A program made the translations under genes and the position numbers. The notes beneath the pieces are model-generated. The model worked only from the letters and a program-made list of their open reading frames with translations. It was not told the DNA's origin and made no database searches. This document shows, one piece after another, positions 1 to 64,000 of a DNA stretch of 64,000 bases (positions are counted from its first letter, which is position 1; every line of letters begins with the position of its first letter). Origin of the DNA: Elmis aenea (taxonomy: Eukaryota > Arthropoda > Insecta > Coleoptera > Elmidae); contig OX393576.1 in NCBI GenBank assembly GCA_947652605.1, forward strand, positions 56,954,966 through 57,018,965, written 5' to 3'.

Positions 1-948
1 AATTATGTTTAAAACGAAAAATATTGTTGCAGGGGGTCCAAGTGAACCTCTGTATTAAGACAACAACGCTATTTCAAATTCAGGTATGTTAAGTCAAGAA
101 CCTGGAATTGAAAATAACAGATACCGCGAAAAGTTACCAACCAATTGGAAACCGAATAGGACGAGAAACAGCAGTCATCGCACAATGATCGTAAAATAAC
201 GATAAATAAAAAAATCAAATTATACTAAGCAATGGTTGAAGACATATGGGGCAAAACTTTGGAAAATAAGTCAATCGCATAAATAAAAAATCAGAGCGAT
301 GGAGATGGGTTACAGAAGCCGACTTAGCGGATATGCAAGAAAAAGCCAAGTGTGAAACGAAGATACTTAGGTATGTAGGTATATGGGAAATGGGAACGCC
401 AGTATTTGTAACAGCTATCGGTAAATTGGCAGTAATACCAAAAGATGTAGACTTTGTTTATTAGTTACGTATCATTGCATAGATACTTATCACATATACG
501 GAATTAGTATTGGTTTTTGGTGTGGGCGATTTTTTTATAAATAATAATAAGATGTGTTATGACTGTTATGAGGATTCGTAATTATGAAATAGTAAATTAT
601 TATGGGTTGTAACTTGTAAAGTAGATGGTTATAATATTTCGTAATTGTAGGATTTATGAGGACTTGTATGGAGTATTCATCAAGAAATAATTAACTATTA
701 AGGAATGTGAGATAGGTACGTTCGAGGTTCTTTAGGAATTGTATGATGGATTAATTTAGAAATTGACATGGCCGCATTAATATCCTGTTCCCGTAATGTT
801 CACTCAAAATTAATGTAACATTGTTCAAGTGCTGTTTAAGTGTTCATTACGGTTTTTAACAATAAATTTGCTCCTTAAGTTAATTTTATCTATTATAGTG
901 AATTCTTCGATTCCCAGCTACGACCTCCAAAGGGTACGATGTCTTTAA
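1..948. other. AT-rich stretch without a gene
   Basis: No frame here is longer than about 75 codons and none resembles a known protein. I see no tandem repeat or inverted terminal repeat. It reads as intergenic or intronic insect DNA. Confidence 0.5.
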
Positions 949-1340
949 AGCTGGATCCACACCAATAAAAATTTGCGTTGTGCGTTGTATTTGACACAAA
1001 TTTGCTCGTGTGCGTCGAAATTTTTGTTGGTGTGGACTGTGCGCCGCATAGAAATGCACGCAAATAATGTCGTGACGAACAACGCACGCTATCCATCGTG
1101 CTGTCGATTTTTAACAAACTTCAAAGAGATTTGCGCCGCACAGTCTTGTCAATGTGGACTTGATTTTGAGTGCATTGTTCTGCATAAACAAACGTGCACA
1201 AGTAGATTCGGCCGTTCAACGCACAAGATAACTATTTACGTGGTAAAATACTTAACCAGATTTAAATTTGCGCCGCAAATGTTTGTGTTTAATTTGAAAT
1301 ACAAAATACAGCATACATTTTTATTGATGTGGATCCAGCT
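949..1340. mobile_element. 392-bp MITE with TAA target duplication
   Basis: The ends are inverted copies of AGCTGGATCCACA, and the similarity runs inward for tens of bases (CACCAATAAAAAT on the left, the inverted counterpart on the right). TAA precedes the left end (946-948) and follows the right end (1341-1343), as expected of a 3-bp target duplication. A 3-bp TAA/TTA duplication is typical of PIF/Harbinger-type MITEs, but the terminal bases are not the usual Harbinger ones, so the superfamily is only a guess. The open frames across it on both strands are fortuitous. Confidence 0.7.
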
Positions 1341-1796
1341 TAAGAATTAAGCCTCTAAACAAAGCATTCCTGACGTGTGGTGGAGGCGTCGGTTCGATTT
1401 CACCGAACACTGATTTCGGATCTTCAACTTCACTTTATTGTTGATCATTACTAAACATACTGTATTGTTTTTTCTGTACATAATTTATCGTTATTACACC
1501 CTGGTACAGGTTATCTGCTCCTCACTCTAATTTGTAATTGAAAACAAATTTAAATTTATATAGACAGCGCAAAAAAAACGTATCATTCGTGTGATAAATG
1601 GTAGGGTTAGTTTTGTAGTCAACCAAATCTTGCTCCGTGTTGACATTTGAAGGTTTTCAAAAGATAACAGTGCCTTTATTTTCAAGTTTTTATGGTCAAT
1701 TTATGTAGAAATATAGTTCTAATTCTTACATTTTTCTAATGAGCAATTTTGTTTTGTTTAATTAACGCTAGTGAATAAGAAATTATTAGTTACAAA

Positions 1797-3010
1797 CAGG
1801 GACTAAAAGAGAACAAAATTGCGTTCGTTTCTGTTCGGAACGAAAACGAAATATAACGTTTTCGTTCTTTTCGTTCTAACCGAAAAAATTATTTTTTCGT
1901 TTTCGTGAACCGAAAAAATTATTTTTTCGTTTTCTTGAACCGAAATAATAACGGTTAAAACCGGTCTTACAATATTTTTTTTGTCGTCAAAAAATCTATT
2001 TTTTTCTAGTCACCACAACCCTCTATAAATACGATAACAATATTTGCGTCTCAACTAAAATATAAACGATGACGATGGGGTTTGAGGCTCACGGACAGCA
2101 TATTTTAGACTGGCGAACCATCGCCATATTAAATTTACCAAATCGTTAAACACATTAACATTTAACCATTTTATTTAGTATAACACCCGTAAGGTGCAAA
2201 AACACGACGTTATTAGGTTGAATTAGACACACGATCTTTATCTAAAAATATGAAAATATAGCAAGTGCTGTTTTAAATTTGTTTTAGTTTTAAAAATCTA
2301 TGCATTTGAATTAAATAAGATCCTGCTGTAATTATTAAAAAAGACAAAAGAATGAATTCAAGTGGATAATTTACTAAATGTCATAAATAAAAAAGATATT
2401 TAAAAAAAACGTAGGTATTATATTATATTAACTTGAAATATACTTCAACTTTATAGTTTGTACATACCATACCATATACATTTTCACATTCCGTTAAATC
2501 TTACTAGCAACACATCTTCCAACAAATCTTCTTTTACATTAGTCCTTTTCGAAGTAAGAATAAATTTTACTATTATTATGTCTAAACGCAAATAAAACAT
2601 ACACATTGATAATATATATCCAATCAAGTGTATATTCTATATTGATGATCTAAAAAAAAACAAATTAGAAATAGAGAATATCTGTACTGTTTATTGTGTT
2701 ACACAAAATTGCAAGTATAAACAATAAAGTTGTTAATACATATTCACGTAAATATATGGAGAAAAGTTTTTTACTGCCTCGTGGAGTCTCCCCAGCACAG
2801 AAGGTGAATTCGCGTTTGTGTTTAAAAAATAAAATTGAAATAGCAACAAATCCGGTTAAAACCGGTTAAAACCGGTTTTGGAAAATATTTATTTCGTTTT
2901 CGTTCTTGAACGAAAAATAATAATTTCGTTTTCGGTTTCGTTTTCGTTCTTAAAAAAATTTCGGTTAATTTCGTTTAACGTTTTCGTTTTCGTTCTGTTC
3001 TCAGTCCCTG
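1797..3010. mobile_element. non-autonomous hAT-type element
   Basis: The element starts CAGGGACTAAAAGAGAAC and ends with the inverted form, finishing AGTCCCTG. An 8-bp direct repeat GTTACAAA flanks it exactly (1789-1796 and 3011-3018), which is the hAT signature. The arms are long and rich in an ACGAAAACG-type repeat plus a GGTTAAAACCGG motif that occurs near both ends. I cannot read a transposase in the 1.2 kb, so it is a deletion derivative or MITE. Confidence 0.8.
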
Positions 3011-3451
3011 GTTACAAAGTCGATGTATAAGGAGGGGTGTTTTGCAGACAGATTTTGTAAATTGGCACGCATTTGCGCAGTAGTGGAGGCCAACTTGTCC
3101 ATGATATTATTTCCGATTTATAATATCACCAACAATCTGCCGTATTTTGACAACAATTTTTGCAAAATTTGGCGTATAATACGCAAGTACAAAAATACGT
3201 TATTTTTAATATCAAAAATAAACTGTATCTGTCAAGTTTCTGTCAAATTTATGTGTGAAAATGAAGCGAAATTAAATGGGTTTTATATTATTTATTGGGA
3301 ACCTATTTGTGCTGGTTACTTGTTATTATTCTTTCAATTTTTTAACAAGCTTTTCAGATGTTGAAAAGTTATGGTACGTATTATAAACAAATATCCATTT
3401 TACCAGAAAATTTTAGTCTCAATAAAGCATGCCTATTATACGCCACTACGA
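3011..3451. other. short spacer between two elements
   Basis: AT-rich sequence between a hAT-type element and a foldback element. The 113-codon plus-strand frame is Lys/Phe/Ile-rich and resembles nothing I know, so I do not call it a gene. Confidence 0.4.
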
Positions 3452-4527
3452 TATACAGGGAGTTTCTTAAGTTTTGCAAAAAACTTCAGGAAACGATTCC
3501 TTACGAAAAATTAAGGGGGGTCTTTTATATAACAATTTTTTCTTAGACGTTTCCTTTCGGAGTTACAACCCTCTAAAGGGGAGCGGTAAAATTGGGTTTT
3601 TATTTTATTTCTCAAATTTGGATAAATGTAGGAGAATGATATTTGGTAGATGTTTTATGCTTATTAAAAGGTTTCCCTTAGTAATATTTTTAATCCTCTC
3701 CCTTCTTCACAGGGGGCTGAAAAGTGACCCCTGTTGGTTTTTTTATCAGAACTTTTTGTAATATTAAAAATTTGTTTTTTGAAAGCTTAATTTGCTTAGA
3801 ACTTTTTTTATTCAATAGTTTTTTTGTAAAACCTACCGTTTTTGAGTAAAAAATAAAGTAAGTAAACATGAACCATCAAATATTCCAACATAAAACCATT
3901 CATTTGGTGGTTGTCATGGTTTGTTTATGTTCATATCATTGAATAAATGGTTCATATTGCGTAGAATTGTCGGGCGTTATAGCGTTGTCGCCACGTAAAC
4001 GTCAAAAATGAATATTTCTACCCAATATGAACATAAACAAACCATGGCAAACACCAAAATGAGTCGTTTTACATTGAAATATTTGATGGTTCGTGTTTAC
4101 TTATGTTATTTTTTTTCTCAAAACCGGCAGGTTTAACGAGAAAAACTAACAAATAAAAAAAGTATCTAAGTAGATCAAGCTTACAAAACACCAATTTTTA
4201 GTTGCAAAATTTTACCAACCAAAAAGTTCTCATAAAAAAACCAACAGGGGTCGCACTTTTTAGCCCCCTGTGAAGGTGGGTGATAATTAAAAATATTATT
4301 ATGGAAAACCTTTTGCTAAGCATAAGACAACTACCAAATATTATTCTCCTACATTTATCCAAATTTAAGAAATAAAATAAAAACCTAATTTTTCCGCTCC
4401 CCTTTAGGGGGGTGTAACTCCGAAAGAGACGTCTAAGGAAAATATTTTCTATGGATGATCCCTCTTTATTTTCGATCAGGAATCACCTCCAGAATTTTTT
4501 TTCAATACTTAAGAAACACCCTGTATA
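3452..4527. mobile_element. foldback (palindromic) element, TACAGGG-type
   Basis: The whole 1.08 kb is an imperfect palindrome. The left end TATACAGGGAGTTTCTTAAG is matched by the inverse at 4508-4527. Matching landmarks recur inward, including the CTCCCCTTTAGGGG-like segment (about 3580 and 4395) and the ACCATCAAATATT segments near the centre (about 3873 and 4080). The ends abut TA, so TA targeting is likely. There is no transposase, so it is a non-autonomous passenger of a Tc1/mariner-like or related family. Confidence 0.75.
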
Positions 4528-6920
4528 TAAGCAGAATTATGATTCATTAAAAATAAATGTATCTTTGATAACAAAGTCTGGCGATACAAGAAATAATTTA
4601 CTGTTGTAAATCCTCTTGTATTTGTTGGCAGAATTAGGTAACACACAAAATGCCGTAGCTGTTACAACAATTATTGACATAAATAACTACAAGTTTGGAG
4701 TGCAGAATAATTCCCCAATATAGCAATTTTACATTACTATTCAAAAGCAAACGCATGTCAACGAGGGAGCATATGTTCACGCTAACATGTGTAATTCCGG
4801 TAGACATCTGGCGTCAAGGAACCTAATCGGAATTTGTATTGAAAACAGAAAAATCCATACGCATTTCATTACCACCGACGTAATTAATTCACAGTAGCAA
4901 ACGCATCTTGTGCCTCGATTTAGCTTAAAAAATGCGTAATAAATACCTATATAAACGTTTAATTTTGCATGACCGCAATTTTATTACGACCTAAGCGGTC
5001 AGAGAAAATGCCACGAATCGGGTAAAAATTGTACTTTATTTGCGTAGTGATGTTCGACGGAAGATCTGTATAATAATCGCATAAATTTGATTACCCCCTG
5101 GTCTCGTTTTAATATCGCAATTATAGACGCAATTGTGCCACTTTCAGTAGGGTTTGTAATTGTGATTGATATGTTCAATTAGCTTTATGTATACGCTTAT
5201 TCCTTGCTCATAATACTGCCGCACAATTACTACTCTACGATACAACACGTTTTGGGTAATAATAGCATGGGGATTATTATTATTGGTAATTTAGAAAAAT
5301 AGCTACATTTGTTTATTTAGTTCTGTACAGGGTGGGCAAATTTAGATTTTTCATAGCGAATCTTGGTAACTATAAAAGTTATCGAAAAACGGACCCCGCT
5401 CCCTCGGTCTATTTTCTCGAGAAAGAGTCAATGGTGAAAACTAAAATTGGTTATCGTCTTTTGTTTCAGTGATAACTCGATTTTTCGACTTTTCGTTTTA
5501 TGACTATATCTCGCTTGTTTATGAAAATGAAGAAAAATAATTTTGACGTTCTACAGGCACTTTCAACGTAATATTCCGTCGAACTCTGGATCTTCCTGGA
5601 TTTTGTCTCGCTCTTGGTCTACTCTACAATTCCTCGCCAATTTTGGTAGTCTTTTTTCCGTTTGTGGCAGAATTTAACCCATCTCTTTTGAATTTTTTTT
5701 ATACCGATTATTAAAAAACTACTTTAACTTACTTCTTAACACGTTAAAAGCTTTGTAGAGCAAATATTAATCAGTCTTATATTGTGCTCATCCGACTTCT
5801 CAAATGTCTTCATTGAAGCTTTTTTTTTAATAAAGATATTTTATTTCTGATGAGCTGCCACCCATCTACGTTTTAATTTATGTTTTATTATTTTTTCTCT
5901 TCTGAAACACATGCACTACCTTATGGATACTTTTTGGCCAACTTTAATTGTTTGCTGATATTTTTGGTATTTTATGTTCAATATTTCTATTCTATTTATT
6001 TGTTTCATGTAATGCTGAAAGCAAAAAAAAAACATTTCATATCAAAAAATAACCATAACCCATAAAATGACACATGATTGAGTATAAAAATTTATCTGGT
6101 CTAATGCATGTAAGACCACGCGAATCCTCCGCAACTTTTTTTATTTCTCTAAATTTAAAACCTTCGTTTTTATATTCATGTAAAAAACTATATCGCGACA
6201 CGCCATGAAGTACAACAAAAATTTTCGGTTTCTTCAAAAATCGGCAAAAAATTACGAAAATAACTACTATCTTGGAATAGAACTTTTAGTATTTTAAAAT
6301 TACTATAATTTCATTAACACTTTGGCGATTATGACACCGCCGGCAGATCACACTAACTCATAATCTTGGGACGGCCAGACCTGTCGGCGGTCTCACCTCG
6401 TATTTTACTAAATGAAAATGTACTGTGTGTCGTTCGCAGGTAATGCTTTTATGCATTCCAATTCGTCTATACATAAGGCATAAGGCAAATTAACTAGTGT
6501 GATCCTGCACGCAGGTTTTAAAATCTAGAAATATTAAGAAGTAACAAACAAGGTACAAAGTGGTCAGCAGTTTCTTGGTTTTTCGCTCCATCCCTAATGA
6601 ATACAATATGCCGTCGCCAACGTGCTTATACTTTACCTTAAAAATATTCTCACTTGCCTACTTCGGAACAATCCATGACTTAACACTTTTTAACAATTCT
6701 TTTGAAAATTTGGTTTGCCTGGAGTGGACTACAGATGGCGCAGGAAAGTAAAAAATATATGTCCTACTGTTCATTAGCTATATACAACTCTCTTAAATAG
6801 TAGTTTATTTTTACATGTGATAAATTTGAAAAATCAACTATTGACCGGCCAGATGACGTAAATACCCCACTGTGCGCCTGTCTGATGTATTTTATCGTAG
6901 AAAAATCTTTTAATGTTATT
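4528..6920. other. gene-free AT-rich region
   Basis: I see no coding region or complete element. A lone TACAGGGTGGGCAAATT end near 5327 marks an eroded member of the TACAGGG-type repeats. The 61-67 codon frames are poly-Phe/Lys artefacts. Confidence 0.4.
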
Positions 6921-7027
6921 TTATAGAGAATTTCCTGCCATTTGTAAAAGTATAAGATTTAGGGGTTTCCTCACAAAATAACAAAGTTATAGGGATCGGA
7001 GGGTCGAACTGAATTACTCGGTATACC
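6921..7027. repeat. solo end of the TATACCGGGTGATTCAG foldback family
   Basis: This segment (TTATAGAGAATTTCC through ACAAAGTTATAGGG to the CGGTATA end) matches the right arm of the foldback element at 8602-9357 (about 9251-9357). It is a truncated copy of that family. Confidence 0.55.
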
Positions 7028-7229
7028 GTATGTACCTAGTAAATGACATTAGGCTTACGCCTTTTAGTTTAAGTTTATTTTAAGGAAGTTTATAGTAGAA
7101 ACTCAATTTTTTGGACATATACAAGCTTTTATGTAATTTCCAGTTTCGTCGGAAATCATTGTAACTTTGTTATATCAAACCACAAAAAACTAGACATGTA
7201 ATTACATTTATAGTTTAAGAAATACATTG

Positions 7230-8066
7230 TTACCGTATTTTTTTATCTTGTTTGGAAGGCGTGGCGTTTAATAAATTTGTTATTGTTGCGCTTCAGCAGT
7301 TTTGTGATGAGACGTCTCAATATATTGCGCAGTGCCCTTCTTATTCTTATGGTAAGGTGTACGTTTGACAAATTGGCAGGTGTATACAAACACGCCCAAG
7401 GAACATGAATGGCTATCAAAGTGGAAACAAATAAAAAACTTGCAGTAGCAGGACAAGCTCAGGGCACGGTATACACCTTCTTGCTTGAGAACAACTTTAA
7501 ACAGTAAACAAGAGTGCAATTGGTTCATTACAAAAACAACAAAAAATCCATTAAGCAACGCTACGCCTTCCAAACGGGGTATAAAACACGACAAAGTAAC
7601 CACCCAAAAACTAGTCACTTTTGAAAAATACCACGTTAAGACTTTATCAAAAGAGGATTGTTTAGTGCCGAATTTTGGGTCATCAGAGGTAATGTTGCAT
7701 TTTTATTAAGTAATGTATTTTTTGATATAAAGGCGCACGGGCATATAAGACGCTTTCCAGTTTTGGAAGCATCTTCTATAATAAATTAAAAAGCCTTCTT
7801 TTACTACCATACAAGACGCAAGGTGTTTTTCGTGAACGTCTTTGGAAAAAAAAGGGTGCACTTTATGTCGGAGTATTGCCGTACTGAACGTATTTTTAGT
7901 AAAAATGTTTTCTTAATAATATTTAACAAATGTTTATTGTACCTAGTGTATTTTATGCGCCAAATTTTAACATAGGTTTTACTTAGGTAGATTTTGTAGT
8001 AAATTCAAAACTGGAAGTACCGCGATGGTGAATCGCCGATTTTTAAATAAATTTGCACAAACAAGT
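7230..8066. repeat. dispersed repeat, copy 1 of 2
   Basis: This matches 11938-12720 in the same orientation over roughly 0.8 kb. Shared landmarks are AGGTGTATACAAACACGCCC, the CATATAAGACGCTTTCCA segment and GGAAGTACCGCG near the end. Copies are about 4.7 kb apart and diverged by indels. I see no terminal inverted repeats or convincing protein. The 112-codon minus-strand frame here is broken in the other copy, which argues against a gene. Confidence 0.65.
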
Positions 8067-8601
8067 ACCGTCCTGCTTACAGGGTGTCCTAAATTTAAAT
8101 TTCTTTTAATACAACTTCAATCCACTAAACTCGTTTTTTCAAATTTGATGCGCTTTTTTTTAATTTTCTAACGTAAAATTAAATTCTGCATTAATCTGTT
8201 AGCGTTTCCTATACTTATTTGCAATAATTTTCGAGTTATTAAGAATTTTTGATAAAGTTAAGAGAAATTGTAACATTTTTAAATAGTAAGCCTTAGAAAT
8301 GACAACAAATGCCAATATTAATAACTGTCAACCACTTTTATCGCGTTTGTCTAAAGTATCCATGAAAATGGAAAATTAATTCGAAATTGAGTTTGCTTCT
8401 TAACTGTCAAATGTTCTAGCACCTAAGCTATCAGCTATTCGTATCAAGTTTCATGAATTAGTACATATACACTAGTACACTAATAATAGTAAAAAAAAAA
8501 TAAAAATCGGTTTTTCTCCCAGTTCCAGTACGCGTCATCAACTTTTGAAATTGCGAACATTTTATGACATATTATGTAGGTACTTTAGGGTGGTCCTTAT
8601 T

Positions 8602-9357
8602 TATACCGGGTGATTCAGTTTGTCTGTCGCACCTCTATACCTTTGTAAGTATTGAAAATAATCCCAACAAACCTTATATTTTTGGGAACGGCTACAAATT
8701 CTCTATTAAGTGATGTGTTTTTGTTACCTCTACGATGACGTATGTCAAATCCGCGATAGGCAACTGCTTTTTTTTAAATTACATGGTATACATTTTTTTG
8801 TTGATTCGGATAGAGAATTTGATTTTGAATCCGACCATGTACTCAAAAAGTAGGCATACATTAAAAAAAAATCGAGAAAAATCAGCAGTGGCGGCCATTT
8901 TGAATACATTAAAATCTAATTTTTTATGTCGGCGTTTATTATTTATTTTTATTGTTATTAAAAATGAACTTTTAATACATTTCCATTGATACTTACCGTA
9001 TAATTTTTAAGATTTGATCGTTTTTTGTTATGTTAAATAGACTGTTGGCTATGATTTAAATAAACTTTAAACTGATTTTTCTCGAAAATTTTCTTATGTA
9101 TGCCTACTTTTTGAGTACACGGTCGGATTCAGAATTAAATTCTCTATCCGAATCAACAAAAAAAAGTATACTATGTAATTTAAAAAAAAAAACAGTTGCC
9201 TATCGCGGATTTAACATACGTCATCGTAGAGGTAACAAAAACACATCACTTTATAGAGAATTTCCCGCCGACTTCAAATATATAAGGTTTGTTGGGGTTA
9301 TTTTCAATACTTACAAAGTTATAGGGGTGCGGCAGTCAATCTGAATCACGCGGTATA
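8602..9357. mobile_element. foldback element, TATACCGGGTGATTCAG family
   Basis: The 756-bp palindrome has a left end TATACCGGGTGATTCAG and a right end that is its inverse. Arms of about 340 bp match closely, including GCCTATCGCGGATTTAACA-like segments. Frames of 82-84 codons at 8735 and 9096 are the two arms read in opposite senses, not genes. Confidence 0.75.
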
Positions 9358-9847
9358 GGTCAAAAATATTTTTTTAAATTTGAACAGTAGGACCCTCCAG
9401 TTCTGTTCCAATACACCAAAAAATAACCCTTCCAAAGTTTGATATCGATCAGGTACCATTAACCCTTGCCCCATTGACATCAAAATATAAGATTTTTTTT
9501 TTTTGCTAAAACGTATGCATCAATTAAAAATACCAGTTTTGTGTATATACAGCCCGTTTATTAATTTTATAAGTTCCAAATTTTATATTCATTGCTTTCG
9601 TATTTACTTTTAGTATAAGTTATGATAAACTAAATACGAATAAAACACTTTAAATTCTTAAAACAAACCACATATTACAAGTGTGGTTTATTTAACGTGT
9701 CTCCCGACTGTGTTTTGGATATCTCTTGCGGTAATCTTGCACAGTCTGAAGAAAAAGAAAATGAAATTGTATGAAAAAATGTTTATAAGATCGGCGACTA
9801 GCATACCTGTAGAACAAATTGGGATTCGTCCTTTATAAATTTATAAT

Positions 9848-9901
9848 TGAATTCTTCCATCAATTTCACACCTCTGAATTCTTCCATCAATTTCACACCT
9901 C
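9848..9901. repeat. 27-bp tandem duplication
   Basis: Two perfect consecutive copies of a 27-bp unit starting TGAATTCTTCCATCAATT. This is a simple local duplication. Confidence 0.85.
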
Positions 9902-9954
9902 TTTTCGCTGTATCATTTACTACTTGTAAAGATTTCACGACTACCCTTTCTTTT

Positions 9955-10348
9955 ATATAACTTTCTTGATCTTTCCAATGGATAGGATCTAGTTGTAGAA
10001 AGTCTGAGGAAATTTCAGACCTTTTAAATAATTTGTTTGATTTATTAGTAGATAAATAGCAAATAGCAAGGAAAGATCTTTCTTAGGAAAGTATTCTAAA
10101 TCATCTAATTTGTTGAGTAGTTTGGTTTTGGTTTCCTCCGCTTCGTCTGTTTCTTTGATCAGCATTATCTTTTGGGCTATATTTTATCTCCGTACGTCAC
10201 TTATTCGTTCATCAAATTTTTGTCTACAAGATTGCTTCTCCAAGTTACGTAAGTCCTCATATAGCTTCTTACACTTTTTGATCCAGTCCGAGCGGTCTTG
10301 AGGTGGTATGCGAGCTTTTTTGCAAAATATTAAAGTTTCTTCAATTAC
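9955..10348 (-). pseudogene. decayed transposon-associated protein fragment
   Basis: On the minus strand a reading frame from 10348 gives a charged segment containing KKARIPPQDRSDWIKKCKKL, ended by a stop codon. Further charged sequence continues in a shifted frame, including KLDDLEYF. This resembles a repetitive insect protein family with a KARIPxxR motif followed by a KLDDLFDIAH-type segment, often found in transposon-rich DNA. Family identity rests on memory of the motif and is weak. There is no intact frame. Confidence 0.35.
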
Positions 10349-10627
10349 TAGAGCAGCAGTGCACTTAAAACGTTTCGTCGGGATGGTAACTTACTACCAG
10401 TAATTTGAATTTCCATAAAACCGACAAGAATGATTGGTTTTCGTGACATTTTTAAATTTTAAATAATAATGCCTAGCAACGTTATTGCGAACAGCAATTC
10501 TTGTTTTCTAAATTTTACTGGTCAAGCGTTGACGGTTGCTGCTGTTGTGCAGCACACAAGTCTGCTAATATACCGCGATCACGTTATTATGCACAATGCA
10601 CAATGATTGGCGTGAAACCAGCCACGC

Positions 10628-10774
10628 TATCTCGGTAATTATCAGAGATTTAAAAAACTAAGCACGTAGTCTCGATTTCTTTTTTCGAGAGGAATTTATT
10701 GTAAACAGATTTTTGATATCTTTTTTAATTTTCGAAATATAGTTTTTTTTTAACCTCTGATAATTACCGAGATA
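10628..10774. repeat. 147-bp inverted-repeat hairpin
   Basis: TATCTCGGTAATTATCAGAG at the left is matched by its inverse at 10755-10774, enclosing about 105 bp. It is probably a tiny MITE. The TA-rich flanks do not give a clear target duplication. Confidence 0.6.
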
Positions 10775-11937
10775 CCCCCCCTGTATGGGCATCGAAAATA
10801 GGCCACTCTGAACATAGACCGTATCAATCAATTCTTTTTTTGGAAAATTCATATTGGATATGTTGTACTCATTTATTTATGTTTTAACAATTGACAGCAA
10901 TTTACTCTGACATTTGTTACTGCAGAAATTATTGTTTCTATTGTCAAAGTCGGGGCCTACTCCGAGAAAACTAGGAAATTCCTACACAACGCTTATAAGA
11001 ATATGTAAAATGTAAATAACTCAGAAAATATTCATTTTAGGTATAGGTAAGTATTGAGAAAAGTTGAAGAAAAACAAAAATGCAACAAAATGAGGTAATA
11101 TTATACAGGGTGTTCCATTTGAAAAAATAAAGTTATTGATGTTTGAAAATTGGGAAGTTGGCACATCTATAAGAAACCCCCTGTATAATAAAAATTAATT
11201 TTGATGTATTTAGACTATGACTACACCTTCTGACTTTGTATGTACAAAATATCATTTGCCAATTATTATTCATAACGTTGTGCTCTTGACAAGTATTGTA
11301 CCCTGTTTTTCTGGAAATTCAAAGATTTTTTAAGATAAATTGGCAACGTCGCAAAAAAATTAAAAAAACAAAATACTGTCATATGGAGATTTTCTGGCTG
11401 AATTCGATTATGCAAAAATATACTGGGTGTTCAATTTTAAAAAAATACCTTTAGTGAAACACCCTGTTACTTGAAAATAATTTTAAAACATGCACGTGTA
11501 GAAATACTATAAGTTTCATTAAAAACTTTTTTTTATTAAGTTGACATTAAGGGCAATAATGGACTTTATCGCACTAATGGCGCACCCTGTATATCAAGTG
11601 GGGTCTATTTTATCTATATTTTTTACAATAATAGCTGGACTTTCATCACTGGCTGTAAAATATACTATTACAACATTACAACGCAGTTCAGAGTTTTTTA
11701 AGGCGATGTGAATTAAGAGTCACCCCGCCAGTTTTTTAAATCTTTTTTTTTTCGAAATACATTAAAACATGTTTGTAGAGGATATCATGAAATATGAGGT
11801 CCTGCCGAAATTTTTTTGCAGGAGAAAAATATATTCAAACTTAAAATTGGTCCAGCCAGACCATGGTGAGCACATAAGGGTTAAGAAATAAATTCTTATT
11901 AAAATAATATTATTTTGAAAGTTGCTGGTTTGGTTGA
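10775..11937. other. mosaic of eroded TACAGGG-type repeat ends
   Basis: No gene is visible. Short ends of repeat families occur at about 11104 (TATACAGGGTGTTCC), 11170 (CCCCCTGTATAAT), 11424 (ACTGGGTGTTCAATTTT), 11458 and 11584 (CACCCTGTATATC). This suggests several broken insertions. Confidence 0.4.
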
Positions 11938-12720
11938 TGTTACCGTATTTTAATATCCCATTTAGAATGCGTGGCTTTAATAAATGTGTAATTCTTGCTC
12001 TTCAGCGGTTTTGTGATGGGGCGTATCAATATGCTGCGCAGTTATCCCTATTACTCCTATGGTAAGGTGCACATTGGACAAATTGGCAGGTGTATACAAA
12101 CACGCCCAAGGGAACAAAAAAAGCTAACAAAATGAAAACAATACCTGTAGTAGCAAAGCATGCTTAGGACATGGGATACACGATACACCTTCCTGTTTAA
12201 CAAAATCAAATTACTAGCCCGCGCCAGCTAATAAAGCAGAATATCAAAATGCATAAAACCACTTTAATCGTAAAAGGAACACAAGAGTGCAACTGTTTCA
12301 TTACTTCCATTAGGCTACGCCACGCCTTTCAAACAGGGTATAAAACATGCAAAACTGACCACCCCAACTAGTCACTTTTGAAAAAGACTACAGTAAAGTT
12401 GTAAAGTACTACTTTGGGTCATCAAAGAGGTAATGTTGAATTTTTATTTTATTAATATATTTTTTGGAATATCAGTGTACCGGCATATAAGACGCTTTCC
12501 AATTGTGGAAGCATATTATATAATAAATAAAAAGCCCTCTTTTACTACAATACAAGCCGCAAGGAGTTTTTCCGTGAAAGTCTTTGTATTTTATGTGCCA
12601 AATTTTAACATAGGTAATACTTAGCTTTTGCAGTAAATTTAAAACTTACCTAAGACTACTAAGAGGGAAGTACCGCGTTAGTATATCGCTGATTTTTATA
12701 CAAGTTTGCACAAACATGTG
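11938..12720. repeat. dispersed repeat, copy 2 of 2
   Basis: Direct-orientation partner of 7230-8066 (see that entry). It carries different indels, including a missing stretch before the GGAAGTACCGCG landmark near 12669. Confidence 0.65.
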
Positions 12721-12792
12721 AGTCATAAAATAACAAATGTTCGTGGTTTTAAAAGTTGCTGACGGTTTTGTATCATACTTTTCCTTCAATTT

Positions 12793-13320
12793 CTTCAGTG
12801 TGTCCCAGATTACATTTCCAGCATAGAGATCTCGCTTATTATAAGAAATGAATGATTCCTTAGTATTAAAGGAGCCACAATAAATGTTTAAAAGTACAAA
12901 ATTTCACGTGCTTCAGATGTTTTAGCAAAAAATATGAAAACGTCGAATTTCTTTTTTCTCTCATAACTTTTTTTGTCTCAATAGTTAGAACAATTTTATT
13001 TGTACGGTCTTGAGGTACTTTTTAATGGAGAATGTAACTGTTTTTAGATTATTTTTAACACATACCATTTTAGAGATATTACGACTCCTTTCATTGTTTC
13101 TTATTGGCCGCGAAGTTGTCTTTGTTAAATGTGCTTTTTTTTCTCTTTTAAATGAGATGTTACTTGCTGTATCTATTTGTATAAGTAAGTCACAAAATGA
13201 AGAAAAATCGTATTTTAACCATCACTTATCAAGCTATCTGTGAAAATAAAAACAAAAACCACTTATTAAACGTCTAATTCGGTATCATTTATTAGAATGT
13301 TGTTTCAATTCCATTTGTTA
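12793..13320. repeat. truncated foldback arm, CCAGATTACATTTCCAGCAT family
   Basis: Starts with CAGTGTGTCCCAGATTACAT and follows the same order of landmarks as the elements at 55733 and 59695: TCTCGCTTATTATAAG, a poly-T/CTCATAACTTTTT segment, then GGTATCATTTATTAGAAT. Only one arm is present. The 77-codon frame inside is not a gene. Confidence 0.6.
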
Positions 13321-14110
13321 TGTTAATAGCAGTTTGGTTATCGGACTCCGGCAGCTTGTGTAGTGCTATACTCTCAAAATTATTAATACCTAAACCAACA
13401 GAATCAGATACGTTATTTATTGTTATACAAGTTTTTATTTCTTTATTTGTCGTTCGTATTTTGCACAAAGTAAAAAATCAGGATAGTTTTATAATGATAG
13501 CTTTTTGCTTGTATTTGTACAGTGCATATTTTTTTATGTAGGTACCTATAAAATGATTTACTGATTTTTTTGCTCAAGCCTTAAGTTTTTATAACGAACC
13601 TAATGTTGGAAATAGTGATGTATAAAATTTTGAGTCTTGTCCCTTAAGCATATGCTCGTACGATTTCCATTGACATAATATAACAATGAATTGAAAAGAT
13701 AACGACCATAAGTTACAACATAAATAAATTTGAAGGCTTCAGCTGGGCATTAAAGAAAACTCTTTATTAATAAGCAATATTTCGGATTTATTTTAATCCT
13801 TCTTCAGGACTTCTAGGGAACAAAACTAAACATTTTTACAAAAATCTAATTAAAAAACGCCAATTGTTTTTATTCTTACAAATTTATTCTTACTCAAAAT
13901 GAGAATGTATTATAAAGCTGAACTACTTGGTTCGCCAGAGTGGAAATTCATTTTACATTTTACATTTGTATTAAATGGTTAAAATTTTAATTTAAAAGGT
14001 GAACATTTTTCTTCTTGATTTATAGATTAAAATGTAGTTTAAACACGCCAACACAATTTACATTTAAAAAATTTGTGAACTGTCCAACTGATCAAAAATA
14101 TTATTACCTA
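13321..14110. other. gene-free flank of the outer Polinton
   Basis: AT-rich sequence with no recognisable gene or element. It ends at the TTCTTA target copy (14111-14116). Confidence 0.4.
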
Positions 14111-14116
14111 TTCTTA
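14111..14116. repeat. target site duplication of outer Polinton (left)
   Basis: TTCTTA, repeated at 43085-43090 immediately after the right terminus. Confidence 0.85.
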
Positions 14117-14279
14117 AGTGAGTGTATTTGTATGTTGAAGACCAACTTAGGCGTCATTTTCTATGGATCTATGCGTGATTTAGGCGTGTGTGGGCGCGGG
14201 ATTTAGGCGTAAGCGGTGTGATCTGGGCGCGGAAGTTATGCGTCGTGTTGGATGGGGTGCGGGTGTCGGATTAAAACAA
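14117..14279. repeat. left terminal inverted repeat of outer Polinton
   Basis: Begins AGTGAGTGTATTTGTATG and ends ATTAAAACAA. It matches the inverse of 42924-43084 with only a few differences. It is notably GC-rich for this region, with repeated TTAGGCGT motifs. Confidence 0.88.
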
Positions 14280-14349
14280 GAGTATAATTTATAAAATTGC
14301 TTTATTATTCATATTTGTTTACAATATTTTTATTTGTAAGGTATTATGA

Positions 14350-14868
14350 TTAACTTAAGTATCTATTATAAAATAATTTGTAAATTACAAACAACGACAT
14401 GTACAATAAATTCATAACGTCTATACCGATATAAAAGGGGAAAGATGAAATCGTGTGCTGTTGCTGATCCGACGACGGCGTAGATGTATTATTCTGCGTG
14501 TGTGGAACGACTACTTTTTCATGCGAGGAGCTGCTGTTAAGAAGTTCTTTATGCAGGAATGAAGTTTTTGCTGCGATTGTCGTATAATTTAATATGTGAT
14601 TCCATGGCGAGTCATCATGACTTTGGTTGGCGTGCAAATATCTTAATTTGTATTTGATAATGCTGTTATCGCCTGCAGAAATATTGGCAGCATAAAAAAT
14701 GGGAATACCATTATGATTGTTCGGAAACAGCTCGGTCCACTCGACTGGCCAATTTTCTTGTTCGTTGAAACAAACAAACGCTTTGTGCACTCCAGGCGCT
14801 CGGTATATTATAAAATTGTCTCCTATTATAGAGGCAAGGATGAGAACAGATGCTTTCAACAAGAACAT
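14350..14868 (-). CDS. Polinton-encoded secretory-type membrane protein, lineage A
   Basis: The ATG-started frame encodes 172 residues. The first 15 or so residues form a hydrophobic signal peptide. An ectodomain follows with several N-glycosylation sequons (NIS, NQS, NYT, NTS), then a Ser/Gln-rich stalk, a hydrophobic segment near residues 145-167 and a short basic tail. This is the layout of a type I membrane protein. Residues from FIIYRAPG onward align with FIVTRPPG of the inner Polinton's 149-aa protein (21148-21597), including the G-I/L-P-I/V-Y block and the KLRYLHAN/RVHYVYKN block. They are homologues carried by two different Polintons. Function is unknown; a virion envelope or host-surface role is inference only. 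It is the first gene inside the left repeat, pointing toward the end. Confidence 0.7.
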   Translation of the reverse strand: MFLLKASVLILASIIGDNFIIYRAPGVHKAFVCFNEQENWPVEWTELFPNNHNGIPIFYAANISAGDNSIIKYKLRYLHANQSHDDSPWNHILNYTTIAAKTSFLHKELLNSSSSHEKVVVPHTQNNTSTPSSDQQQHTISSFPFYIGIDVMNLLYMSLFVIYKLFYNRYLS

Positions 14869-14969
14869 CTTTGTAAGATTAAGATATACTATTGGAATAC
14901 ATGGTTTTTTATTTAAACTTATTGTAGGTCATTCACATATTGTTAACAAAGCGAATATTGTATGCAATC

Positions 14970-15620
14970 TTAGGTAATTAACATAGAATAGGTTTGTTTC
15001 ATGGATTTAAGATTTATGTATTCGGGTAGAGATGTGATCATCGCAGATTCATACTCTCCATTGCTAAATATTCTTTCGTTTCCAAGTTCACGATATTCAT
15101 AACACTCAATTGACAGCGAGCGTTGCGAATAATTTGCATCATAAGTACAGCGAACGGGTATTACTACGTCTTCATCGTATTCAAGTTTAAAATGTCTATA
15201 AAAATTGTGTTCACTTTCGATGATGCCACCAATTTCCATCTCTCTATCGATTAGGTGTCGTCTGAAGTCTTCGATGGCCTCTTCGACGGTAACTAAATGC
15301 GGAGAAGATTCCGAAGAGGCGAATAATTCGTCCGTTTCTACTAACGTCTTTGTTGTCGGTGTTGATATGTTTGAACTTGACGTTTCATCGGGTTGCACAA
15401 AGTTGGCAGGTTCGAGCGTCGGCAAAGATTTACTAGGTGTTAGCAGTTTAAACGATAAATTAATCTGAACTGTTTGATTGCTCGGTAATTGAACATTAAA
15501 TTTCGTTCGACCAATATGATCTGGCTCCCGTAGGTATATTGGAATTGGCGAACTGATTGCTCGTGGAATAATGAGAGGTAAAATAAGAAGAATAAAATAA
15601 AAACTGATAATAATCTTCAT
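14970..15620 (-). CDS. secreted protein with Ser/Thr-rich linker, unknown family
   Basis: Encodes 216 residues from an ATG. A strong signal peptide (about residues 1-24, cleavable after ...AISS) is followed by a short N-terminal domain with NQT and NLS sequons and a Ser/Thr/Pro-rich linker containing NIS (about residues 80-105). A C-terminal domain holds two cysteines in a CTYDANYSQRSLSIEC context, a likely disulfide. There is no C-terminal membrane anchor. It lies 102 bp upstream of the membrane-protein gene on the same strand, so the two may form an expression unit. I do not recognise the family. The frame is intact despite the age of the element. Confidence 0.6.
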   Translation of the reverse strand: MKIIISFYFILLILPLIIPRAISSPIPIYLREPDHIGRTKFNVQLPSNQTVQINLSFKLLTPSKSLPTLEPANFVQPDETSSSNISTPTTKTLVETDELFASSESSPHLVTVEEAIEDFRRHLIDREMEIGGIIESEHNFYRHFKLEYDEDVVIPVRCTYDANYSQRSLSIECYEYRELGNERIFSNGEYESAMITSLPEYINLKSMKQTYSMLIT

Positions 15621-15822
15621 GTTAATGCTGCTATCTGCTTGACAGATTTATTCACTTTGCTGGCGGCACTTTCGTAGCACAAGATGCTAACTGTATAAGC
15701 GCGCGGGTTCGTACTAGTTTTTTTTCTGCGACTGAATTCGTTTTTATAAGATGATTCGCGTGGGGGGAGGCTGATAAGGAATACGACGACGACGACGATA
15801 AAAAAACATCCGAATGATTCAT

Positions 15823-16212
15823 TTATAAAATTGCGTTTTTATTAATCCAAGAATTGTGGGCGTCAGAAAAGCCTAACCATCTAACGTATACTTTATTTCT
15901 GCTTTTTTTTAAAACTTTTTGAACGAGGTAAACATTAGGATGCTTGGTCTTTAACAGTTCATGCTCGTAAAAACAGCCTTGAATTTCATTGTCTTGATAA
16001 TCTTTGAGAATGTATGTGACAGGATTTGTATTTTTGAACGTTTTAATCGTAAAAATTTCTGTCGTCCAGTTGGGCGTGTAACCCTTCTCAAAAAGATGTT
16101 TATATTTGCTTATGCGAACCTTTTCTCCAACTTTGAATTTGGGCAATGGAAGCGTTTTGATTTTGCTATAGACAGTTGTTGGGGGTTCGAAGGGTTTTCG
16201 AGATAAAAAATA
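15823..16212 (-). pseudogene. Polinton integrase C-terminal fragment (SH3-like/chromodomain end)
   Basis: Open frame for about 130 residues. The first clearly integrase-like part, from KPFEPP onward, leads into PKFKVGEKVRISKYKH and a C-terminal chromodomain-like block with VYVRWLGFSDAHNSWI. It aligns with the end of the inner Polinton integrase (28932-29833), including YTPxW and NPVTYIL. The catalytic DDE core is missing. Upstream on the minus strand a stop codon follows at about 16213, where the nested BEL element begins. There is no ATG at the start of the homology, so this is a remnant. Confidence 0.82.
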
Positions 16213-16654
16213 TCATTAACCAAACTATTTACTTTTGTATCTATTCTATTTAACAAAATTCAATTACAAACTTGATAAATGCAAATGCAACTGCAACTGC
16301 AACTGCAACTAATCTAAAATACCCAAAAAATACCTATATGTAACCCCATGTCACGTGAAATATCATGCACTTTTTGAACCAATGAAATTTATGCAAAGAA
16401 ATGAACCAATGAAATAAAAGGGTAATTTCTACCGTGAGACGTTAAACGAAAAGTGTAAATCTCTGCAGAAGTTTCAGGTGACATTAAGTTTTCCCACAAA
16501 CAACCTGGGAACGAAGCTATAAGCACAATATGATGCCAGTGATATAATTGGTAGATAGTAACATGACTATCTTGATACAATGTAACATATTAAATATTAT
16601 TTGAAAAAATTGAATTATATTAATTAAATTATAAAATAGTATTACTTTACAACA
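16213..16654 (-). repeat. candidate 3' LTR or downstream region of BEL element
   Basis: On the minus strand a polypurine tract (AAATTAGAAGGGAGG, about 16655-16669) is followed at once by TGTTGTAAAGTAATAC. That is the expected junction into a 3' LTR beginning TG. The sequence that follows does not visibly match the candidate 5' LTR at 39739-39923, so the LTR call is tentative. It also contains a short GCAACT tandem run (16287-16310). Confidence 0.35.
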
Positions 16655-16677
16655 CCTCCCTTCTAATTTTGAAAATC

Positions 16678-18096
16678 CTACCTGGGATTGGTGCGGTTTT
16701 CGGAGCTCCTAGTCTCCGTTTCAACTTCCTTGGTACCTAAATTAAGGTTTAAACTAACATCACTGCCCGGATGAATTTCTTCCACACGTCCTAATTTCCA
16801 GTATAACGGTGGTAAATTATTTTCTTTCACAATGACTAAATCTCCTGGTTTGGTATTAGTATGTTGTTTAAACCATTTGTTCCTTTGTTGCAATTCGACT
16901 ACATACTCCAAGGACCATTTTTTCCAAAAGTGTTGGAGCAGTTGTTGCAAATACTGGTATCTTGACAATCGGTTCATTGGCACATCCATTAATTCTGGAT
17001 CTGGGATCGCTGTTGTTGACCGCCCGATCAAGAAATGTGCAGGACTCAATGCATCATAATCATCAGGAAGGGATGATAAAGGATGTAAAGGACGTGAATT
17101 AAGAACTGCTTCAATCTGTGTCAATGTAGTTAATAAATCCTCAAAGGTTAATAAAGCGTTAGATAAGACCCTTTTGAGGTGATATTTTGTAGATTTAATA
17201 CCCGCCTCCCACAATCCTCCAAAGTGAGGACTATTTGCAGGAATGAACTTCCAAATTATATTTTCATTACTCATGCTATCGGTTAAATTTTGATTATTTT
17301 TAATTAAAAATGTCCCTAAATCTTTGAGTTCTGAAGCTGGCAATAATTGCGGCCCCGCATGTAACATTCGAACGTGTTCATGTCGAAATATTAATTTTGA
17401 CAATAGATGTTTTCCCGAAATAAGAATAGGATGCTTTTTATTATATTGAAATTGTGAAAGCTGTAATCGCCCTTCTACTCGCATAATTTCATCAGAATCT
17501 AAAAATGGGTTTAATTTTTGTAGTTGCACAGGTAATAATTTTCCTTTTTTTAACATAACTATTTCTGCAGTGAATGATTCACCTTGTGCAATTTTAACTA
17601 AACAAAATAAAGATCTATCTAATTCATGAACACTCAACTGTCCGATTGTCCGATCGATTGTTTTTGTCTTGCAATTTGATATAAACCTTAAACAGTATGC
17701 AGTTACTCTCAGTAATTTGTTATATGACGAAAATTTTGTAAATAGTAAATTTGAGTCATTATTTATTAATGTACATGCATGAATAGTTTTTCGTAATTCT
17801 AATGGTTCATCACTAAATATCGGTATGGAAAGTGGCCATGTTTCTGACTCTTGTTGTAGCCAGATTGGACCATGCCACCATGAATGACATTTTTGTAGTA
17901 AGTCTGGACTGACACCTCGAGACAGTATGTCAGCAGGATTGTGTTCAGATTGAATATGTCGCCAATTATGCACGTTGGACATCATCTGAATTTTTGCTAC
18001 CCGATTTCCCACAAACGTTTGAAGTCGATGGGGGCTTGTACCTAACCAATGCAAGGTAACGGTTGAGTCTGACCAAAGAAAGTAGTCATCTATTTG
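16678..18096 (-). pseudogene. BEL pol C-terminal half: RNase H end and integrase, internally deleted
   Basis: The open frame runs from the inner Polinton's target site (18096) and encodes the end of RNase H, with LWSDSTVTLHWL just inside the junction. The EHNPADILSRG motif follows, then the BEL integrase region with MRVEGRLQLSQF, HAGPQLLPASE, PHFGGLWEAGIKS and the C-terminal GDLVIVKENNLPP block. After HAGPQLLPASE the sequence jumps to LKDLGTFLIKN. In BEL integrases these are normally separated by the zinc-binding remainder and the first two catalytic aspartates. So roughly 130 residues of integrase core are missing and the enzyme could not work. Confidence 0.82.
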
Positions 18097-18443
18097 AGTA
18101 GAAGAGCTATACAGATTCTACCCCAGGAAGTGAGCAATTAGAGCCACCAAGACGTTTCTGATCTTGCAAGACATCGCAAGACATCTTGCAAGACGTGCCT
18201 GATCTTGCAAGACGTGCCTGATCTTGCAAGACGTTTCTGATCTTGCAAGACATCTTGCAAGACGTGCCTGATCTTGCAAGACGTGCCTGCTGATCTTGCA
18301 AGACGTGTCTGATCTTGCAAGGCGTGGTTGATCTTATGCGTCTCGGATGCTGTCTTGAGATTGCGACTGTCGGGTAATAATGATGATGCGACTGTCGGGT
18401 AATAATGATGATGCGACTGCAGTGTGTGCACGCTGTATGACGA
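18097..18443. repeat. left terminal inverted repeat of inner Polinton
   Basis: Starts AGTAGAAGAGCTATACAG and ends at TGTGCACGCTGTATGACGA. It matches the inverse of 35577-35947. The two copies differ in length (347 versus 371 bp) because the internal short tandem array varies. At 18152-18330 there are nine copies of the 8-bp palindrome CTTGCAAG. Apparent frames across it are repeat translations, not genes. Confidence 0.9.
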
Positions 18444-19217
18444 TGCTCATCAGGGCGTGGAATTATTCTGTTAATTGATGTGTAAATCTGTCATTGTCAA
18501 CTGAACAATAAATTTTAATGACATGCATGAAAGATTTAATATTTGAAAAACAATGTAATATGCTTAAAGGAAGTGTGTGCACGCTGTATGACGATGCTCA
18601 TCAGGGCGTGGAATTATTCTGTTAATTAATAGGCATTGCTGTGTAAATCTATTATTGTCAACTGAACAATAAATTTTAATGACATGCATGAAAGATTTAA
18701 TATTTGAAAAACAATGTAAGTAATATGCATAAAGGAAGTGTGTGCACGCTGTATGACGATGCTAATCAGGGCGTGGAATTATTCTGTTAATTAATAGGCG
18801 TTAATGGGTAAATCTATTATTGTCAACTAGAAAGTCATCCTTGAACAAATTTGTTTATAATGTTATGCATGAAGGACTTAATATTTGAAAAACAATGTAA
18901 GTAATACGCATAAAGGAAGTGTGTGCACGCTGTATGACGAGTGGATGCTCATCGGGTGTGGTATTATTCTGTTAATTATTGATGTGTAAATCTATTATTG
19001 TCAACTGAACAATATATTTTAATGACATGCATGAAAGACCTAATATATGAAAAACAATGTAAGTAATATGCATACAGGAAGTGTGTGCACGCTGTATGAC
19101 GATCATGAGTGGATGATCATCGAGTGTAGAATTATTCTGTTAATTAATACGCACTGACGTGTAAATCTGTTATTGTCAACAACAATGCATGAGAGACTTA
19201 ATATTTTAAAAACAATG
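18421..19217. repeat. subterminal tandem repeats, unit about 165 bp
   Basis: Units each start with AGTGTGTGCACGCTGTATGA (about 18421, 18572, 18738, 18919, 19080). They include ATTATTCTGTTAATT and ACATGCATGAAAGA segments. A decayed further unit continues after the piggyBac insertion (20124-20250). The right end of the element has a different tandem repeat, so this array is specific to the left side. Confidence 0.8.
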
Positions 19218-19221
19218 TTAA

Positions 19222-20119
19222 CCCTTAATTACTCGCGCTGGTGTATTTTGTACACCAGCGCCAAATTTCTTGCCTCCATCAAATGTACGATTTTTTTGAT
19301 GGCACCAGACCCCCACCTAACCTATGTCTAACATATCCGGAATGTAATGGATCAGTCATACGCCAAAACGCCCGACTGACCTTTGCGTTTTTACATAAAT
19401 TTTAATGCGTTGTCACGTTGGTGCCTAGAATACACCACGCGGGAAATTTTGTAAATTATGTAAATATTCAATCTTTTATACAAAAACGTTTGTTTTATTG
19501 TGTGATGGTGTTATGTATGGGTATTTTTGTCATCCGCAAGTGTGTTCTCGCTTCTAGTTACGCTAAATATATTTTTTTTATTTGTTTATTTTTATGATTT
19601 TACGTCTTATATTCCCATAAAAATCCCCAATGCCTAACGGAGGAGGAAATGAGGGCCTTCTTGGAGGCTGGAAGTTCAGATGAGGAAATTCTAGGCGATA
19701 AGGAAGATGACCTTGAACGGAGAGTAATTACTCAAAGTGACCATGACAGTACGTCAGAACTGGAAGGCAGTGACCGTGAAAATGAGATTTCTAGTGAGAG
19801 TGATGGGGATGATAGTGCTGATGTAGAGTTTTTCTTTAGAAAAAATAGAGCCATCAAATCAGAAGAAGATTAGAGGGCTTTTAAAATTAATTTTGTTTTT
19901 CGTTAACTGTTTTTTTTTTGTTCGTTGATATTATGTTCCTATATATTTTTAAAATGTTTAACTTATTCGTAAAAACTATACTTATTTTTAATGTTTGACG
20001 TAAATTACCGTCAGCAAAAAAATTAGCGTTTTTGTTTAAAAACAAGCTAAATTTAGGGTGGTGTACAAAGTACACCGCGCGGGAAAAAGTTCGAATAATT
20101 TGGCGCGAGTAACTAAGGG
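19222..20119. mobile_element. non-autonomous piggyBac element, TTAA target
   Basis: TTAA at 19218-19221 and 20120-20123 flanks an 898-bp element. It starts CCCTTAATTACTCGCGC and ends in the near-perfect inverse, GCGCGAGTAACTAAGGG. CCCTT...AAGGG ends plus TTAA are diagnostic for piggyBac. Next to each end is a strong hairpin, for example GGTGTAC-AAA-GTACACC at 20061-20077. It inserted into the inner Polinton's left tandem array. Confidence 0.88.
19649..19873 (+). pseudogene. piggyBac transposase N-terminal remnant
   Basis: Encodes 74 residues, acidic and Ser/Asp/Glu-rich (MRAFLEAGSSDEE and SSESDGDDSADVEFF). This is typical of the disordered N-terminus of piggyBac transposases. It ends in a stop before any catalytic domain, and the element has no room for one. 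It is the retained 5' end of a deleted transposase gene. Confidence 0.65.
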
Positions 20120-20250
20120 TTAATAATATGCACGCTGTAGGACGATTGTTTATCTGACACAGTAATGTGCGCACATAATTATTACGCATGAGGGACTGTT
20201 TATTTTAACAATGTGTGAAAACAATGTGAGTAATAATATGCCCAAAAGGA

Positions 20251-20850
20251 GGGGTGGCTGTGGAGCATATATTAATCAGAGAAGTGCTTAGTGCTAGTTG
20301 TTACGCTATTGTACTATCAGTAATAATAATAAAAAAGTAAGTTCGACCGATAACCGACTCCGTCCAATTGCTTTCCTTGATTACAGCATTCTTTGATCAT
20401 GGAGCGTGTCTTCGCCGAAGTTGCCTGCCGACTTATCAGCCAACGGTATCCAAATGCATCAGTAAGAGAAAGGTAAAATGTTGTTACAAGTTTTTCATCT
20501 ATTTAGTATTTGTTTAGGCAGTTTCTGTCTCACCCCTGAAAAACGATCTAGAGGAAGCTATGATGGATGAATTCCCGTTGATCTACGAAGGCTTATTTTT
20601 GAAAATCTACTACAACCAACAGCTTCAGTTTGGTTTTTTTTTAATTAAAGACTTTTAGTTTATAGTGTTGGTATTAGCTATAGTTTAATAATATAAATAA
20701 AAAACTAAGATGTGTTTACTTGCCCGACCAGGGATATTAAAATAAAGTATATTATTAATTTATTTCGTCTATTATTTTAGTTGTTAGCAACCAGTCAGTG
20801 TGCGGGTATAAATTACTATTTACGTGCTAAAATAGCTCAGTTTGTCTAAC
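20251..20850. other. left interior of inner Polinton without a supported gene
   Basis: No long frame is present. A short ATG frame at 20400-20477 (MERVFAEVACRLISQRYP...) is preceded by a splice-acceptor-like TTGATTACAG and ends at a GGTAAAA donor-like site. A consensus donor GTAAGT lies at about 20338. The phases I tried do not give a longer protein, so I note it only as splice-site-like sequence. Confidence 0.3.
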
Positions 20851-21105
20851 ATGTCGCATGTTAAGTTAACAGAATTTCAACTAGATTTTCTATTCAATCA
20901 GTCTTGTTGTGACACGCACAGAGCCAACATAATTAACTTTATTTGGGAAATTTTACCGCCAGAGTTTCAAATAAAATTCGAAAAATATCTGTTGTGTATG
21001 AAACACTACAATAATAATTACAGCATGTCATCGGATACGTTCGATGGTCCGATTCCGGCTAGGATGCGTTGCAAAATCTGTAAGAGTGAGATGAATTTGT
21101 ATTAA
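20851..21105 (+). CDS. 84-aa Polinton protein ending in CxxC
   Basis: The first ATG is at 20851, giving MSHVKLTEFQLDFLF. The 84-residue product is mostly helical-looking, with a CC pair near residue 20 and a C-terminal RCKICKSEMNLY that could be half of a zinc site. It is the first gene of the rightward block and lies 42 bp before the membrane-protein gene. I do not recognise the family. Confidence 0.55.
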   Translation: MSHVKLTEFQLDFLFNQSCCDTHRANIINFIWEILPPEFQIKFEKYLLCMKHYNNNYSMSSDTFDGPIPARMRCKICKSEMNLY

Positions 21106-21147
21106 ATTTCGGTGCAATAGTTGGGTGAAAGCCTTATATAAGTGAAC

Positions 21148-21597
21148 ATGTTTAAAAACTTATTGCTACTGGTTACTGTTCTTGATAATATTTTTATTGT
21201 AACAAGACCACCAGGCACCCGTTTTGCTTACGTCACATTTGATTTTCAAGCTACAAACAGTGTGGTTTGGCATAAATTGGAACAAGAAAATTTGAAAAAC
21301 GGACTCCCAGTGTACACAATCAACCTCAACAATATCTCGAAAACAAATCTACTCCACTACAGAGTACATTATGTGTACAAGAACACTTCATTGACATCTG
21401 TGTGGGACGTTGTGCAACTAAAATCTTTTAATTACAGTGATATATCAAATGATATACCTAAGAACGATTGCGTTACTTGGGTGGTGATAATTCATGCATG
21501 GTTAATGTTCATACTCTACTTAACTACACTGTGTTGCGTGATTAAATTAACAAAAAGTGCGTTTCGCAAATCTGCATATGAAATGACTGAGCATTAG
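21148..21597 (+). CDS. Polinton-encoded secretory-type membrane protein, lineage B
   Basis: The first true ATG is 21148 (MFKNLLLLVTV), giving 149 residues. It has a signal peptide of about 17 residues and an ectodomain beginning around FIVTRPPGTRFAYV with sequons NIS, NTS and NYS. A strongly hydrophobic segment at about residues 108-131 is followed by a basic cytoplasmic tail. It is homologous to the outer Polinton's 172-aa protein (14350-14868) through the ectodomain, and both have the same signal/ectodomain/anchor plan. The role is unknown. Its presence in two Polinton lineages suggests a real element function rather than a captured fragment. The frame is intact. Confidence 0.72.
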   Translation: MFKNLLLLVTVLDNIFIVTRPPGTRFAYVTFDFQATNSVVWHKLEQENLKNGLPVYTINLNNISKTNLLHYRVHYVYKNTSLTSVWDVVQLKSFNYSDISNDIPKNDCVTWVVIIHAWLMFILYLTTLCCVIKLTKSAFRKSAYEMTEH

Positions 21598-21703
21598 TTT
21601 ACCATTGTGACACATCCGGGATGTCTCTCACGCATGAGTGCACTATTGTTAGTGCATGAATATACACAGTACACACACAGTAAAATAGTTAGTCAACCTC
21701 GAG

Positions 21704-22015
21704 ATGGATACGATTAAAGAGTTAAACGTGTTAGGGCGTGCTGAGTCCCTGAAACCAGTTCTCCATGCAAAAGATATGGAACCAAACAAATTGTATCCAA
21801 TAGAGATTATAAAGCCAATCAATACTACGTTTGGCAGAAGTGTTATTGTGGAAACCGCATCACATGTGATTTTTTTACCAAAACGCATTGTCGACTCTTT
21901 GGATGAAGATAAGATCAAAGAATTGCGACAGATGCAGTTGGCTCTGATATTTCGCGGTTTTAAGGATGTTGGAAAGAAAACCGATGCGAATTTGATAGAA
22001 TTTGTGAACGTTTAA
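21704..22015 (+). CDS. small conserved Polinton protein, possible nucleic-acid-binding OB-like fold
   Basis: Encodes 103 residues. The pattern LYPIEIIKPINTTFGRSVIV, followed by a VIFLPKRIVDSL block and a final RGFKDVG...IEFVNV, is shared with the 167-aa protein of the outer Polinton (41567-42070), which has AYNITDIHKHVTKFGDNLMV. Proteins with the pattern TxxG-x-x-V-x-V ... LP-x-R are common in invertebrate virus-like elements. A single-stranded-DNA-binding role is inferred from length, beta-rich pattern and position just before the polymerase; it is not shown. Intact frame. Confidence 0.6.
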   Translation: MDTIKELNVLGRAESLKPVLHAKDMEPNKLYPIEIIKPINTTFGRSVIVETASHVIFLPKRIVDSLDEDKIKELRQMQLALIFRGFKDVGKKTDANLIEFVNV

Positions 22016-22064
22016 AACAGTTGTGTTGTTTATAGTTATACTTAGTTGAAGTGTTGGCTTAAAA

Positions 22065-25000
22065 ATGGAAGGTAATACTTTTAGTAATATGTATTTAGTT
22101 TTAAAAGAAGCGTGTAAGAAGTTACAAGAGGGTGGTGGTGGTGGAGGTGACAAGCAATTAATAAAGACTTGGATTAATCACAGTAATCGTTCAATTCTTT
22201 TAATTTTAAGAGCTCTTCGGCTAGAGACTATAAGTGTTGGTGAAAAAAGACATTTAGAAAGTGTTTTAGGTCAAATTAAACGTTGTAAACTAATTTTAAA
22301 TGATTTGTTAACAAGTAAGCAGGGTAGTGGACTTAAGGAATCTCGAAGTCAGAGAGTTACTTGGGAGGATATAAAGAATTGCTTTAAATCGAGAATTCGT
22401 ACAGGAATCATTATTAACCGTAAGCATAAATTATTAAATTCATTTTTTGATGACTGTTTTCATTTATTTGCGAGTCGTTTGAGAAACGAGTACAGAAAAT
22501 ATCAGTGCCCTTTCAAAATAAATTTCGTATTTTGTGCCGAGTTTGTAAAGCAATCTGGAGATAAAAATACCTTTGACGAGAAATTTTTTAATACAAAAAA
22601 CACCCTTATCAATGCGCGTCAGTTAACAAACGACGATTTAAAACTATGGTTCGACAGTAATGTCAGTGAATTTTTTATGACAAAACTAGAAGACTTTCAG
22701 GAAAGGGACAGCGGATGGTCGATCGCGAATATTATCTCACTGGGCGTAAATATTAATAACTGTGAAGAATTATTTCACGCCGGCTCCTCCTATGTAAAAT
22801 TACCAAAGAGTATTAAAGACAAAAAGGCTATTATTAACGTGATTAATCAAGATCACGCATGCTTTGCTCATGCGATAATTTCTGCACTCTACCCAACAAC
22901 AAACCATCCAGAACGTCCTTCATCCTACCCGTATTACGGAGACGTTTTAAATTTACAAAATATTACTTTTCCTATGACCATTAATCAAGTTGCAATATTC
23001 GAGAAACATAACAATATCTCGGTGAATGTTTACGTTCTGCAATTACAAAATTCAGAGTTCATTACTTGTCCCGTATATATAACGTCTAATAAACGAGATA
23101 CCCACGTTAATTTGTTAATGATACAAGATAAGTACACAAACTGTGACGAACATGTTCGTTATCACTTTTGTTGGATCAAGAGTTTATCTCGGTTGATAAG
23201 TTCACAGCTAACTAAAGCGAGATGGAAGGTATTTATATGTGACAGATGTTTGCAATATTTCTATTGCGAATCAAAATTAAATACACATATCATAGATTGT
23301 AACCAAATTAATAAGTGTAGAATTGTCCTACCAACTAAAGAAGAATCCACTTTACGATTTAAAAATTATTGTCACAAGGAATACGTTCCATTCGTAATTT
23401 ACAGCGATTTTGAGTGTATATTAAAACCACTTCCGGAAAACGATCCACCACAATCTACAACAAAATATCAACAGCACGAACCGTTCAGCGTTGCGTACTA
23501 TGTACACTGTAGATTTGATCCCGAATTATCATTTTTTAATTCTTACAGGGGGGCGGATTGTGGTGCTTGGTTCGCGAAAGAATTGGACAAAATTTTATAC
23601 CGTTTAAAAGACTATATATACGCAAACGAACCGATGGATCCGTTGACACCTGCTCAAGAAAATGAGCTTCACGATCCGGCAACAGTTTGTCATATTTGTA
23701 AAAAACCTATTGTAAACAAAACTTATGTTAGGGATCATACCCATTTCCCTATAAAATCACATAACTTTCGAGGTAAAGCTTGTAATAGTTGCAATCTTAA
23801 TTATGATAACGCTAAATATACTGTTCCAGTCGTATTTCACAATTTTACAGGTTATGATTCTCATTTTGTTCTGAAAGATCTAGCTAATGCATTCCCGGGG
23901 GAAATTTCATTATTACCGTTAAATAAAGAAAAATACATATCTTTTACGAAACGTTATCGTGATACGAAATTGAAATTAAGATTTATAGATTCCTATAAAT
24001 TTCTAAGCGCTTCGCTTGACAAACTTGTGTCATATTTAACGAGAGATCAATTTAAGATATTGGACGCACTAAATCCCAACTTGACTGAAACTCAGAAACG
24101 TTTGTTAACAAAAAAGGGAGTTTTTCCCTACGACTATGTAGACAGTTGGCAAAAATTAGACGAAACTCGGCTTCCTGACAAAGAACACTTTTACAGTAAA
24201 CTCAAAAACAGTCATATATCAGACGATGATTTCATACATGCACAAACTGTGTGGGACGCGTTTAACATAACAAACTTAGGAGCGTATAGTGATTTATATT
24301 TAAAAACAGACGTTTTGTTGTTGGCAGACATATTCGAAAATTTCCGAACTGGCTGTAAGGACACCTATGACCTTGACCCCGCTAATTATTATACAACCCC
24401 TGGATTTACATGGGACGCGATGTTGAAGTATACCGGTATCGAGTTAGAACTTTTAACCGACATAGATATGTTACTTTTCGTAGAACGCGGAATTAGAGGA
24501 GGAGTTAGTCAGGTTTCGACAAGACACGCTGTGGCCAATAATAAGTTTATGAATAATTACAATCCAACATTGCCATCGAACTATCTAATGTATTTCGACG
24601 TGAATAATCTTTACGGTTGGGCAATGGCTCAGTATTTACCATATGGCGGTTTTCAGTGGTTAACACAAAACGAAATTGATGTTATGAACGTACTCGAAAT
24701 AAATGATGACTCATCAGTAGGTTATATACTTGAGGTTGATATTGAATATCCTGAACAACTGCACGATTTACATAAATATTTACCTTTTGCACCAGAACAT
24801 CGCATTCCACCGAACAGTAAACATTCGAAATTATTAACAACTTTATATAAAAAAGAAAGATATGTCATACACTATCGAAACTTAAAACAATGTTTGCAGG
24901 CACATTTGACCGTAACAAAAATACACAGAGTGCTTAAGTTCAATCAGAAACCATTTTTGAAAAGTTACATCGACTTAAATACAAGTAAACGACAGTCAGC

Positions 25001-25897
25001 AAAAAATGACTTTGACAAGCACTTCTACAAGCTCATGAATAACGCAGTGTACGGTAAATTTATGCAGAACGTACGAAAGCATAAGCTAATTAAATTGGTG
25101 AATCGGTGGGAGGGATGGTGAATCGGTGGGAGGGACGGTATGGTGCAAAATATTATATTAATCAACCCAATTTTCATAGTTGTGCAATTTTTGATGATAA
25201 TCTTGTAGCTATAGAATTAAATAAGCTTACAATTCACTTCAATAAACCTGTTTATGTAGGTAATAGGTATGTGTATATTAGATTTATCGAAATTGTGTTT
25301 GTACGATTTTCATTACAATTATATGTTAACTAAGTTTCCAATTGACAATTGTAAATTGTTATACACCGATACTGATAGCTTGCTATATTTAATACACTGT
25401 AATAATTTTTATGACGTCATGAAACGTGACATTGATTATTTTGACACGAGTGATTACGACCCACACAACGTCTACGGAATGCCTTTAGTCAATAAGAAGA
25501 TACCAGGTTGATGAAAGATGAAAATAACGGGCGCCTTATGACAGAATTTGTCGGTCTAAGGTCGAAAATGTATGGTTTTAAACTTGATGAAACAGTTGTT
25601 AACGTAGTTAAAAAAGCTAAAGGCGTTAGCGCGAACGTAGTTAAAAAAGTCATAAGTTTCGACGACTATATGAAGTGTCTGAAAACAAACATCGAAATTA
25701 GCGCTTCGCAGCGTTTTATAAAATCTTCGGCACACAACGTTTTCAGCGTGAAACAAACGAAAATTGCTTTGAGCGCATACGACGATAAACGCTACATATT
25801 ACCCAATGGTGTGGACATGTTGCCTTGGGGTCATTACGCAGTGGGGGAAGCGTATTTAAGCGCGCAAACATTGCCACTCGACAGTCAGTTATCATGA
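22065..25897 (+). pseudogene. pPolB: protein-primed family B DNA polymerase (pPolB), frame-broken
   Basis: The replicative polymerase of Polintons, about 1,270 codons in total. From the ATG at 22065, in order: an N-terminal region with a DHACFAHAI segment (about residue 265), a zinc-finger-like ICDRC...H...C (about 391-412), and exonuclease motif I YSDFECIL (about 447). An embedded zinc block CHICKKP...RDHTHF...CNSCN (542-580) interrupts it, then ExoII HNFTGYDSH, ExoIII YLKTDVLLLADIF, polymerase motif A FDVNNLYGWA and motif B NNAVYGKF. Motif C YTDTDS lies at about 25363 in another frame. There are three breaks: a 20-bp tandem duplication (25096-25135), a 7-bp tandem duplication (25257-25269), and a single-base frame change with a stop near 25505-25512. 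The replicase is therefore not made intact from this copy. Confidence 0.93.
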
Positions 25898-26364
25898 TTG
25901 TGCCCGATATTAACGATATTATAAGTGAAGACTGCATTACGGAGGATGACATCGATCCAACACAGATAGAAGAATTTCTTCTACCTGCACACTCGCACTG
26001 TGTGAACGTCGTCGATGAGTTTTTGTGGAATACGCATTATCACAACAAACTGCTGGATGCCCTTTATTCCCACGAAGAAGAGTGTTACTTATTTTATTCG
26101 TTAAATTCGTTTACGCACAAAACAATCAATTTCGTTTGCAGTCGTTGTGTGGACGTGGCAAAATTTGTTTGGTTTAACTCGATACCAAATGCGTTTGTTA
26201 AACGTCATCATTGTCATATGCGTTTTATAATTTTTTGTGATAAATGTAAGCAGCTGTGTAATAACCAACCAAATGGAAAATGTACGTATTTAAGTTTTGA
26301 TAATAATATAGAGTCGGAAAACGTTTCGGCAAACAATTTCGTTGCCGTTCCGTATCTTAAATAG
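25894..26364 (+). CDS. 156-aa Cys/His-rich Polinton protein
   Basis: I choose the ATG at 25894, which overlaps the polymerase stop as ATGA; the frame is open further upstream but there it runs over the polymerase. The product starts MIVPDINDIISEDCITEDD, is acidic at the N-terminus, and then has a run of metal-site-like residues: CSRCVD, HHCHMRF, CDKCKQLC and NGKC. A zinc-binding role is plausible but the family is not recognised. The 3' end of the gene is duplicated downstream (26466 onward). Confidence 0.55.
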   Translation: MIVPDINDIISEDCITEDDIDPTQIEEFLLPAHSHCVNVVDEFLWNTHYHNKLLDALYSHEEECYLFYSLNSFTHKTINFVCSRCVDVAKFVWFNSIPNAFVKRHHCHMRFIIFCDKCKQLCNNQPNGKCTYLSFDNNIESENVSANNFVAVPYLK

Positions 26365-26665
26365 TAGTTTTAAGGAAGAAAAAAATCATAAAATATTAAA
26401 ATAAGACAAAAAAAAATGTATTTTGTTAATCCTTATTTTGTAGTTGTAGGATATATATACATATAATGTGTAATAACCAACCAAATGGAAATTGTACTTA
26501 TTTTAGTTTTGATCATAATAATATAGTCGGAACACGTTCCGTCTCTTAAATAGTAGTTTTAAGGGGAAAAAAAATCATAAAAATATAAAAATAAGACAAA
26601 AAAATGTGTGTTGTTAATCTTTATTTTGTAGTTGTAGTACAATAAAATATATAAAAATAATTTTT
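26256..26665. repeat. tandem duplication of about 210 bp at the convergence of the two gene blocks
   Basis: GTGTAATAACCAACCAAATG occurs at 26256 and again at 26466. Similarity continues through ATAGTAGTTTTAAGG and ATTTTGTAGTTGTAG, with small indels. Copy 1 contains the end of the Cys/His gene. Copy 2 is non-coding and ends at AATAAAATATATAAA, which contains a polyadenylation signal usable by the rightward block. Confidence 0.75.
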
Positions 26666-26671
26666 GATTTA

Positions 26672-27727
26672 TTAGTAGATAATGTCCTCTTCACGCAATT
26701 CTTCGACGATAGACTGAATTTCGTTGTTGTGATTACTATTGCCAGCCATCCGGGAAGCCCATAATAAACGTAAACGGCCTACGAGTTCGGCCGGATGATT
26801 CCAGTAAACGTATTCTAGGGGCTTTTCGCTATAGGACATTCGCTCTCCGCCCCCAGATTTAAGTCGCCGTGCTCTTTTAGTCGGAGTTGTTGCACTGCTA
26901 TGGGACAACATTCCCTCTCCGCCCCAAGATTTAAGTCGCCGTGCTCTTTTAGTCGGAGTTGCACTGCTTGTCGGAGAACCTTCAATTATCGGTTTGATGA
27001 TCTGCAAATACTTATAACCTTTGTTGCTCTTAACCCTGCCTTGCGGGTCAAAACGGTGTTTGTACAAATTGGTTTGTTCCAGTATTTTTTTATAGTTTGA
27101 CGAGTCTTCGCGATTGTATCCAGTTGGGATTTTCATAAAAATCAGTTCGTATAATCCAGGTGTACCCCTGTATCTCACGTCATTTATAACGATATCGGAG
27201 CCGACAATTTGTATAGGGGTGTTACCCAATGACCAAGAATCGTTCGTTTGATCGTAATGCATGCCAAACGTATAATCGATTTCTCTGTCGTCATCCTTAA
27301 TTAATTTTTGAACGTATTGACGTGGAAGTAACTCGTACTGCTCGAGAAAGTGTTGTAGGACCGTCTCATCGACATTGGCTACACTGTCTCTGAGACTTTG
27401 AAGGCTAGGTATTTCGTCATCGTTGATAAAGGGAGTCGATTCAGCTACAGCTTCAGTTGTAAGAAAACTAGGTTGTGGCTTTGGTGTTGGTGGTGGTGGT
27501 GGTGGTGTTGGTGTCACAGCTTCATTTTTTTCAGGTTTTATTTCCCGTTTGATAGGTTTTTTCGATTGTCGTACGATTTCCTTTAGTGGCTCTATTATTG
27601 GTTTAAACGTTTCTTCACGTCTTACATTCTCCTCTGCCTGGCTCAGTTTTAAGGCTTTGTACTTGCTTTTAACAGCTTTACTGGTAGTAATTAGTTCTCT
27701 TTTTAGTTTTTCGTCTTTTTTGTTCAT
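26672..27727 (-). CDS. Polinton structural/accessory protein with DUF8207-type domain
   Basis: The ATG at 27727 (MNKKDEKLKREL) is chosen over the longer non-ATG frame, whose extra residues come from an ATG-trinucleotide run. Product of 351 residues: a charged helical N-terminus; a proline run (about 80-90); then a globular block with DYTFGMHYDQ, LGNTPIQIVGSDIVIND and RYRGTPGLYELIFMK. That block leads to KSNKGYKYLQIIKPI, which I recognise as the segment common to many Polinton proteins (listed, as I recall, as DUF8207). Near the C-terminus the basic block TPTKRARRLKS occurs twice and looks like a nuclear localisation signal. Exact role unknown; it is last in the leftward block, next to the ATPase. 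Confidence 0.75.
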   Translation of the reverse strand: MNKKDEKLKRELITTSKAVKSKYKALKLSQAEENVRREETFKPIIEPLKEIVRQSKKPIKREIKPEKNEAVTPTPPPPPPTPKPQPSFLTTEAVAESTPFINDDEIPSLQSLRDSVANVDETVLQHFLEQYELLPRQYVQKLIKDDDREIDYTFGMHYDQTNDSWSLGNTPIQIVGSDIVINDVRYRGTPGLYELIFMKIPTGYNREDSSNYKKILEQTNLYKHRFDPQGRVKSNKGYKYLQIIKPIIEGSPTSSATPTKRARRLKSWGGEGMLSHSSATTPTKRARRLKSGGGERMSYSEKPLEYVYWNHPAELVGRLRLLWASRMAGNSNHNNEIQSIVEELREEDIIY

Positions 27728-27781
27728 GATGATGATGATGATGATCACTGTACGATCTAAGACCAACTGAAGACGATCATA

Positions 27782-28474
27782 CTAAATGCACATATAACAA
27801 TCAAATCCTTTACGATAGCGACCATTTTTTATTTCACTATCTTTGTCTATCACCAACACACCGTATTTGTTATCCTTCCAACACAAGTTACAGACTTTCT
27901 TGAACTGTTGATACGACATGTCGGTGTTGACGTGATCACCGTAGACGTGTTGCAGATTTAAATCATCTTGTTTAAATAACACTATTAAATTTGCGTTATC
28001 TCTAATCAGTTGCTTCGGAATTTTCGAATAAGTTTGACATAGGTAAAAGCAATCAAGGTTTTTGTGTCTCCCCATACTGAAGTACTCACGCATATTGTTT
28101 TGTTTGTCGCACGACACGTCCTCGAAAATAAAAATCGAATTAGGTTTGGCGTCCGTCGGGGTGCATATATCTTCGTTATCGGTGTAGGTATAATAGCCGA
28201 TTTCTTGTACACGTTCGAAGACGTGCTTTAGAAATTGGTATTTCGGCTGATGTAAAGATTTCGAGTAGACATATACGTTCTCGAACCTTAGACCGTTCGA
28301 ATCGGTGAGCAAACTTATTATTAAGTTGGTTTTACCAGAATTTGATGGACCACAAATTAAACACCGGATCGATGAAGGCAACAACACGCCATGTCTACGT
28401 TTACAGTGTACGATTTCTAGTTTGCTATCTAGATTATTTATCGGTAATGACACCGGTTGTTTGACTAATCTCAT
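27782..28474 (-). CDS. A32/FtsK-like DNA packaging ATPase
   Basis: The ATG at 28474 gives 230 residues. Walker A is GPSNSGKT (residues 42-49) and Walker B is SIFIFEDV (113-120). Then come the LCQTYSKIPKQLIRDN segment (sensor-like region) and a Cys-containing C-terminus. This matches the genome-packaging ATPase of Polintons and related viruses, which drives DNA into the capsid. The frame is intact with both nucleotide-binding motifs. Upstream neighbour ends 11 bp away; the genes are tightly packed and co-oriented with the capsid genes. Confidence 0.9.
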   Translation of the reverse strand: MRLVKQPVSLPINNLDSKLEIVHCKRRHGVLLPSSIRCLICGPSNSGKTNLIISLLTDSNGLRFENVYVYSKSLHQPKYQFLKHVFERVQEIGYYTYTDNEDICTPTDAKPNSIFIFEDVSCDKQNNMREYFSMGRHKNLDCFYLCQTYSKIPKQLIRDNANLIVLFKQDDLNLQHVYGDHVNTDMSYQQFKKVCNLCWKDNKYGVLVIDKDSEIKNGRYRKGFDCYMCI

Positions 28475-28484
28475 GATCCTCACT

Positions 28485-28895
28485 CTATAAACTCAAATGA
28501 GTTTCTAACTTTTTTAATCTCTCTTCTACAGTTTTAAATTTTAGATCTACAAGATCTACAACAAACTGGACGTTCACTGCATCGAGATTATCGTTAGGTG
28601 TTCCTACGTTAGCAAGACGTTTCTTGTTACAATTAAACATGTTATTTTTTAAAACTAAACACTTGCTTTCGAGTTGGAATAGGGGGGCCTTTACACGGTT
28701 CGGAATAGTTTTTTCTACGTATCTCTTCGTAGATGCATCATGATCTTCCATCGGATCGACGACGTTGCACAATCTTTTATATTCGAGGTTAAAATTACCC
28801 GCTTCGGTTAGCTTAAAGCCTTGTCCGGGAATTCCACGTAAAAGTTTCGTGGAAGCGGCTTTTGCGCTATGTCTACCGAATTTGTCCACATTCAT
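28485..28895 (-). CDS. Polinton protein with fibre-like repeats and C-terminal coiled coil
   Basis: The ATG at 28895 (MNVDKFGRHS) gives 136 residues. Two short repeats are visible, RLCNVVDPMEDHDASTKRYV and RLANVGTPNDNLDAVNVQFV. Their pattern (L-x-N-V-x-x-P ... D-A-x-N/T-x-x-x-V) recalls the trimeric fibre repeats of phage tail proteins. A leucine heptad-like tail (VVDLVDLKFKTVEERLKKLE) suggests a coiled coil. I infer a minor virion or spike protein; no function is proven. Confidence 0.6.
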   Translation of the reverse strand: MNVDKFGRHSAKAASTKLLRGIPGQGFKLTEAGNFNLEYKRLCNVVDPMEDHDASTKRYVEKTIPNRVKAPLFQLESKCLVLKNNMFNCNKKRLANVGTPNDNLDAVNVQFVVDLVDLKFKTVEERLKKLETHLSL

Positions 28896-28931
28896 TTTGA
28901 CAATAACAATATACTGCACGTCATTCCACTT

Positions 28932-29833
28932 TTATAGCACGATGTTTGTTTTATCTATCCACGAGCGTTCGTCGAGTCCGAGCCATTTTACGTACAACTT
29001 ATTGCCTTTACGTCGCAATATCTTTTCAACGAGATACACGTCGGGATTGTGTGTTTTTTGCAATTCGTACTCATAAAATCCTCCTTTAATAGGTCTTCCG
29101 TTCATATCTTCAAGTATGTACGTCACTGGATTGGTTATCTGCACTTTGACGATTTTAAAAAGCTCGGTGGACCAGGACGGTGTATACCCTTTCTCAAAGA
29201 CGCTTTTGTATTTACTAACCTAACCACTTGACCGACTTTATAACGACTTTTACCAAACATTTTGATGTGATCGTACGCGTTTAATTTTGTACGCGGACCC
29301 ACATTGATCGGTTTCATTTTAATCGTGCGGTGTTTGCGATGATTGTAAGTTTTAATTACATCATCCAATATGTCTATCCATTTATATTTACCTCTAAGAC
29401 TAAACCGTTTGTACAAGTCATTTTTGATCGTACGTATGGCCCGTTCCGCAATAGCACTTTTTTTTACACTGAAAGTTGAATAATGATTTATATTATATTT
29501 TTGCATAAGGGACTGGAAGAATTTATTGTAAAATTCAGTCCCGTTATCGGTCTGTAAATTTTTCGGTGTTCCACCAATTTTCAAGATACTCTCGAATGCA
29601 TCTGCTACGTGATACGCAGCTTTTGATTTTAACGGTCGAGTCCAAATATATTTCGAAAAACAATCTATAACTAAAAGGATATACTTGTGGCCTCTGTTTT
29701 CTTTCGCATATGCTTGGAAATCGGCCAGATCGGATTGCCACAGATCACGCAAATGTTTAACGATTGTTCGACGTCTCGGAAAGTTCTTGCGTGCCTGCTT
29801 ATGTAATTCATTGACTACTTGCTGTTTGGACAT
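28932..29833 (-). pseudogene. Polinton retroviral-type integrase, frameshifted
   Basis: From the ATG at 29833 the frame shows the DDE core: D35 (WQSDLADF), D96 (QTDNGTEF) and E130 (SAIAERAIRTIK). After KVGQVVRL, at about 29213-29222, a single-base frame change moves the remainder into the adjacent frame, which runs to 28932. That part holds NPVTYILEDM and a chromodomain-like end with KLYVKWLGLDERSWI. The enzyme class cuts and joins element ends to the target, producing 6-bp duplications. Catalytic residues are intact but the full protein is not encoded without a frame change. The C-terminal half aligns with the outer element's fragment at 15823-16212. Confidence 0.92.
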
Positions 29834-29878
29834 ATTCGTGTTAACTAACAAAAAAAACACCAGTGGAAGTAAAATATA

Positions 29879-30328
29879 TTAGTACGGGTGCAAAATATAA
29901 TCGTAGATTAATTTAACGTTTTTCACAGCGCACACACCGCTTTCGTGATAGAAACAGTGTGCGTTTGCATTGGTCGCTGGAAAAAAACGTGGAATGTTTT
30001 CCAAGTCGATGATGTCATTCTTGATATACTTTTTCAAATAATTACTTTTCATTCTACCTTTGCAATATACCACAGCAACACGTCGTTGTATGTCGTTTAA
30101 TATATGTGGTATTCGCGATACGTCGACGTCACCTTCAGTCCAATGTAATTTATGGTAATTTTGAGTTAACCACTGTGCCTGACGTTGTAATGACTTCGAT
30201 AAATACTTGAACGGAAACGGTTCCTTAAACACGTAATGGCCGATACGTTCACCGTCCCATATAGCCATTTCCTTGGGAACAAAGTCGGGTGTTCGGAAGC
30301 CTTGCAAGTCGATTACTACACAATTCAT
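29879..30328 (-). CDS. Polinton nuclease-like protein (degenerate DEDD exonuclease fold?)
   Basis: The ATG at 30328 gives 149 residues starting MNCVVIDLQGFRTPDFVPKE. The V-I-D-x-Q-G-F start, followed by a lysine/glutamate block and a later HESGVCAVKNVKLIYDYI segment, is a recurrent Polinton accessory protein. The N-terminal strand resembles the first motif of DEDD exonucleases with the second acidic residue replaced, so catalysis is doubtful. The ATG overlaps the capsid stop codon (ATGA), suggesting coupled translation. Intact frame. Confidence 0.55.
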   Translation of the reverse strand: MNCVVIDLQGFRTPDFVPKEMAIWDGERIGHYVFKEPFPFKYLSKSLQRQAQWLTQNYHKLHWTEGDVDVSRIPHILNDIQRRVAVVYCKGRMKSNYLKKYIKNDIIDLENIPRFFPATNANAHCFYHESGVCAVKNVKLIYDYILHPY

Positions 30329-31516
30329 AGTTTGCGAACGTCCCCGTCCAGTGGTCTGTACTGTACAACACAATCGTGTAGAATGAGAGCATATGCTGTA
30401 GTGTCAGCTGTAAAAAGACGTGAAGCCTCAAATTCCAAACGAATGTCAACGGTAGACGATTTGAGAGATTCATTTTGTTTCGAGCAGTCGACTACGTACA
30501 CGGCCAACCCCAGAAACTGTTTGTACGACAGCAACGGTTAATTCGAATGATTGTAATAGCTCTTTTGAAAATTAGCGTAGCTCTGATATGCCAAGGCGTA
30601 TTGTTTATTTTCAATATCCAGATTCCATTGTTCGTACGGGTAAACATCGTGCAAATGCAACTTGATGTTGGCCAAAAAACTATGATCGAAAACACTCGAA
30701 TCGACTAGGAAATTATTTTTACGACCTTGCTGAAACCCTATGATTACATATCGTGGTTTTTCTAGATGTCTGGAAGTTTTCACAGGCCAAACGTCTGCTT
30801 TAGCGACGCGCATCGACGGTAACTCGTACAAGTCCCATTTGCGAAAAGCTATACTGATCGGTGCATTTTTGTTCAACTGTTTCAGCATATCCAATTTCGC
30901 CTCTTCGTTTAATCTTACGTGCGGTACCTTCCATTGAATTTTACTCAGTTCTATTGTAGCTTCTTCTTGACTTTTGTAGCAATTGCTATCGGTTTTAGAT
31001 CGGATCAATATAAGTTCCAAACTCGTGTTGACGAACACCTTTTGATAATCCTCAGCCGAACCTAATAAATGTTTTAAAGGTACGCATGCATGCGTTAAAT
31101 CGAATGTTGTCCAACACACTATCATCCAAATACCATCCGGCCACTTGAAGAGCCTTACTTTCAAATCCATTGTAGGATACCAAGCCCTTCAATGTACTCG
31201 TAATACCCGGTTGTTTTGTGGCGTCAATCTCCTGTCCATTTAATTCCAACCTAATTTCGTCGAAAAGGAACGCCATCGCGTTATTGGTGAACGTGAACGG
31301 TTTCGTCACATCTTTGCGTTTCACTTCACGCTCGATATACAGAAAACTATCGCAAATAGCTGTCAGCAAATCTTGACGTTGAATGCGTATTCGGATTTCA
31401 TCGGTGTTTGCGAACTTTGCCGAACCATATGGTTGGTAGGTATGTAGCTCTTCACTCGAAATTAATTCGTCGAATACTACACCGTCGAAGACGTTCAATT
31501 TTTCGACCGATGCCAT
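30325..31516 (-). pseudogene. major capsid protein (double jelly-roll type), broken
   Basis: About 395 codons. The N-terminal part (31516 downward, MASVEKLNVFDGV) has the typical FANTDEIRIRIQRQDLLT and IRLELNGQEID strands. A 4-bp tandem duplication of ATGC at about 31086-31093 shifts the frame. The middle part (VPLKHLLGSAEDYQKVFVNT, ILIRSKTDSN) continues in the second frame and is ended by an in-frame TAA at 30538-30540. The C-terminal part (LSYKQFLGLAVYVVDC to the stop at 30325) follows in that same frame. These blocks fit the Polinton capsid shell protein. Two independent lesions make it a pseudogene. Confidence 0.85.
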
Positions 31517-31659
31517 AGATGTTTTTTCACCTTCAGTCCAATGGATTGCAAAAAAAGTAAATCGTCACGTGTTAACGGCACCGCTGCTTGCGATCGAATA
31601 AGTTTGTTTCGATAAGTAAATTGCCTTTTATTACTTGTGGCACAAAAATCTATTCCCAT
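31495..31659 (-). CDS. 54-aa basic protein between penton and capsid genes
   Basis: A short ATG frame, MGIDFCATSNKRQFTYRN..., ending ...KKHLWHRSKN. It fits exactly between the penton gene stop (31661) and the capsid gene, overlapping the capsid ATG by 22 bp. It is basic, with a TYRNKLIRSQ segment and a PLTRDDLLFLQSIGL segment that look conserved-protein-like rather than random. Position suggests a small virion component. The family assignment is uncertain. Confidence 0.5.
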   Translation of the reverse strand: MGIDFCATSNKRQFTYRNKLIRSQAAVPLTRDDLLFLQSIGLKVKKHLWHRSKN

Positions 31660-31660
31660 T

Positions 31661-32356
31661 TTAGTCGGTCAATTGTTTAAGTTCTAATCTAATCGATACT
31701 TTTTCACCACCAAAATCCACGAAATCACCGTCTTGATCCACTAGAGCCAACGTAATATTATCTATCCTATTTTTTATAACTGGTAAATATATAATGTTCG
31801 TTGGTTCTTTAGTCAATCTATAGCCCGGTTCAACGTTCACGTCGAATTCAAAAATCGTATGAGACAAGTTGTCGTTGTAATACGCTCCACTGGTTATGTT
31901 ACACTCAATTCTAATGTTTACGACTTTGACAATTTCTACCGGACGATCTGATGAATGTACAATATTCGGTGGTAATAGTTTCGAGAAACCTAATATTGAT
32001 CCAACGGAATCGGTCTTGGTAAAATCTAAGACAAATTTACTGTTAATTTCACACTTCAAAGTGTTATTGTTCGGTCGAAGCAACACGTTCTCACTGCCCA
32101 ATTTATCCTGAAGATAGTTGTTTATCTCAGTAACTTCGTAAGCTCCCGGTGGTATTATAATCACTTTCTGCTGACCGTCTAAATAATAAAATTTGTTATT
32201 GCCCGCGTGGACGTTTTCAATAGAGTTATAACTGTAGAATCCTACTAAACCCAGTCCGTACGAGTAATTAGGATTTAATTCTATCGGTGGGTAGTACGTA
32301 CTAGTAAGGATATTACTTGTGCCCGTCAGTGTGAAAGTTCGAGACATCACTGGCAT
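31661..32356 (-). CDS. penton / minor capsid protein (single jelly-roll)
   Basis: ATG at 32356, 231 residues, intact. Beta-rich throughout. Recognisable Polinton penton landmarks are the NYSYGLGLVGFYSYNSI strand, the IIIPPGAYEVTEINNYL motif with a following NNTLKCEI strand, and SVGSILGFSKLL. In Polintons and relatives this protein forms the capsid vertices. It is upstream of the 54-aa and capsid genes in the leftward block. Confidence 0.85.
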   Translation of the reverse strand: MPVMSRTFTLTGTSNILTSTYYPPIELNPNYSYGLGLVGFYSYNSIENVHAGNNKFYYLDGQQKVIIIPPGAYEVTEINNYLQDKLGSENVLLRPNNNTLKCEINSKFVLDFTKTDSVGSILGFSKLLPPNIVHSSDRPVEIVKVVNIRIECNITSGAYYNDNLSHTIFEFDVNVEPGYRLTKEPTNIIYLPVIKNRIDNITLALVDQDGDFVDFGGEKVSIRLELKQLTD

Positions 32357-32501
32357 TGTAATTGTCCACTCCTACGATTTATATCCAACGATTTGACTTC
32401 ACGAATGAAACCCCTCATTTGTTCATAATCTTTAATTAACTGTTATGTAGTTTTTATATTCTTCAAGAGTCGAGTTAGTTTCCATTTAAACTCTGCCCGC
32501 T

Positions 32502-32822
32502 TCATGGTTCCAAAATAAATTTCAAACACAAGTGACCACAATTTACGGCGTTGTAGTTTTGTTGTCTTTCGTAATTATAGTTAATCTCACTACCTCGGAA
32601 ATAATTCACAAGTTCTCTTGGTGGCCGTAGATTACCGAAGCTATCGAAATAGTCGACTATAGAACCTCTCTTTCGATAAGCTACCCAATGTGTGCCCGGA
32701 CCACTACTGTTATCTAAATTCACTATACCACTTTCTTTATTCCACGGTTTAGGTGGGAGTAAATCTTTCATGAAGACTCCACGAAAATGCGGTGCATGCT
32801 TACCGTTATTTAGATGGATCAT
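32502..32822 (-). pseudogene. adenovirus-type cysteine protease (PRO), N-terminally truncated
   Basis: Encodes 106 residues. The C48/ULP1-like catalytic set is visible: H45 in GTHWVAY, D60 in YFDSFG, Gln 87/88 and C95 in NAVNCGHLCL. PHFRGVFMKD near the start is the usual family segment, but the family has a longer N-terminus. The ATG and first residues (MIHLN) come from the repeat segment that begins at 32805, so the true 5' end has been replaced. In Polintons this enzyme matures virion proteins. Catalytic residues survive but the fold is probably incomplete. Confidence 0.85.
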
Positions 32823-33687
32823 CTTCTAACGAATCCATCGATATCAATAACTTGTATTTTTATTAAAAATCTACTTAAAAAATTTCAAATTATTGTGAAA
32901 ATTTATTGAGAGATCCTCTTAATCGCAGTAATCTAATTAAATAAAAATGATTACCAAAATTTTTAGACCGTCTAATTAAATGACTATAGTAGTTAAACAT
33001 AAATCAACGATCATTTGTTTTGTTGTAGTTATGCACAGTGTACCAATAATTTATTGGTATCGATGGATTCGTTAGAAGATGCTCCATTTAAATAACCGCT
33101 AGTACCAACATGGTTCCATTTAAAAAAATTGACTTTTTGTCAAAAAACCGATTCCTCAACCTTCAAAGCCGGTTAAAGTAACCTAAATGTCATTTAAAAT
33201 TTACAAAAACGTTTTTTGGAAAATTCTTGACATAATAAAAATCAATTTGTGCAGGTCACGGCACCCTTAATAAAAAACTAAATTTTGTTTTAAAAAAAAA
33301 TTGAAGTTATAAAAATTAACGAAAATAGTGCAGTTGTATCAAAAATCACTTCCTCTTTCCAAAAATGTGAAAATATACAGGGTGTTTCATTTAAAATAAC
33401 AAAGTTGGGGTAATTTCCGGCGAAACCGGAAGTGAAACAAATGTGTGCAACGGCTTAAAAAACCCGTTTTTTTGCACATATCATATGTCTAAAATCTCAT
33501 TTATTTAAAATCAAAACTAAAGAAAAAAAAGGGGGTGTACCATGAATGTGTGACACCCGGTATACAGGGTGCCCATTTTTCTAACCTGTTGTATGAGTAA
33601 CTCCGTTAATATTAGAGATACAGAAACGTTTAAATTAGCAAATTTGTGCAGAATTTAAGGGGAAATCTGATACCATTTTCAAATTTG
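32805..33687. repeat. 883-bp segment identical to 44455-45337
   Basis: Starting at GTTATTTAGATGGATCATC and ending at TTTTCAAATTTG, this segment matches 44455-45337 with no length difference and no mismatch in the lines I compared. It begins in the middle of a foldback element and ends inside the left arm of the mariner-like element, so neither end is a transposon terminus. It truncates the protease gene. Confidence 0.85.
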
Positions 33688-34638
33688 TAATAAGAAAAAA
33701 TGTTTTTTATATCTTTATTTCTTAATTATGTATTATTAAATACAAGTCACTAAAAACATTGTAGTAAGTTCCTGTAACTACTACGTTGCATCTAGAGATC
33801 TAGAGAGAAAAAAAAATGTGTTAAATTAAAAAAAAACTAAAAGCAACTTTAATACTTACTAATTGTTTTCACAAAAAATAATCCAAATCGGAAAAATTCA
33901 TTAAAATAGACATTTAGCAAATTACCATTGTGTATTATGGGAAATATTTCCAACATTGAACCTGTTGGTTCAACACCGATTTCCATGATTGACATCATCT
34001 GCGCAAATCGTAATAAATACAATAATTCTGTAATGAAGCTGTTAGTTTTGTCTTACTGGTAGGTGGGGGTATCTTTCGTGTATAATAGAGACACTAAGGT
34101 TAGCAAAAATGACATCCATCTTTAATCTGAGAAGGTCTTGTTCAACTGAATCATTTTTGTTACCTGTTCAGGTTTATATGTAGTTAACAACTCATCAATA
34201 TGCATGTATTCAAACACGTTGTAATTAGCTGTCAAAACAAGTCTTCCAAAGTAACTCAAAAATAATTTTTTGATATTTAGTTTATTATTAACACTAAAGG
34301 TACTACATATGGATATTAATAATATTTTTTTAAGAAGGAAAACGATTTTTTTATGTCTTTATTTATTTAGCTAATTAGCTGTCAGAAAAATTCTTCCAAA
34401 GTAATACAAATATTTTTTTTGGGTAGTTAGTTGATTAAGTAGATTATTATTATTATTAGTCTAAGCAATAAAGGAGTAGACGTAAAAACACACAAACATG
34501 TTACACACAATTTTTTTAATTAAATTTAAGTAAATAAAAAGTTCTATAAAAACGTAAACTAACTTAGAATTACCTTTAACAAAACTTAACCTAAGACACA
34601 CTTACTAACACTAATACACAACTTAACCTAATAAACAC
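33688..34638. other. AT-rich part of inner Polinton without a gene
   Basis: I looked for the missing protease 5' end here and found no matching frame. A few short direct repeats (GCTGTCAAAACAAGTCTTCC-like and GCTGTCAGAAAAATTCTTCC-like, about 34227 and 34378) suggest local duplication. Confidence 0.4.
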
Positions 34639-34974
34639 TTAACCTTTTCTGATCGTCACATGGTCGACCGTGACCTGCCCGTGTTGCTCCAAATGGGTTA
34701 GCAACCCTTCTACCCAGTTTGCTACCTCATCTTGAAACCATTGCTCAAGAGGCCAACCTACGGTGCTGGTAAAGCTTTCCACCTGATGGGAAATCAGTGA
34801 TTCCCCACAACCATTTATTTCTCTGTAGGTGGAGAACGTCACCACCACTTCCACGGCACCTTCGTCGTAGCCTGTGGCCACGAACTGTTCGAAGACTTTT
34901 TCGAGGAACTCGTAATTTGAATCTATAAAGTCGAAGTCTTCGACGTCGACACTTACGAGAATGTTCATGGACAT
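34639..34974 (-). CDS. unrecognised acidic protein at right end of inner Polinton
   Basis: The first ATG in frame is 34974 (MSMNILVSVDVEDFDFIDSN), giving 111 residues; the frame is open about 24 codons further upstream without an ATG. The protein is acidic and rich in Val, Glu and Trp (VEVVVTFSTYREI, GWPLEQWFQDEVANWVEGLL). I do not recognise a family. It is the outermost gene of the leftward block, about 0.6 kb from the right inverted repeat. GC content is higher than its surroundings, in line with a coding region. Confidence 0.5.
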   Translation of the reverse strand: MSMNILVSVDVEDFDFIDSNYEFLEKVFEQFVATGYDEGAVEVVVTFSTYREINGCGESLISHQVESFTSTVGWPLEQWFQDEVANWVEGLLTHLEQHGQVTVDHVTIRKG

Positions 34975-35124
34975 GTTGTTAGATGGTTCGATGGTTGACA
35001 ACTGAATTCGAGCTGATTCGATTAATGTCCAAACAGTTTGCCCCACTTTACAACGATATAATTATTGAAAACTGCATAAGCTTATCAAATTTATCACAGC
35101 TATTGTCTCCGTATTCGCAATTTC

Positions 35125-35600
35125 TGCAACAACGATTTTAAATGCCATTGCAGCTGCAATGTTTTAATTGTTATGCTAATTAATGCAAGTATTCTTTTCA
35201 TGTATGCTCTTGAACATTTATTTAGATCGATTTACTTCCGTAGGAAAGCACTTATCTCAGGGATTATTTTTAAGTTAACAATAACGCTATTATTTAAACT
35301 ACGGAATTCTACCCGAATTAACTCCCTACATTGATTATCTTATTGTTCACAATTTCTGCAACAACGATTGTAAATGCACTTGCTGAATTGTTTTAATTGT
35401 TATTCTGCAAGTATCAATGCGTATTAATTAACACGTTGCGCTCATTACACACCCCACAATGATAAACGTTCGTCATACAGCTGTTGTAAATGCACTTGCT
35501 GCATTGTTATTCTGCAAGTATCAATGCATATTAATTAACACGTTGCGCTCATTACACAACACACAATGATTACCGTTCGTCATACAGCGTGCACACACTG
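35125..35600. repeat. right subterminal tandem repeats
   Basis: TGTAAATGCACTTGCTG and AACACGTTGCGCTCATTACA recur (about 35369/35486 and 35431/35539), giving two good units of about 110 bp and an older one near 35135. The unit differs from the left-side array. Confidence 0.7.
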
Positions 35601-35947
35601 CAGTCGCATCATCATTATTACCCGACAGTCGCATCATCATTATTACCCGACAGTCGCAATCTCAAGACAGCATCCGAGACGCATAAGATCAACCACGCCT
35701 TGCAAGATCAGACACGTCTTGCAAGATCAGCAGGCACGTCTTGCAAGATCAGCAGGCACGTCTTGCAAGATCAGGCACGTCTTGCAAGATGTCTTGCAAG
35801 ATCAGAAACGTCTTGCAAGATCAGGCACGTCTTGCAAGATCAGGCACGTCTTGCAAGATGTCTTGCAAGATGTCTTGCAAGATCAGAAACGTCTTGGTGG
35901 CTCTAATTGCTCACTTCCTGGGGTAGAACCTGTATAGCTCTTCTACT
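35577..35947. repeat. right terminal inverted repeat of inner Polinton
   Basis: Inverse of 18097-18443, with eleven copies of the CTTGCAAG palindrome at about 35700-35895, spaced 12-22 bp. It ends CTGTATAGCTCTTCTACT, followed by the TATTTG target copy. Confidence 0.9.
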
Positions 35948-35953
35948 TATTTG
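35948..35953. repeat. target site duplication of inner Polinton (right)
   Basis: TATTTG, identical to 18091-18096. The interrupted sequence is the BEL RNase H region. Confidence 0.88.
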
Positions 35954-37537
35954 TACATTTAATGACTTCCGAACCTTATCAAACAGCTCTGATAACAAAA
36001 GTGCCGCACATAATTCCAATCGCGGTATTGTAACCAATTTTAATGGTGCCACACGTGTTTTAGAACATAAGAGGTGAACATATATTTTTCCTTCTGAATT
36101 GATACTTCTTATATATAAGCAGGCGCCATATGCCTTCTGCGAAGCGTCCGCGAATCCATGCAACTCAACTCTAATTGCATTGTTACAAATAACCCTTCTA
36201 GGAATTCGAATGTTGTTTATTGTTGTCAGTTGTTGCCGTAGAATGTTCCATTTTGTACCAATATCAGTGGGAATAGCATCGTCCCATGATAATTTCTCTA
36301 ACCATAATTTTTGTAGTAATAATACACGGTCCCAAAAGACCCAATGGGTCAAATATCTGGGATATGTCAGATAATAATAATCGTTTTGTAATAATTTTAA
36401 TTTCTCTAGGTTGTGCGATATTATATCGTAGCGTATCCGTATTATTAGACCAATATAATCCTAACATCTTATTGTAACTGTTGTCACCAAAATGCATATC
36501 ATGATCTATTACTTCGAAACCTGTTATTGCAGGTGTAACCTTGATATCATTAGACATCCATTTATACAATTTGAAGCCTGCTGACTGTAACATTTCTGAT
36601 ATGTCCCTTGTCAGGCTAAGAACTTCATCTATATTTTCTCCTCCACTTAACAAGTCATCAACGTAAAAATCTGATAGGATGACTTGAGCAGCCTTTGGAT
36701 TAATTTCTTTGTTGTCAATGGCAATTTGTTTTAGACAACGTATTGCCAGATAGGGCGCAGAGGCTGTTCCATACGTAACAGTGTTCAGTTGGTAAATTTG
36801 TAGGACATCGGATTGATTTGGTCGCCATAATATTTGCTGTAATAAACGTTGTTGTGGACTCACTAATATTTGGCGGTACATTTTTTCGATGTCCGCGCAA
36901 AATACAATTTTATGTTTGCGAAAACGAATTAAAATATTGAATAACTCATCTTGAATCACAGGTCCTGCGTGTTGCATATCATTGAGCGAAACACCGTTAG
37001 AGGACTTACATGATCCATCAAATACCACTCTTAGTTTAGTAGCAGTACTGCTCTCTTTTAAGACGCCATGATGGGGCAAATAAAATACATCCCCTATGTG
37101 TTCATCACATGTAGAAATTTTACTCATACAAGCTCTTCATATTCCTTCATGAAGGCCAGGTATCGTTGTTTCAGCTTTTTCTCCTTGTCTAATTTGCGTT
37201 CCAAATTGTTGAATCTATTTATTGCCACCTCTCGGGTGTCCCCTAGCGTTGGTGTCGGTTCTTTGAATGGTATTGAAACTATAAATCTTCCCTCATCATT
37301 TCTTTTGGTAGTTTCAATAAAATGGTTTTCACAGAAAACTTCGTCCTTGGATAAAATCTTTCCTTCTTGAAGTTCTTCAATCTCCCAAAATGCCCTCAAT
37401 TGTTCGTGTATTTTGTTATCGATACTCACATTGCAAGTAACTGTTTCATTTCTGATTGATTTGCATGAGAATGGACCCGCAATAATCCATCCCAAAACAG
37501 TTTTTTTGTAGCACAGGTCGACCATTTCCCAACTCAA
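35954..37537 (-). pseudogene. BEL pol: reverse transcriptase and RNase H N-terminal part
   Basis: Minus-strand frames in three phases cover, in order, a KKTVLGWIIAGPFSCKS linker after the protease, the RT region (PHHGVLKESS, LRVVFDGSC, FCADIEKMYRQI), the YVDD active site in SDFYVDDLLSGG, and IFDPLGLLGP. These are followed by the RNase H start with ELHGFADASQKAYGA and PRLELCAALLLSEL. Frame breaks lie near 37124 and 36310. The reading stops at the inner Polinton insertion and resumes at 18096. Confidence 0.85.
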
Positions 37538-39252
37538 TTTTCCTTGAGCAAATTAATTCCCAAAATAAGTTTGCTCCTATTAACATTTCAATTTTGCCTT
37601 GTTTATAAAAATAATTATCTGCCAATTTAATATTACAGGGTATGTTTAATTTGGATGGGTCAATCGACGTTGTTGGTAAATTTTCTGTTATTTTATCAAT
37701 CACATAGCAGTTCACCTTGCGTGTATATGAAGACCGACATGATTGCAATCTAACTTCTGTTTTGTATTTTATGTTCGACAAGGTTTGATTAATTCCAATA
37801 ATCGAAAGCTGTATATCTGTTTTTCTTATATTTAATTCGTTGCATAGATCTGTTGTAATGAAGCTGCTTTCTGAACCGGAATCTAATAATGCTCGACATT
37901 GCCTATCTTTTCCTAGATTATCCTTTAAAATAACTATAGCAGTTGATAAAAGGCCATGCTCGTTATTTGTTAAACCATAATTGGAAACTACTGCACTGTG
38001 ATTAGAATTTGGTTTAGGACCTTGGTTATCATCAAAGTTTGTATTTGATCTTGGCCTTGAATAATGTAATAGTGTATGATGTGATTTGCCACAGTTTTTG
38101 CATCTACTTGACGATCTACAGTCCGTGCTGTAGTGATTTTTTCTCAAACAATTAATGCATAATTTTCTATTTTTTGCTTCACTCGTCCTATCAAAAGCGC
38201 CAAGTTCCAAAAATGTTTCACAAATATAAACTAAATGTCCGTATTTGTCACAAAATGTACATCTCGTATGCGCAGATGTATTTGTTCCACCACTCGTGGA
38301 CACCATTGTAGCAATCAGTCCAGAATCTGATTTTGTATGAAAATGTTTATGGACGTTAACCGTTTTGTTTTTAATTTGTAATGTTTCTAGTAGTAAACAT
38401 TTATTTTTCAAGAACGTTTGAATGTCCTCTACAGATGGAAATTCATCATTAAGGGTACTAACCTCCCATTCTTTTTTTGTTTGTGTATCTAACTTATCGG
38501 TAATAATATGTATTAGTAAAGTTCCCCAATGATCAACTGGTTGGCCCAATGCCTTAAGTGATAAGAAACATTTTGAAAAATCATCTGTTAATTTACGCAA
38601 TTCCATAGCCGATTCCCCTTTAACCGTTGCCAAACTAAACAGTGCCTTAATATGATTGTTAATTAATAACTTTTTGTTATCATACCTATCACAAAGTAGT
38701 TTCCACGCTACTTCATAGTTGTGTTCACTTATCTCTAATGATTTAATAACTTGTAAAGCTTGCCCTTGCAAACTAGCCTTTAGATAATGCAGTTTTTGCA
38801 CGTGACATATCAATATTTGAATGAATGACTGATTTAAACATGTCTCTAAATTCAATCCAATTTTCGTACAAACCGCTAAACTTTGTTAATTGTATAGCTG
38901 GCAATTTTATACCACTATTAGAACCAGTCACTGAATTTTCTAAATTATTACATGATTGGTTTGCATTAATCATTGTCATTGCTTGTGCAATTGTTTCAAA
39001 ATATGCGGTTTCAAAACGATCCCGCTGATTATATTGATTTACTACATTTGTTTCGTCGCTTAATTCTTCAATAGCTTCTTGAACATTGCAAAATTCAAGA
39101 AACACTGTTTTTAATCTCAAAAGTCTCTCATCTAACTCATTTGTGTTGATTTGTTCTGGATTACTCCGACATTTTGTCAAGAATGATTGAAATGAAGTTA
39201 AACTGTGTTTGTTACTACCACGTTTGCGTATTAATGCATTTAATTCAGTCAT
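37446..39252 (-). pseudogene. BEL gag and aspartic protease
   Basis: The ATG at 39252 (MTELNALIRKRGSNKHSL) opens the gag region, with LPAIQLTKFSGLYENWIEF as in BEL gag. A frame change near 38800 moves into HYLKASLQGQALQVI. Zinc knuckles CTFCDKYGHLVYIC, CINCLRKNHYSTDC and CKNCGKSHHTLLH follow, then the retropepsin motif LLDSGSESSFI. A second frame change near 37500 leads into pol. Confidence 0.85.
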
Positions 39253-39344
39253 GTTTACAGATTGAAGCTAAAAAGGATAAAAGATAAACAAAGGAATACA
39301 CCTGCTATTTTCTGTAGCGGTTCCACCTTGTTTTCACCGGAATG

Positions 39345-39640
39345 TCAAGTTGCTTTGACGTAGCCTCGAAGCCCGTGTGTTCGTCGCTTGGATGTAGCCT
39401 CGTCGCCTTGTGATTCGTCGCTTGGATTTAATCTCGTCGCCTGTGTGATTCGTCGCTTGGATTTAATCTCGTTGCCTGTGTGATAGCCTCGAAACCCGTG
39501 TGTTCGTCGCTTGGGTGTAGTCTCGTCGCCTTGTGATTCGTCGCTTGGATGTAGTTGCTTTGACGTAGCCTCGAAACCCGTGTGTTCGTCGCTTGGATGG
39601 GTGATAACCTCGAAACCCGCCGATCTTCTACGTAGCCTTG
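39345..39640. repeat. minisatellite in BEL leader
   Basis: Irregular tandem repeat built of TTCGTCGCTTGGATGTAG, GCCTCGTCGCCTTGTGA and GCCTCGAAACCCGTGTG segments, about 7-8 units. It lies between the candidate 5' LTR/primer site and the gag start, so it is a leader repeat of the retroelement. Confidence 0.75.
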
Positions 39641-39712
39641 TCAGCCATTTTTATTATGAATTTTTGATTAATTAATTGTAGCATTAGGTTATGCGTAGCT
39701 TGCCGATTTGAT

Positions 39713-39738
39713 AATCGCGGTTCGAAGGACCAAAAATA
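39713..39738 (-). other. candidate tRNA primer-binding site of BEL element
   Basis: On the minus strand TTTTTGGTCCTTCGAACCG follows two bases after the candidate 5' LTR end. Sequences of this TGG-start/TTCGAACC type, complementary to a tRNA 3' region, are usual at this position in BEL elements. Confidence 0.55.
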
Positions 39739-39923
39739 TGTAATTGCTTTTATTTGGCTGAACAATTCTACAGATATTTGATATTATTTAGAAAACTTAA
39801 ATTTTAATTCACTACATCGCTGTCACTTCTTTCGTGGTCGGCTACACACTTACATACTCGCACTGCCGCCACACTATCCGCTCTCTCTACTGGTGGGAAT
39901 CCAAAATTAAACTATTCTTAACA
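39739..39923 (-). repeat. candidate 5' LTR of BEL element
   Basis: On the minus strand the 185-bp segment begins TGTTAAGAATAG, contains an AATAAAAG polyadenylation-like signal near its end and finishes AATTACA. The primer-binding site follows. No matching copy is visible at the other end of the element. Confidence 0.5.
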
Positions 39924-40504
39924 GGATCGTCTGCAACTTTCTGATAAAATTTTGACTTATGACCCCTAGGTTCTATTTTTTAAATTTAATAGGCATTTTT
40001 AATAAGTTTTAATACATAGTTACTTAAACTAGCTAAACTGTCTGCAACTTGCCGTTAAAATATTACCTTATGCCTGCATGTAATGTTTTTGATGTCAAGA
40101 GTTTTTTACTCAACGTATGATTGATCGCATCTAATATAATGTTTTTTTGTTGTCAAGAGTTTTTTACTCAACGTATGATTGCCCGCATCATGCTCGGGGC
40201 TAATAAAAAAACAAACAGATCATTAGACAAATATTTTATCGGCATAGGAGTGTTACCGCAATTTTTGAGAAAGATTTTATCGGTATAGGGATGTTACCTA
40301 CCGCAATTTTTGGGGTGTATTTTATCAGATGAGGCAAGCAATTTTTGGGGTGTATTTTATTAGTTCCAAGCAATCATACCGACAAAAACATTATTACAGC
40401 AATATTCGAATAACATTTGGGAAAGGTAAAAATAACTGATTTTTTAAATTATTTACTGTAATCTTTTAATGTTATTTTGTTTTTAAGAAAAGGTCTTAAC
40501 AAAA
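39924..40504. other. outer Polinton interior with short tandem repeats
   Basis: No gene. GTCAAGAGTTTTTTACTCAA occurs at about 40095 and 40151. CTGTCTGCAACTT-like segments recur near 39930 and 40039. ATTTTATCGG(C/T)ATAGG and CAATTTTTGGGGTGTATTTT each occur twice between 40230 and 40370. The array sits directly upstream of the nucleotidyltransferase-like gene and could hold its promoter. Confidence 0.5.
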
Positions 40505-41191
40505 ATGGATATCACTATGGACGTGTTTTTAAATATATTAAAATATACCTATTTCATAGGCGAAATATTCAACGCGAAACAGTTCCATCAATACGGAGAA
40601 ATTTTTGCTTTTGTACGCGACTTGACTCGGCAATTTGAATTTGGCTGCATTGCGGGAGGGTTTCCCACTTTTTTGCTGAGTAAAACCAACACCTTTCACG
40701 ATGTGGACATATATTTAAATTGTCGACTTATTAAATCTAAAATAAGACGACGATTTAAATTAAAACGCGAACTCTGCTGCAACATAGGAAAAATTTTTAA
40801 TTATAACATTTTAGAATCATTGCGTTTAAAAGAAGCCGTTCCTTGGTACGACATTCCTAAACACACTTTTACTATATATAAAAGAGTTATTTCAGACATT
40901 AAAATTCAAGTTATTTGTTTTCATATAGATAACATATTAAATCAGGAAGTGTACGCGCTAAAAGTTATAAACACCTTTGATTTGGATATTTGTAAAAATG
41001 CAATTTTTCCAGATTTAGAATTTGAAAAATTCTATTTTATAAGCACGCCATCAACAAAATTTATACTCGAACATTTTGGACCTTATCAACGCAAACAAAA
41101 ATATTTAGATAGAATTAATGGAAATTCTTTTAAAACTAACCCGTATTCTTTAAAATTAATATGTTATCTTGCTCTATTGAAATATTTATAA
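40505..41191 (+). CDS. nucleotidyltransferase-fold protein of outer Polinton
   Basis: Intact 228-residue frame from ATG. Residues 47-72 carry the hallmark of the polymerase-beta-type nucleotidyltransferase fold: CIAGGFPTFLL (GG at 51-52) followed by FHDVDIYLN (aspartates 66 and 68). A later FDLDIC (159-164) matches the third acidic motif (FDL-x-x-C) seen in nucleotidyltransferase-like proteins of large DNA viruses. It could transfer a nucleotide to RNA, protein or a small molecule; the substrate cannot be told. I know of no such gene as a Polinton core component, so it looks like lineage-specific cargo. First of three rightward genes at this end. Confidence 0.68.
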   Translation: MDITMDVFLNILKYTYFIGEIFNAKQFHQYGEIFAFVRDLTRQFEFGCIAGGFPTFLLSKTNTFHDVDIYLNCRLIKSKIRRRFKLKRELCCNIGKIFNYNILESLRLKEAVPWYDIPKHTFTIYKRVISDIKIQVICFHIDNILNQEVYALKVINTFDLDICKNAIFPDLEFEKFYFISTPSTKFILEHFGPYQRKQKYLDRINGNSFKTNPYSLKLICYLALLKYL

Positions 41192-41240
41192 AAGCATATT
41201 TCATATATAGTAAATTTGTTCTGCATTATAAATTAAATTC

Positions 41241-41477
41241 ATGCAGTCAAATTCAAATTATTGTAAGCAAATTTTACTCGAAATATTACACTTAAATTTA
41301 AACTATTTCGATCCAATTTTATTCGGAAATATAGCATCTATTCCTTCCGGGTTGATGGACTTTCAAATAGGACACTCTTATCAACACGTGATGTTCATGT
41401 ATCCGGGGTGTGGGGGGGGTACGTTTCAACTTTACAATTATTTTACAGCAGCTGACGACGTCAGAAATTTCTTTTAA
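41241..41477 (+). CDS. 78-aa hypothetical protein of outer Polinton
   Basis: Short ATG frame 49 bp after the nucleotidyltransferase-like gene, same strand. It starts MQSNSNYCKQILLEIL and ends GGTFQLYNYFTAADDVRNFF. It has no recognisable domain. Coding status is supported only by position and by its fit between two stronger frames. Confidence 0.4.
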   Translation: MQSNSNYCKQILLEILHLNLNYFDPILFGNIASIPSGLMDFQIGHSYQHVMFMYPGCGGGTFQLYNYFTAADDVRNFF

Positions 41478-41566
41478 GTAGGGTGGGGGACTAAATATGA
41501 TATTTAACAGCGCGAATTTAAGATCAGTTCATTAGTTCGTGTTGTTTAGTGAATTAAAGCGTCGAG

Positions 41567-42070
41567 ATGGAGTCCAAGAAACGTGTCAAAAAATCAAGCA
41601 ACAATAAAAAAAGTGCCAAGAAGTTACTCGAAGCATTCAATTTATTTTCGTCAGTTGCGTGGCTAAATCTTTCTACGATGGAGAAAAATTTTGCGTATAA
41701 CATAACGGACATACATAAGCACGTCACAAAATTCGGCGACAATCTTATGGTAGAGCTCGACAAACCATACAAACTCTATCTACCCGAAAGTTACAACGCA
41801 TTAAACGAAAAACAAATTACTGAATTGTCTACTGGTAATTATGTGGTCATCAATCAGGGCGCAAAAGGCAAATGTTACCAGCTGCAACTTATTCTGAAAT
41901 CAGATATTCCCAGCAACACTGCTGCACGGACTTCGGCAACTTCTCCAACTCCTTCTGCAAGCAACGCCACTGACGATGAAGAAGAGGCAAAATTAAAACA
42001 ATACGCACAAAGACCAAATCTCTATTCTCAAAAACACCTGATGGGACTGGAGTCCTTATTATTCGATTAA
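41567..42070 (+). CDS. 167-aa homologue of the small Polinton possible DNA-binding protein
   Basis: ATG frame, intact. A lysine/serine-rich N-terminus (KKRVKKSSNNKKSAKK) precedes a core AYNITDIHKHVTKFGDNLMV, then YLPESYNALNEKQITEL, a Ser/Thr/Pro linker and an acidic tail. The core aligns with the inner element's 103-aa protein (21704-22015), which lacks the N- and C-terminal extensions. Basic plus OB-like core suggests nucleic-acid binding; this is inference. Confidence 0.6.
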   Translation: MESKKRVKKSSNNKKSAKKLLEAFNLFSSVAWLNLSTMEKNFAYNITDIHKHVTKFGDNLMVELDKPYKLYLPESYNALNEKQITELSTGNYVVINQGAKGKCYQLQLILKSDIPSNTAARTSATSPTPSASNATDDEEEAKLKQYAQRPNLYSQKHLMGLESLLFD

Positions 42071-42181
42071 AACAAAAAAGTAAGTTTTACATACATTTTA
42101 TTATTTCCTATAATATTACAGTTCACATTTTAAATCCGTTTTATTTAATTTTTACAAAGTACAATTTAGCACAATTTAGTA

Positions 42182-42442
42182 TTAACGTTTGCATTTAAAC
42201 ATTCTTAAATAAAAACATATTAATTTTTTAACTTCTTCTTCAGATATACGCCGAAAATCGCAGGGACACGTGTCAGGCCCTTCCTCTGCATTTGGCAATC
42301 TCCATGGAAAATTTCCACCATGTAAACCGCCGTCGCCGCCGCCGCCATCAGCATCCCGTTCCAAAAATCGAAGAAATGCAACTTTGTGCCGTTCTAAAAT
42401 TAAATCTCCGTACGTTTCCAAAAACTGTTCAACCTTCATCAT
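42182..42442 (-). CDS. 86-aa hypothetical protein near right end of outer Polinton
   Basis: ATG frame, MMKVEQFLETYGDLILERHK, with a glycine run (DADGGGGDGGLHGG) and a DTCPCDFRRISEEEVKKL C-terminal part. The opposite strand is also open here, so coding sense is uncertain. I prefer the minus frame because of its balanced composition and an AATAAA-poor but properly ended frame. Family unknown. Confidence 0.4.
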   Translation of the reverse strand: MMKVEQFLETYGDLILERHKVAFLRFLERDADGGGGDGGLHGGNFPWRLPNAEEGPDTCPCDFRRISEEEVKKLICFYLRMFKCKR

Positions 42443-42611
42443 TACGACGACGACGTTCCCCGCCGCCGCTCAACAACGACTGGATACATGGACTTTAATT
42501 TTATAAGTTTTATAGCATGCACTTTAGTTTATAAGTTTTATAGATGTATTAATAATATTTTGCATAATCTTTTTTCTAAATAAAACATTTTGAATTTTTA
42601 GCTCTTTCAAA

Positions 42612-42891
42612 ATATAGTATACGCATGAAACAGCAATCGTTAATTTTACAAAGAAAAATATTACAATAATTTATTTCAACGGTCTACTTCTAATAGACGT
42701 GGGCTAATATTACAGTTCAAAGTGATTCAAAACATACATCAATGTCGACCGGAGTCAACATTTATGGCTGTTTTGAAACACTCTAGACTCTAATATTCGC
42801 CCACGTATAGTAGAAGTAGCCCGTTGAAATAAATTATTGTAATATTTCTCTTTGTAAAATTAACGATTGCTGTTACATACGTATACTATAT
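42612..42891. mobile_element. 280-bp palindromic MITE inside outer Polinton
   Basis: The left arm ATATAGTATACGCATGAAAC is mirrored by the right arm ending at 42891. Arms of about 110 bp match nearly perfectly (ACAGCAATCGTTAATTTTAC, TTACAATAATTTATTTCAAC), with a loop near 42750. It sits between the last gene and the right inverted repeat. Confidence 0.75.
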
Positions 42892-42923
42892 TTGCTAAAA
42901 TTTCGAAGCAATTTTAAATTTTT

Positions 42924-43084
42924 TTGTTTTAATCCGACCCGCACCCCATCCAACACGACGCCTAACTTCCGCGCCCAGATCACACCGCTTACGCCTAAAT
43001 CCCGCGCCCACACACGCCTAAATCACGCATAGATCCATGAAAATGACGCCTAAGTTGGTCTTCAACATACAAATACACTCTACT
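42924..43084. repeat. right terminal inverted repeat of outer Polinton
   Basis: Inverse of 14117-14279; ends AATACACTCTACT and is followed by TTCTTA (43085-43090). Differences from the left copy are a few single bases and a short indel. Confidence 0.88.
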
Positions 43085-43397
43085 TTCTTACATGCCCCTT
43101 TTTAGGTTTTTAAACTTTAACTCGATGCTTACTTTAACATGAAGCAAAACCCGAAAAAATACCAAAAAATTAAGTAATGTTACGCGACATTACTTTTACA
43201 AAGTCAGACAGTTAGGCCGTAACTTAAAAAATAATACAAAATGGATGTAAATAATCGACATATGATACTGGAACTAATAGCGTCTTAGTGTACATTAGTC
43301 GTGAATATACATAAACAAAATATTTATAAACTAAGATTTGAAACACAATATCACTAGATTTAATTTAATTAATAAAGACTGTATAGTTGTGGAACGT

Positions 43398-43484
43398 TTT
43401 CACCCAGCATAGCATTCATTGGACAGAATCTTTATGTGCTTCCCATCTATAGCTGCATAATGCTTTATATTTCGTCCGGGGCCG
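43398..43484 (-). pseudogene. PIF/Harbinger transposase fragment
   Basis: On the minus strand a short open stretch reads HYAAIDGKHIKIL. This matches the first catalytic aspartate motif (GAIDGKHI) of HARBI1-type DDE nucleases. Only about 25 codons are recognisable. Confidence 0.45.
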
Positions 43485-43677
43485 GGCGCAAGAAAATTTT
43501 TGGGTCCGTAAAATATTTTTTTAAGTAAAAATACAGGGATTTGAAATAAACGTATCTTGCGTAATATTCACACGTACTTCACCGAAAATAATTCTTTATT
43601 AATTTTAGTAACTGGTAACGTAAAGAAATTTTTTAATACGGTTAGCACGTTTGGTAATAGTTCATTTTATTTATTAC

Positions 43678-43987
43678 TAGGCGATATACCCGGCGTTGCA
43701 CGGGTGATTACAATACTCTTTTATCAATCACAGACTACTCGCGCTCTGCGCTCGCTCCCGGCGGACGTTCTAGGACGTTCAATTACAGACTACTCGCGCT
43801 CCGCGCTCGCGTTTGGGGTACGTTTCCGGCCGTCCCCGGGCATTTCCGGCCGTTCTTTATGCGACGTTTGATCCGTCAGGTGCTAAATAGTAACTGTGCA
43901 AAATTTGGTCCCGATCGGCCAACAGACTTAGGATTCTATAGCGAACAAACAAACAAACACACAAACAAACAAACAAACTAGCTCTTT
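43678..43987 (+). mobile_element. non-LTR retrotransposon 3' tail (RTE-like)
   Basis: Contains the GCGATATACCCGGCGTTGCA segment, a duplicated ACAGACTACTCGCGCTC(T/C)GC block, GTCCCGATCGGCCAACAGAC and a 3' run of AAAC repeats (about 43945-43978). This is the usual 3' end of a 5'-truncated insect LINE or derived SINE. The tail abuts the next foldback element. Confidence 0.6.
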
Positions 43988-45214
43988 TATACCGGGTGTC
44001 ACACGTTCATGGTACACCCCTTTTATTTTTCTTTAGTTTTGATTTTAAATAAATGAAATTTTAGACATGATACATGCAAGAAAACGGGCTTTTTGAGCCG
44101 GTGCACACATTTGTTTCACTTCCGGTTTCGCCGGAAATGACCCTAACTTTGTTATTTTAAATGGAACACCCTGTATATTTTTACATTTTTGGAAAGAGGA
44201 AGTGATTTTTGATACAACTGCACTATTTTCCTTAATTTTTATAACCTCAATTTTTTTTTTAAACAAAATTTAGTTTTTTATTAAGAGTGCCGTGACCTGC
44301 ACAAATTGATTTTTATTATGTCAAGAATTGTCCAAAAAACGTTATTGTAAATTTTAAATGACATTTAGGTTACTTTAACCGGCTTTGAAGGTTGAGGAAT
44401 CGGTTTTTTGACAAAAAGTCAATTTTTTTAAATGGAACCATGTTGGTACTAGCGGTTATTTAGATGGATCATCTTCTAACGAATCCATCGATATCAATAA
44501 CTTGTATTTTTATTAAAAATCTACTTAAAAAATTTCAAATTATTGTGAAAATTTATTGAGAGATCCTCTTAATCGCAGTAATCTAATTAAATAAAAATGA
44601 TTACCAAAATTTTTAGACCGTCTAATTAAATGACTATAGTAGTTAAACATAAATCAACGATCATTTGTTTTGTTGTAGTTATGCACAGTGTACCAATAAT
44701 TTATTGGTATCGATGGATTCGTTAGAAGATGCTCCATTTAAATAACCGCTAGTACCAACATGGTTCCATTTAAAAAAATTGACTTTTTGTCAAAAAACCG
44801 ATTCCTCAACCTTCAAAGCCGGTTAAAGTAACCTAAATGTCATTTAAAATTTACAAAAACGTTTTTTGGAAAATTCTTGACATAATAAAAATCAATTTGT
44901 GCAGGTCACGGCACCCTTAATAAAAAACTAAATTTTGTTTTAAAAAAAAATTGAAGTTATAAAAATTAACGAAAATAGTGCAGTTGTATCAAAAATCACT
45001 TCCTCTTTCCAAAAATGTGAAAATATACAGGGTGTTTCATTTAAAATAACAAAGTTGGGGTAATTTCCGGCGAAACCGGAAGTGAAACAAATGTGTGCAA
45101 CGGCTTAAAAAACCCGTTTTTTTGCACATATCATATGTCTAAAATCTCATTTATTTAAAATCAAAACTAAAGAAAAAAAAGGGGGTGTACCATGAATGTG
45201 TGACACCCGGTATA
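43988..45214. mobile_element. foldback element, TATACCGGGTGTCACAC family (copy B)
   Basis: Palindrome of 1.23 kb with ends TATACCGGGTGTCACAC and its inverse. Arms of about 600 bp contain ACTTCCGGTTTCGCCGGAAA and GGTGCCGTGACCTGCACAAA-type segments. A diverged copy lies at 61164-62459, and the right half recurs at 32805. Arm frames such as 44045-44266 are not genes. A TATA at 45211-45214 is shared with the next element. Confidence 0.8.
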
Positions 45215-47530
45215 CAGGGTGCCCATTTTTCTAACCTGTTGTATGAGTAACTCCGTTAATATTAGAGATACAGAAACGTTTAAATTAGCAAATTTGTGCA
45301 GAATTTAAGGGGAAATCTGATACCATTTTCAAATTTGACCTACGTCCTCAACTTTTTGAAATATTTTGAAAAAACTGAAAAAGGTCGATTTTTTCAAACT
45401 TGAATAATTCCGTAACCATATGAGTTAAAACAAAAATAAAAATTGGCGCTTATAGATCTTTTTACGTAGATTTCAAATATGTTAACGAAATTTTCATAGC
45501 ACTCTCGTATTCCGAGTTATAGCACAAACTTGCATTTTTTTAAATGGAAGTCATAGTTGGCTGTAGTCTTATTAAAAAGGTTATTTTTTTCTCGTTTCAA
45601 TGATATAAGGTTTGTTATGCTTTACTCTTGTAGTTTTTCTATAAATAAGCAAAAATCATTTTACATGTTCACTGCCTACTAATAGATGGAAGTCGTCCCG
45701 TGTTGATGTTCTTTTTTTTCAATGTGACATTTAATAGTTGTCTCTTATTGTTAGTGTAGCAGTTATTAGCCAGTTACAAATTTTAAAAACAAAAGCTCAG
45801 AGTTTGTCAAATAAAATTTATTGTTTGTTATAGGTACGTATAAATCTCTCTCTCTCGTGTTGATCAAAATTTTTGATTGAGTTTATTGTAAATTTCAAAA
45901 ACAATTTTTTCTAATGAAGAAAAAAACGACATGCTTTTTTATTACTACGCTTGTAATAAAAATAGTAAAAATTCAAATGAAATGTATTTGCAAAAGATTT
46001 ATGGAAAGGAGGCAACCAAGAAGGAAATTATTTTCGTTATTAGAAACCAATTTTAAAAAATACGGGTCATTTACAAAATCCAAACGTTTGAAAATTAAAT
46101 TTAAGCAAGAAGATGAAGAGCGAGTCCTGGCATACGTAATTTATAAACCACCATCTACCCGGGAGTCCCTTGAATGAGGTGTCAACTGAAAAGGATCGAC
46201 TAATTTTAAAACAATCAATTTAAGCCTTATAATAGCCATATCATATTGGCAATACTTTGTATCCTAATGATTTACAAAGAAGAATTAATTACGTCCGATA
46301 GTTTTTAGCAGAAACAAAAACTAACCCAAATTTTACTCACACAATTTTATTTACTTACTGATGAAGCCAAATTCACAAATAATGGGATATTCAACTGACA
46401 CAATTATATTTACTGGTCTTAAAATAATCCTCGCCGTACTATTGAAAGACGAGATCAGAATATGTTTTCGATAAATGTTTGGTGTGGTATAGTTAGTACA
46501 AAAATAATTGGTCCATACGTTTACAATGAAAATTTAAATGGTGATTGGTATTTGTAATTTTTTCAAAATGAACTGGACATCATATTAGATAAAGTTCCGT
46601 TGAATTTAGTGCAAAATTTTAATTATTTTTAACATGACGGTGCTCCAGGCACAATTCAATAACTGTGTCTGATTATCTGTCTAATCGTTTTCCCAGATAT
46701 ATTGGAAATAATGAGCCTGTGAGATGGCCGGCAAGATCACCGGATTTAACACCAATTGATTTTTTTTGTGGAGTACGCTTAAAGATAAGGTGTATACCAA
46801 AAATCCTGATAATATTTCTTTATTAGAAAACATTGTTTTTGAAATTTACAATAAACTCAATCAAAAATTTTGATCAACAAGAGAGAGAGAGAGATTTATA
46901 CGTAGGTATAACAAACAATAAATTATATTTGACAAACTCTGAGGTTTTGTTTTTAAAATTTGTAACTGGCTAATAACTGCTACACTAACAATAAGAGACA
47001 ACTATTAAATGTCACATCGAAAAAAAAAGAACATCAACACGGGACGACTCCCATCTATTAGTAGGCAGTAAACATGTAAAATAATTTTTTGCTTATTTAT
47101 AGAAAAACTACAAGAGTAAAGCATAACAAACCTTATATCATTGAAACGAAAAAAAAAAAACCTTTTTAATAAGACCACAGCCAACTATGACTTCCATTTA
47201 AAAAAATGCAAGTTTGTGCTATAACTCGGAAATCGAGAGTGCTATGAAAATTTCGTTAACATATTTAAAATCTACGTAAAAAGATCTATAAGCGCCAATT
47301 TTTATTTTTGTTTTAACTCATATGGTTACGGAATTATTTAAGTTTGAAAAAATCGACCTTTTTCAGTTTTTTCAAAATATTTCAAAAAGTTGAGGACGTA
47401 GGTCAAATTTAAAAATGGTACCAGATTTCCCCTTAAATTCTGCACAAATTTGCTATTTTAAACGTTTCTGTATCTCTAATATTAACGGAGTTAACCATAC
47501 AACAGGTTAGAAAAATGGGCACCCTGTATA
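45211..47530. mobile_element. mariner-like element with about 650-bp inverted repeats
   Basis: Starts TATACAGGGTGCCCATTTTT and ends with the inverse. Matching arms run about 45211-45905 and 46840-47530 (for example TTAATATTAGAGATACAGAA and ACTTCCATTTAAAAAAATGC). Between them is a decayed transposase gene. This shows that at least some of the local TACAGGG-type foldbacks derive from a mariner-like family. Confidence 0.78.
45914..46810 (+). pseudogene. mariner-like transposase relic
   Basis: The plus-strand frame starts near 45914. The N-terminal part has RRQPRRKLFSLLETNFKKYG, as in helix-turn-helix regions of this insect family. Downstream, broken by stops, are LLTDEAKFTNNGIFN (first catalytic Asp), NVWCGIVSTKIIGPYV, HDGAPG (second Asp) and the SPDLTPIDFF block (third acidic position). 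Several stops and frame changes mean no enzyme is made. Confidence 0.75.
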
Positions 47531-49148
47531 CAGGGTGGACTACGACCCTGAGATTCTTCGATAGTTCCTTTATTAATGAAAATATTAAAAAATATTACAT
47601 ACAAATATTGTGCGAATCTCTGTTCTACATAACCTAAAATTATTTTTAAATATACAGGATGTTTTGTTTGAGCGGCACATACAAAAATGTAAGTTTTTTA
47701 AATAGAACATCCTGTATATTTTTACATTTTTGGATTCCTCATATAATTTACTTTAAAAAATGTAAAAAGTTATGTGGGTCTAAGGTCAACCGTTTTCGTA
47801 AAATTTACATTTTTATGAAATTTTTGAGCAATACAGCACTTTCATTTTGTTTTAACATTTAAGTTATTTAAAAAAGCAATAACATTTTGTTTTGAAATTA
47901 GATTGACAATAGATTATTTAATACTTTGCGCTTGCTACATTTAAAAAATATTATACAGGGTGTTTTGTACGCCCGGTCTAATTCGGTAAACTTTAAAAAA
48001 AGTGGTACATTTTAAGCTTAAAATTAAAGCTGCAGCTCTTTTGTTCTTTTGTTTCAAAATTCTTTAAAAAATTACGGTGTACCTCCATGGCCGACTTTAA
48101 AATATGTCAATTGCCTTAGTAATACTAATAAAAATCGAGATAGCTCGAAAAATATAAACTTTAAGTACCTATAGGATATGCTTAATAATTTTGAAAGACA
48201 ATTAAATCTAGCTAGATCTAGCATATACCTACCTCACCACCAGTTTGTAAATTAGTTCTTACGAATTTGGCATCATTTGGCGCATAGATCTCAAGAACAA
48301 AGTTTACGGCGTTGGGTAATGAAGTCCTGAATAAAATTAAAGACGACATAAAAGCATTCACAGTAATATAATTTAACAACAAACTAAAATATAATTTTTT
48401 TTTCAAAATAAATGAATGCATTTGAAAAAGTTAATAAAATATAATAAATGATAGGATTTTAAGATGAACTTTTTTAGTTTATGATCGTTTTAAAGCCCCC
48501 TTAATCATGGAGCCCGGGTGCATTGCACCCACTGCACCCTCTAGCTAGAGGACCGGCTCTGGGGGACATTAAAATCTCTAAAAAAGTTGGGAAACATTGT
48601 TATAAACTGTAACATAGTCATAGTATTTTTTGTTTTGTTAGAGGTACTGTTTTTACCAAAATGATTTTTTTTACAGTTGAAACGGCAAAAGGTGTATGAA
48701 ATAAGTTGAGAACAGAGCTACTCAAACGATCTCTTAATGGCATTACATTTGCAATTTTTAAACTTTAAGAACTGCAAAAGCCAAGCACAGAACACAAACA
48801 CTGATCAAGATGTCATCCAAGAGATCAGTGAAAGAACGACCACGGTTAAGGTAAATTTTCCAGATGAAGAAAACGGGTCCCGTTTATATGAGATCAAAGA
48901 AAAAAAGAGAAATGGACAATTCATTAGAATTTTAGTAAACGTAATAGAAGAGAACACTAACTTAAGCCAGATAAACAATGACAACAAAAAAAAGAAAAAA
49001 ACAAAATTGCTTTCTTTACGTATAGCGAAAATGACCACAAAATTACCAAGATGTGAAAAAAAATACATTAATTCACTACTGAAAGCTCTAATCCGTTCTC
49101 AGATGAAACATTGTCAGTAAAATGCACGTTATTTCATTTGATACCATG
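47531..49148. other. gene-free region with repeat ends
   Basis: Repeat ends of TATACAGGATGTTTTG and TATACAGGGTGTTTTGTACG type occur at about 47650, 47705 and 47950. A 127-codon frame at 48737-49120 (Lys/Asn-rich, KKKKKTKLL) resembles nothing, and I do not call it. Confidence 0.4.
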
Positions 49149-49250
49149 TAGGGATTGTAAATTTACCGACTTTTTGAATTACCGGTAATTCGGTAAAACT
49201 GTCAATGAAAACCGGTTTACCTGTAATTTATCGGTAAATCATATTATTAT

Positions 49251-50180
49251 ATACAGGGTGTCCCAAATTCGAGTAAATGCATAGGGATCTCGCTTATCTT
49301 AAGAGCTACGAGGTCGGTTAAATTAGGGCAAAGTTGCTAAATTCGATACTCATTGATAATTCAAAGAGAAATTGGAAATATCTCAAACGGTATCCGAGAA
49401 AATTAGGAAAAACTGGAAAGTCCATTTTTGAAAATCGTTTATAACTCTTTTGGAGTTTGAAATATTTTAACTGTGTAAAAAAGTTGCCCAAGCAACTTTT
49501 TAAGCCGAATCGGATGGTGGTCACAATTTTTTTCTAGGTCGATTCGTTTTTGTTTTAGACAACCAACTTTGTTTTTTCTTATGGGCAGCATATCGCGTTT
49601 TTCTTCGTTATTGAAGTTCATTTTTACGACTAGCAGGCCTTCAAAACTTTTAGTTTGTTGATCGGTTGTCATGAAAACAACATAAACTACAATGACCGCC
49701 CAACCTGATTTATAATGGTTATTGTTTAAAACGTATTTTTTGAAATTTGACAATGAAAGAAAGAGTAAAATACCATATGTGATACATCAATGGATTCAGA
49801 AAAATAAATGCTATTTGATTATGTAAATAGCAAAAATTGCGCCCATAAGAAAAAATAAAGTTGGTTGTCATAAAACAAAAACGAATCAATCTAGAAAAAA
49901 TTTGTGACCACTATTCGATTCGGCTGGAAAAGTTGCTTGGGCAATGCCTTTACACATTTAAAATATTTCATACTCCAAAGGAGTTATAGACGATTTTCAA
50001 AAATCGTATTTTCCAGTTTTTCCTAATTTTCTCGGATACCGGTTGAGATATTTCCAATTTCTCTTTGGATTATTAATGAGCACCTAATTTCGCAACTTTG
50101 CACTAATTTAACCGACCTCGTAGCTCTTAAGATAAGCGAGATCCCCATGCATTTACTCGAATTTGGGACACCCTGTATAT
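49251..50180. mobile_element. foldback element TACAGGGTGTCCCAAATTCG nested in the hAT element
   Basis: 930-bp palindrome, ends ATACAGGGTGTCCCAAATTC and its inverse. Arms of about 430 bp share AAATGCATAGGGATCTCGCT and TACGAGGTCGGTTAAATTAG. The minus-strand frames at 49318 and 49439 are arm translations. Confidence 0.8.
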
Positions 50181-50229
50181 TTATATTATATTGTTTCTTT
50201 TTAGATTTTTTGCAGTTACTAACATTTTT

Positions 50230-50330
50230 AATGTAGTTTTCGGAGTTTATCCGCGTCTCCCCTATAGTGAGAGCTTGCCGAAACGTCGAGCCAATTTAAA
50301 TATTACCCGGATAAACTCCGAAAACCATAT
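50230..50330. repeat. 100-bp hairpin
   Basis: TTTTCGGAGTTTATCCG and CGGATAAACTCCGAAAAC face each other around a TTGCCGAAACGTCG-containing loop. The loop motif occurs in 3' ends of insect non-LTR elements, so it may be a transposon fragment. Confidence 0.5.
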
Positions 50331-50639
50331 TAAAAATAAATATATTTATATACATTTATTTATTATGGAACTGATTGAGATAGTTGAAGCCTAAACTATC
50401 CCAATTAGTTTCATACAATATATTAGTTAACAGCTATTAACGTATCTAATATATATATTTTTATGTAAAATTAATATAACACAATATAAAATGACAATAT
50501 ATAATATATATAATAAAAATATTACAAAAAATATAATCCAGCATTACAAAAAACACATGAAAATAAAACTATTCTGAACATAAAATATAAAATGATTTAA
50601 CATAATATACCTATGTTGTGAAACTATTAACAATATTTT

Positions 50640-50870
50640 TTATTTTAAACTTTTCTTAAAAAATAACCACGTAGAAAATATAATTTATTTTAACTATCGT
50701 CTCCTAATTGCGACCTAATTTTTGTACAAAATAATCCAGCCGCGGAAAAAGCTTTTTCGGATTCTACTACACTTGTTGGTCGAGTAGTGAGTAAACAATC
50801 AAACAATTTTTTTTCGATTATTTGATTTAGATTTTTATCATGATTAGAAAGATGTTGTAAAATTACCGGA
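50640..50870 (-). pseudogene. hAT transposase C-terminal dimerisation relic
   Basis: The minus strand reads TRPTSVVESEKAFSAAGLF and TKIRSQLGDDS, a stop codon, then NKLYFLRGYF. This is the hAT C-terminal pattern (S-x-E-R/K-x-F-S-x-A-G ... L-x-F-L). The stop and the missing upstream domain show decay. It belongs to the element at 49149-50948. Confidence 0.72.
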
Positions 50871-50948
50871 ATTACCGGTAAAAAACTGGCAAATTACCGG
50901 TAAAATTTGAAGAGCATTTTTTGCGGTTTACCGGTATTACAATTCCTA

Positions 50949-53249
50949 ATACCATGGTATAATCACAAATTCATTAATATTTTAAGTATTATTTTGGTAT
51001 TGCTCAATTCCTTATTTTAATTATTGTCATATATTATTGCGTTATTTCCGCCAAGTAGTATAAGAATGCGACGCAGCTATTACATAATTTCAATTGTAAC
51101 ATCATATGTGCTGACAACTTACTTCGTGAGAATTATTCAAAATTATTGCGTTATTGGGAACAACTTATTCATCAAAAATTCTGCTTAACAATATCTATTA
51201 CTTTAGTACGTTAATCATTTTTATTGGTTCATTCTGACATGATATTCTTTTTCTATTAGTCAAATATTATTGGAAATGTCAGCAGTATGATTTACAATTG
51301 AAAGTTCTTAACTTTTATCATCACTTCTATACCAGATTCGAAGTCATTTGGTAGTTCCAACAAAATTCGAATCGGCTTCATCGATATTTAGTAATTTAAG
51401 CTAAGTATTAAGTGTAAGTTGAAGACCGATTTAGCAGTTTAGCAAATAAACTTAAGTACATTTTACAAACATCATTATTGGAAAGCACCCACATCGCCAA
51501 AGAACACGCACCACAACAATACACAGAATCCATCAAATGAGGAAATAGGTCCCCCGTATCTGCCAAGTAGTTTACATGATTATACTATGTACTTATAACT
51601 TTAACAGTAAATTTTAAATAATTTGAAATTGTAAAATGATTGTAAAACTTAACCTGAAAGTTTCCTTTAATAAATGTTTAAAATATTGATTTGCAATGTT
51701 TGATTTTGGTTTTCTATTATTATTAATAATATTATTATTCAGTTTTTCATTTGTTTTATTTTTTCTTACCTTAAATATACAGCAAATTTTTCTTCAGAGG
51801 ATATTGCAATTCCAAATTGTGTTTTCTGCTTTTGAATATTGTCTTCTGTGAGATCTTGCACAAAATAAAGTTCTTGTTCAATTTTCCAAATCTTTTAACT
51901 CCTATGAACTAAACAAGCTGCAGCAATGAATGCCATTTTCCGCTCTTTATGGTTTATACGTTTTTTGGAACAACCAATTAGCCACTTATGTTTGTCGTAA
52001 ATGTCACTATTAAATTTTTGCACATAACTATGTAATCTACTTTTTGAGGTTAGTGAAATAGTCAAATCTGGGCATCGCGGTGCATTAAATGCCTCACTAT
52101 GAACGTATGAACTATACCTTATTCTATGTAAAAATATTTGAAGGAGTCAATTTACATTTTTATTTTATCATAGGTAGCTATAGACGTATTTACCATTGAA
52201 AAAATCGTCTGTTTGTAGTTTTTTTTTTTAAATTTAAAAAAGTTGAAGGTGTAGTCAAATATCAAAATGGCGTTATATTTGTCATGAAGTTCTGCCCAAC
52301 TTTGCTAATTTAACCTACTATGTAACTCTTATAACAACAAAGTTACCCATAAACACATGTAGATTATTGTCACCCTGTATGATATTGTCCATCCAACTAG
52401 CATCGAACATAATCAAGAAGATATGTTTTTGAAAGAGCATCCGGGACTCTTTTAGCTGTTATTTACTAAAAAGGGAGGTGTTGCTCAGAAGTTACTAGCG
52501 GTATTTCAAGTTCTAATTTGAAGAAATTTGTCTTTTTTTTTCCTAGCTTGTATAAAAACGTAAAACAGAACCTTACTTTTCTGCAGTTGTTAAAAAGTTG
52601 AATTTTATCAAAGTTTTCGTGATATTATGAGTTTAATTCACATGAAGGAATAGTAATTTATCAATGACATTAAAATGACAAACGTTAAGTTTATTACAAA
52701 TGCGTAAAATGTTTATACAGTTGTGGGTAGGTAATTGTTGAATGGTTATGTCCCTTACATAATTAATAGTAATGGTAGTGAGGTTTTATGAAATGGTCCT
52801 GCAGTTTATGTAATGGTCGTGTAGTTAACGTGCACTTATCACAAAATAATCAGGACAAATCGGTAAAAACCAAATAACAGTGTGGGTGAGTAAGGGAAAC
52901 TGTTGTACTATGGGACACACAATTTAATTTTTAAAATTTTTAATTAAAAAATATTGAAAGGAAAAAAATATGGTATTAATTAATGAAGATCCTTTTACAA
53001 GTTGCTGTATGTATTTCTGTCTTACAGCTCAATTAACAAACAAAAAAATAAAATATGATGTTATGAAGATTGTTCCGTAGTACAACATGGTCATATATTA
53101 TGGAACACAGGGGGAAATAGCTGTAAAAAAATAATTAAAATTACAGTTTTCAGTTCTACAAAGATTAATATAATTTTACAGATCAATAAAACAATGTTTA
53201 CAACAGTTTTTAAGCTACGTTCATACATTGTACAATTTGCAGCCTCCTC
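50949..53249. other. gene-free AT-rich region
   Basis: No supported gene. A relic of the TACAGGG-type family lies at about 52240-52375 (ending CACCCTGTATGAT). A minus-strand stretch near 51900-51960 reads HKERKMAFIAAACLVH, but nothing around it supports a gene. Confidence 0.35.
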
Positions 53250-53354
53250 TCATTGATATTTTCGTTCCGGGACGAGCCAAACTGCTTCTACAGCTTTTCT
53301 CATAGCATCTGGATCAATTGGGGCTCTCTTAACGCCACTCTTACTTCTTGGCAT
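53250..53354 (-). CDS. 34-aa frame resembling a pipsqueak/pogo DNA-binding N-terminus
   Basis: MPRSKSGVKRAPIDPDAMRK... followed by AVEAVW recalls the start of psq/CENP-B-type helix-turn-helix proteins (MPR-x-K ... M-x-x-A-V-x-A-V). Immediately upstream on the minus strand are a run of about 18 T and GTAACAG, a strong splice-acceptor look-alike. It may be a small exon or a pogo-like transposon fragment. Confidence 0.3.
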   Translation of the reverse strand: MPRSKSGVKRAPIDPDAMRKAVEAVWLVPERKYQ

Positions 53355-55146
53355 AGCGATCTGTTACAAAAAAAAAAAAAAAAAAAGGTTTGATAGGATC
53401 GTATACCTTTCAGCATGTTCAATGGGGAGCTAATTTAAATAAACATGTCGGTCTAAGCTAGTGGTTAGAAATAAACATTAACTACAGTATATAAATCTAC
53501 TCACCACAAGATCAGCAACACACTGTAAATGATGATATCGTCACGTCAAACACAACTGTCAAACGGAACTTTTATATTGAATTTTTACGCTTATTAAATG
53601 AGAGCGCCAAGTAATTTTAACATATTTGAGTTCAGCAAGTCTAGTTTTATTAACCCACAAAATTTTATCAATTTTCGACAACTGCCGCTAAAGTGAAGTA
53701 GTTCCAAATTTTGAGGTAAAACTCAATTGGCATGCGGAAATAAAGCAATAGTATAGCAACTAAAAAGTCAGTAAAATGAAGGGTTAATAATTGTTTAGCA
53801 ATTAATGTTTAAAAAACATTTGCGGAGCGTGTATTTCCACTGTAGGCATGCAACCCATGATACGCTCAGTGTACATAAAAGAATTTAAAACACTTGTAAT
53901 ATTACTGTTTTTTTTGTGAGTACGATAGTTGTAACGATGTATTGCTGTACTTACTTACTTGTAAGCAGGGTAAGAAACCGGTTTTTAAACTGGTTAACGG
54001 TAATTTTTTTCCGTATAAGTGATTTTTAACCCAAAACGGTAGCTTCAAACTAAATAATTAAAAACTGGTTTTGTAAAACCTTTTTTTGGATAAAAATTGC
54101 TTTAAAAAATTACATAATCTGTATTAAATGCCATTAGTTTACCAGAAGTCATTACTGAACGCTTGATTGTACATAAATAATAAAACTTGCTCTAAGAGTA
54201 AGGGACGCTAAAACTATAATTCACTCGTTTCCTTGAAATATTTTTGCACCCGATTTACATTTTACTAGGTGCCATATGCAAGTTAATAAATGAATCACCT
54301 AAGTATATTTAATCCTGCATTGCCACAATCTATTGAAAATGTTTAAATTCAAGTTTAACTTTTTAACTAAGACATTTTAAAATTAATGAAGAAAGATTAA
54401 TAATTGTAAATTAAAACAGGAATTAAGAAAAAAGTTAATTTTAAAGAGGAAACTAAAGAATTTTATTTTATAAGGCTTTCATATATAATTCCTTAAAGTA
54501 ATATAAAATATGGTGAGAATAATAAATAAAAATAAATATTGAAAAGTGTATCATGGATTTTTTTTAATAATAGGATAAAGAAAAGTTGTGTACTGACAAC
54601 ATTCTGTTTATTGATTAAAAAGATATAATCCTATTTTAATTGCCTTTAAGGTTCTACTATCTAAATATACCTTATTTGATTGGATATTGGTGTATGAGCT
54701 TGTTATGTAGCGAAATATGAGCCATTATTCAAAATTTAATACTGATTTTAAGTCACTCAAATATTTAGAAACATGCTTATTTAGCGTTTCACTGGTTGGG
54801 ATAATATAATTATTGTTAAATGTGAGGGCAATTAAAAAAAAGCTGAACGCATTTTTTGTATTTTGTTAATAAAAAAAAAACGGTTATTTTTGTTTTGTTG
54901 CTAGTTAAGCTTTTACAAAGGACAAATTAGAGTAATGCAATGTTTAAATTTACCAATTTTTTCCGTGATCTATCATTTGGACCGTCATTTTTTATTAATT
55001 AGCAAAGCTTGCAGTGTTTTATAAAAATTCAAAAACGTTTACATTTTTAACTGTCTAATGTTCGCAATGTAACAACGTTAGGTTCAAATAGGTTTGTAAG
55101 TGGTTATGTACAAATAATACAAATATTTTTAGTTCTATTGTCGTTA
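53355..55146. other. 3' flank of the peptidase gene, gene-free
   Basis: AT-rich without recognisable coding sequence. It probably holds the 3' untranslated region of the M13 gene near 55100. Confidence 0.35.
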
Positions 55147-55485
55147 TCACCATATTTCGCATTTATCGTCGGGGTTCATTTTTGACCCGTTAGGGCAGTT
55201 AAAATCGTTGGAGAATTGTTCCATATTTTGTAAAGTGCCCAAAACTCGGAACCTGCTAGGCGATCTTCCAGTCGATAACAGCAGTTGTTCTAAGACGTCG
55301 GGAGAATATTTAGAGCACTGAGTTACTCCGAATGATATCCAAAATAGCTGATTTGGAGTATAGTCTAACCCAGGAAGGTGCTCTTCGTCGTCGTTGTTGT
55401 CGATCCAGGCGTTGTATGCTTGATATGATAGTTTAAGACCTGCCAAATCGGCTGTATCTTCATCTTTAGTAAGGGAAGAGTTGAT
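55147..55485 (-). CDS. M13 peptidase terminal exon (e)
   Basis: Acceptor GATAATTACAG. Encodes SLTKDEDTADLAGLKLSYQA, PNQLFWISFGVTQC, GRSPSRFRVLGTLQN and FNCPNGSKMNP, ending KCEIW and a TGA stop. This is the conserved family C-terminus. Confidence 0.85.
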   Translation of the reverse strand: MNSSLTKDEDTADLAGLKLSYQAYNAWIDNNDDEEHLPGLDYTPNQLFWISFGVTQCSKYSPDVLEQLLLSTGRSPSRFRVLGTLQNMEQFSNDFNCPNGSKMNPDDKCEIW

Positions 55486-58400
55486 CTGTAATTATCAATT
55501 GTTTTAAAATGCCTTTTTTTAAATGTACGTTTGTTAAATCACTGTAAAACACAGTTTTTCATACTTATTTCAAGGGCAAGAATAATATCGCTTTTAAAAA
55601 ATAACAAAGTTAATAATCGAGCACAACTGACGAAAAGGAAAAAAATTGCATTGATAAATGGTTTAGTTGTAAATATCTCTAAAAAAAAATGTTTACTCCG
55701 TTTTTAAATAATTTGTATATTAATAGCTCCATTATACAGTGTGTCCCAGATTACATTTCCAGCATGGGGATCTCGCTTATTATAAGGGATACAGTTTTTT
55801 TTTTTAACTTAGATGAATTATTCCTTACTATAAGAGAAGCCACAATCAATTTTTAAAAGTACAAAATTTCTTGTTAGTACCGTATCTACTTCAGATGTTA
55901 TAGCAAAAAAATATGAAAATGTCGAATTTCTTTTTCTCTCATAACTTTTTTCTCTGTCATTAAATCAATTTTATTTAAACCTTTTGAGGGTGCTTTTTTT
56001 TTAATCTAGAATGTAACTATTATCTTAGATTTTTTTTATCACTCTTCATTTTTGAGATATTACCCCTAACTTCATTTTTTCTGACGGGCCAACAAGTTGG
56101 CTTTGGAATAATTCGATGTGCTTTTTTCCTCTTCTAACGAATGATATATCAGTTTTTATAAATAACTCAGGAACCGTAAAACCGTATTTTACCGATATTA
56201 TTCTAAGTTAGCCACGCAACTTGTTAAACGGGCAAGTTGGCTTTGCAATATTGAAACGTGTTTTTTTCTCCTGTTTCTAATAATATTTTTTTGTCATATC
56301 TGTTTTTATAAATAACTTGGAAAATTAAAAAAAAAACGTATTTTACCGATATTATTAGTTAGCCATAAAACATGTTAAACAGGCAAGGTAGCTTTGCAAT
56401 AGTATAATGTGCTTTTATTTCCCCTTTCTGATGATCTATCACTTGTCATAGATGTTTAAACAAGTGTCTAACTCGGAAATTCGAGAAAAACCGCATATTG
56501 TCAATATAATTCTAAGTTAGCTATGAAACATGATAACTAACGTACAAGTAGACTAATTTTGGTAAAAGATGTTTTATTTATTATCTCGGCTATTTATTTA
56601 AAGAGATAATTCAAGTGATATATCATTAGAAAGTGGAGTATAAAGCACATTTCACTATTCCAAAGTCAACTTGCCCGTGTAATACGTTGCATGGCTAACT
56701 AAGATTAATATCGGTATAATACGGTTTTTCTTGAAATACTGAGTTATTTATAAAAATAGATAGGAGTATAACATTTATGATATATCGTTAGAAAGAGAGA
56801 AAAAAAGTACATCGATTTATTCCAAAGCCAACTTAGGGAGAGGTAATATCTCAAAAATGAGAAGTGATAAAATCTTACATAATAGTTAAATTTTTCCCCA
56901 ATTTAACAAACTTTTAAGCTTTTAAGATAACGGAGATCCTCTTGGCAAGCCTCGAATTTGGACGTTTAAACGGTCCAAACTTACCGATATGCTTTTATTG
57001 TACATGCAATATTTTTTAAAAATATTTAATGATATACCTATTGGGGAAAACATTGAAGTATTAATGCTACTTAATAAAAATTAAACAAACCTACATTTGC
57101 TCGCAATTCAGGAATATAAAAATGACCGTATTGGTTTACGATACAATCAGCATTGCTCTGATAATTAACCAAAGACTGGGTTGTTAACCATTCGTTGTAA
57201 GATTTTTGATCATTATACTTTTGCTTTGCTCCAATGAATATGTGAAATAGTTGATGGCCAATTAAAAAGCCCAGACTTCCGTAGTTCAGGTAATTGGGTC
57301 TCTCGCGATTGAAATACAATCCATGCATATAGTTGGCATCCAGTTCTGAAAAGAAATTAAAGAATAATTAGTTTAGTGTGTGCGCCTTTTTAATTATGTT
57401 CAGCATCTTTTGTAGTACATCCAATAAAAATGTATACAACGAACGTCTTACCATTCATTACATAAGGAACCTTTGTAATTCCTATAAAATTATTTACAAA
57501 GAGTTTGAGGTGGGTGAAGGTATCCGCGACTTTTTCGAAAATAATATTTTTTTATGCCATCATTTGGCGCCTAATTAGCGCCATTTGGCGCCGTACTTCT
57601 AACATTTAGCGGACTAATAGTAAAGAGATACAGCCAATATAAAAAATTCTCGGCTAACTTCACATGGCCGCGACTTTTCCGAAAGTCAAAATGTTTTAAA
57701 CGCAATCATTTAGCACCATTTAGTGCTGTACTTCCGACATTTAGCGCCCTTACAATAAGAAAAGTTACATACTATATTAACACCTGTCAATGGAAAATAA
57801 GCTCGTGTTATACAAAGCCATACTTAAACCTGTATGGACTTACGGCCTACAGCTGCCAGCGAATCTAACATCTTGAGAATCCAACGATTTTAATCAAAAA
57901 TCTTGCGCAATATCTGTAATGCTCCACGGTACATACCAAACCAAGTCATCCATCGCGACTTACAAATTAACACAGTCAAAAAAGAAATTTCATCTTTCAG
58001 CACCAAGTACCAGTCACGACTAAGACACCACCCAAACATACTAGCTGTGGATCTCCTAAGCGCGCCACCAACGAAAAGACTCAAACGGTTTGACCCACTG
58101 GACTTGCCTCGACGTAATTAAGTAGCAACAGATAAACCATGTGGACAAATAACAGTGAAAAGTGTTAAGGGTTACTATGGAAGCACGCCACTGGGCTGGC
58201 TTCTACAATGTCTTTGTGTTTGTGAGTTCGAATCAATAATATTGCTTATTGTCCTCTACGATAGCTTGCAATAATTCATGGATGTTATAAAAAAAAAAAA
58301 CATAATAATGAGTTTGCGTATACCCAATAGGTGCATTTATTTTATACTTACTGATAACATCTTCGTCCGTTATGTACAGTTGCCCGCTAGTTCTAGTCAT

Positions 58401-59280
58401 AACTTGTTTCCAGTCTTTGCTGTTAACAGGCTCGTGCAGTTTTTGAAAGACCAAATTGTAGTTGAACACATCAACATTGAGAACAGACGTAAGAAAATCG
58501 TCATCACGTATATGAATCTGAAACGATACAATGATTAACCGTGACTTGGTGTTTAAGATCAGTTGCTCGATAAACAGTTAAAGCCAATGGCGTAGGCTAC
58601 ACTTTGGTAAAACAAAAATTGCAAGCAACCTGACAGAATAATAATAAGTACACTTGAAATTTTTCATTACTGGTCGAGGCAAAACTCCAGAACAACGAAT
58701 ATTTACAGCTTTGTTTTTAACATAACTATTCCTTTATATCTGAAACTCGTAGGTATTATAAAAAAATAAAATTGGATAAAAGTTTAGCTTAAACATTCTA
58801 AATTGCGGTGCAGACACTTTTTACCTCACTGTACATTTCATCTAATTCGTTAGAATCTGGAACAACTTCCAAAAGTTCAAATTGATAAACGCTTCCTGCC
58901 ACTTTCTCTATTGCTGTGTCCCGCGTTTTATCATCTATCCATTCCAAATCTTCTAAAACAGCCTTAAATGTGTCTTTTATGTTTCCTATCATGTCTGCGA
59001 CGTGTGCTCTGCTATCTTTGTCGTATGCTAATTTGGCGAACTCCCCGACGAGACCTGCGTTCATCCTGCAATGTCGACTTTATAATTCGAGTATGATAGG
59101 CGTTTGTTTACATACGTTGAAATACAAATGTGTTGACAGTTTTCCTTTCTCGATTTTTGGTTATTGTCGTCGGATTCTGCAGTCATATCCATGTATCTGT
59201 TCCAAAGGGCTCTAACTTCCTTAGTTAAAAGATTTGTTGTATCGTGAATGGTAAACCAAGCTATGTAGTTGGCTAAGACC
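55147..59280 (-). CDS. neprilysin-like (M13) peptidase gene, 3' half, probable pseudoenzyme
   Basis: Five exons with GT...AG junctions and compatible phases on the minus strand: 59116-59280, 58825-59065, 58352-58517, 57095-57345 and 55147-55485. Together they give the C-terminal half of an M13 zinc metallopeptidase, normally a type II membrane or secreted ectoenzyme that cleaves peptides. The zinc motif is HQLFH where the family has HExxH. The Glu of EDTAD (third ligand region) is kept. A position equivalent to the catalytic His of HSPxxxRV reads RSPSRFRV. The C-terminus has the usual CPNGSKMNP and KCEIW. Loss of the general-base Glu predicts little or no catalysis. 5' exons lie beyond the window or were not recognised. 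Introns hold foldback and jockey debris. Confidence 0.8.
55733..56965. mobile_element. foldback element in M13 intron, CCAGATTACATTTCCAGCAT family
   Basis: Starts TATACAGTGTGTCCCAGATT and ends with inverse-type sequence (CTCGAATTTGGAC). Arms share ATGATATATC(A/G)TTAGAAAG-like and AACTTGCC-type segments facing each other around 56500. Related copies are at 12793 and 59695. Confidence 0.65.
57095..57345 (-). CDS. M13 peptidase exon (d), altered zinc motif
   Basis: Acceptor TTCTTTTCAG, donor GTAGGT. Encodes RERPNYLNYGSLGFLIGHQL followed by FHIF, then WLTTQSLVNY and DCIVNQY. LNYGxxGxxIGHxxxH is the M13 signature, but the catalytic Glu is Gln. Confidence 0.85.
57528..57770. repeat. two diverged copies of a TTTAGCGCC-rich unit in M13 intron
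   Basis: GCGACTTTTTCGAAAA and GCGACTTTTCCGAAAG begin units of about 145 bp. Each contains CATTT(A/G)GC(G/A)CC steps and a GTACTTC(T/C)(A/G)ACATTTAGCG block. Confidence 0.6.
57781..58121 (+). pseudogene. jockey-like non-LTR reverse transcriptase C-terminal relic
   Basis: LYKAILKPVWTYGLQL in one frame is followed after a frame change by NAPRYIPNQVIHRDLQINTV, FSTKYQSRLRHHPNILAVDL and RLKRFDPLDLPRRN. These blocks are the C-terminal end of insect jockey-clade ORF2. It is 5'-truncated and frame-broken, and opposite in sense to the M13 gene whose intron it occupies. Confidence 0.8.
58352..58517 (-). CDS. M13 peptidase exon (c)
   Basis: Acceptor CGTTTCAG, donor GTAAGT. Encodes DDDFLTSVLNVDVFNYNLVF, KLHEPVNSKDWKQ and TSGQLYITDEDVI. 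The usual VNAYY substrate-binding block and FPAGIL segment are not recognisable, so the protein is divergent here. Confidence 0.72.
58825..59065 (-). CDS. M13 peptidase exon (b)
   Basis: Acceptor CATTGCAG, donor GTAAAA. Encodes MNAGLVGEFAKLAYDKDSRA, MIGNIKDTFKAVLEDLEWID and TAIEKV, matching the V/M-x-x-M-I-x-x-I-x-x-A/T-F helices of neprilysins. Confidence 0.78.
59116..59280 (-). CDS. M13 peptidase exon (a)
   Basis: Acceptor ATGCTTACAG, donor GTATGT. Encodes VLANYIAWFTIHDTTNLL..., the N-Y-x-x-W segment of the M13 N-terminal domain, and ends in CQHICIS. Confidence 0.7.
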
Positions 59281-59694
59281 CTGTAAGCATATTGTTTAAC
59301 AAACCATTTTTAAGGTTAGTCTACTACCGGCAATACAGTGCTTAAATATGCGATTTTCTTTTGTGTAAAATCATTGAAATCTGATCCTTATTAGCTTTAA
59401 AAAATTAACCTCCTCATAGCACTAGTTTTAATGAGGCACAATGACTTCTTTTAATTGTGTCGGAACATGAGTAACAGACTAAAAAATTTGTTAAAATCTT
59501 TCATTATTATAAATTCGTGTAGCTACACACAATGAGATAGTCTCGAAACTGGTATATTTTGCTAGAAAAGAGATTTTTCTTTGAATAAGATAACTAGATA
59601 ACTAATTTTTACTTATGACGGGTTACAGCTACAACAAAAAATGTGCACAAAACTTAAAATTAAGTGGCACATGCGTTGTTGCGTATAGAGGCAC
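59281..59694. other. intronic or upstream sequence of the M13 gene
   Basis: I see no further M13 exon, only AT-rich sequence before a foldback insertion. Confidence 0.35.
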
Positions 59695-61110
59695 TATACA
59701 GGGTGTTTCAGATAACATTTCCAGTATGGGGATCTCGCTTATTATAACAGATATAGGTTTGCTTAACATGATGATTATTCCTAACTATAAGAGGAGCTAC
59801 AATCTATTTTTAAAAGTAAAACGTTCCTCGTACTTCAGATGTTATAGCAAAAAATATGAAAATGTTGAATTTCTTTTTTCTCTCATAACTTTTTCGTCTT
59901 AATCATTAGATCAATTTTATTAGTACTTTCTTAAAGTACTTTTTAATGTAGAATGTAGCTGTTACTTTAGATATTTTTTTATCACTTACCGTTTTTAAGA
60001 TATTACCCCTAACTTCATTTTTTTTTGAGAGCCGCGAAGTTGGCTATGGTATCTATAGTTAAAGGTGCTCTTTTTTCTTTTCTTTTTAATAGGACTTTAC
60101 TGTACTTAATTTACTATATCTATTTTTTATAAATAAGTCACATAATCAAACTATCTACGAAAATAAAAACAACTAATTAAATTTCAAATATCAGGATCAA
60201 TTAATTGTTAGCGGTATCATTCATTAGAATTTCTCGTATTGTTTGTGTAATTCGAAAGTCTTTGTAGTAGTTGTTAAAATTATTGCTACATTTAAAATTA
60301 CCGAAAAGTTTGACATTTTGAGAAACCCACCAAAAATCCAAAACAAATTAATGTAGAATCAGAATTATTTGTTTTTACACAGTTTTTATGGCTAAGAACG
60401 TAGCATCTCAACATGTCAAATTTTTATTAGTTGTTAACGTTCTCCAAATTAAATATAGGTATATATTTTTTAAATTTAAATCCTAATAGGGCTTATAACA
60501 ATGCAATCTGGTCTTTGAGCAATTTAGTTCTAGCCCAAATTAATCATGTTCAAACTTAGTCTTACCCAATAGTAGTCCTTAGTTTGCTAATATAATATAC
60601 CTAAGTACACTCATTATTAACGTGCACACAAAGGCACAGTCTCTGCTTTTAAAGTTTTGCTTAAACCAACTCAAAAGGTTTAACCGTTTTAAGTCTTCTT
60701 ACCTACTAATCATGTAGTGTCCAGGAGTTGGATCGCCTCGATATTACATGGCTTACAAAGGCTCCATCATCTTTCTTCGTGGCTCTTGGCAAACTTCTTA
60801 ATGTTGTTGGTTACAGTGTCCATGTCCTTATTATAACAAATTTGCTACAAAGGCGATCGACTTACACAACAATACTACGAAATTCTAATAAATGATACCG
60901 CTGACAAACGGTAATTATTCAATTAGTTGTTTTTTGTTTGTTTTTTCACAGATAGCTCAATAAGTGGTTGGTAACATACGATTTTTCTATATTATTATTG
61001 TAACTATTAATAAAAATATGCAATAGAAATAAAAAGCTCATTTAACTGTAAGATAGCTAACTTTGCGGCTCATAAGAAAAAATTAAATTAATGTAAATAT
61101 CTCAAAATAA
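59695..61110. mobile_element. foldback element, GTTTCAGATAACATTTCCAG family
   Basis: Begins TATACAGGGTGTTTCAGATA, a diverged relative of the 55733 element. GTTAGCGGTATCATTCATTA at about 60208 is mirrored near 60890, and GAGAGCCGCGAAGTTGGCTA at about 60028 near 61050. The far end is eroded. Confidence 0.6.
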
Positions 61111-61163
61111 TTAGCTAAATTAAATCATAGCAATAGTGTTACTTTTATTAGTGAAATACCTTG

Positions 61164-62459
61164 TATACCGGGTGTAAATGAAGTGTGGTACACCCCTTTT
61201 TTTTCTTTAGTTTTGATTTTAGATAAATGAAATTTTAGACATATGAAGTGTGCAAAAAACCGGGCTTTTTGAGCCCTTGCACACATTTGTTTTACTTCCG
61301 GTTTCGCCGGAAATGACCCCAACTTTGTTATTTTAAAAGGAACACCCTGTATATTTTTACATTTTTGGAAAGAGGAAGCGATTTTGGATACAACTGCAAT
61401 ATTTTGGTAAATTTTTATAACCTCAAAATTTTTTTTAAACAAAATTTAGTTTTTTATTAAGGGTGCCGTGACCTGCATAAATTGATTTTTATTATGTAAA
61501 AAATTGTCCAAAAAACGTTTTTGTAAATTTTAAATGATATTTAGGTTACTTTAATCGGTTTTGAAGGTTGCGGAATCGGTTTTTTGACAAAAAGCTATTT
61601 TTTTTAAATGGAACCATACTGGTACTAGCGGTTATTTAAATTAAGCATCTTCTAACGAATCCATCGATACCAATAACTTGTATTTTTATTAAGGGTCTAT
61701 TTCAAAAATTTCAAATTATTGTGAAGATTTATTAGGATATCCTTTTAATCGCAGTAATCTAATTATGTAAAAAGATTACCAAAATTTTTAGACTTTTTAA
61801 TTAAATGACTATAGGTAGTAGTTAAACATAAAACAACGATCATTTGTTTTGTTGTAATTATGCAGTGTACTGCTATTAACAGGATATTAATAAATCTTCA
61901 CAATAATTTGAAGTTTTTGAAGCAGATTCTTAATTAAAATACAAGTTATTGGTATCGATGGATTTGTTAGAAGATACTTGACTTAAATAACCGCTAGTAC
62001 CAGTATGGTTCCATTTAAAAAAATTGACTTTTTGTCAAAAAACCGATTCCGCGACCTTCAAAGCCGATTAAAGTAACCTAAATGTCATTTAAAATTTACA
62101 AAAACGTTTTTTGGACAATTGTTGACATAAAAAAAATCAATTTGTGCAGGTCACGGCACCCTTAATAAAAAACTAAATTTTGTTTCAAAAAAGATTTGAG
62201 GTTTTAAAAATTAACCAAAATAGTGCAGTTGTATCCAAAATCGCTTCCTCTTTCCAAAAATGTAAAAATATACAGGGTTTTCCATTTAAAATAACAAAGT
62301 TGGGGTCATTTCCGGCGAGACCGGAAGTGAAACAAATGTGTGCAAGGGCTCAAAAAGCCAGGTTTTTTGCACATATCATATGTCTAAAATTTCATTTATC
62401 TAAAATCAAAACTAAAGAAAAAAAAGGGGGTGTACCACACTTCATTTACACCCTGTGTA
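61164..62459. mobile_element. foldback element, TATACCGGGTGT family (copy C)
   Basis: Palindrome of about 1.3 kb related to 43988-45214, with the same ACTTCCGGTTTCGCCGGAAA and ATCGATACCAATAACTTGTA landmarks. It ends CACTTCATTTACACCCTGTG. Its arm frames (61125-61442, 62180-62530) encode related nonsense peptides and are not genes. Confidence 0.75.
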
Positions 62460-62659
62460 ACACCCACATAAAATTGTATTTAATGTGTATCCTGCTACAT
62501 TTTTTAATAAACATGTTGAAAGAAGCATGAACTTAAATTTTCTGCAAGAACAAAAATTGTTTTTTTTTACTGGTTCCAAAAGTTCAAGCTATGACTACTG
62601 TCACACTTTTTTTGATGCTGCATCAGTCAAAAATGTAATCCAAAGAAAAAACTGTGTAT

Positions 62660-63145
62660 TGTAAACTTTTTCAAAATGCATAATTCTTTTGGCAAATAGG
62701 TAATATGTTGTAGAACCTTCTACTAAAAAAAGGAATACCAAAACGACCATTTGATGATATTTTGAACCGTGGTTCAGTGAAACGAACGATTGAATCTGAT
62801 AGGAACGCGAAAATCATCAAGAAAAATATTCTGAAGAAGCTGAGAGCAAAATTTAACAACTCAGGGGTGACTTAAAATCAAGCTGCTAGATTACTCAATT
62901 GCCCTCAACAGTACCTCAAAGTCCTTAAAAATGTTGAATATCGAAGATAGAAAGAAACAAAAGTCTCCACGTTACATTGATAAGCAGATAACTACATTAA
63001 AATCAAAATATTGAGGGATGTTAAACAATTTATTGCAAAAAAATCGTTCTAGACGACAAAAGTTTATTTCACATTACGCAAATCTCAAGTGTCTCTACAT
63101 GTGGAAAACAAAATAAGGAGAAAATTTTAATTAAAAGTTATGTTG
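62660..63145 (+). pseudogene. mariner-like transposase N-terminal relic
   Basis: The plus strand reads GIPKRPFDDILNRGSVKRTI, KKLRAKFNNSGVT, then after a stop NQAARLLNCPQQYLKVLKNV, KETKVS and a degraded VYFTLRKSQVSLH near the first catalytic region. The order (basic N-terminus, RxAARLxxCxxxYLxK helix-turn-helix, F-I-x-D-E-S-Y-F-T-L) is that of an insect mariner-like family. Multiple stops. Confidence 0.6.
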
Positions 63146-64000
63146 TACAGGGTGGTCCAAATTCGATGGGATTGCATGGGTATCTCGGTTAATATTTAAG
63201 ATAGAGAAACGGTTAAATTACCAAAAATGTGCAGTTTTTTGAGAAACTCAGAACCGTTTTCAAAAATATTCTATCATTTCCGGTTTTCGAGTTATCGAAT
63301 AAATAGTGTTTTTTTGTCATATTAATAATGTGTCATATCTCCGTTATTGTTGTAAATATCAAAAATATTTATTAAGATTATTTTTGGATATTTTTATGTT
63401 TAATTTGATTATACTAAAAAAAAAAAAAATTACCCTCGCTGTTAAAAAGTTATGACACAAACTTACCTTTTTTTAAATAGAAACAATAGTTGGCTATGAC
63501 CTATTTAAATTCATCATTTTTTTCTCATTCCAAATATATAAGGGTCGATGTATTTATTTTTAATAATACGCAAGTTATGAAGGTTTTTTAGGTTTTTTTT
63601 TTAAGAAAATCATAGTAGGCTATGAAAACAAAAACCAAACAAGGTGTAAAACCTTACAAAACTCATGTGGTACAAGTTACCAAGGTTTTTAATTTGTTGT
63701 GGATATAAACATTGTAAATATTTGAAAATAAGAAAACAACGATATAGTCGGTATCAGCAGTAATGTAGGATATTGTTGTTTATCTTATGTTCAAAAAATT
63801 TCGTATTTATCTCAATAACAAATTAAAAAACCTTGGTAACTTGTACCACATGAGTTTAATAAGGTTTTACACCTTGTTTATTTTTTGTTTTCACAGCCTA
63901 CTATGATTTTCTTTAAAAAAAAAACTAAAAAACCTTCATAACTTGCGTATTGTTGAAAATAAAGACATTAACCCTTATATATTTGAAATGAGAAAAAAAT
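63146..64000. mobile_element. foldback element running off the window, TACAGGGTGGTCCAAATTCG family
   Basis: Starts TGTACAGGGTGGTCCAAATT. From about 63515 the sequence is mirrored around about 63740, for example AAGGTGTAAAACCTTACAAA at 63639 and its counterpart at 63860. The outer end lies beyond 64000. Confidence 0.7.

Follow-up and report, generated by a model that had tools for sequence, protein, structure and literature searches.

The window (the whole stretch of 64,000 nucleotides that was analysed) holds a Polinton whose core has been replaced by the tail of a Gypsy-type retrotransposon, joined at the four bases CATC to a BEL element into which a second Polinton is inserted. A single deletion, reaching from one retrotransposon insertion to a second, separate one, probably created the joint and took out about 11.6 kb of core. 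The nest of the original prediction is real, with the inner Polinton (18097-35947) lying within BEL DNA and the BEL DNA within the outer Polinton (14117-43084) at exactly these coordinates, and both 6-bp duplications (TTCTTA and TATTTG) are exact as first noted. The count of three selfish elements was one too few, as 16177-16761 belongs to a Gypsy-type element; the middle layer, described as BEL, does contain BEL and also includes the tail and an LTR of this further element. The outer Polinton comprises:

14111-14116, plus strand: left 6-bp target duplication, TTCTTA
14117-16176: left remnant, with a TIR (14117-14302), frames 14353-14928 and 14973-15647 (minus strand) and an integrase tail
15826-16176, minus strand: C-terminal 117 residues of the integrase, 55% identical to the inner Polinton integrase tail
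39924-43084: right remnant, with frames 40487-41188 and 41558-42067 (plus strand), a palindrome (42610-42893) and a TIR (42906-43084)
43085-43090, plus strand: right 6-bp target duplication, TTCTTA

Read inward, the ends of the outer Polinton at 14117 and 43084 are AGTGAGTG and AGTAGAGTG, and its TIRs (186 and 179 bp) differ by 2 mismatches over 178 ungapped columns, with 6 gap events. It has the 6-bp target duplication, TIRs and AGT-type ends of a Polinton, the end motif and duplication size used here being taken from the accessible text of PMC8097293. What is left is a 5.2-kb remnant, which in comparison with the three related copies read has no polymerase B, integrase core, ATPase or capsid gene and retains only the 117-residue integrase tail; the element is classed as a Polinton remnant, not as a complete Polinton. 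The left halves of the three related Polintons of the same genome track the window to exactly 16176 (14254-16176 at about 90% in each) and then continue, and 11.6-11.7 kb lies between the two breakpoints in these copies. On the right, 40412-42609 is matched at 24 other places in the genome at 84-88%. The palindrome was considered as a separate small transposon and this was rejected, since the three related Polintons carry it as well.

Between the two remnants lie the parts of the two retrotransposons:

16177-16654, minus strand: complete 478-bp LTR of the Gypsy-type element (its 3' LTR), with exact 4-bp duplications in seven of seven LTR-only copies
16655-16761, minus strand: final 107 bp of Gypsy-type internal sequence, shared by longer copies
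16758-16761: CATC at the BEL-Gypsy joint, 4 bp common to both elements
16758-18096, minus strand: 3' part of BEL, with the rest of RNase H, an integrase without its catalytic core, and DUF5641 (5.8e-26)
35948-39738, minus strand: 5' part of BEL, with gag (DUF1759), protease-like DUF1758, reverse transcriptase and the RNase H region (Peptidase_A17)
39739-39923, minus strand: complete BEL 5' LTR, the same LTR standing at both ends of other copies

The Gypsy-type element is reduced here to its last 585 bp. All four longer copies share 16177-16761 and then diverge from the window at 16761; the one that was scanned has RNase H, H2C2 and rve (integrase) domains, and it is by these domains that 16177-16761 is assigned to Ty3/Gypsy. 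The BEL part follows the BEL/Pao domain order (gag DUF1759, protease, reverse transcriptase, Peptidase_A17 region, DUF5641), its 5' portion being spread over several frames, and what we take to be a tRNA-Tyr-like primer binding site is found at about 39713-39727. The BEL LTR borders, left unsettled earlier, are now settled, with an entire 5' LTR and the loss of the 3' one. Both LTRs are present in other copies, with exact 5-bp duplications in the three of three examined, whereas the BEL element here has neither a 3' LTR nor a two-LTR 5-bp duplication of its own and is a truncated copy. Its homology ends at 16758 in all seven other listed copies carrying that part (the eighth retains no more than a short piece of it). 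Two other readings, an RNA-form copy with split LTR parts and the trimming of both BEL LTRs, were rejected, because copies from the same genome show a complete 5' LTR here and a foreign LTR opposite.

In this copy the integrase core lacks about 395 bp near 17330, at an 8-bp repeat (CTGAAGCT); the 395 bp or so are present in other copies, and about 132 residues is the commonest value for the gap among 90 relatives measured. Overlapping matches had first hinted at a loss between 25-bp repeats, which was rejected since only 12 of the 25 bases agree in the same register. Shared bases stand at both joints, CATC between BEL and Gypsy and CTGAAGCT at the integrase loss, in support of deletion.

Both outer edges of the retroelement pair fall exactly on LTR ends, 16177 and 39923. 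The flanking bases, ACAGT and GGATC, do not match, and no shared stretch between the BEL LTR and the Gypsy-type LTR was detected in several comparison settings, each of which recovered 35 to 40 of 40 planted copies of at least 100 bp. By the same control, the idea that the two LTR-like flanks are one LTR diverged beyond recognition was rejected. Because the flanks and the LTRs differ, two separate retrotransposon insertions are indicated; the far ends of both have been lost, and with them the second copy of any duplication of their own.

If reverse transcriptase had switched templates to make a BEL-Gypsy hybrid, and this hybrid had integrated in a single event into a Polinton that had already lost its core, a clean joint with four bases in common would also result; retroelement hybrids of this sort are known. 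A single integration, however, should leave LTRs that match and a 4- or 5-bp duplication with two equal copies. The LTRs here share no detectable stretch and the flanks differ, and the joint was not seen among the other BEL and Gypsy-type copies listed; we regard this origin as quite improbable. Alternatively, retroelement fragments may have been captured to fill a double-strand gap in the Polinton, without any integrase-made insertion. Such capture of retrotransposon sequence at breaks is described in the accessible text of PMC4516963, and the missing core coincides exactly with the position of the fragments, but captured pieces would usually end anywhere and the outer edges here lie at LTR ends, as an integrase would leave them, so that a patch of this kind is considered quite improbable. 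It is very unlikely that the composite was built elsewhere and that the outer Polinton moved to this site as a unit with the retroelements already inside. The TTCTTA duplication dates the arrival of the TIR-bounded unit only and not that of its contents, and the relatives at the 24 places are a possible source of proteins in trans. Exact 6-bp duplications also flank two short elements, each about 1.07 kb long with TIRs 91-97% like the outer left TIR, which indicates that internally deleted forms can insert. Against this transfer, as a weak point, the BEL-Gypsy joint was found at no other place among the matches listed.

The inner Polinton, like the outer one, is precisely bounded, and its features are:

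18091-18096, plus strand: left 6-bp target duplication, TATTTG
18097-35947: inner Polinton, 17,851 bp, with TIRs at 18097-18443 and 35577-35947
22050-25121, plus strand: DNA polymerase B (DNA_pol_B_2, 1.2e-29)
27785-28492, minus strand: A32-type ATPase (Pox_A32, 5.9e-08)
29138-29878, minus strand: integrase (rve, 2e-14), its tail running on in another frame
30541-31564, minus strand: major capsid protein in two frames (DJR-like, 9.4e-61 and 5.4e-16)
32805-33687, plus strand: 883-bp patch repeated without a difference at 44455-45337, beyond the outer element
35948-35953, plus strand: right 6-bp target duplication, TATTTG

This element has the 6-bp target duplication, TIRs of hundreds of base pairs (347 and 371 bp, differing at one of 347 ungapped columns and by 2 gap events) and AGT-type ends of a Polinton. 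By Pfam its gene set includes a protein-primed-type polymerase B, an rve integrase, an A32-type ATPase and a double-jelly-roll capsid protein; three of these genes lack a single intact frame, and the polymerase B frame ends within a 20-bp tandem array. With regard to protease and minor capsid genes, frames 29882-30403 and 31664-32371 gave no Pfam or PHROGs match. Its insertion into the RNase H region of BEL, as originally predicted, is confirmed by an uninterrupted site in all eight other BEL copies examined. Nor is the TATTTG repeat coincidental, as it stands once in seven of these copies, with TATTTT in the remaining one; out of 120 BEL relatives listed, both flanks could be located in 75, and 63 of these have the two duplicated codons once. 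Two random 6-mers would agree by chance with a probability of about 0.0008, computed for the AT-rich DNA here. An assembly artefact joining unrelated copies, which the 883-bp stretch repeated without a difference might suggest, is scarcely credible given the exact 6-bp duplications at both Polintons, the uninterrupted sites that confirm the inner one, and a contig of 73 Mb.

Under the single-deletion reading, the history of the locus may be proposed as follows. A Polinton would have inserted first, leaving the observed duplication TTCTTA through an enzyme that is presumed. Two retroelements of like orientation would then have followed, a Gypsy-type one in the Polinton integrase gene and a BEL one near the other Polinton end, each leaving the outer LTR edge seen now. 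One deletion, beginning close to where BEL pol ends and stopping 107 bp short of the end of the Gypsy internal region, would have joined the two at the four shared bases and taken out the 3' end of BEL with its LTR, the Polinton core and the Gypsy element up to that point. We infer this single deletion, and the process behind it, from the present product; four shared bases can occur at a joint by chance, and no intermediate of the proposed deletion was found. The second Polinton entered the BEL RNase H region with duplication of TATTTG, to which the uninterrupted sites elsewhere testify. In addition, at times and by processes that can only be supposed, BEL lost its 395 bp or so of integrase core at the 8-bp repeat, and the 883-bp copy of DNA from beside the outer element came to lie in the inner Polinton. 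The insertion order had been called unambiguous, and this holds for the entry of the inner Polinton into BEL; either retroelement may have entered first, and the large deletion may precede or postdate the entry of the inner Polinton. TIR differences (2 of 178 in the outer and 1 of 347 in the inner element) are too few for dating the layers. A tolerance of the site for repeated insertion, as originally suggested, may not be needed, since landing in DNA of transposons that were already dead would suffice. No layer, as read here, is predicted to be able to move by itself.

TIRs, perfect 6-bp duplications and AGT-type ends are given as features of animal Polinton/Maverick elements in the accessible text of PMC8097293, where most vertebrate copies are described as eroded, with frameshifts and large insertions. 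Both copies here share the three features, and the inner one also the polymerase B, rve integrase, ATPase and capsid genes; unlike the elements described there, the outer copy has lost its core, in whose place parts of two retrotransposons now lie. Retrotransposons nested in Polinton relatives are reported from Cafeteria in the portion of PMC8547959 available to us, including a virophage with two retroelement layers, namely two adjacent Ngaro1 insertions in a virophage itself inside an Ngaro4 element. Those nests are similar in having retrotransposons inside Polinton relatives and differ in retroelement type (tyrosine recombinase) and host, and that portion describes no case in which two retroelements were fused and the viral core was lost. 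In cryptophyte polinton-like viruses, reverse transcriptase elements, often with direct repeats, interrupt the virus within or between genes (PMC12220804, accessible sections); the retrotransposon-like insertions are alike, whereas the hosts are protists and no BEL-Gypsy fusion appears in those sections. The retroelement copies of this genome have the domains, LTRs and respective 5-bp and 4-bp duplications of BEL/Pao and Ty3/Gypsy LTR retrotransposons. At this locus both elements are incomplete, BEL being without its 3' LTR and integrase core and the Gypsy-type element having its last 585 bp only.

The locus documents mobile-DNA decay in a well-resolved but ordinary form and is a clear example of something already known, and we know of no open question that hinges on it. 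It does show, base by base, one way for the core of a large virus-like transposon to be lost, with outer breakpoints at LTR ends, an inner joint of four shared bases, and a loss whose size, 11.6-11.7 kb, follows from related copies of this genome. A further lesson is that an exactly bounded nest can still conceal an extra element, found only through genome-wide comparison of copies. More speculatively, and with little likelihood in our view, paired retrotransposons in one Polinton might act as break points, a deletion between them stripping the viral core and leaving the TIRs, so that a TIR-bounded shell with retroelement DNA could be mobilised in trans by intact-sized relatives. If true, such retroelement-loaded TIR shells would be a route to new composite transposons.

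No relative was found among viral contigs by protein queries and a pattern scan, and Rfam and ARAGORN gave nothing in the window. Among ten frames compared with PHROGs one was matched (28488-28931), weakly. For frame 40511-41188 no significant match was obtained among solved structures, and its structure model was useless (mean pLDDT 36); the frame may contain a nucleotidyltransferase-like motif. Protein searches returned one relative each for frames 40487-41188 and 14353-14928, 88% and 87% identical, respectively.

The middle layer of the nest, originally predicted to be a single BEL element, was found by copy comparisons across the genome (516 Mb in 302 contigs, with the window on contig C1) to contain two elements: BEL, and the tail and LTR of a Gypsy-type element. 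The coordinates predicted for the two Polintons (outer, 14117-43084; inner, 18097-35947) were exact, as were the 6-bp duplications at both sides of each (TTCTTA and TATTTG, respectively); two random 6-mers agree by chance at a frequency of about 0.0008. The TIRs measure 186 and 179 bp in the outer element (2 mismatches in 178 columns, 6 gap events) and 347 and 371 bp in the inner one (1 mismatch in 347 columns, 2 gap events), differences too few for dating the layers. The outer Polinton terminates in AGTGAGTG and AGTAGAGTG, and the inner one in AGTAGAAG at both ends, in agreement with Mavericks, for which PMC8097293 describes an AGT motif at the termini and duplications of 6 bp.

The inner element was recognized as a Polinton by its gene content, with the following Pfam-type domain matches:

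DNA polymerase B, 1.2e-29
rve integrase, 2e-14
A32-type ATPase, 5.9e-08
double-jelly-roll capsid in two frames, 9.4e-61 and 5.4e-16

This copy is not intact, since the polymerase frame has a stop within a 20-bp tandem array, the integrase tail is carried on in a different frame and the capsid gene is split over two frames. Its predicted insertion into BEL is borne out by relatives that have the site once or uninterrupted. Of the 120 BEL proteins listed, 75 allowed placement of both sides, and in 63 of these the two codons of the duplicated 6 bp occur once; the site is uninterrupted in all eight other BEL copies examined in the same genome (TATTTG in seven, TATTTT in one). A small frame common to both Polintons (14353-14928 in the outer, 21142-21594 in the inner; 28% identity) appears to be secreted or membrane-bound, and the outer version has a single database relative, 87% identical.

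Among the best 120 of 1180 protein relatives of BEL, those with names come chiefly from insects, so the host is probably an insect. In the window's BEL, gag and RNase H are each split between two frames, and about 395 bp of integrase, retained in other BEL copies, are missing between two copies of CTGAAGCT, a repeat read by eye; in comparison with BEL proteins (90 measured), the gap in the catalytic-core region most often amounts to 132 residues. No LTR pair was found around BEL within the window, although in a control of 16 settings with 40 trials apiece, shared stretches of at least 100 bp at up to 30% divergence were detected in 35 to 40 trials per setting. This absence is explained by replacement of BEL's 3' side by the tail and LTR of the other element. 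The BEL LTRs, previously left unresolved, can now be partly placed: own-genome searches located one at 39739-39923, and as it is present at both ends of other copies, the 5' LTR of the window BEL is complete, whereas the 3' LTR has been replaced by foreign sequence. Exact 5-bp duplications (ACTAC, GTTAG and GCCGT) were found in the three BEL copies examined. Homology to BEL starts at 16758 in all seven other copies carrying that part, an eighth (on contig C144) having just a 57-base piece from the query's middle at that place, and in the three copies read BEL's own LTR lies about 310 bp past this point.

The foreign stretch, 16177-16761, belongs to a non-BEL element and comprises its complete 478-bp LTR and the final 107 bp of its internal region. 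All of it is common to the four longer copies of that element, whose match to the window ends at 16761, and exact 4-bp duplications were found in seven of seven LTR-only copies. RT_RNaseH, H2C2 and rve integrase domains, found in the coding sequence of one longer copy, identify the element as Gypsy-type. The BEL and Gypsy-type sequences overlap by CATC (16758-16761).

The outer Polinton is a remnant of 5,221 bp. Its left part (14117-16176) breaks off within the gene for integrase, leaving 117 C-terminal residues of that protein, and its right part covers 39924-43084. The stretch 40412-42609 has matches at 84-88% in at least 24 further places (40 of 90 candidates scored). In three related copies read at both ends (on contigs C7, C8 and C2), the match of the left parts to the window stops exactly at 16176, beyond which all three continue in a common sequence; the first matched base on the right lies 4, 53 and 73 bp inside 39924, respectively. 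Between the two breakpoints these relatives hold 11.6-11.7 kb (with offsets, about 11,603, 11,676 and 11,667 bp), which is the core missing from the window copy. A 284-bp near-palindrome adjoining the right TIR (42610-42893) belongs to the outer Polinton, as it is kept in three related Polintons.

On its left the insert starts at an LTR end of the Gypsy-type element, and on its right it stops at an LTR end of BEL. Its flanks (ACAGT and GGATC) differ, and in related Polintons the positions matching its two edges are separated by 11.6-11.7 kb. Given these two different LTR ends, unmatched flanks and distant edges, the plainest account is that two retrotransposons of like orientation inserted separately into one Polinton, after which a single deletion ran from BEL to the Gypsy-type element and left a joint with 4 bp of overlap. 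Both retroelement insertions have lost their far ends, and with these one side of any duplications of their own; this, the few TIR differences and the closer likeness of the outer TIR to two short elements described below do not favour the account. We infer the deletion and its timing from the products observed; it may have preceded or followed arrival of the inner Polinton.

Retrotransposons nested in Polinton relatives are already known, and the present locus is a well-resolved further case. The available texts describe Ngaro elements in endogenous virophages, among them a virophage that carries two Ngaro1 insertions and is itself embedded in an Ngaro4 (PMC8547959), reverse transcriptase-bearing insertions in polinton-like viruses (PMC12220804) and mostly eroded vertebrate Mavericks with large insertions (PMC8097293). 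No BEL-Gypsy fusion inside a Polinton was described in the titles and abstract beginnings of the openly licensed literature searched.

The outer TIR is 91-97% identical to those of two short elements, compared with 78% over 68 bp for the sole large relative matched at both ends, and the closest complete relative may therefore not be among the copies seen. The short elements, of about 1.07 kb (L002, contig C2, about 47649884-47650953; L003, contig C8, about 20819647-20820720), bear exact 6-bp duplications (AATATG and CAAATT) and are miniature non-autonomous Polintons. The integrase tail (15826-16176) shares 99% protein identity with three related Polintons (L058, L060 and L062), compared with 62-87% for four other frames of these elements, as if integrase alone were held constant. 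Five partial copies of the outer Polinton family, in the same orientation at spacings of 8.5-9.8 kb, were observed in the same genome (G000, C4:33554836-33592697), an arrangement resembling tandem amplification.

An 883-bp stretch of the inner Polinton (32805-33687) is identical to 44455-45337, 1.4 kb outside the outer element. Transposition was ruled out as its origin, since the copy starts inside a palindromic element and ends inside its neighbour's inverted repeat; the arrangement suggests either a recent repair patch or a misassembly. Palindromic elements at 43988-47537 and 61164-62459 begin with TATACCGGGTG or TATACAGGGTG and lie head to tail with a common TA; they look similar to Tc1/mariner-type non-autonomous elements.
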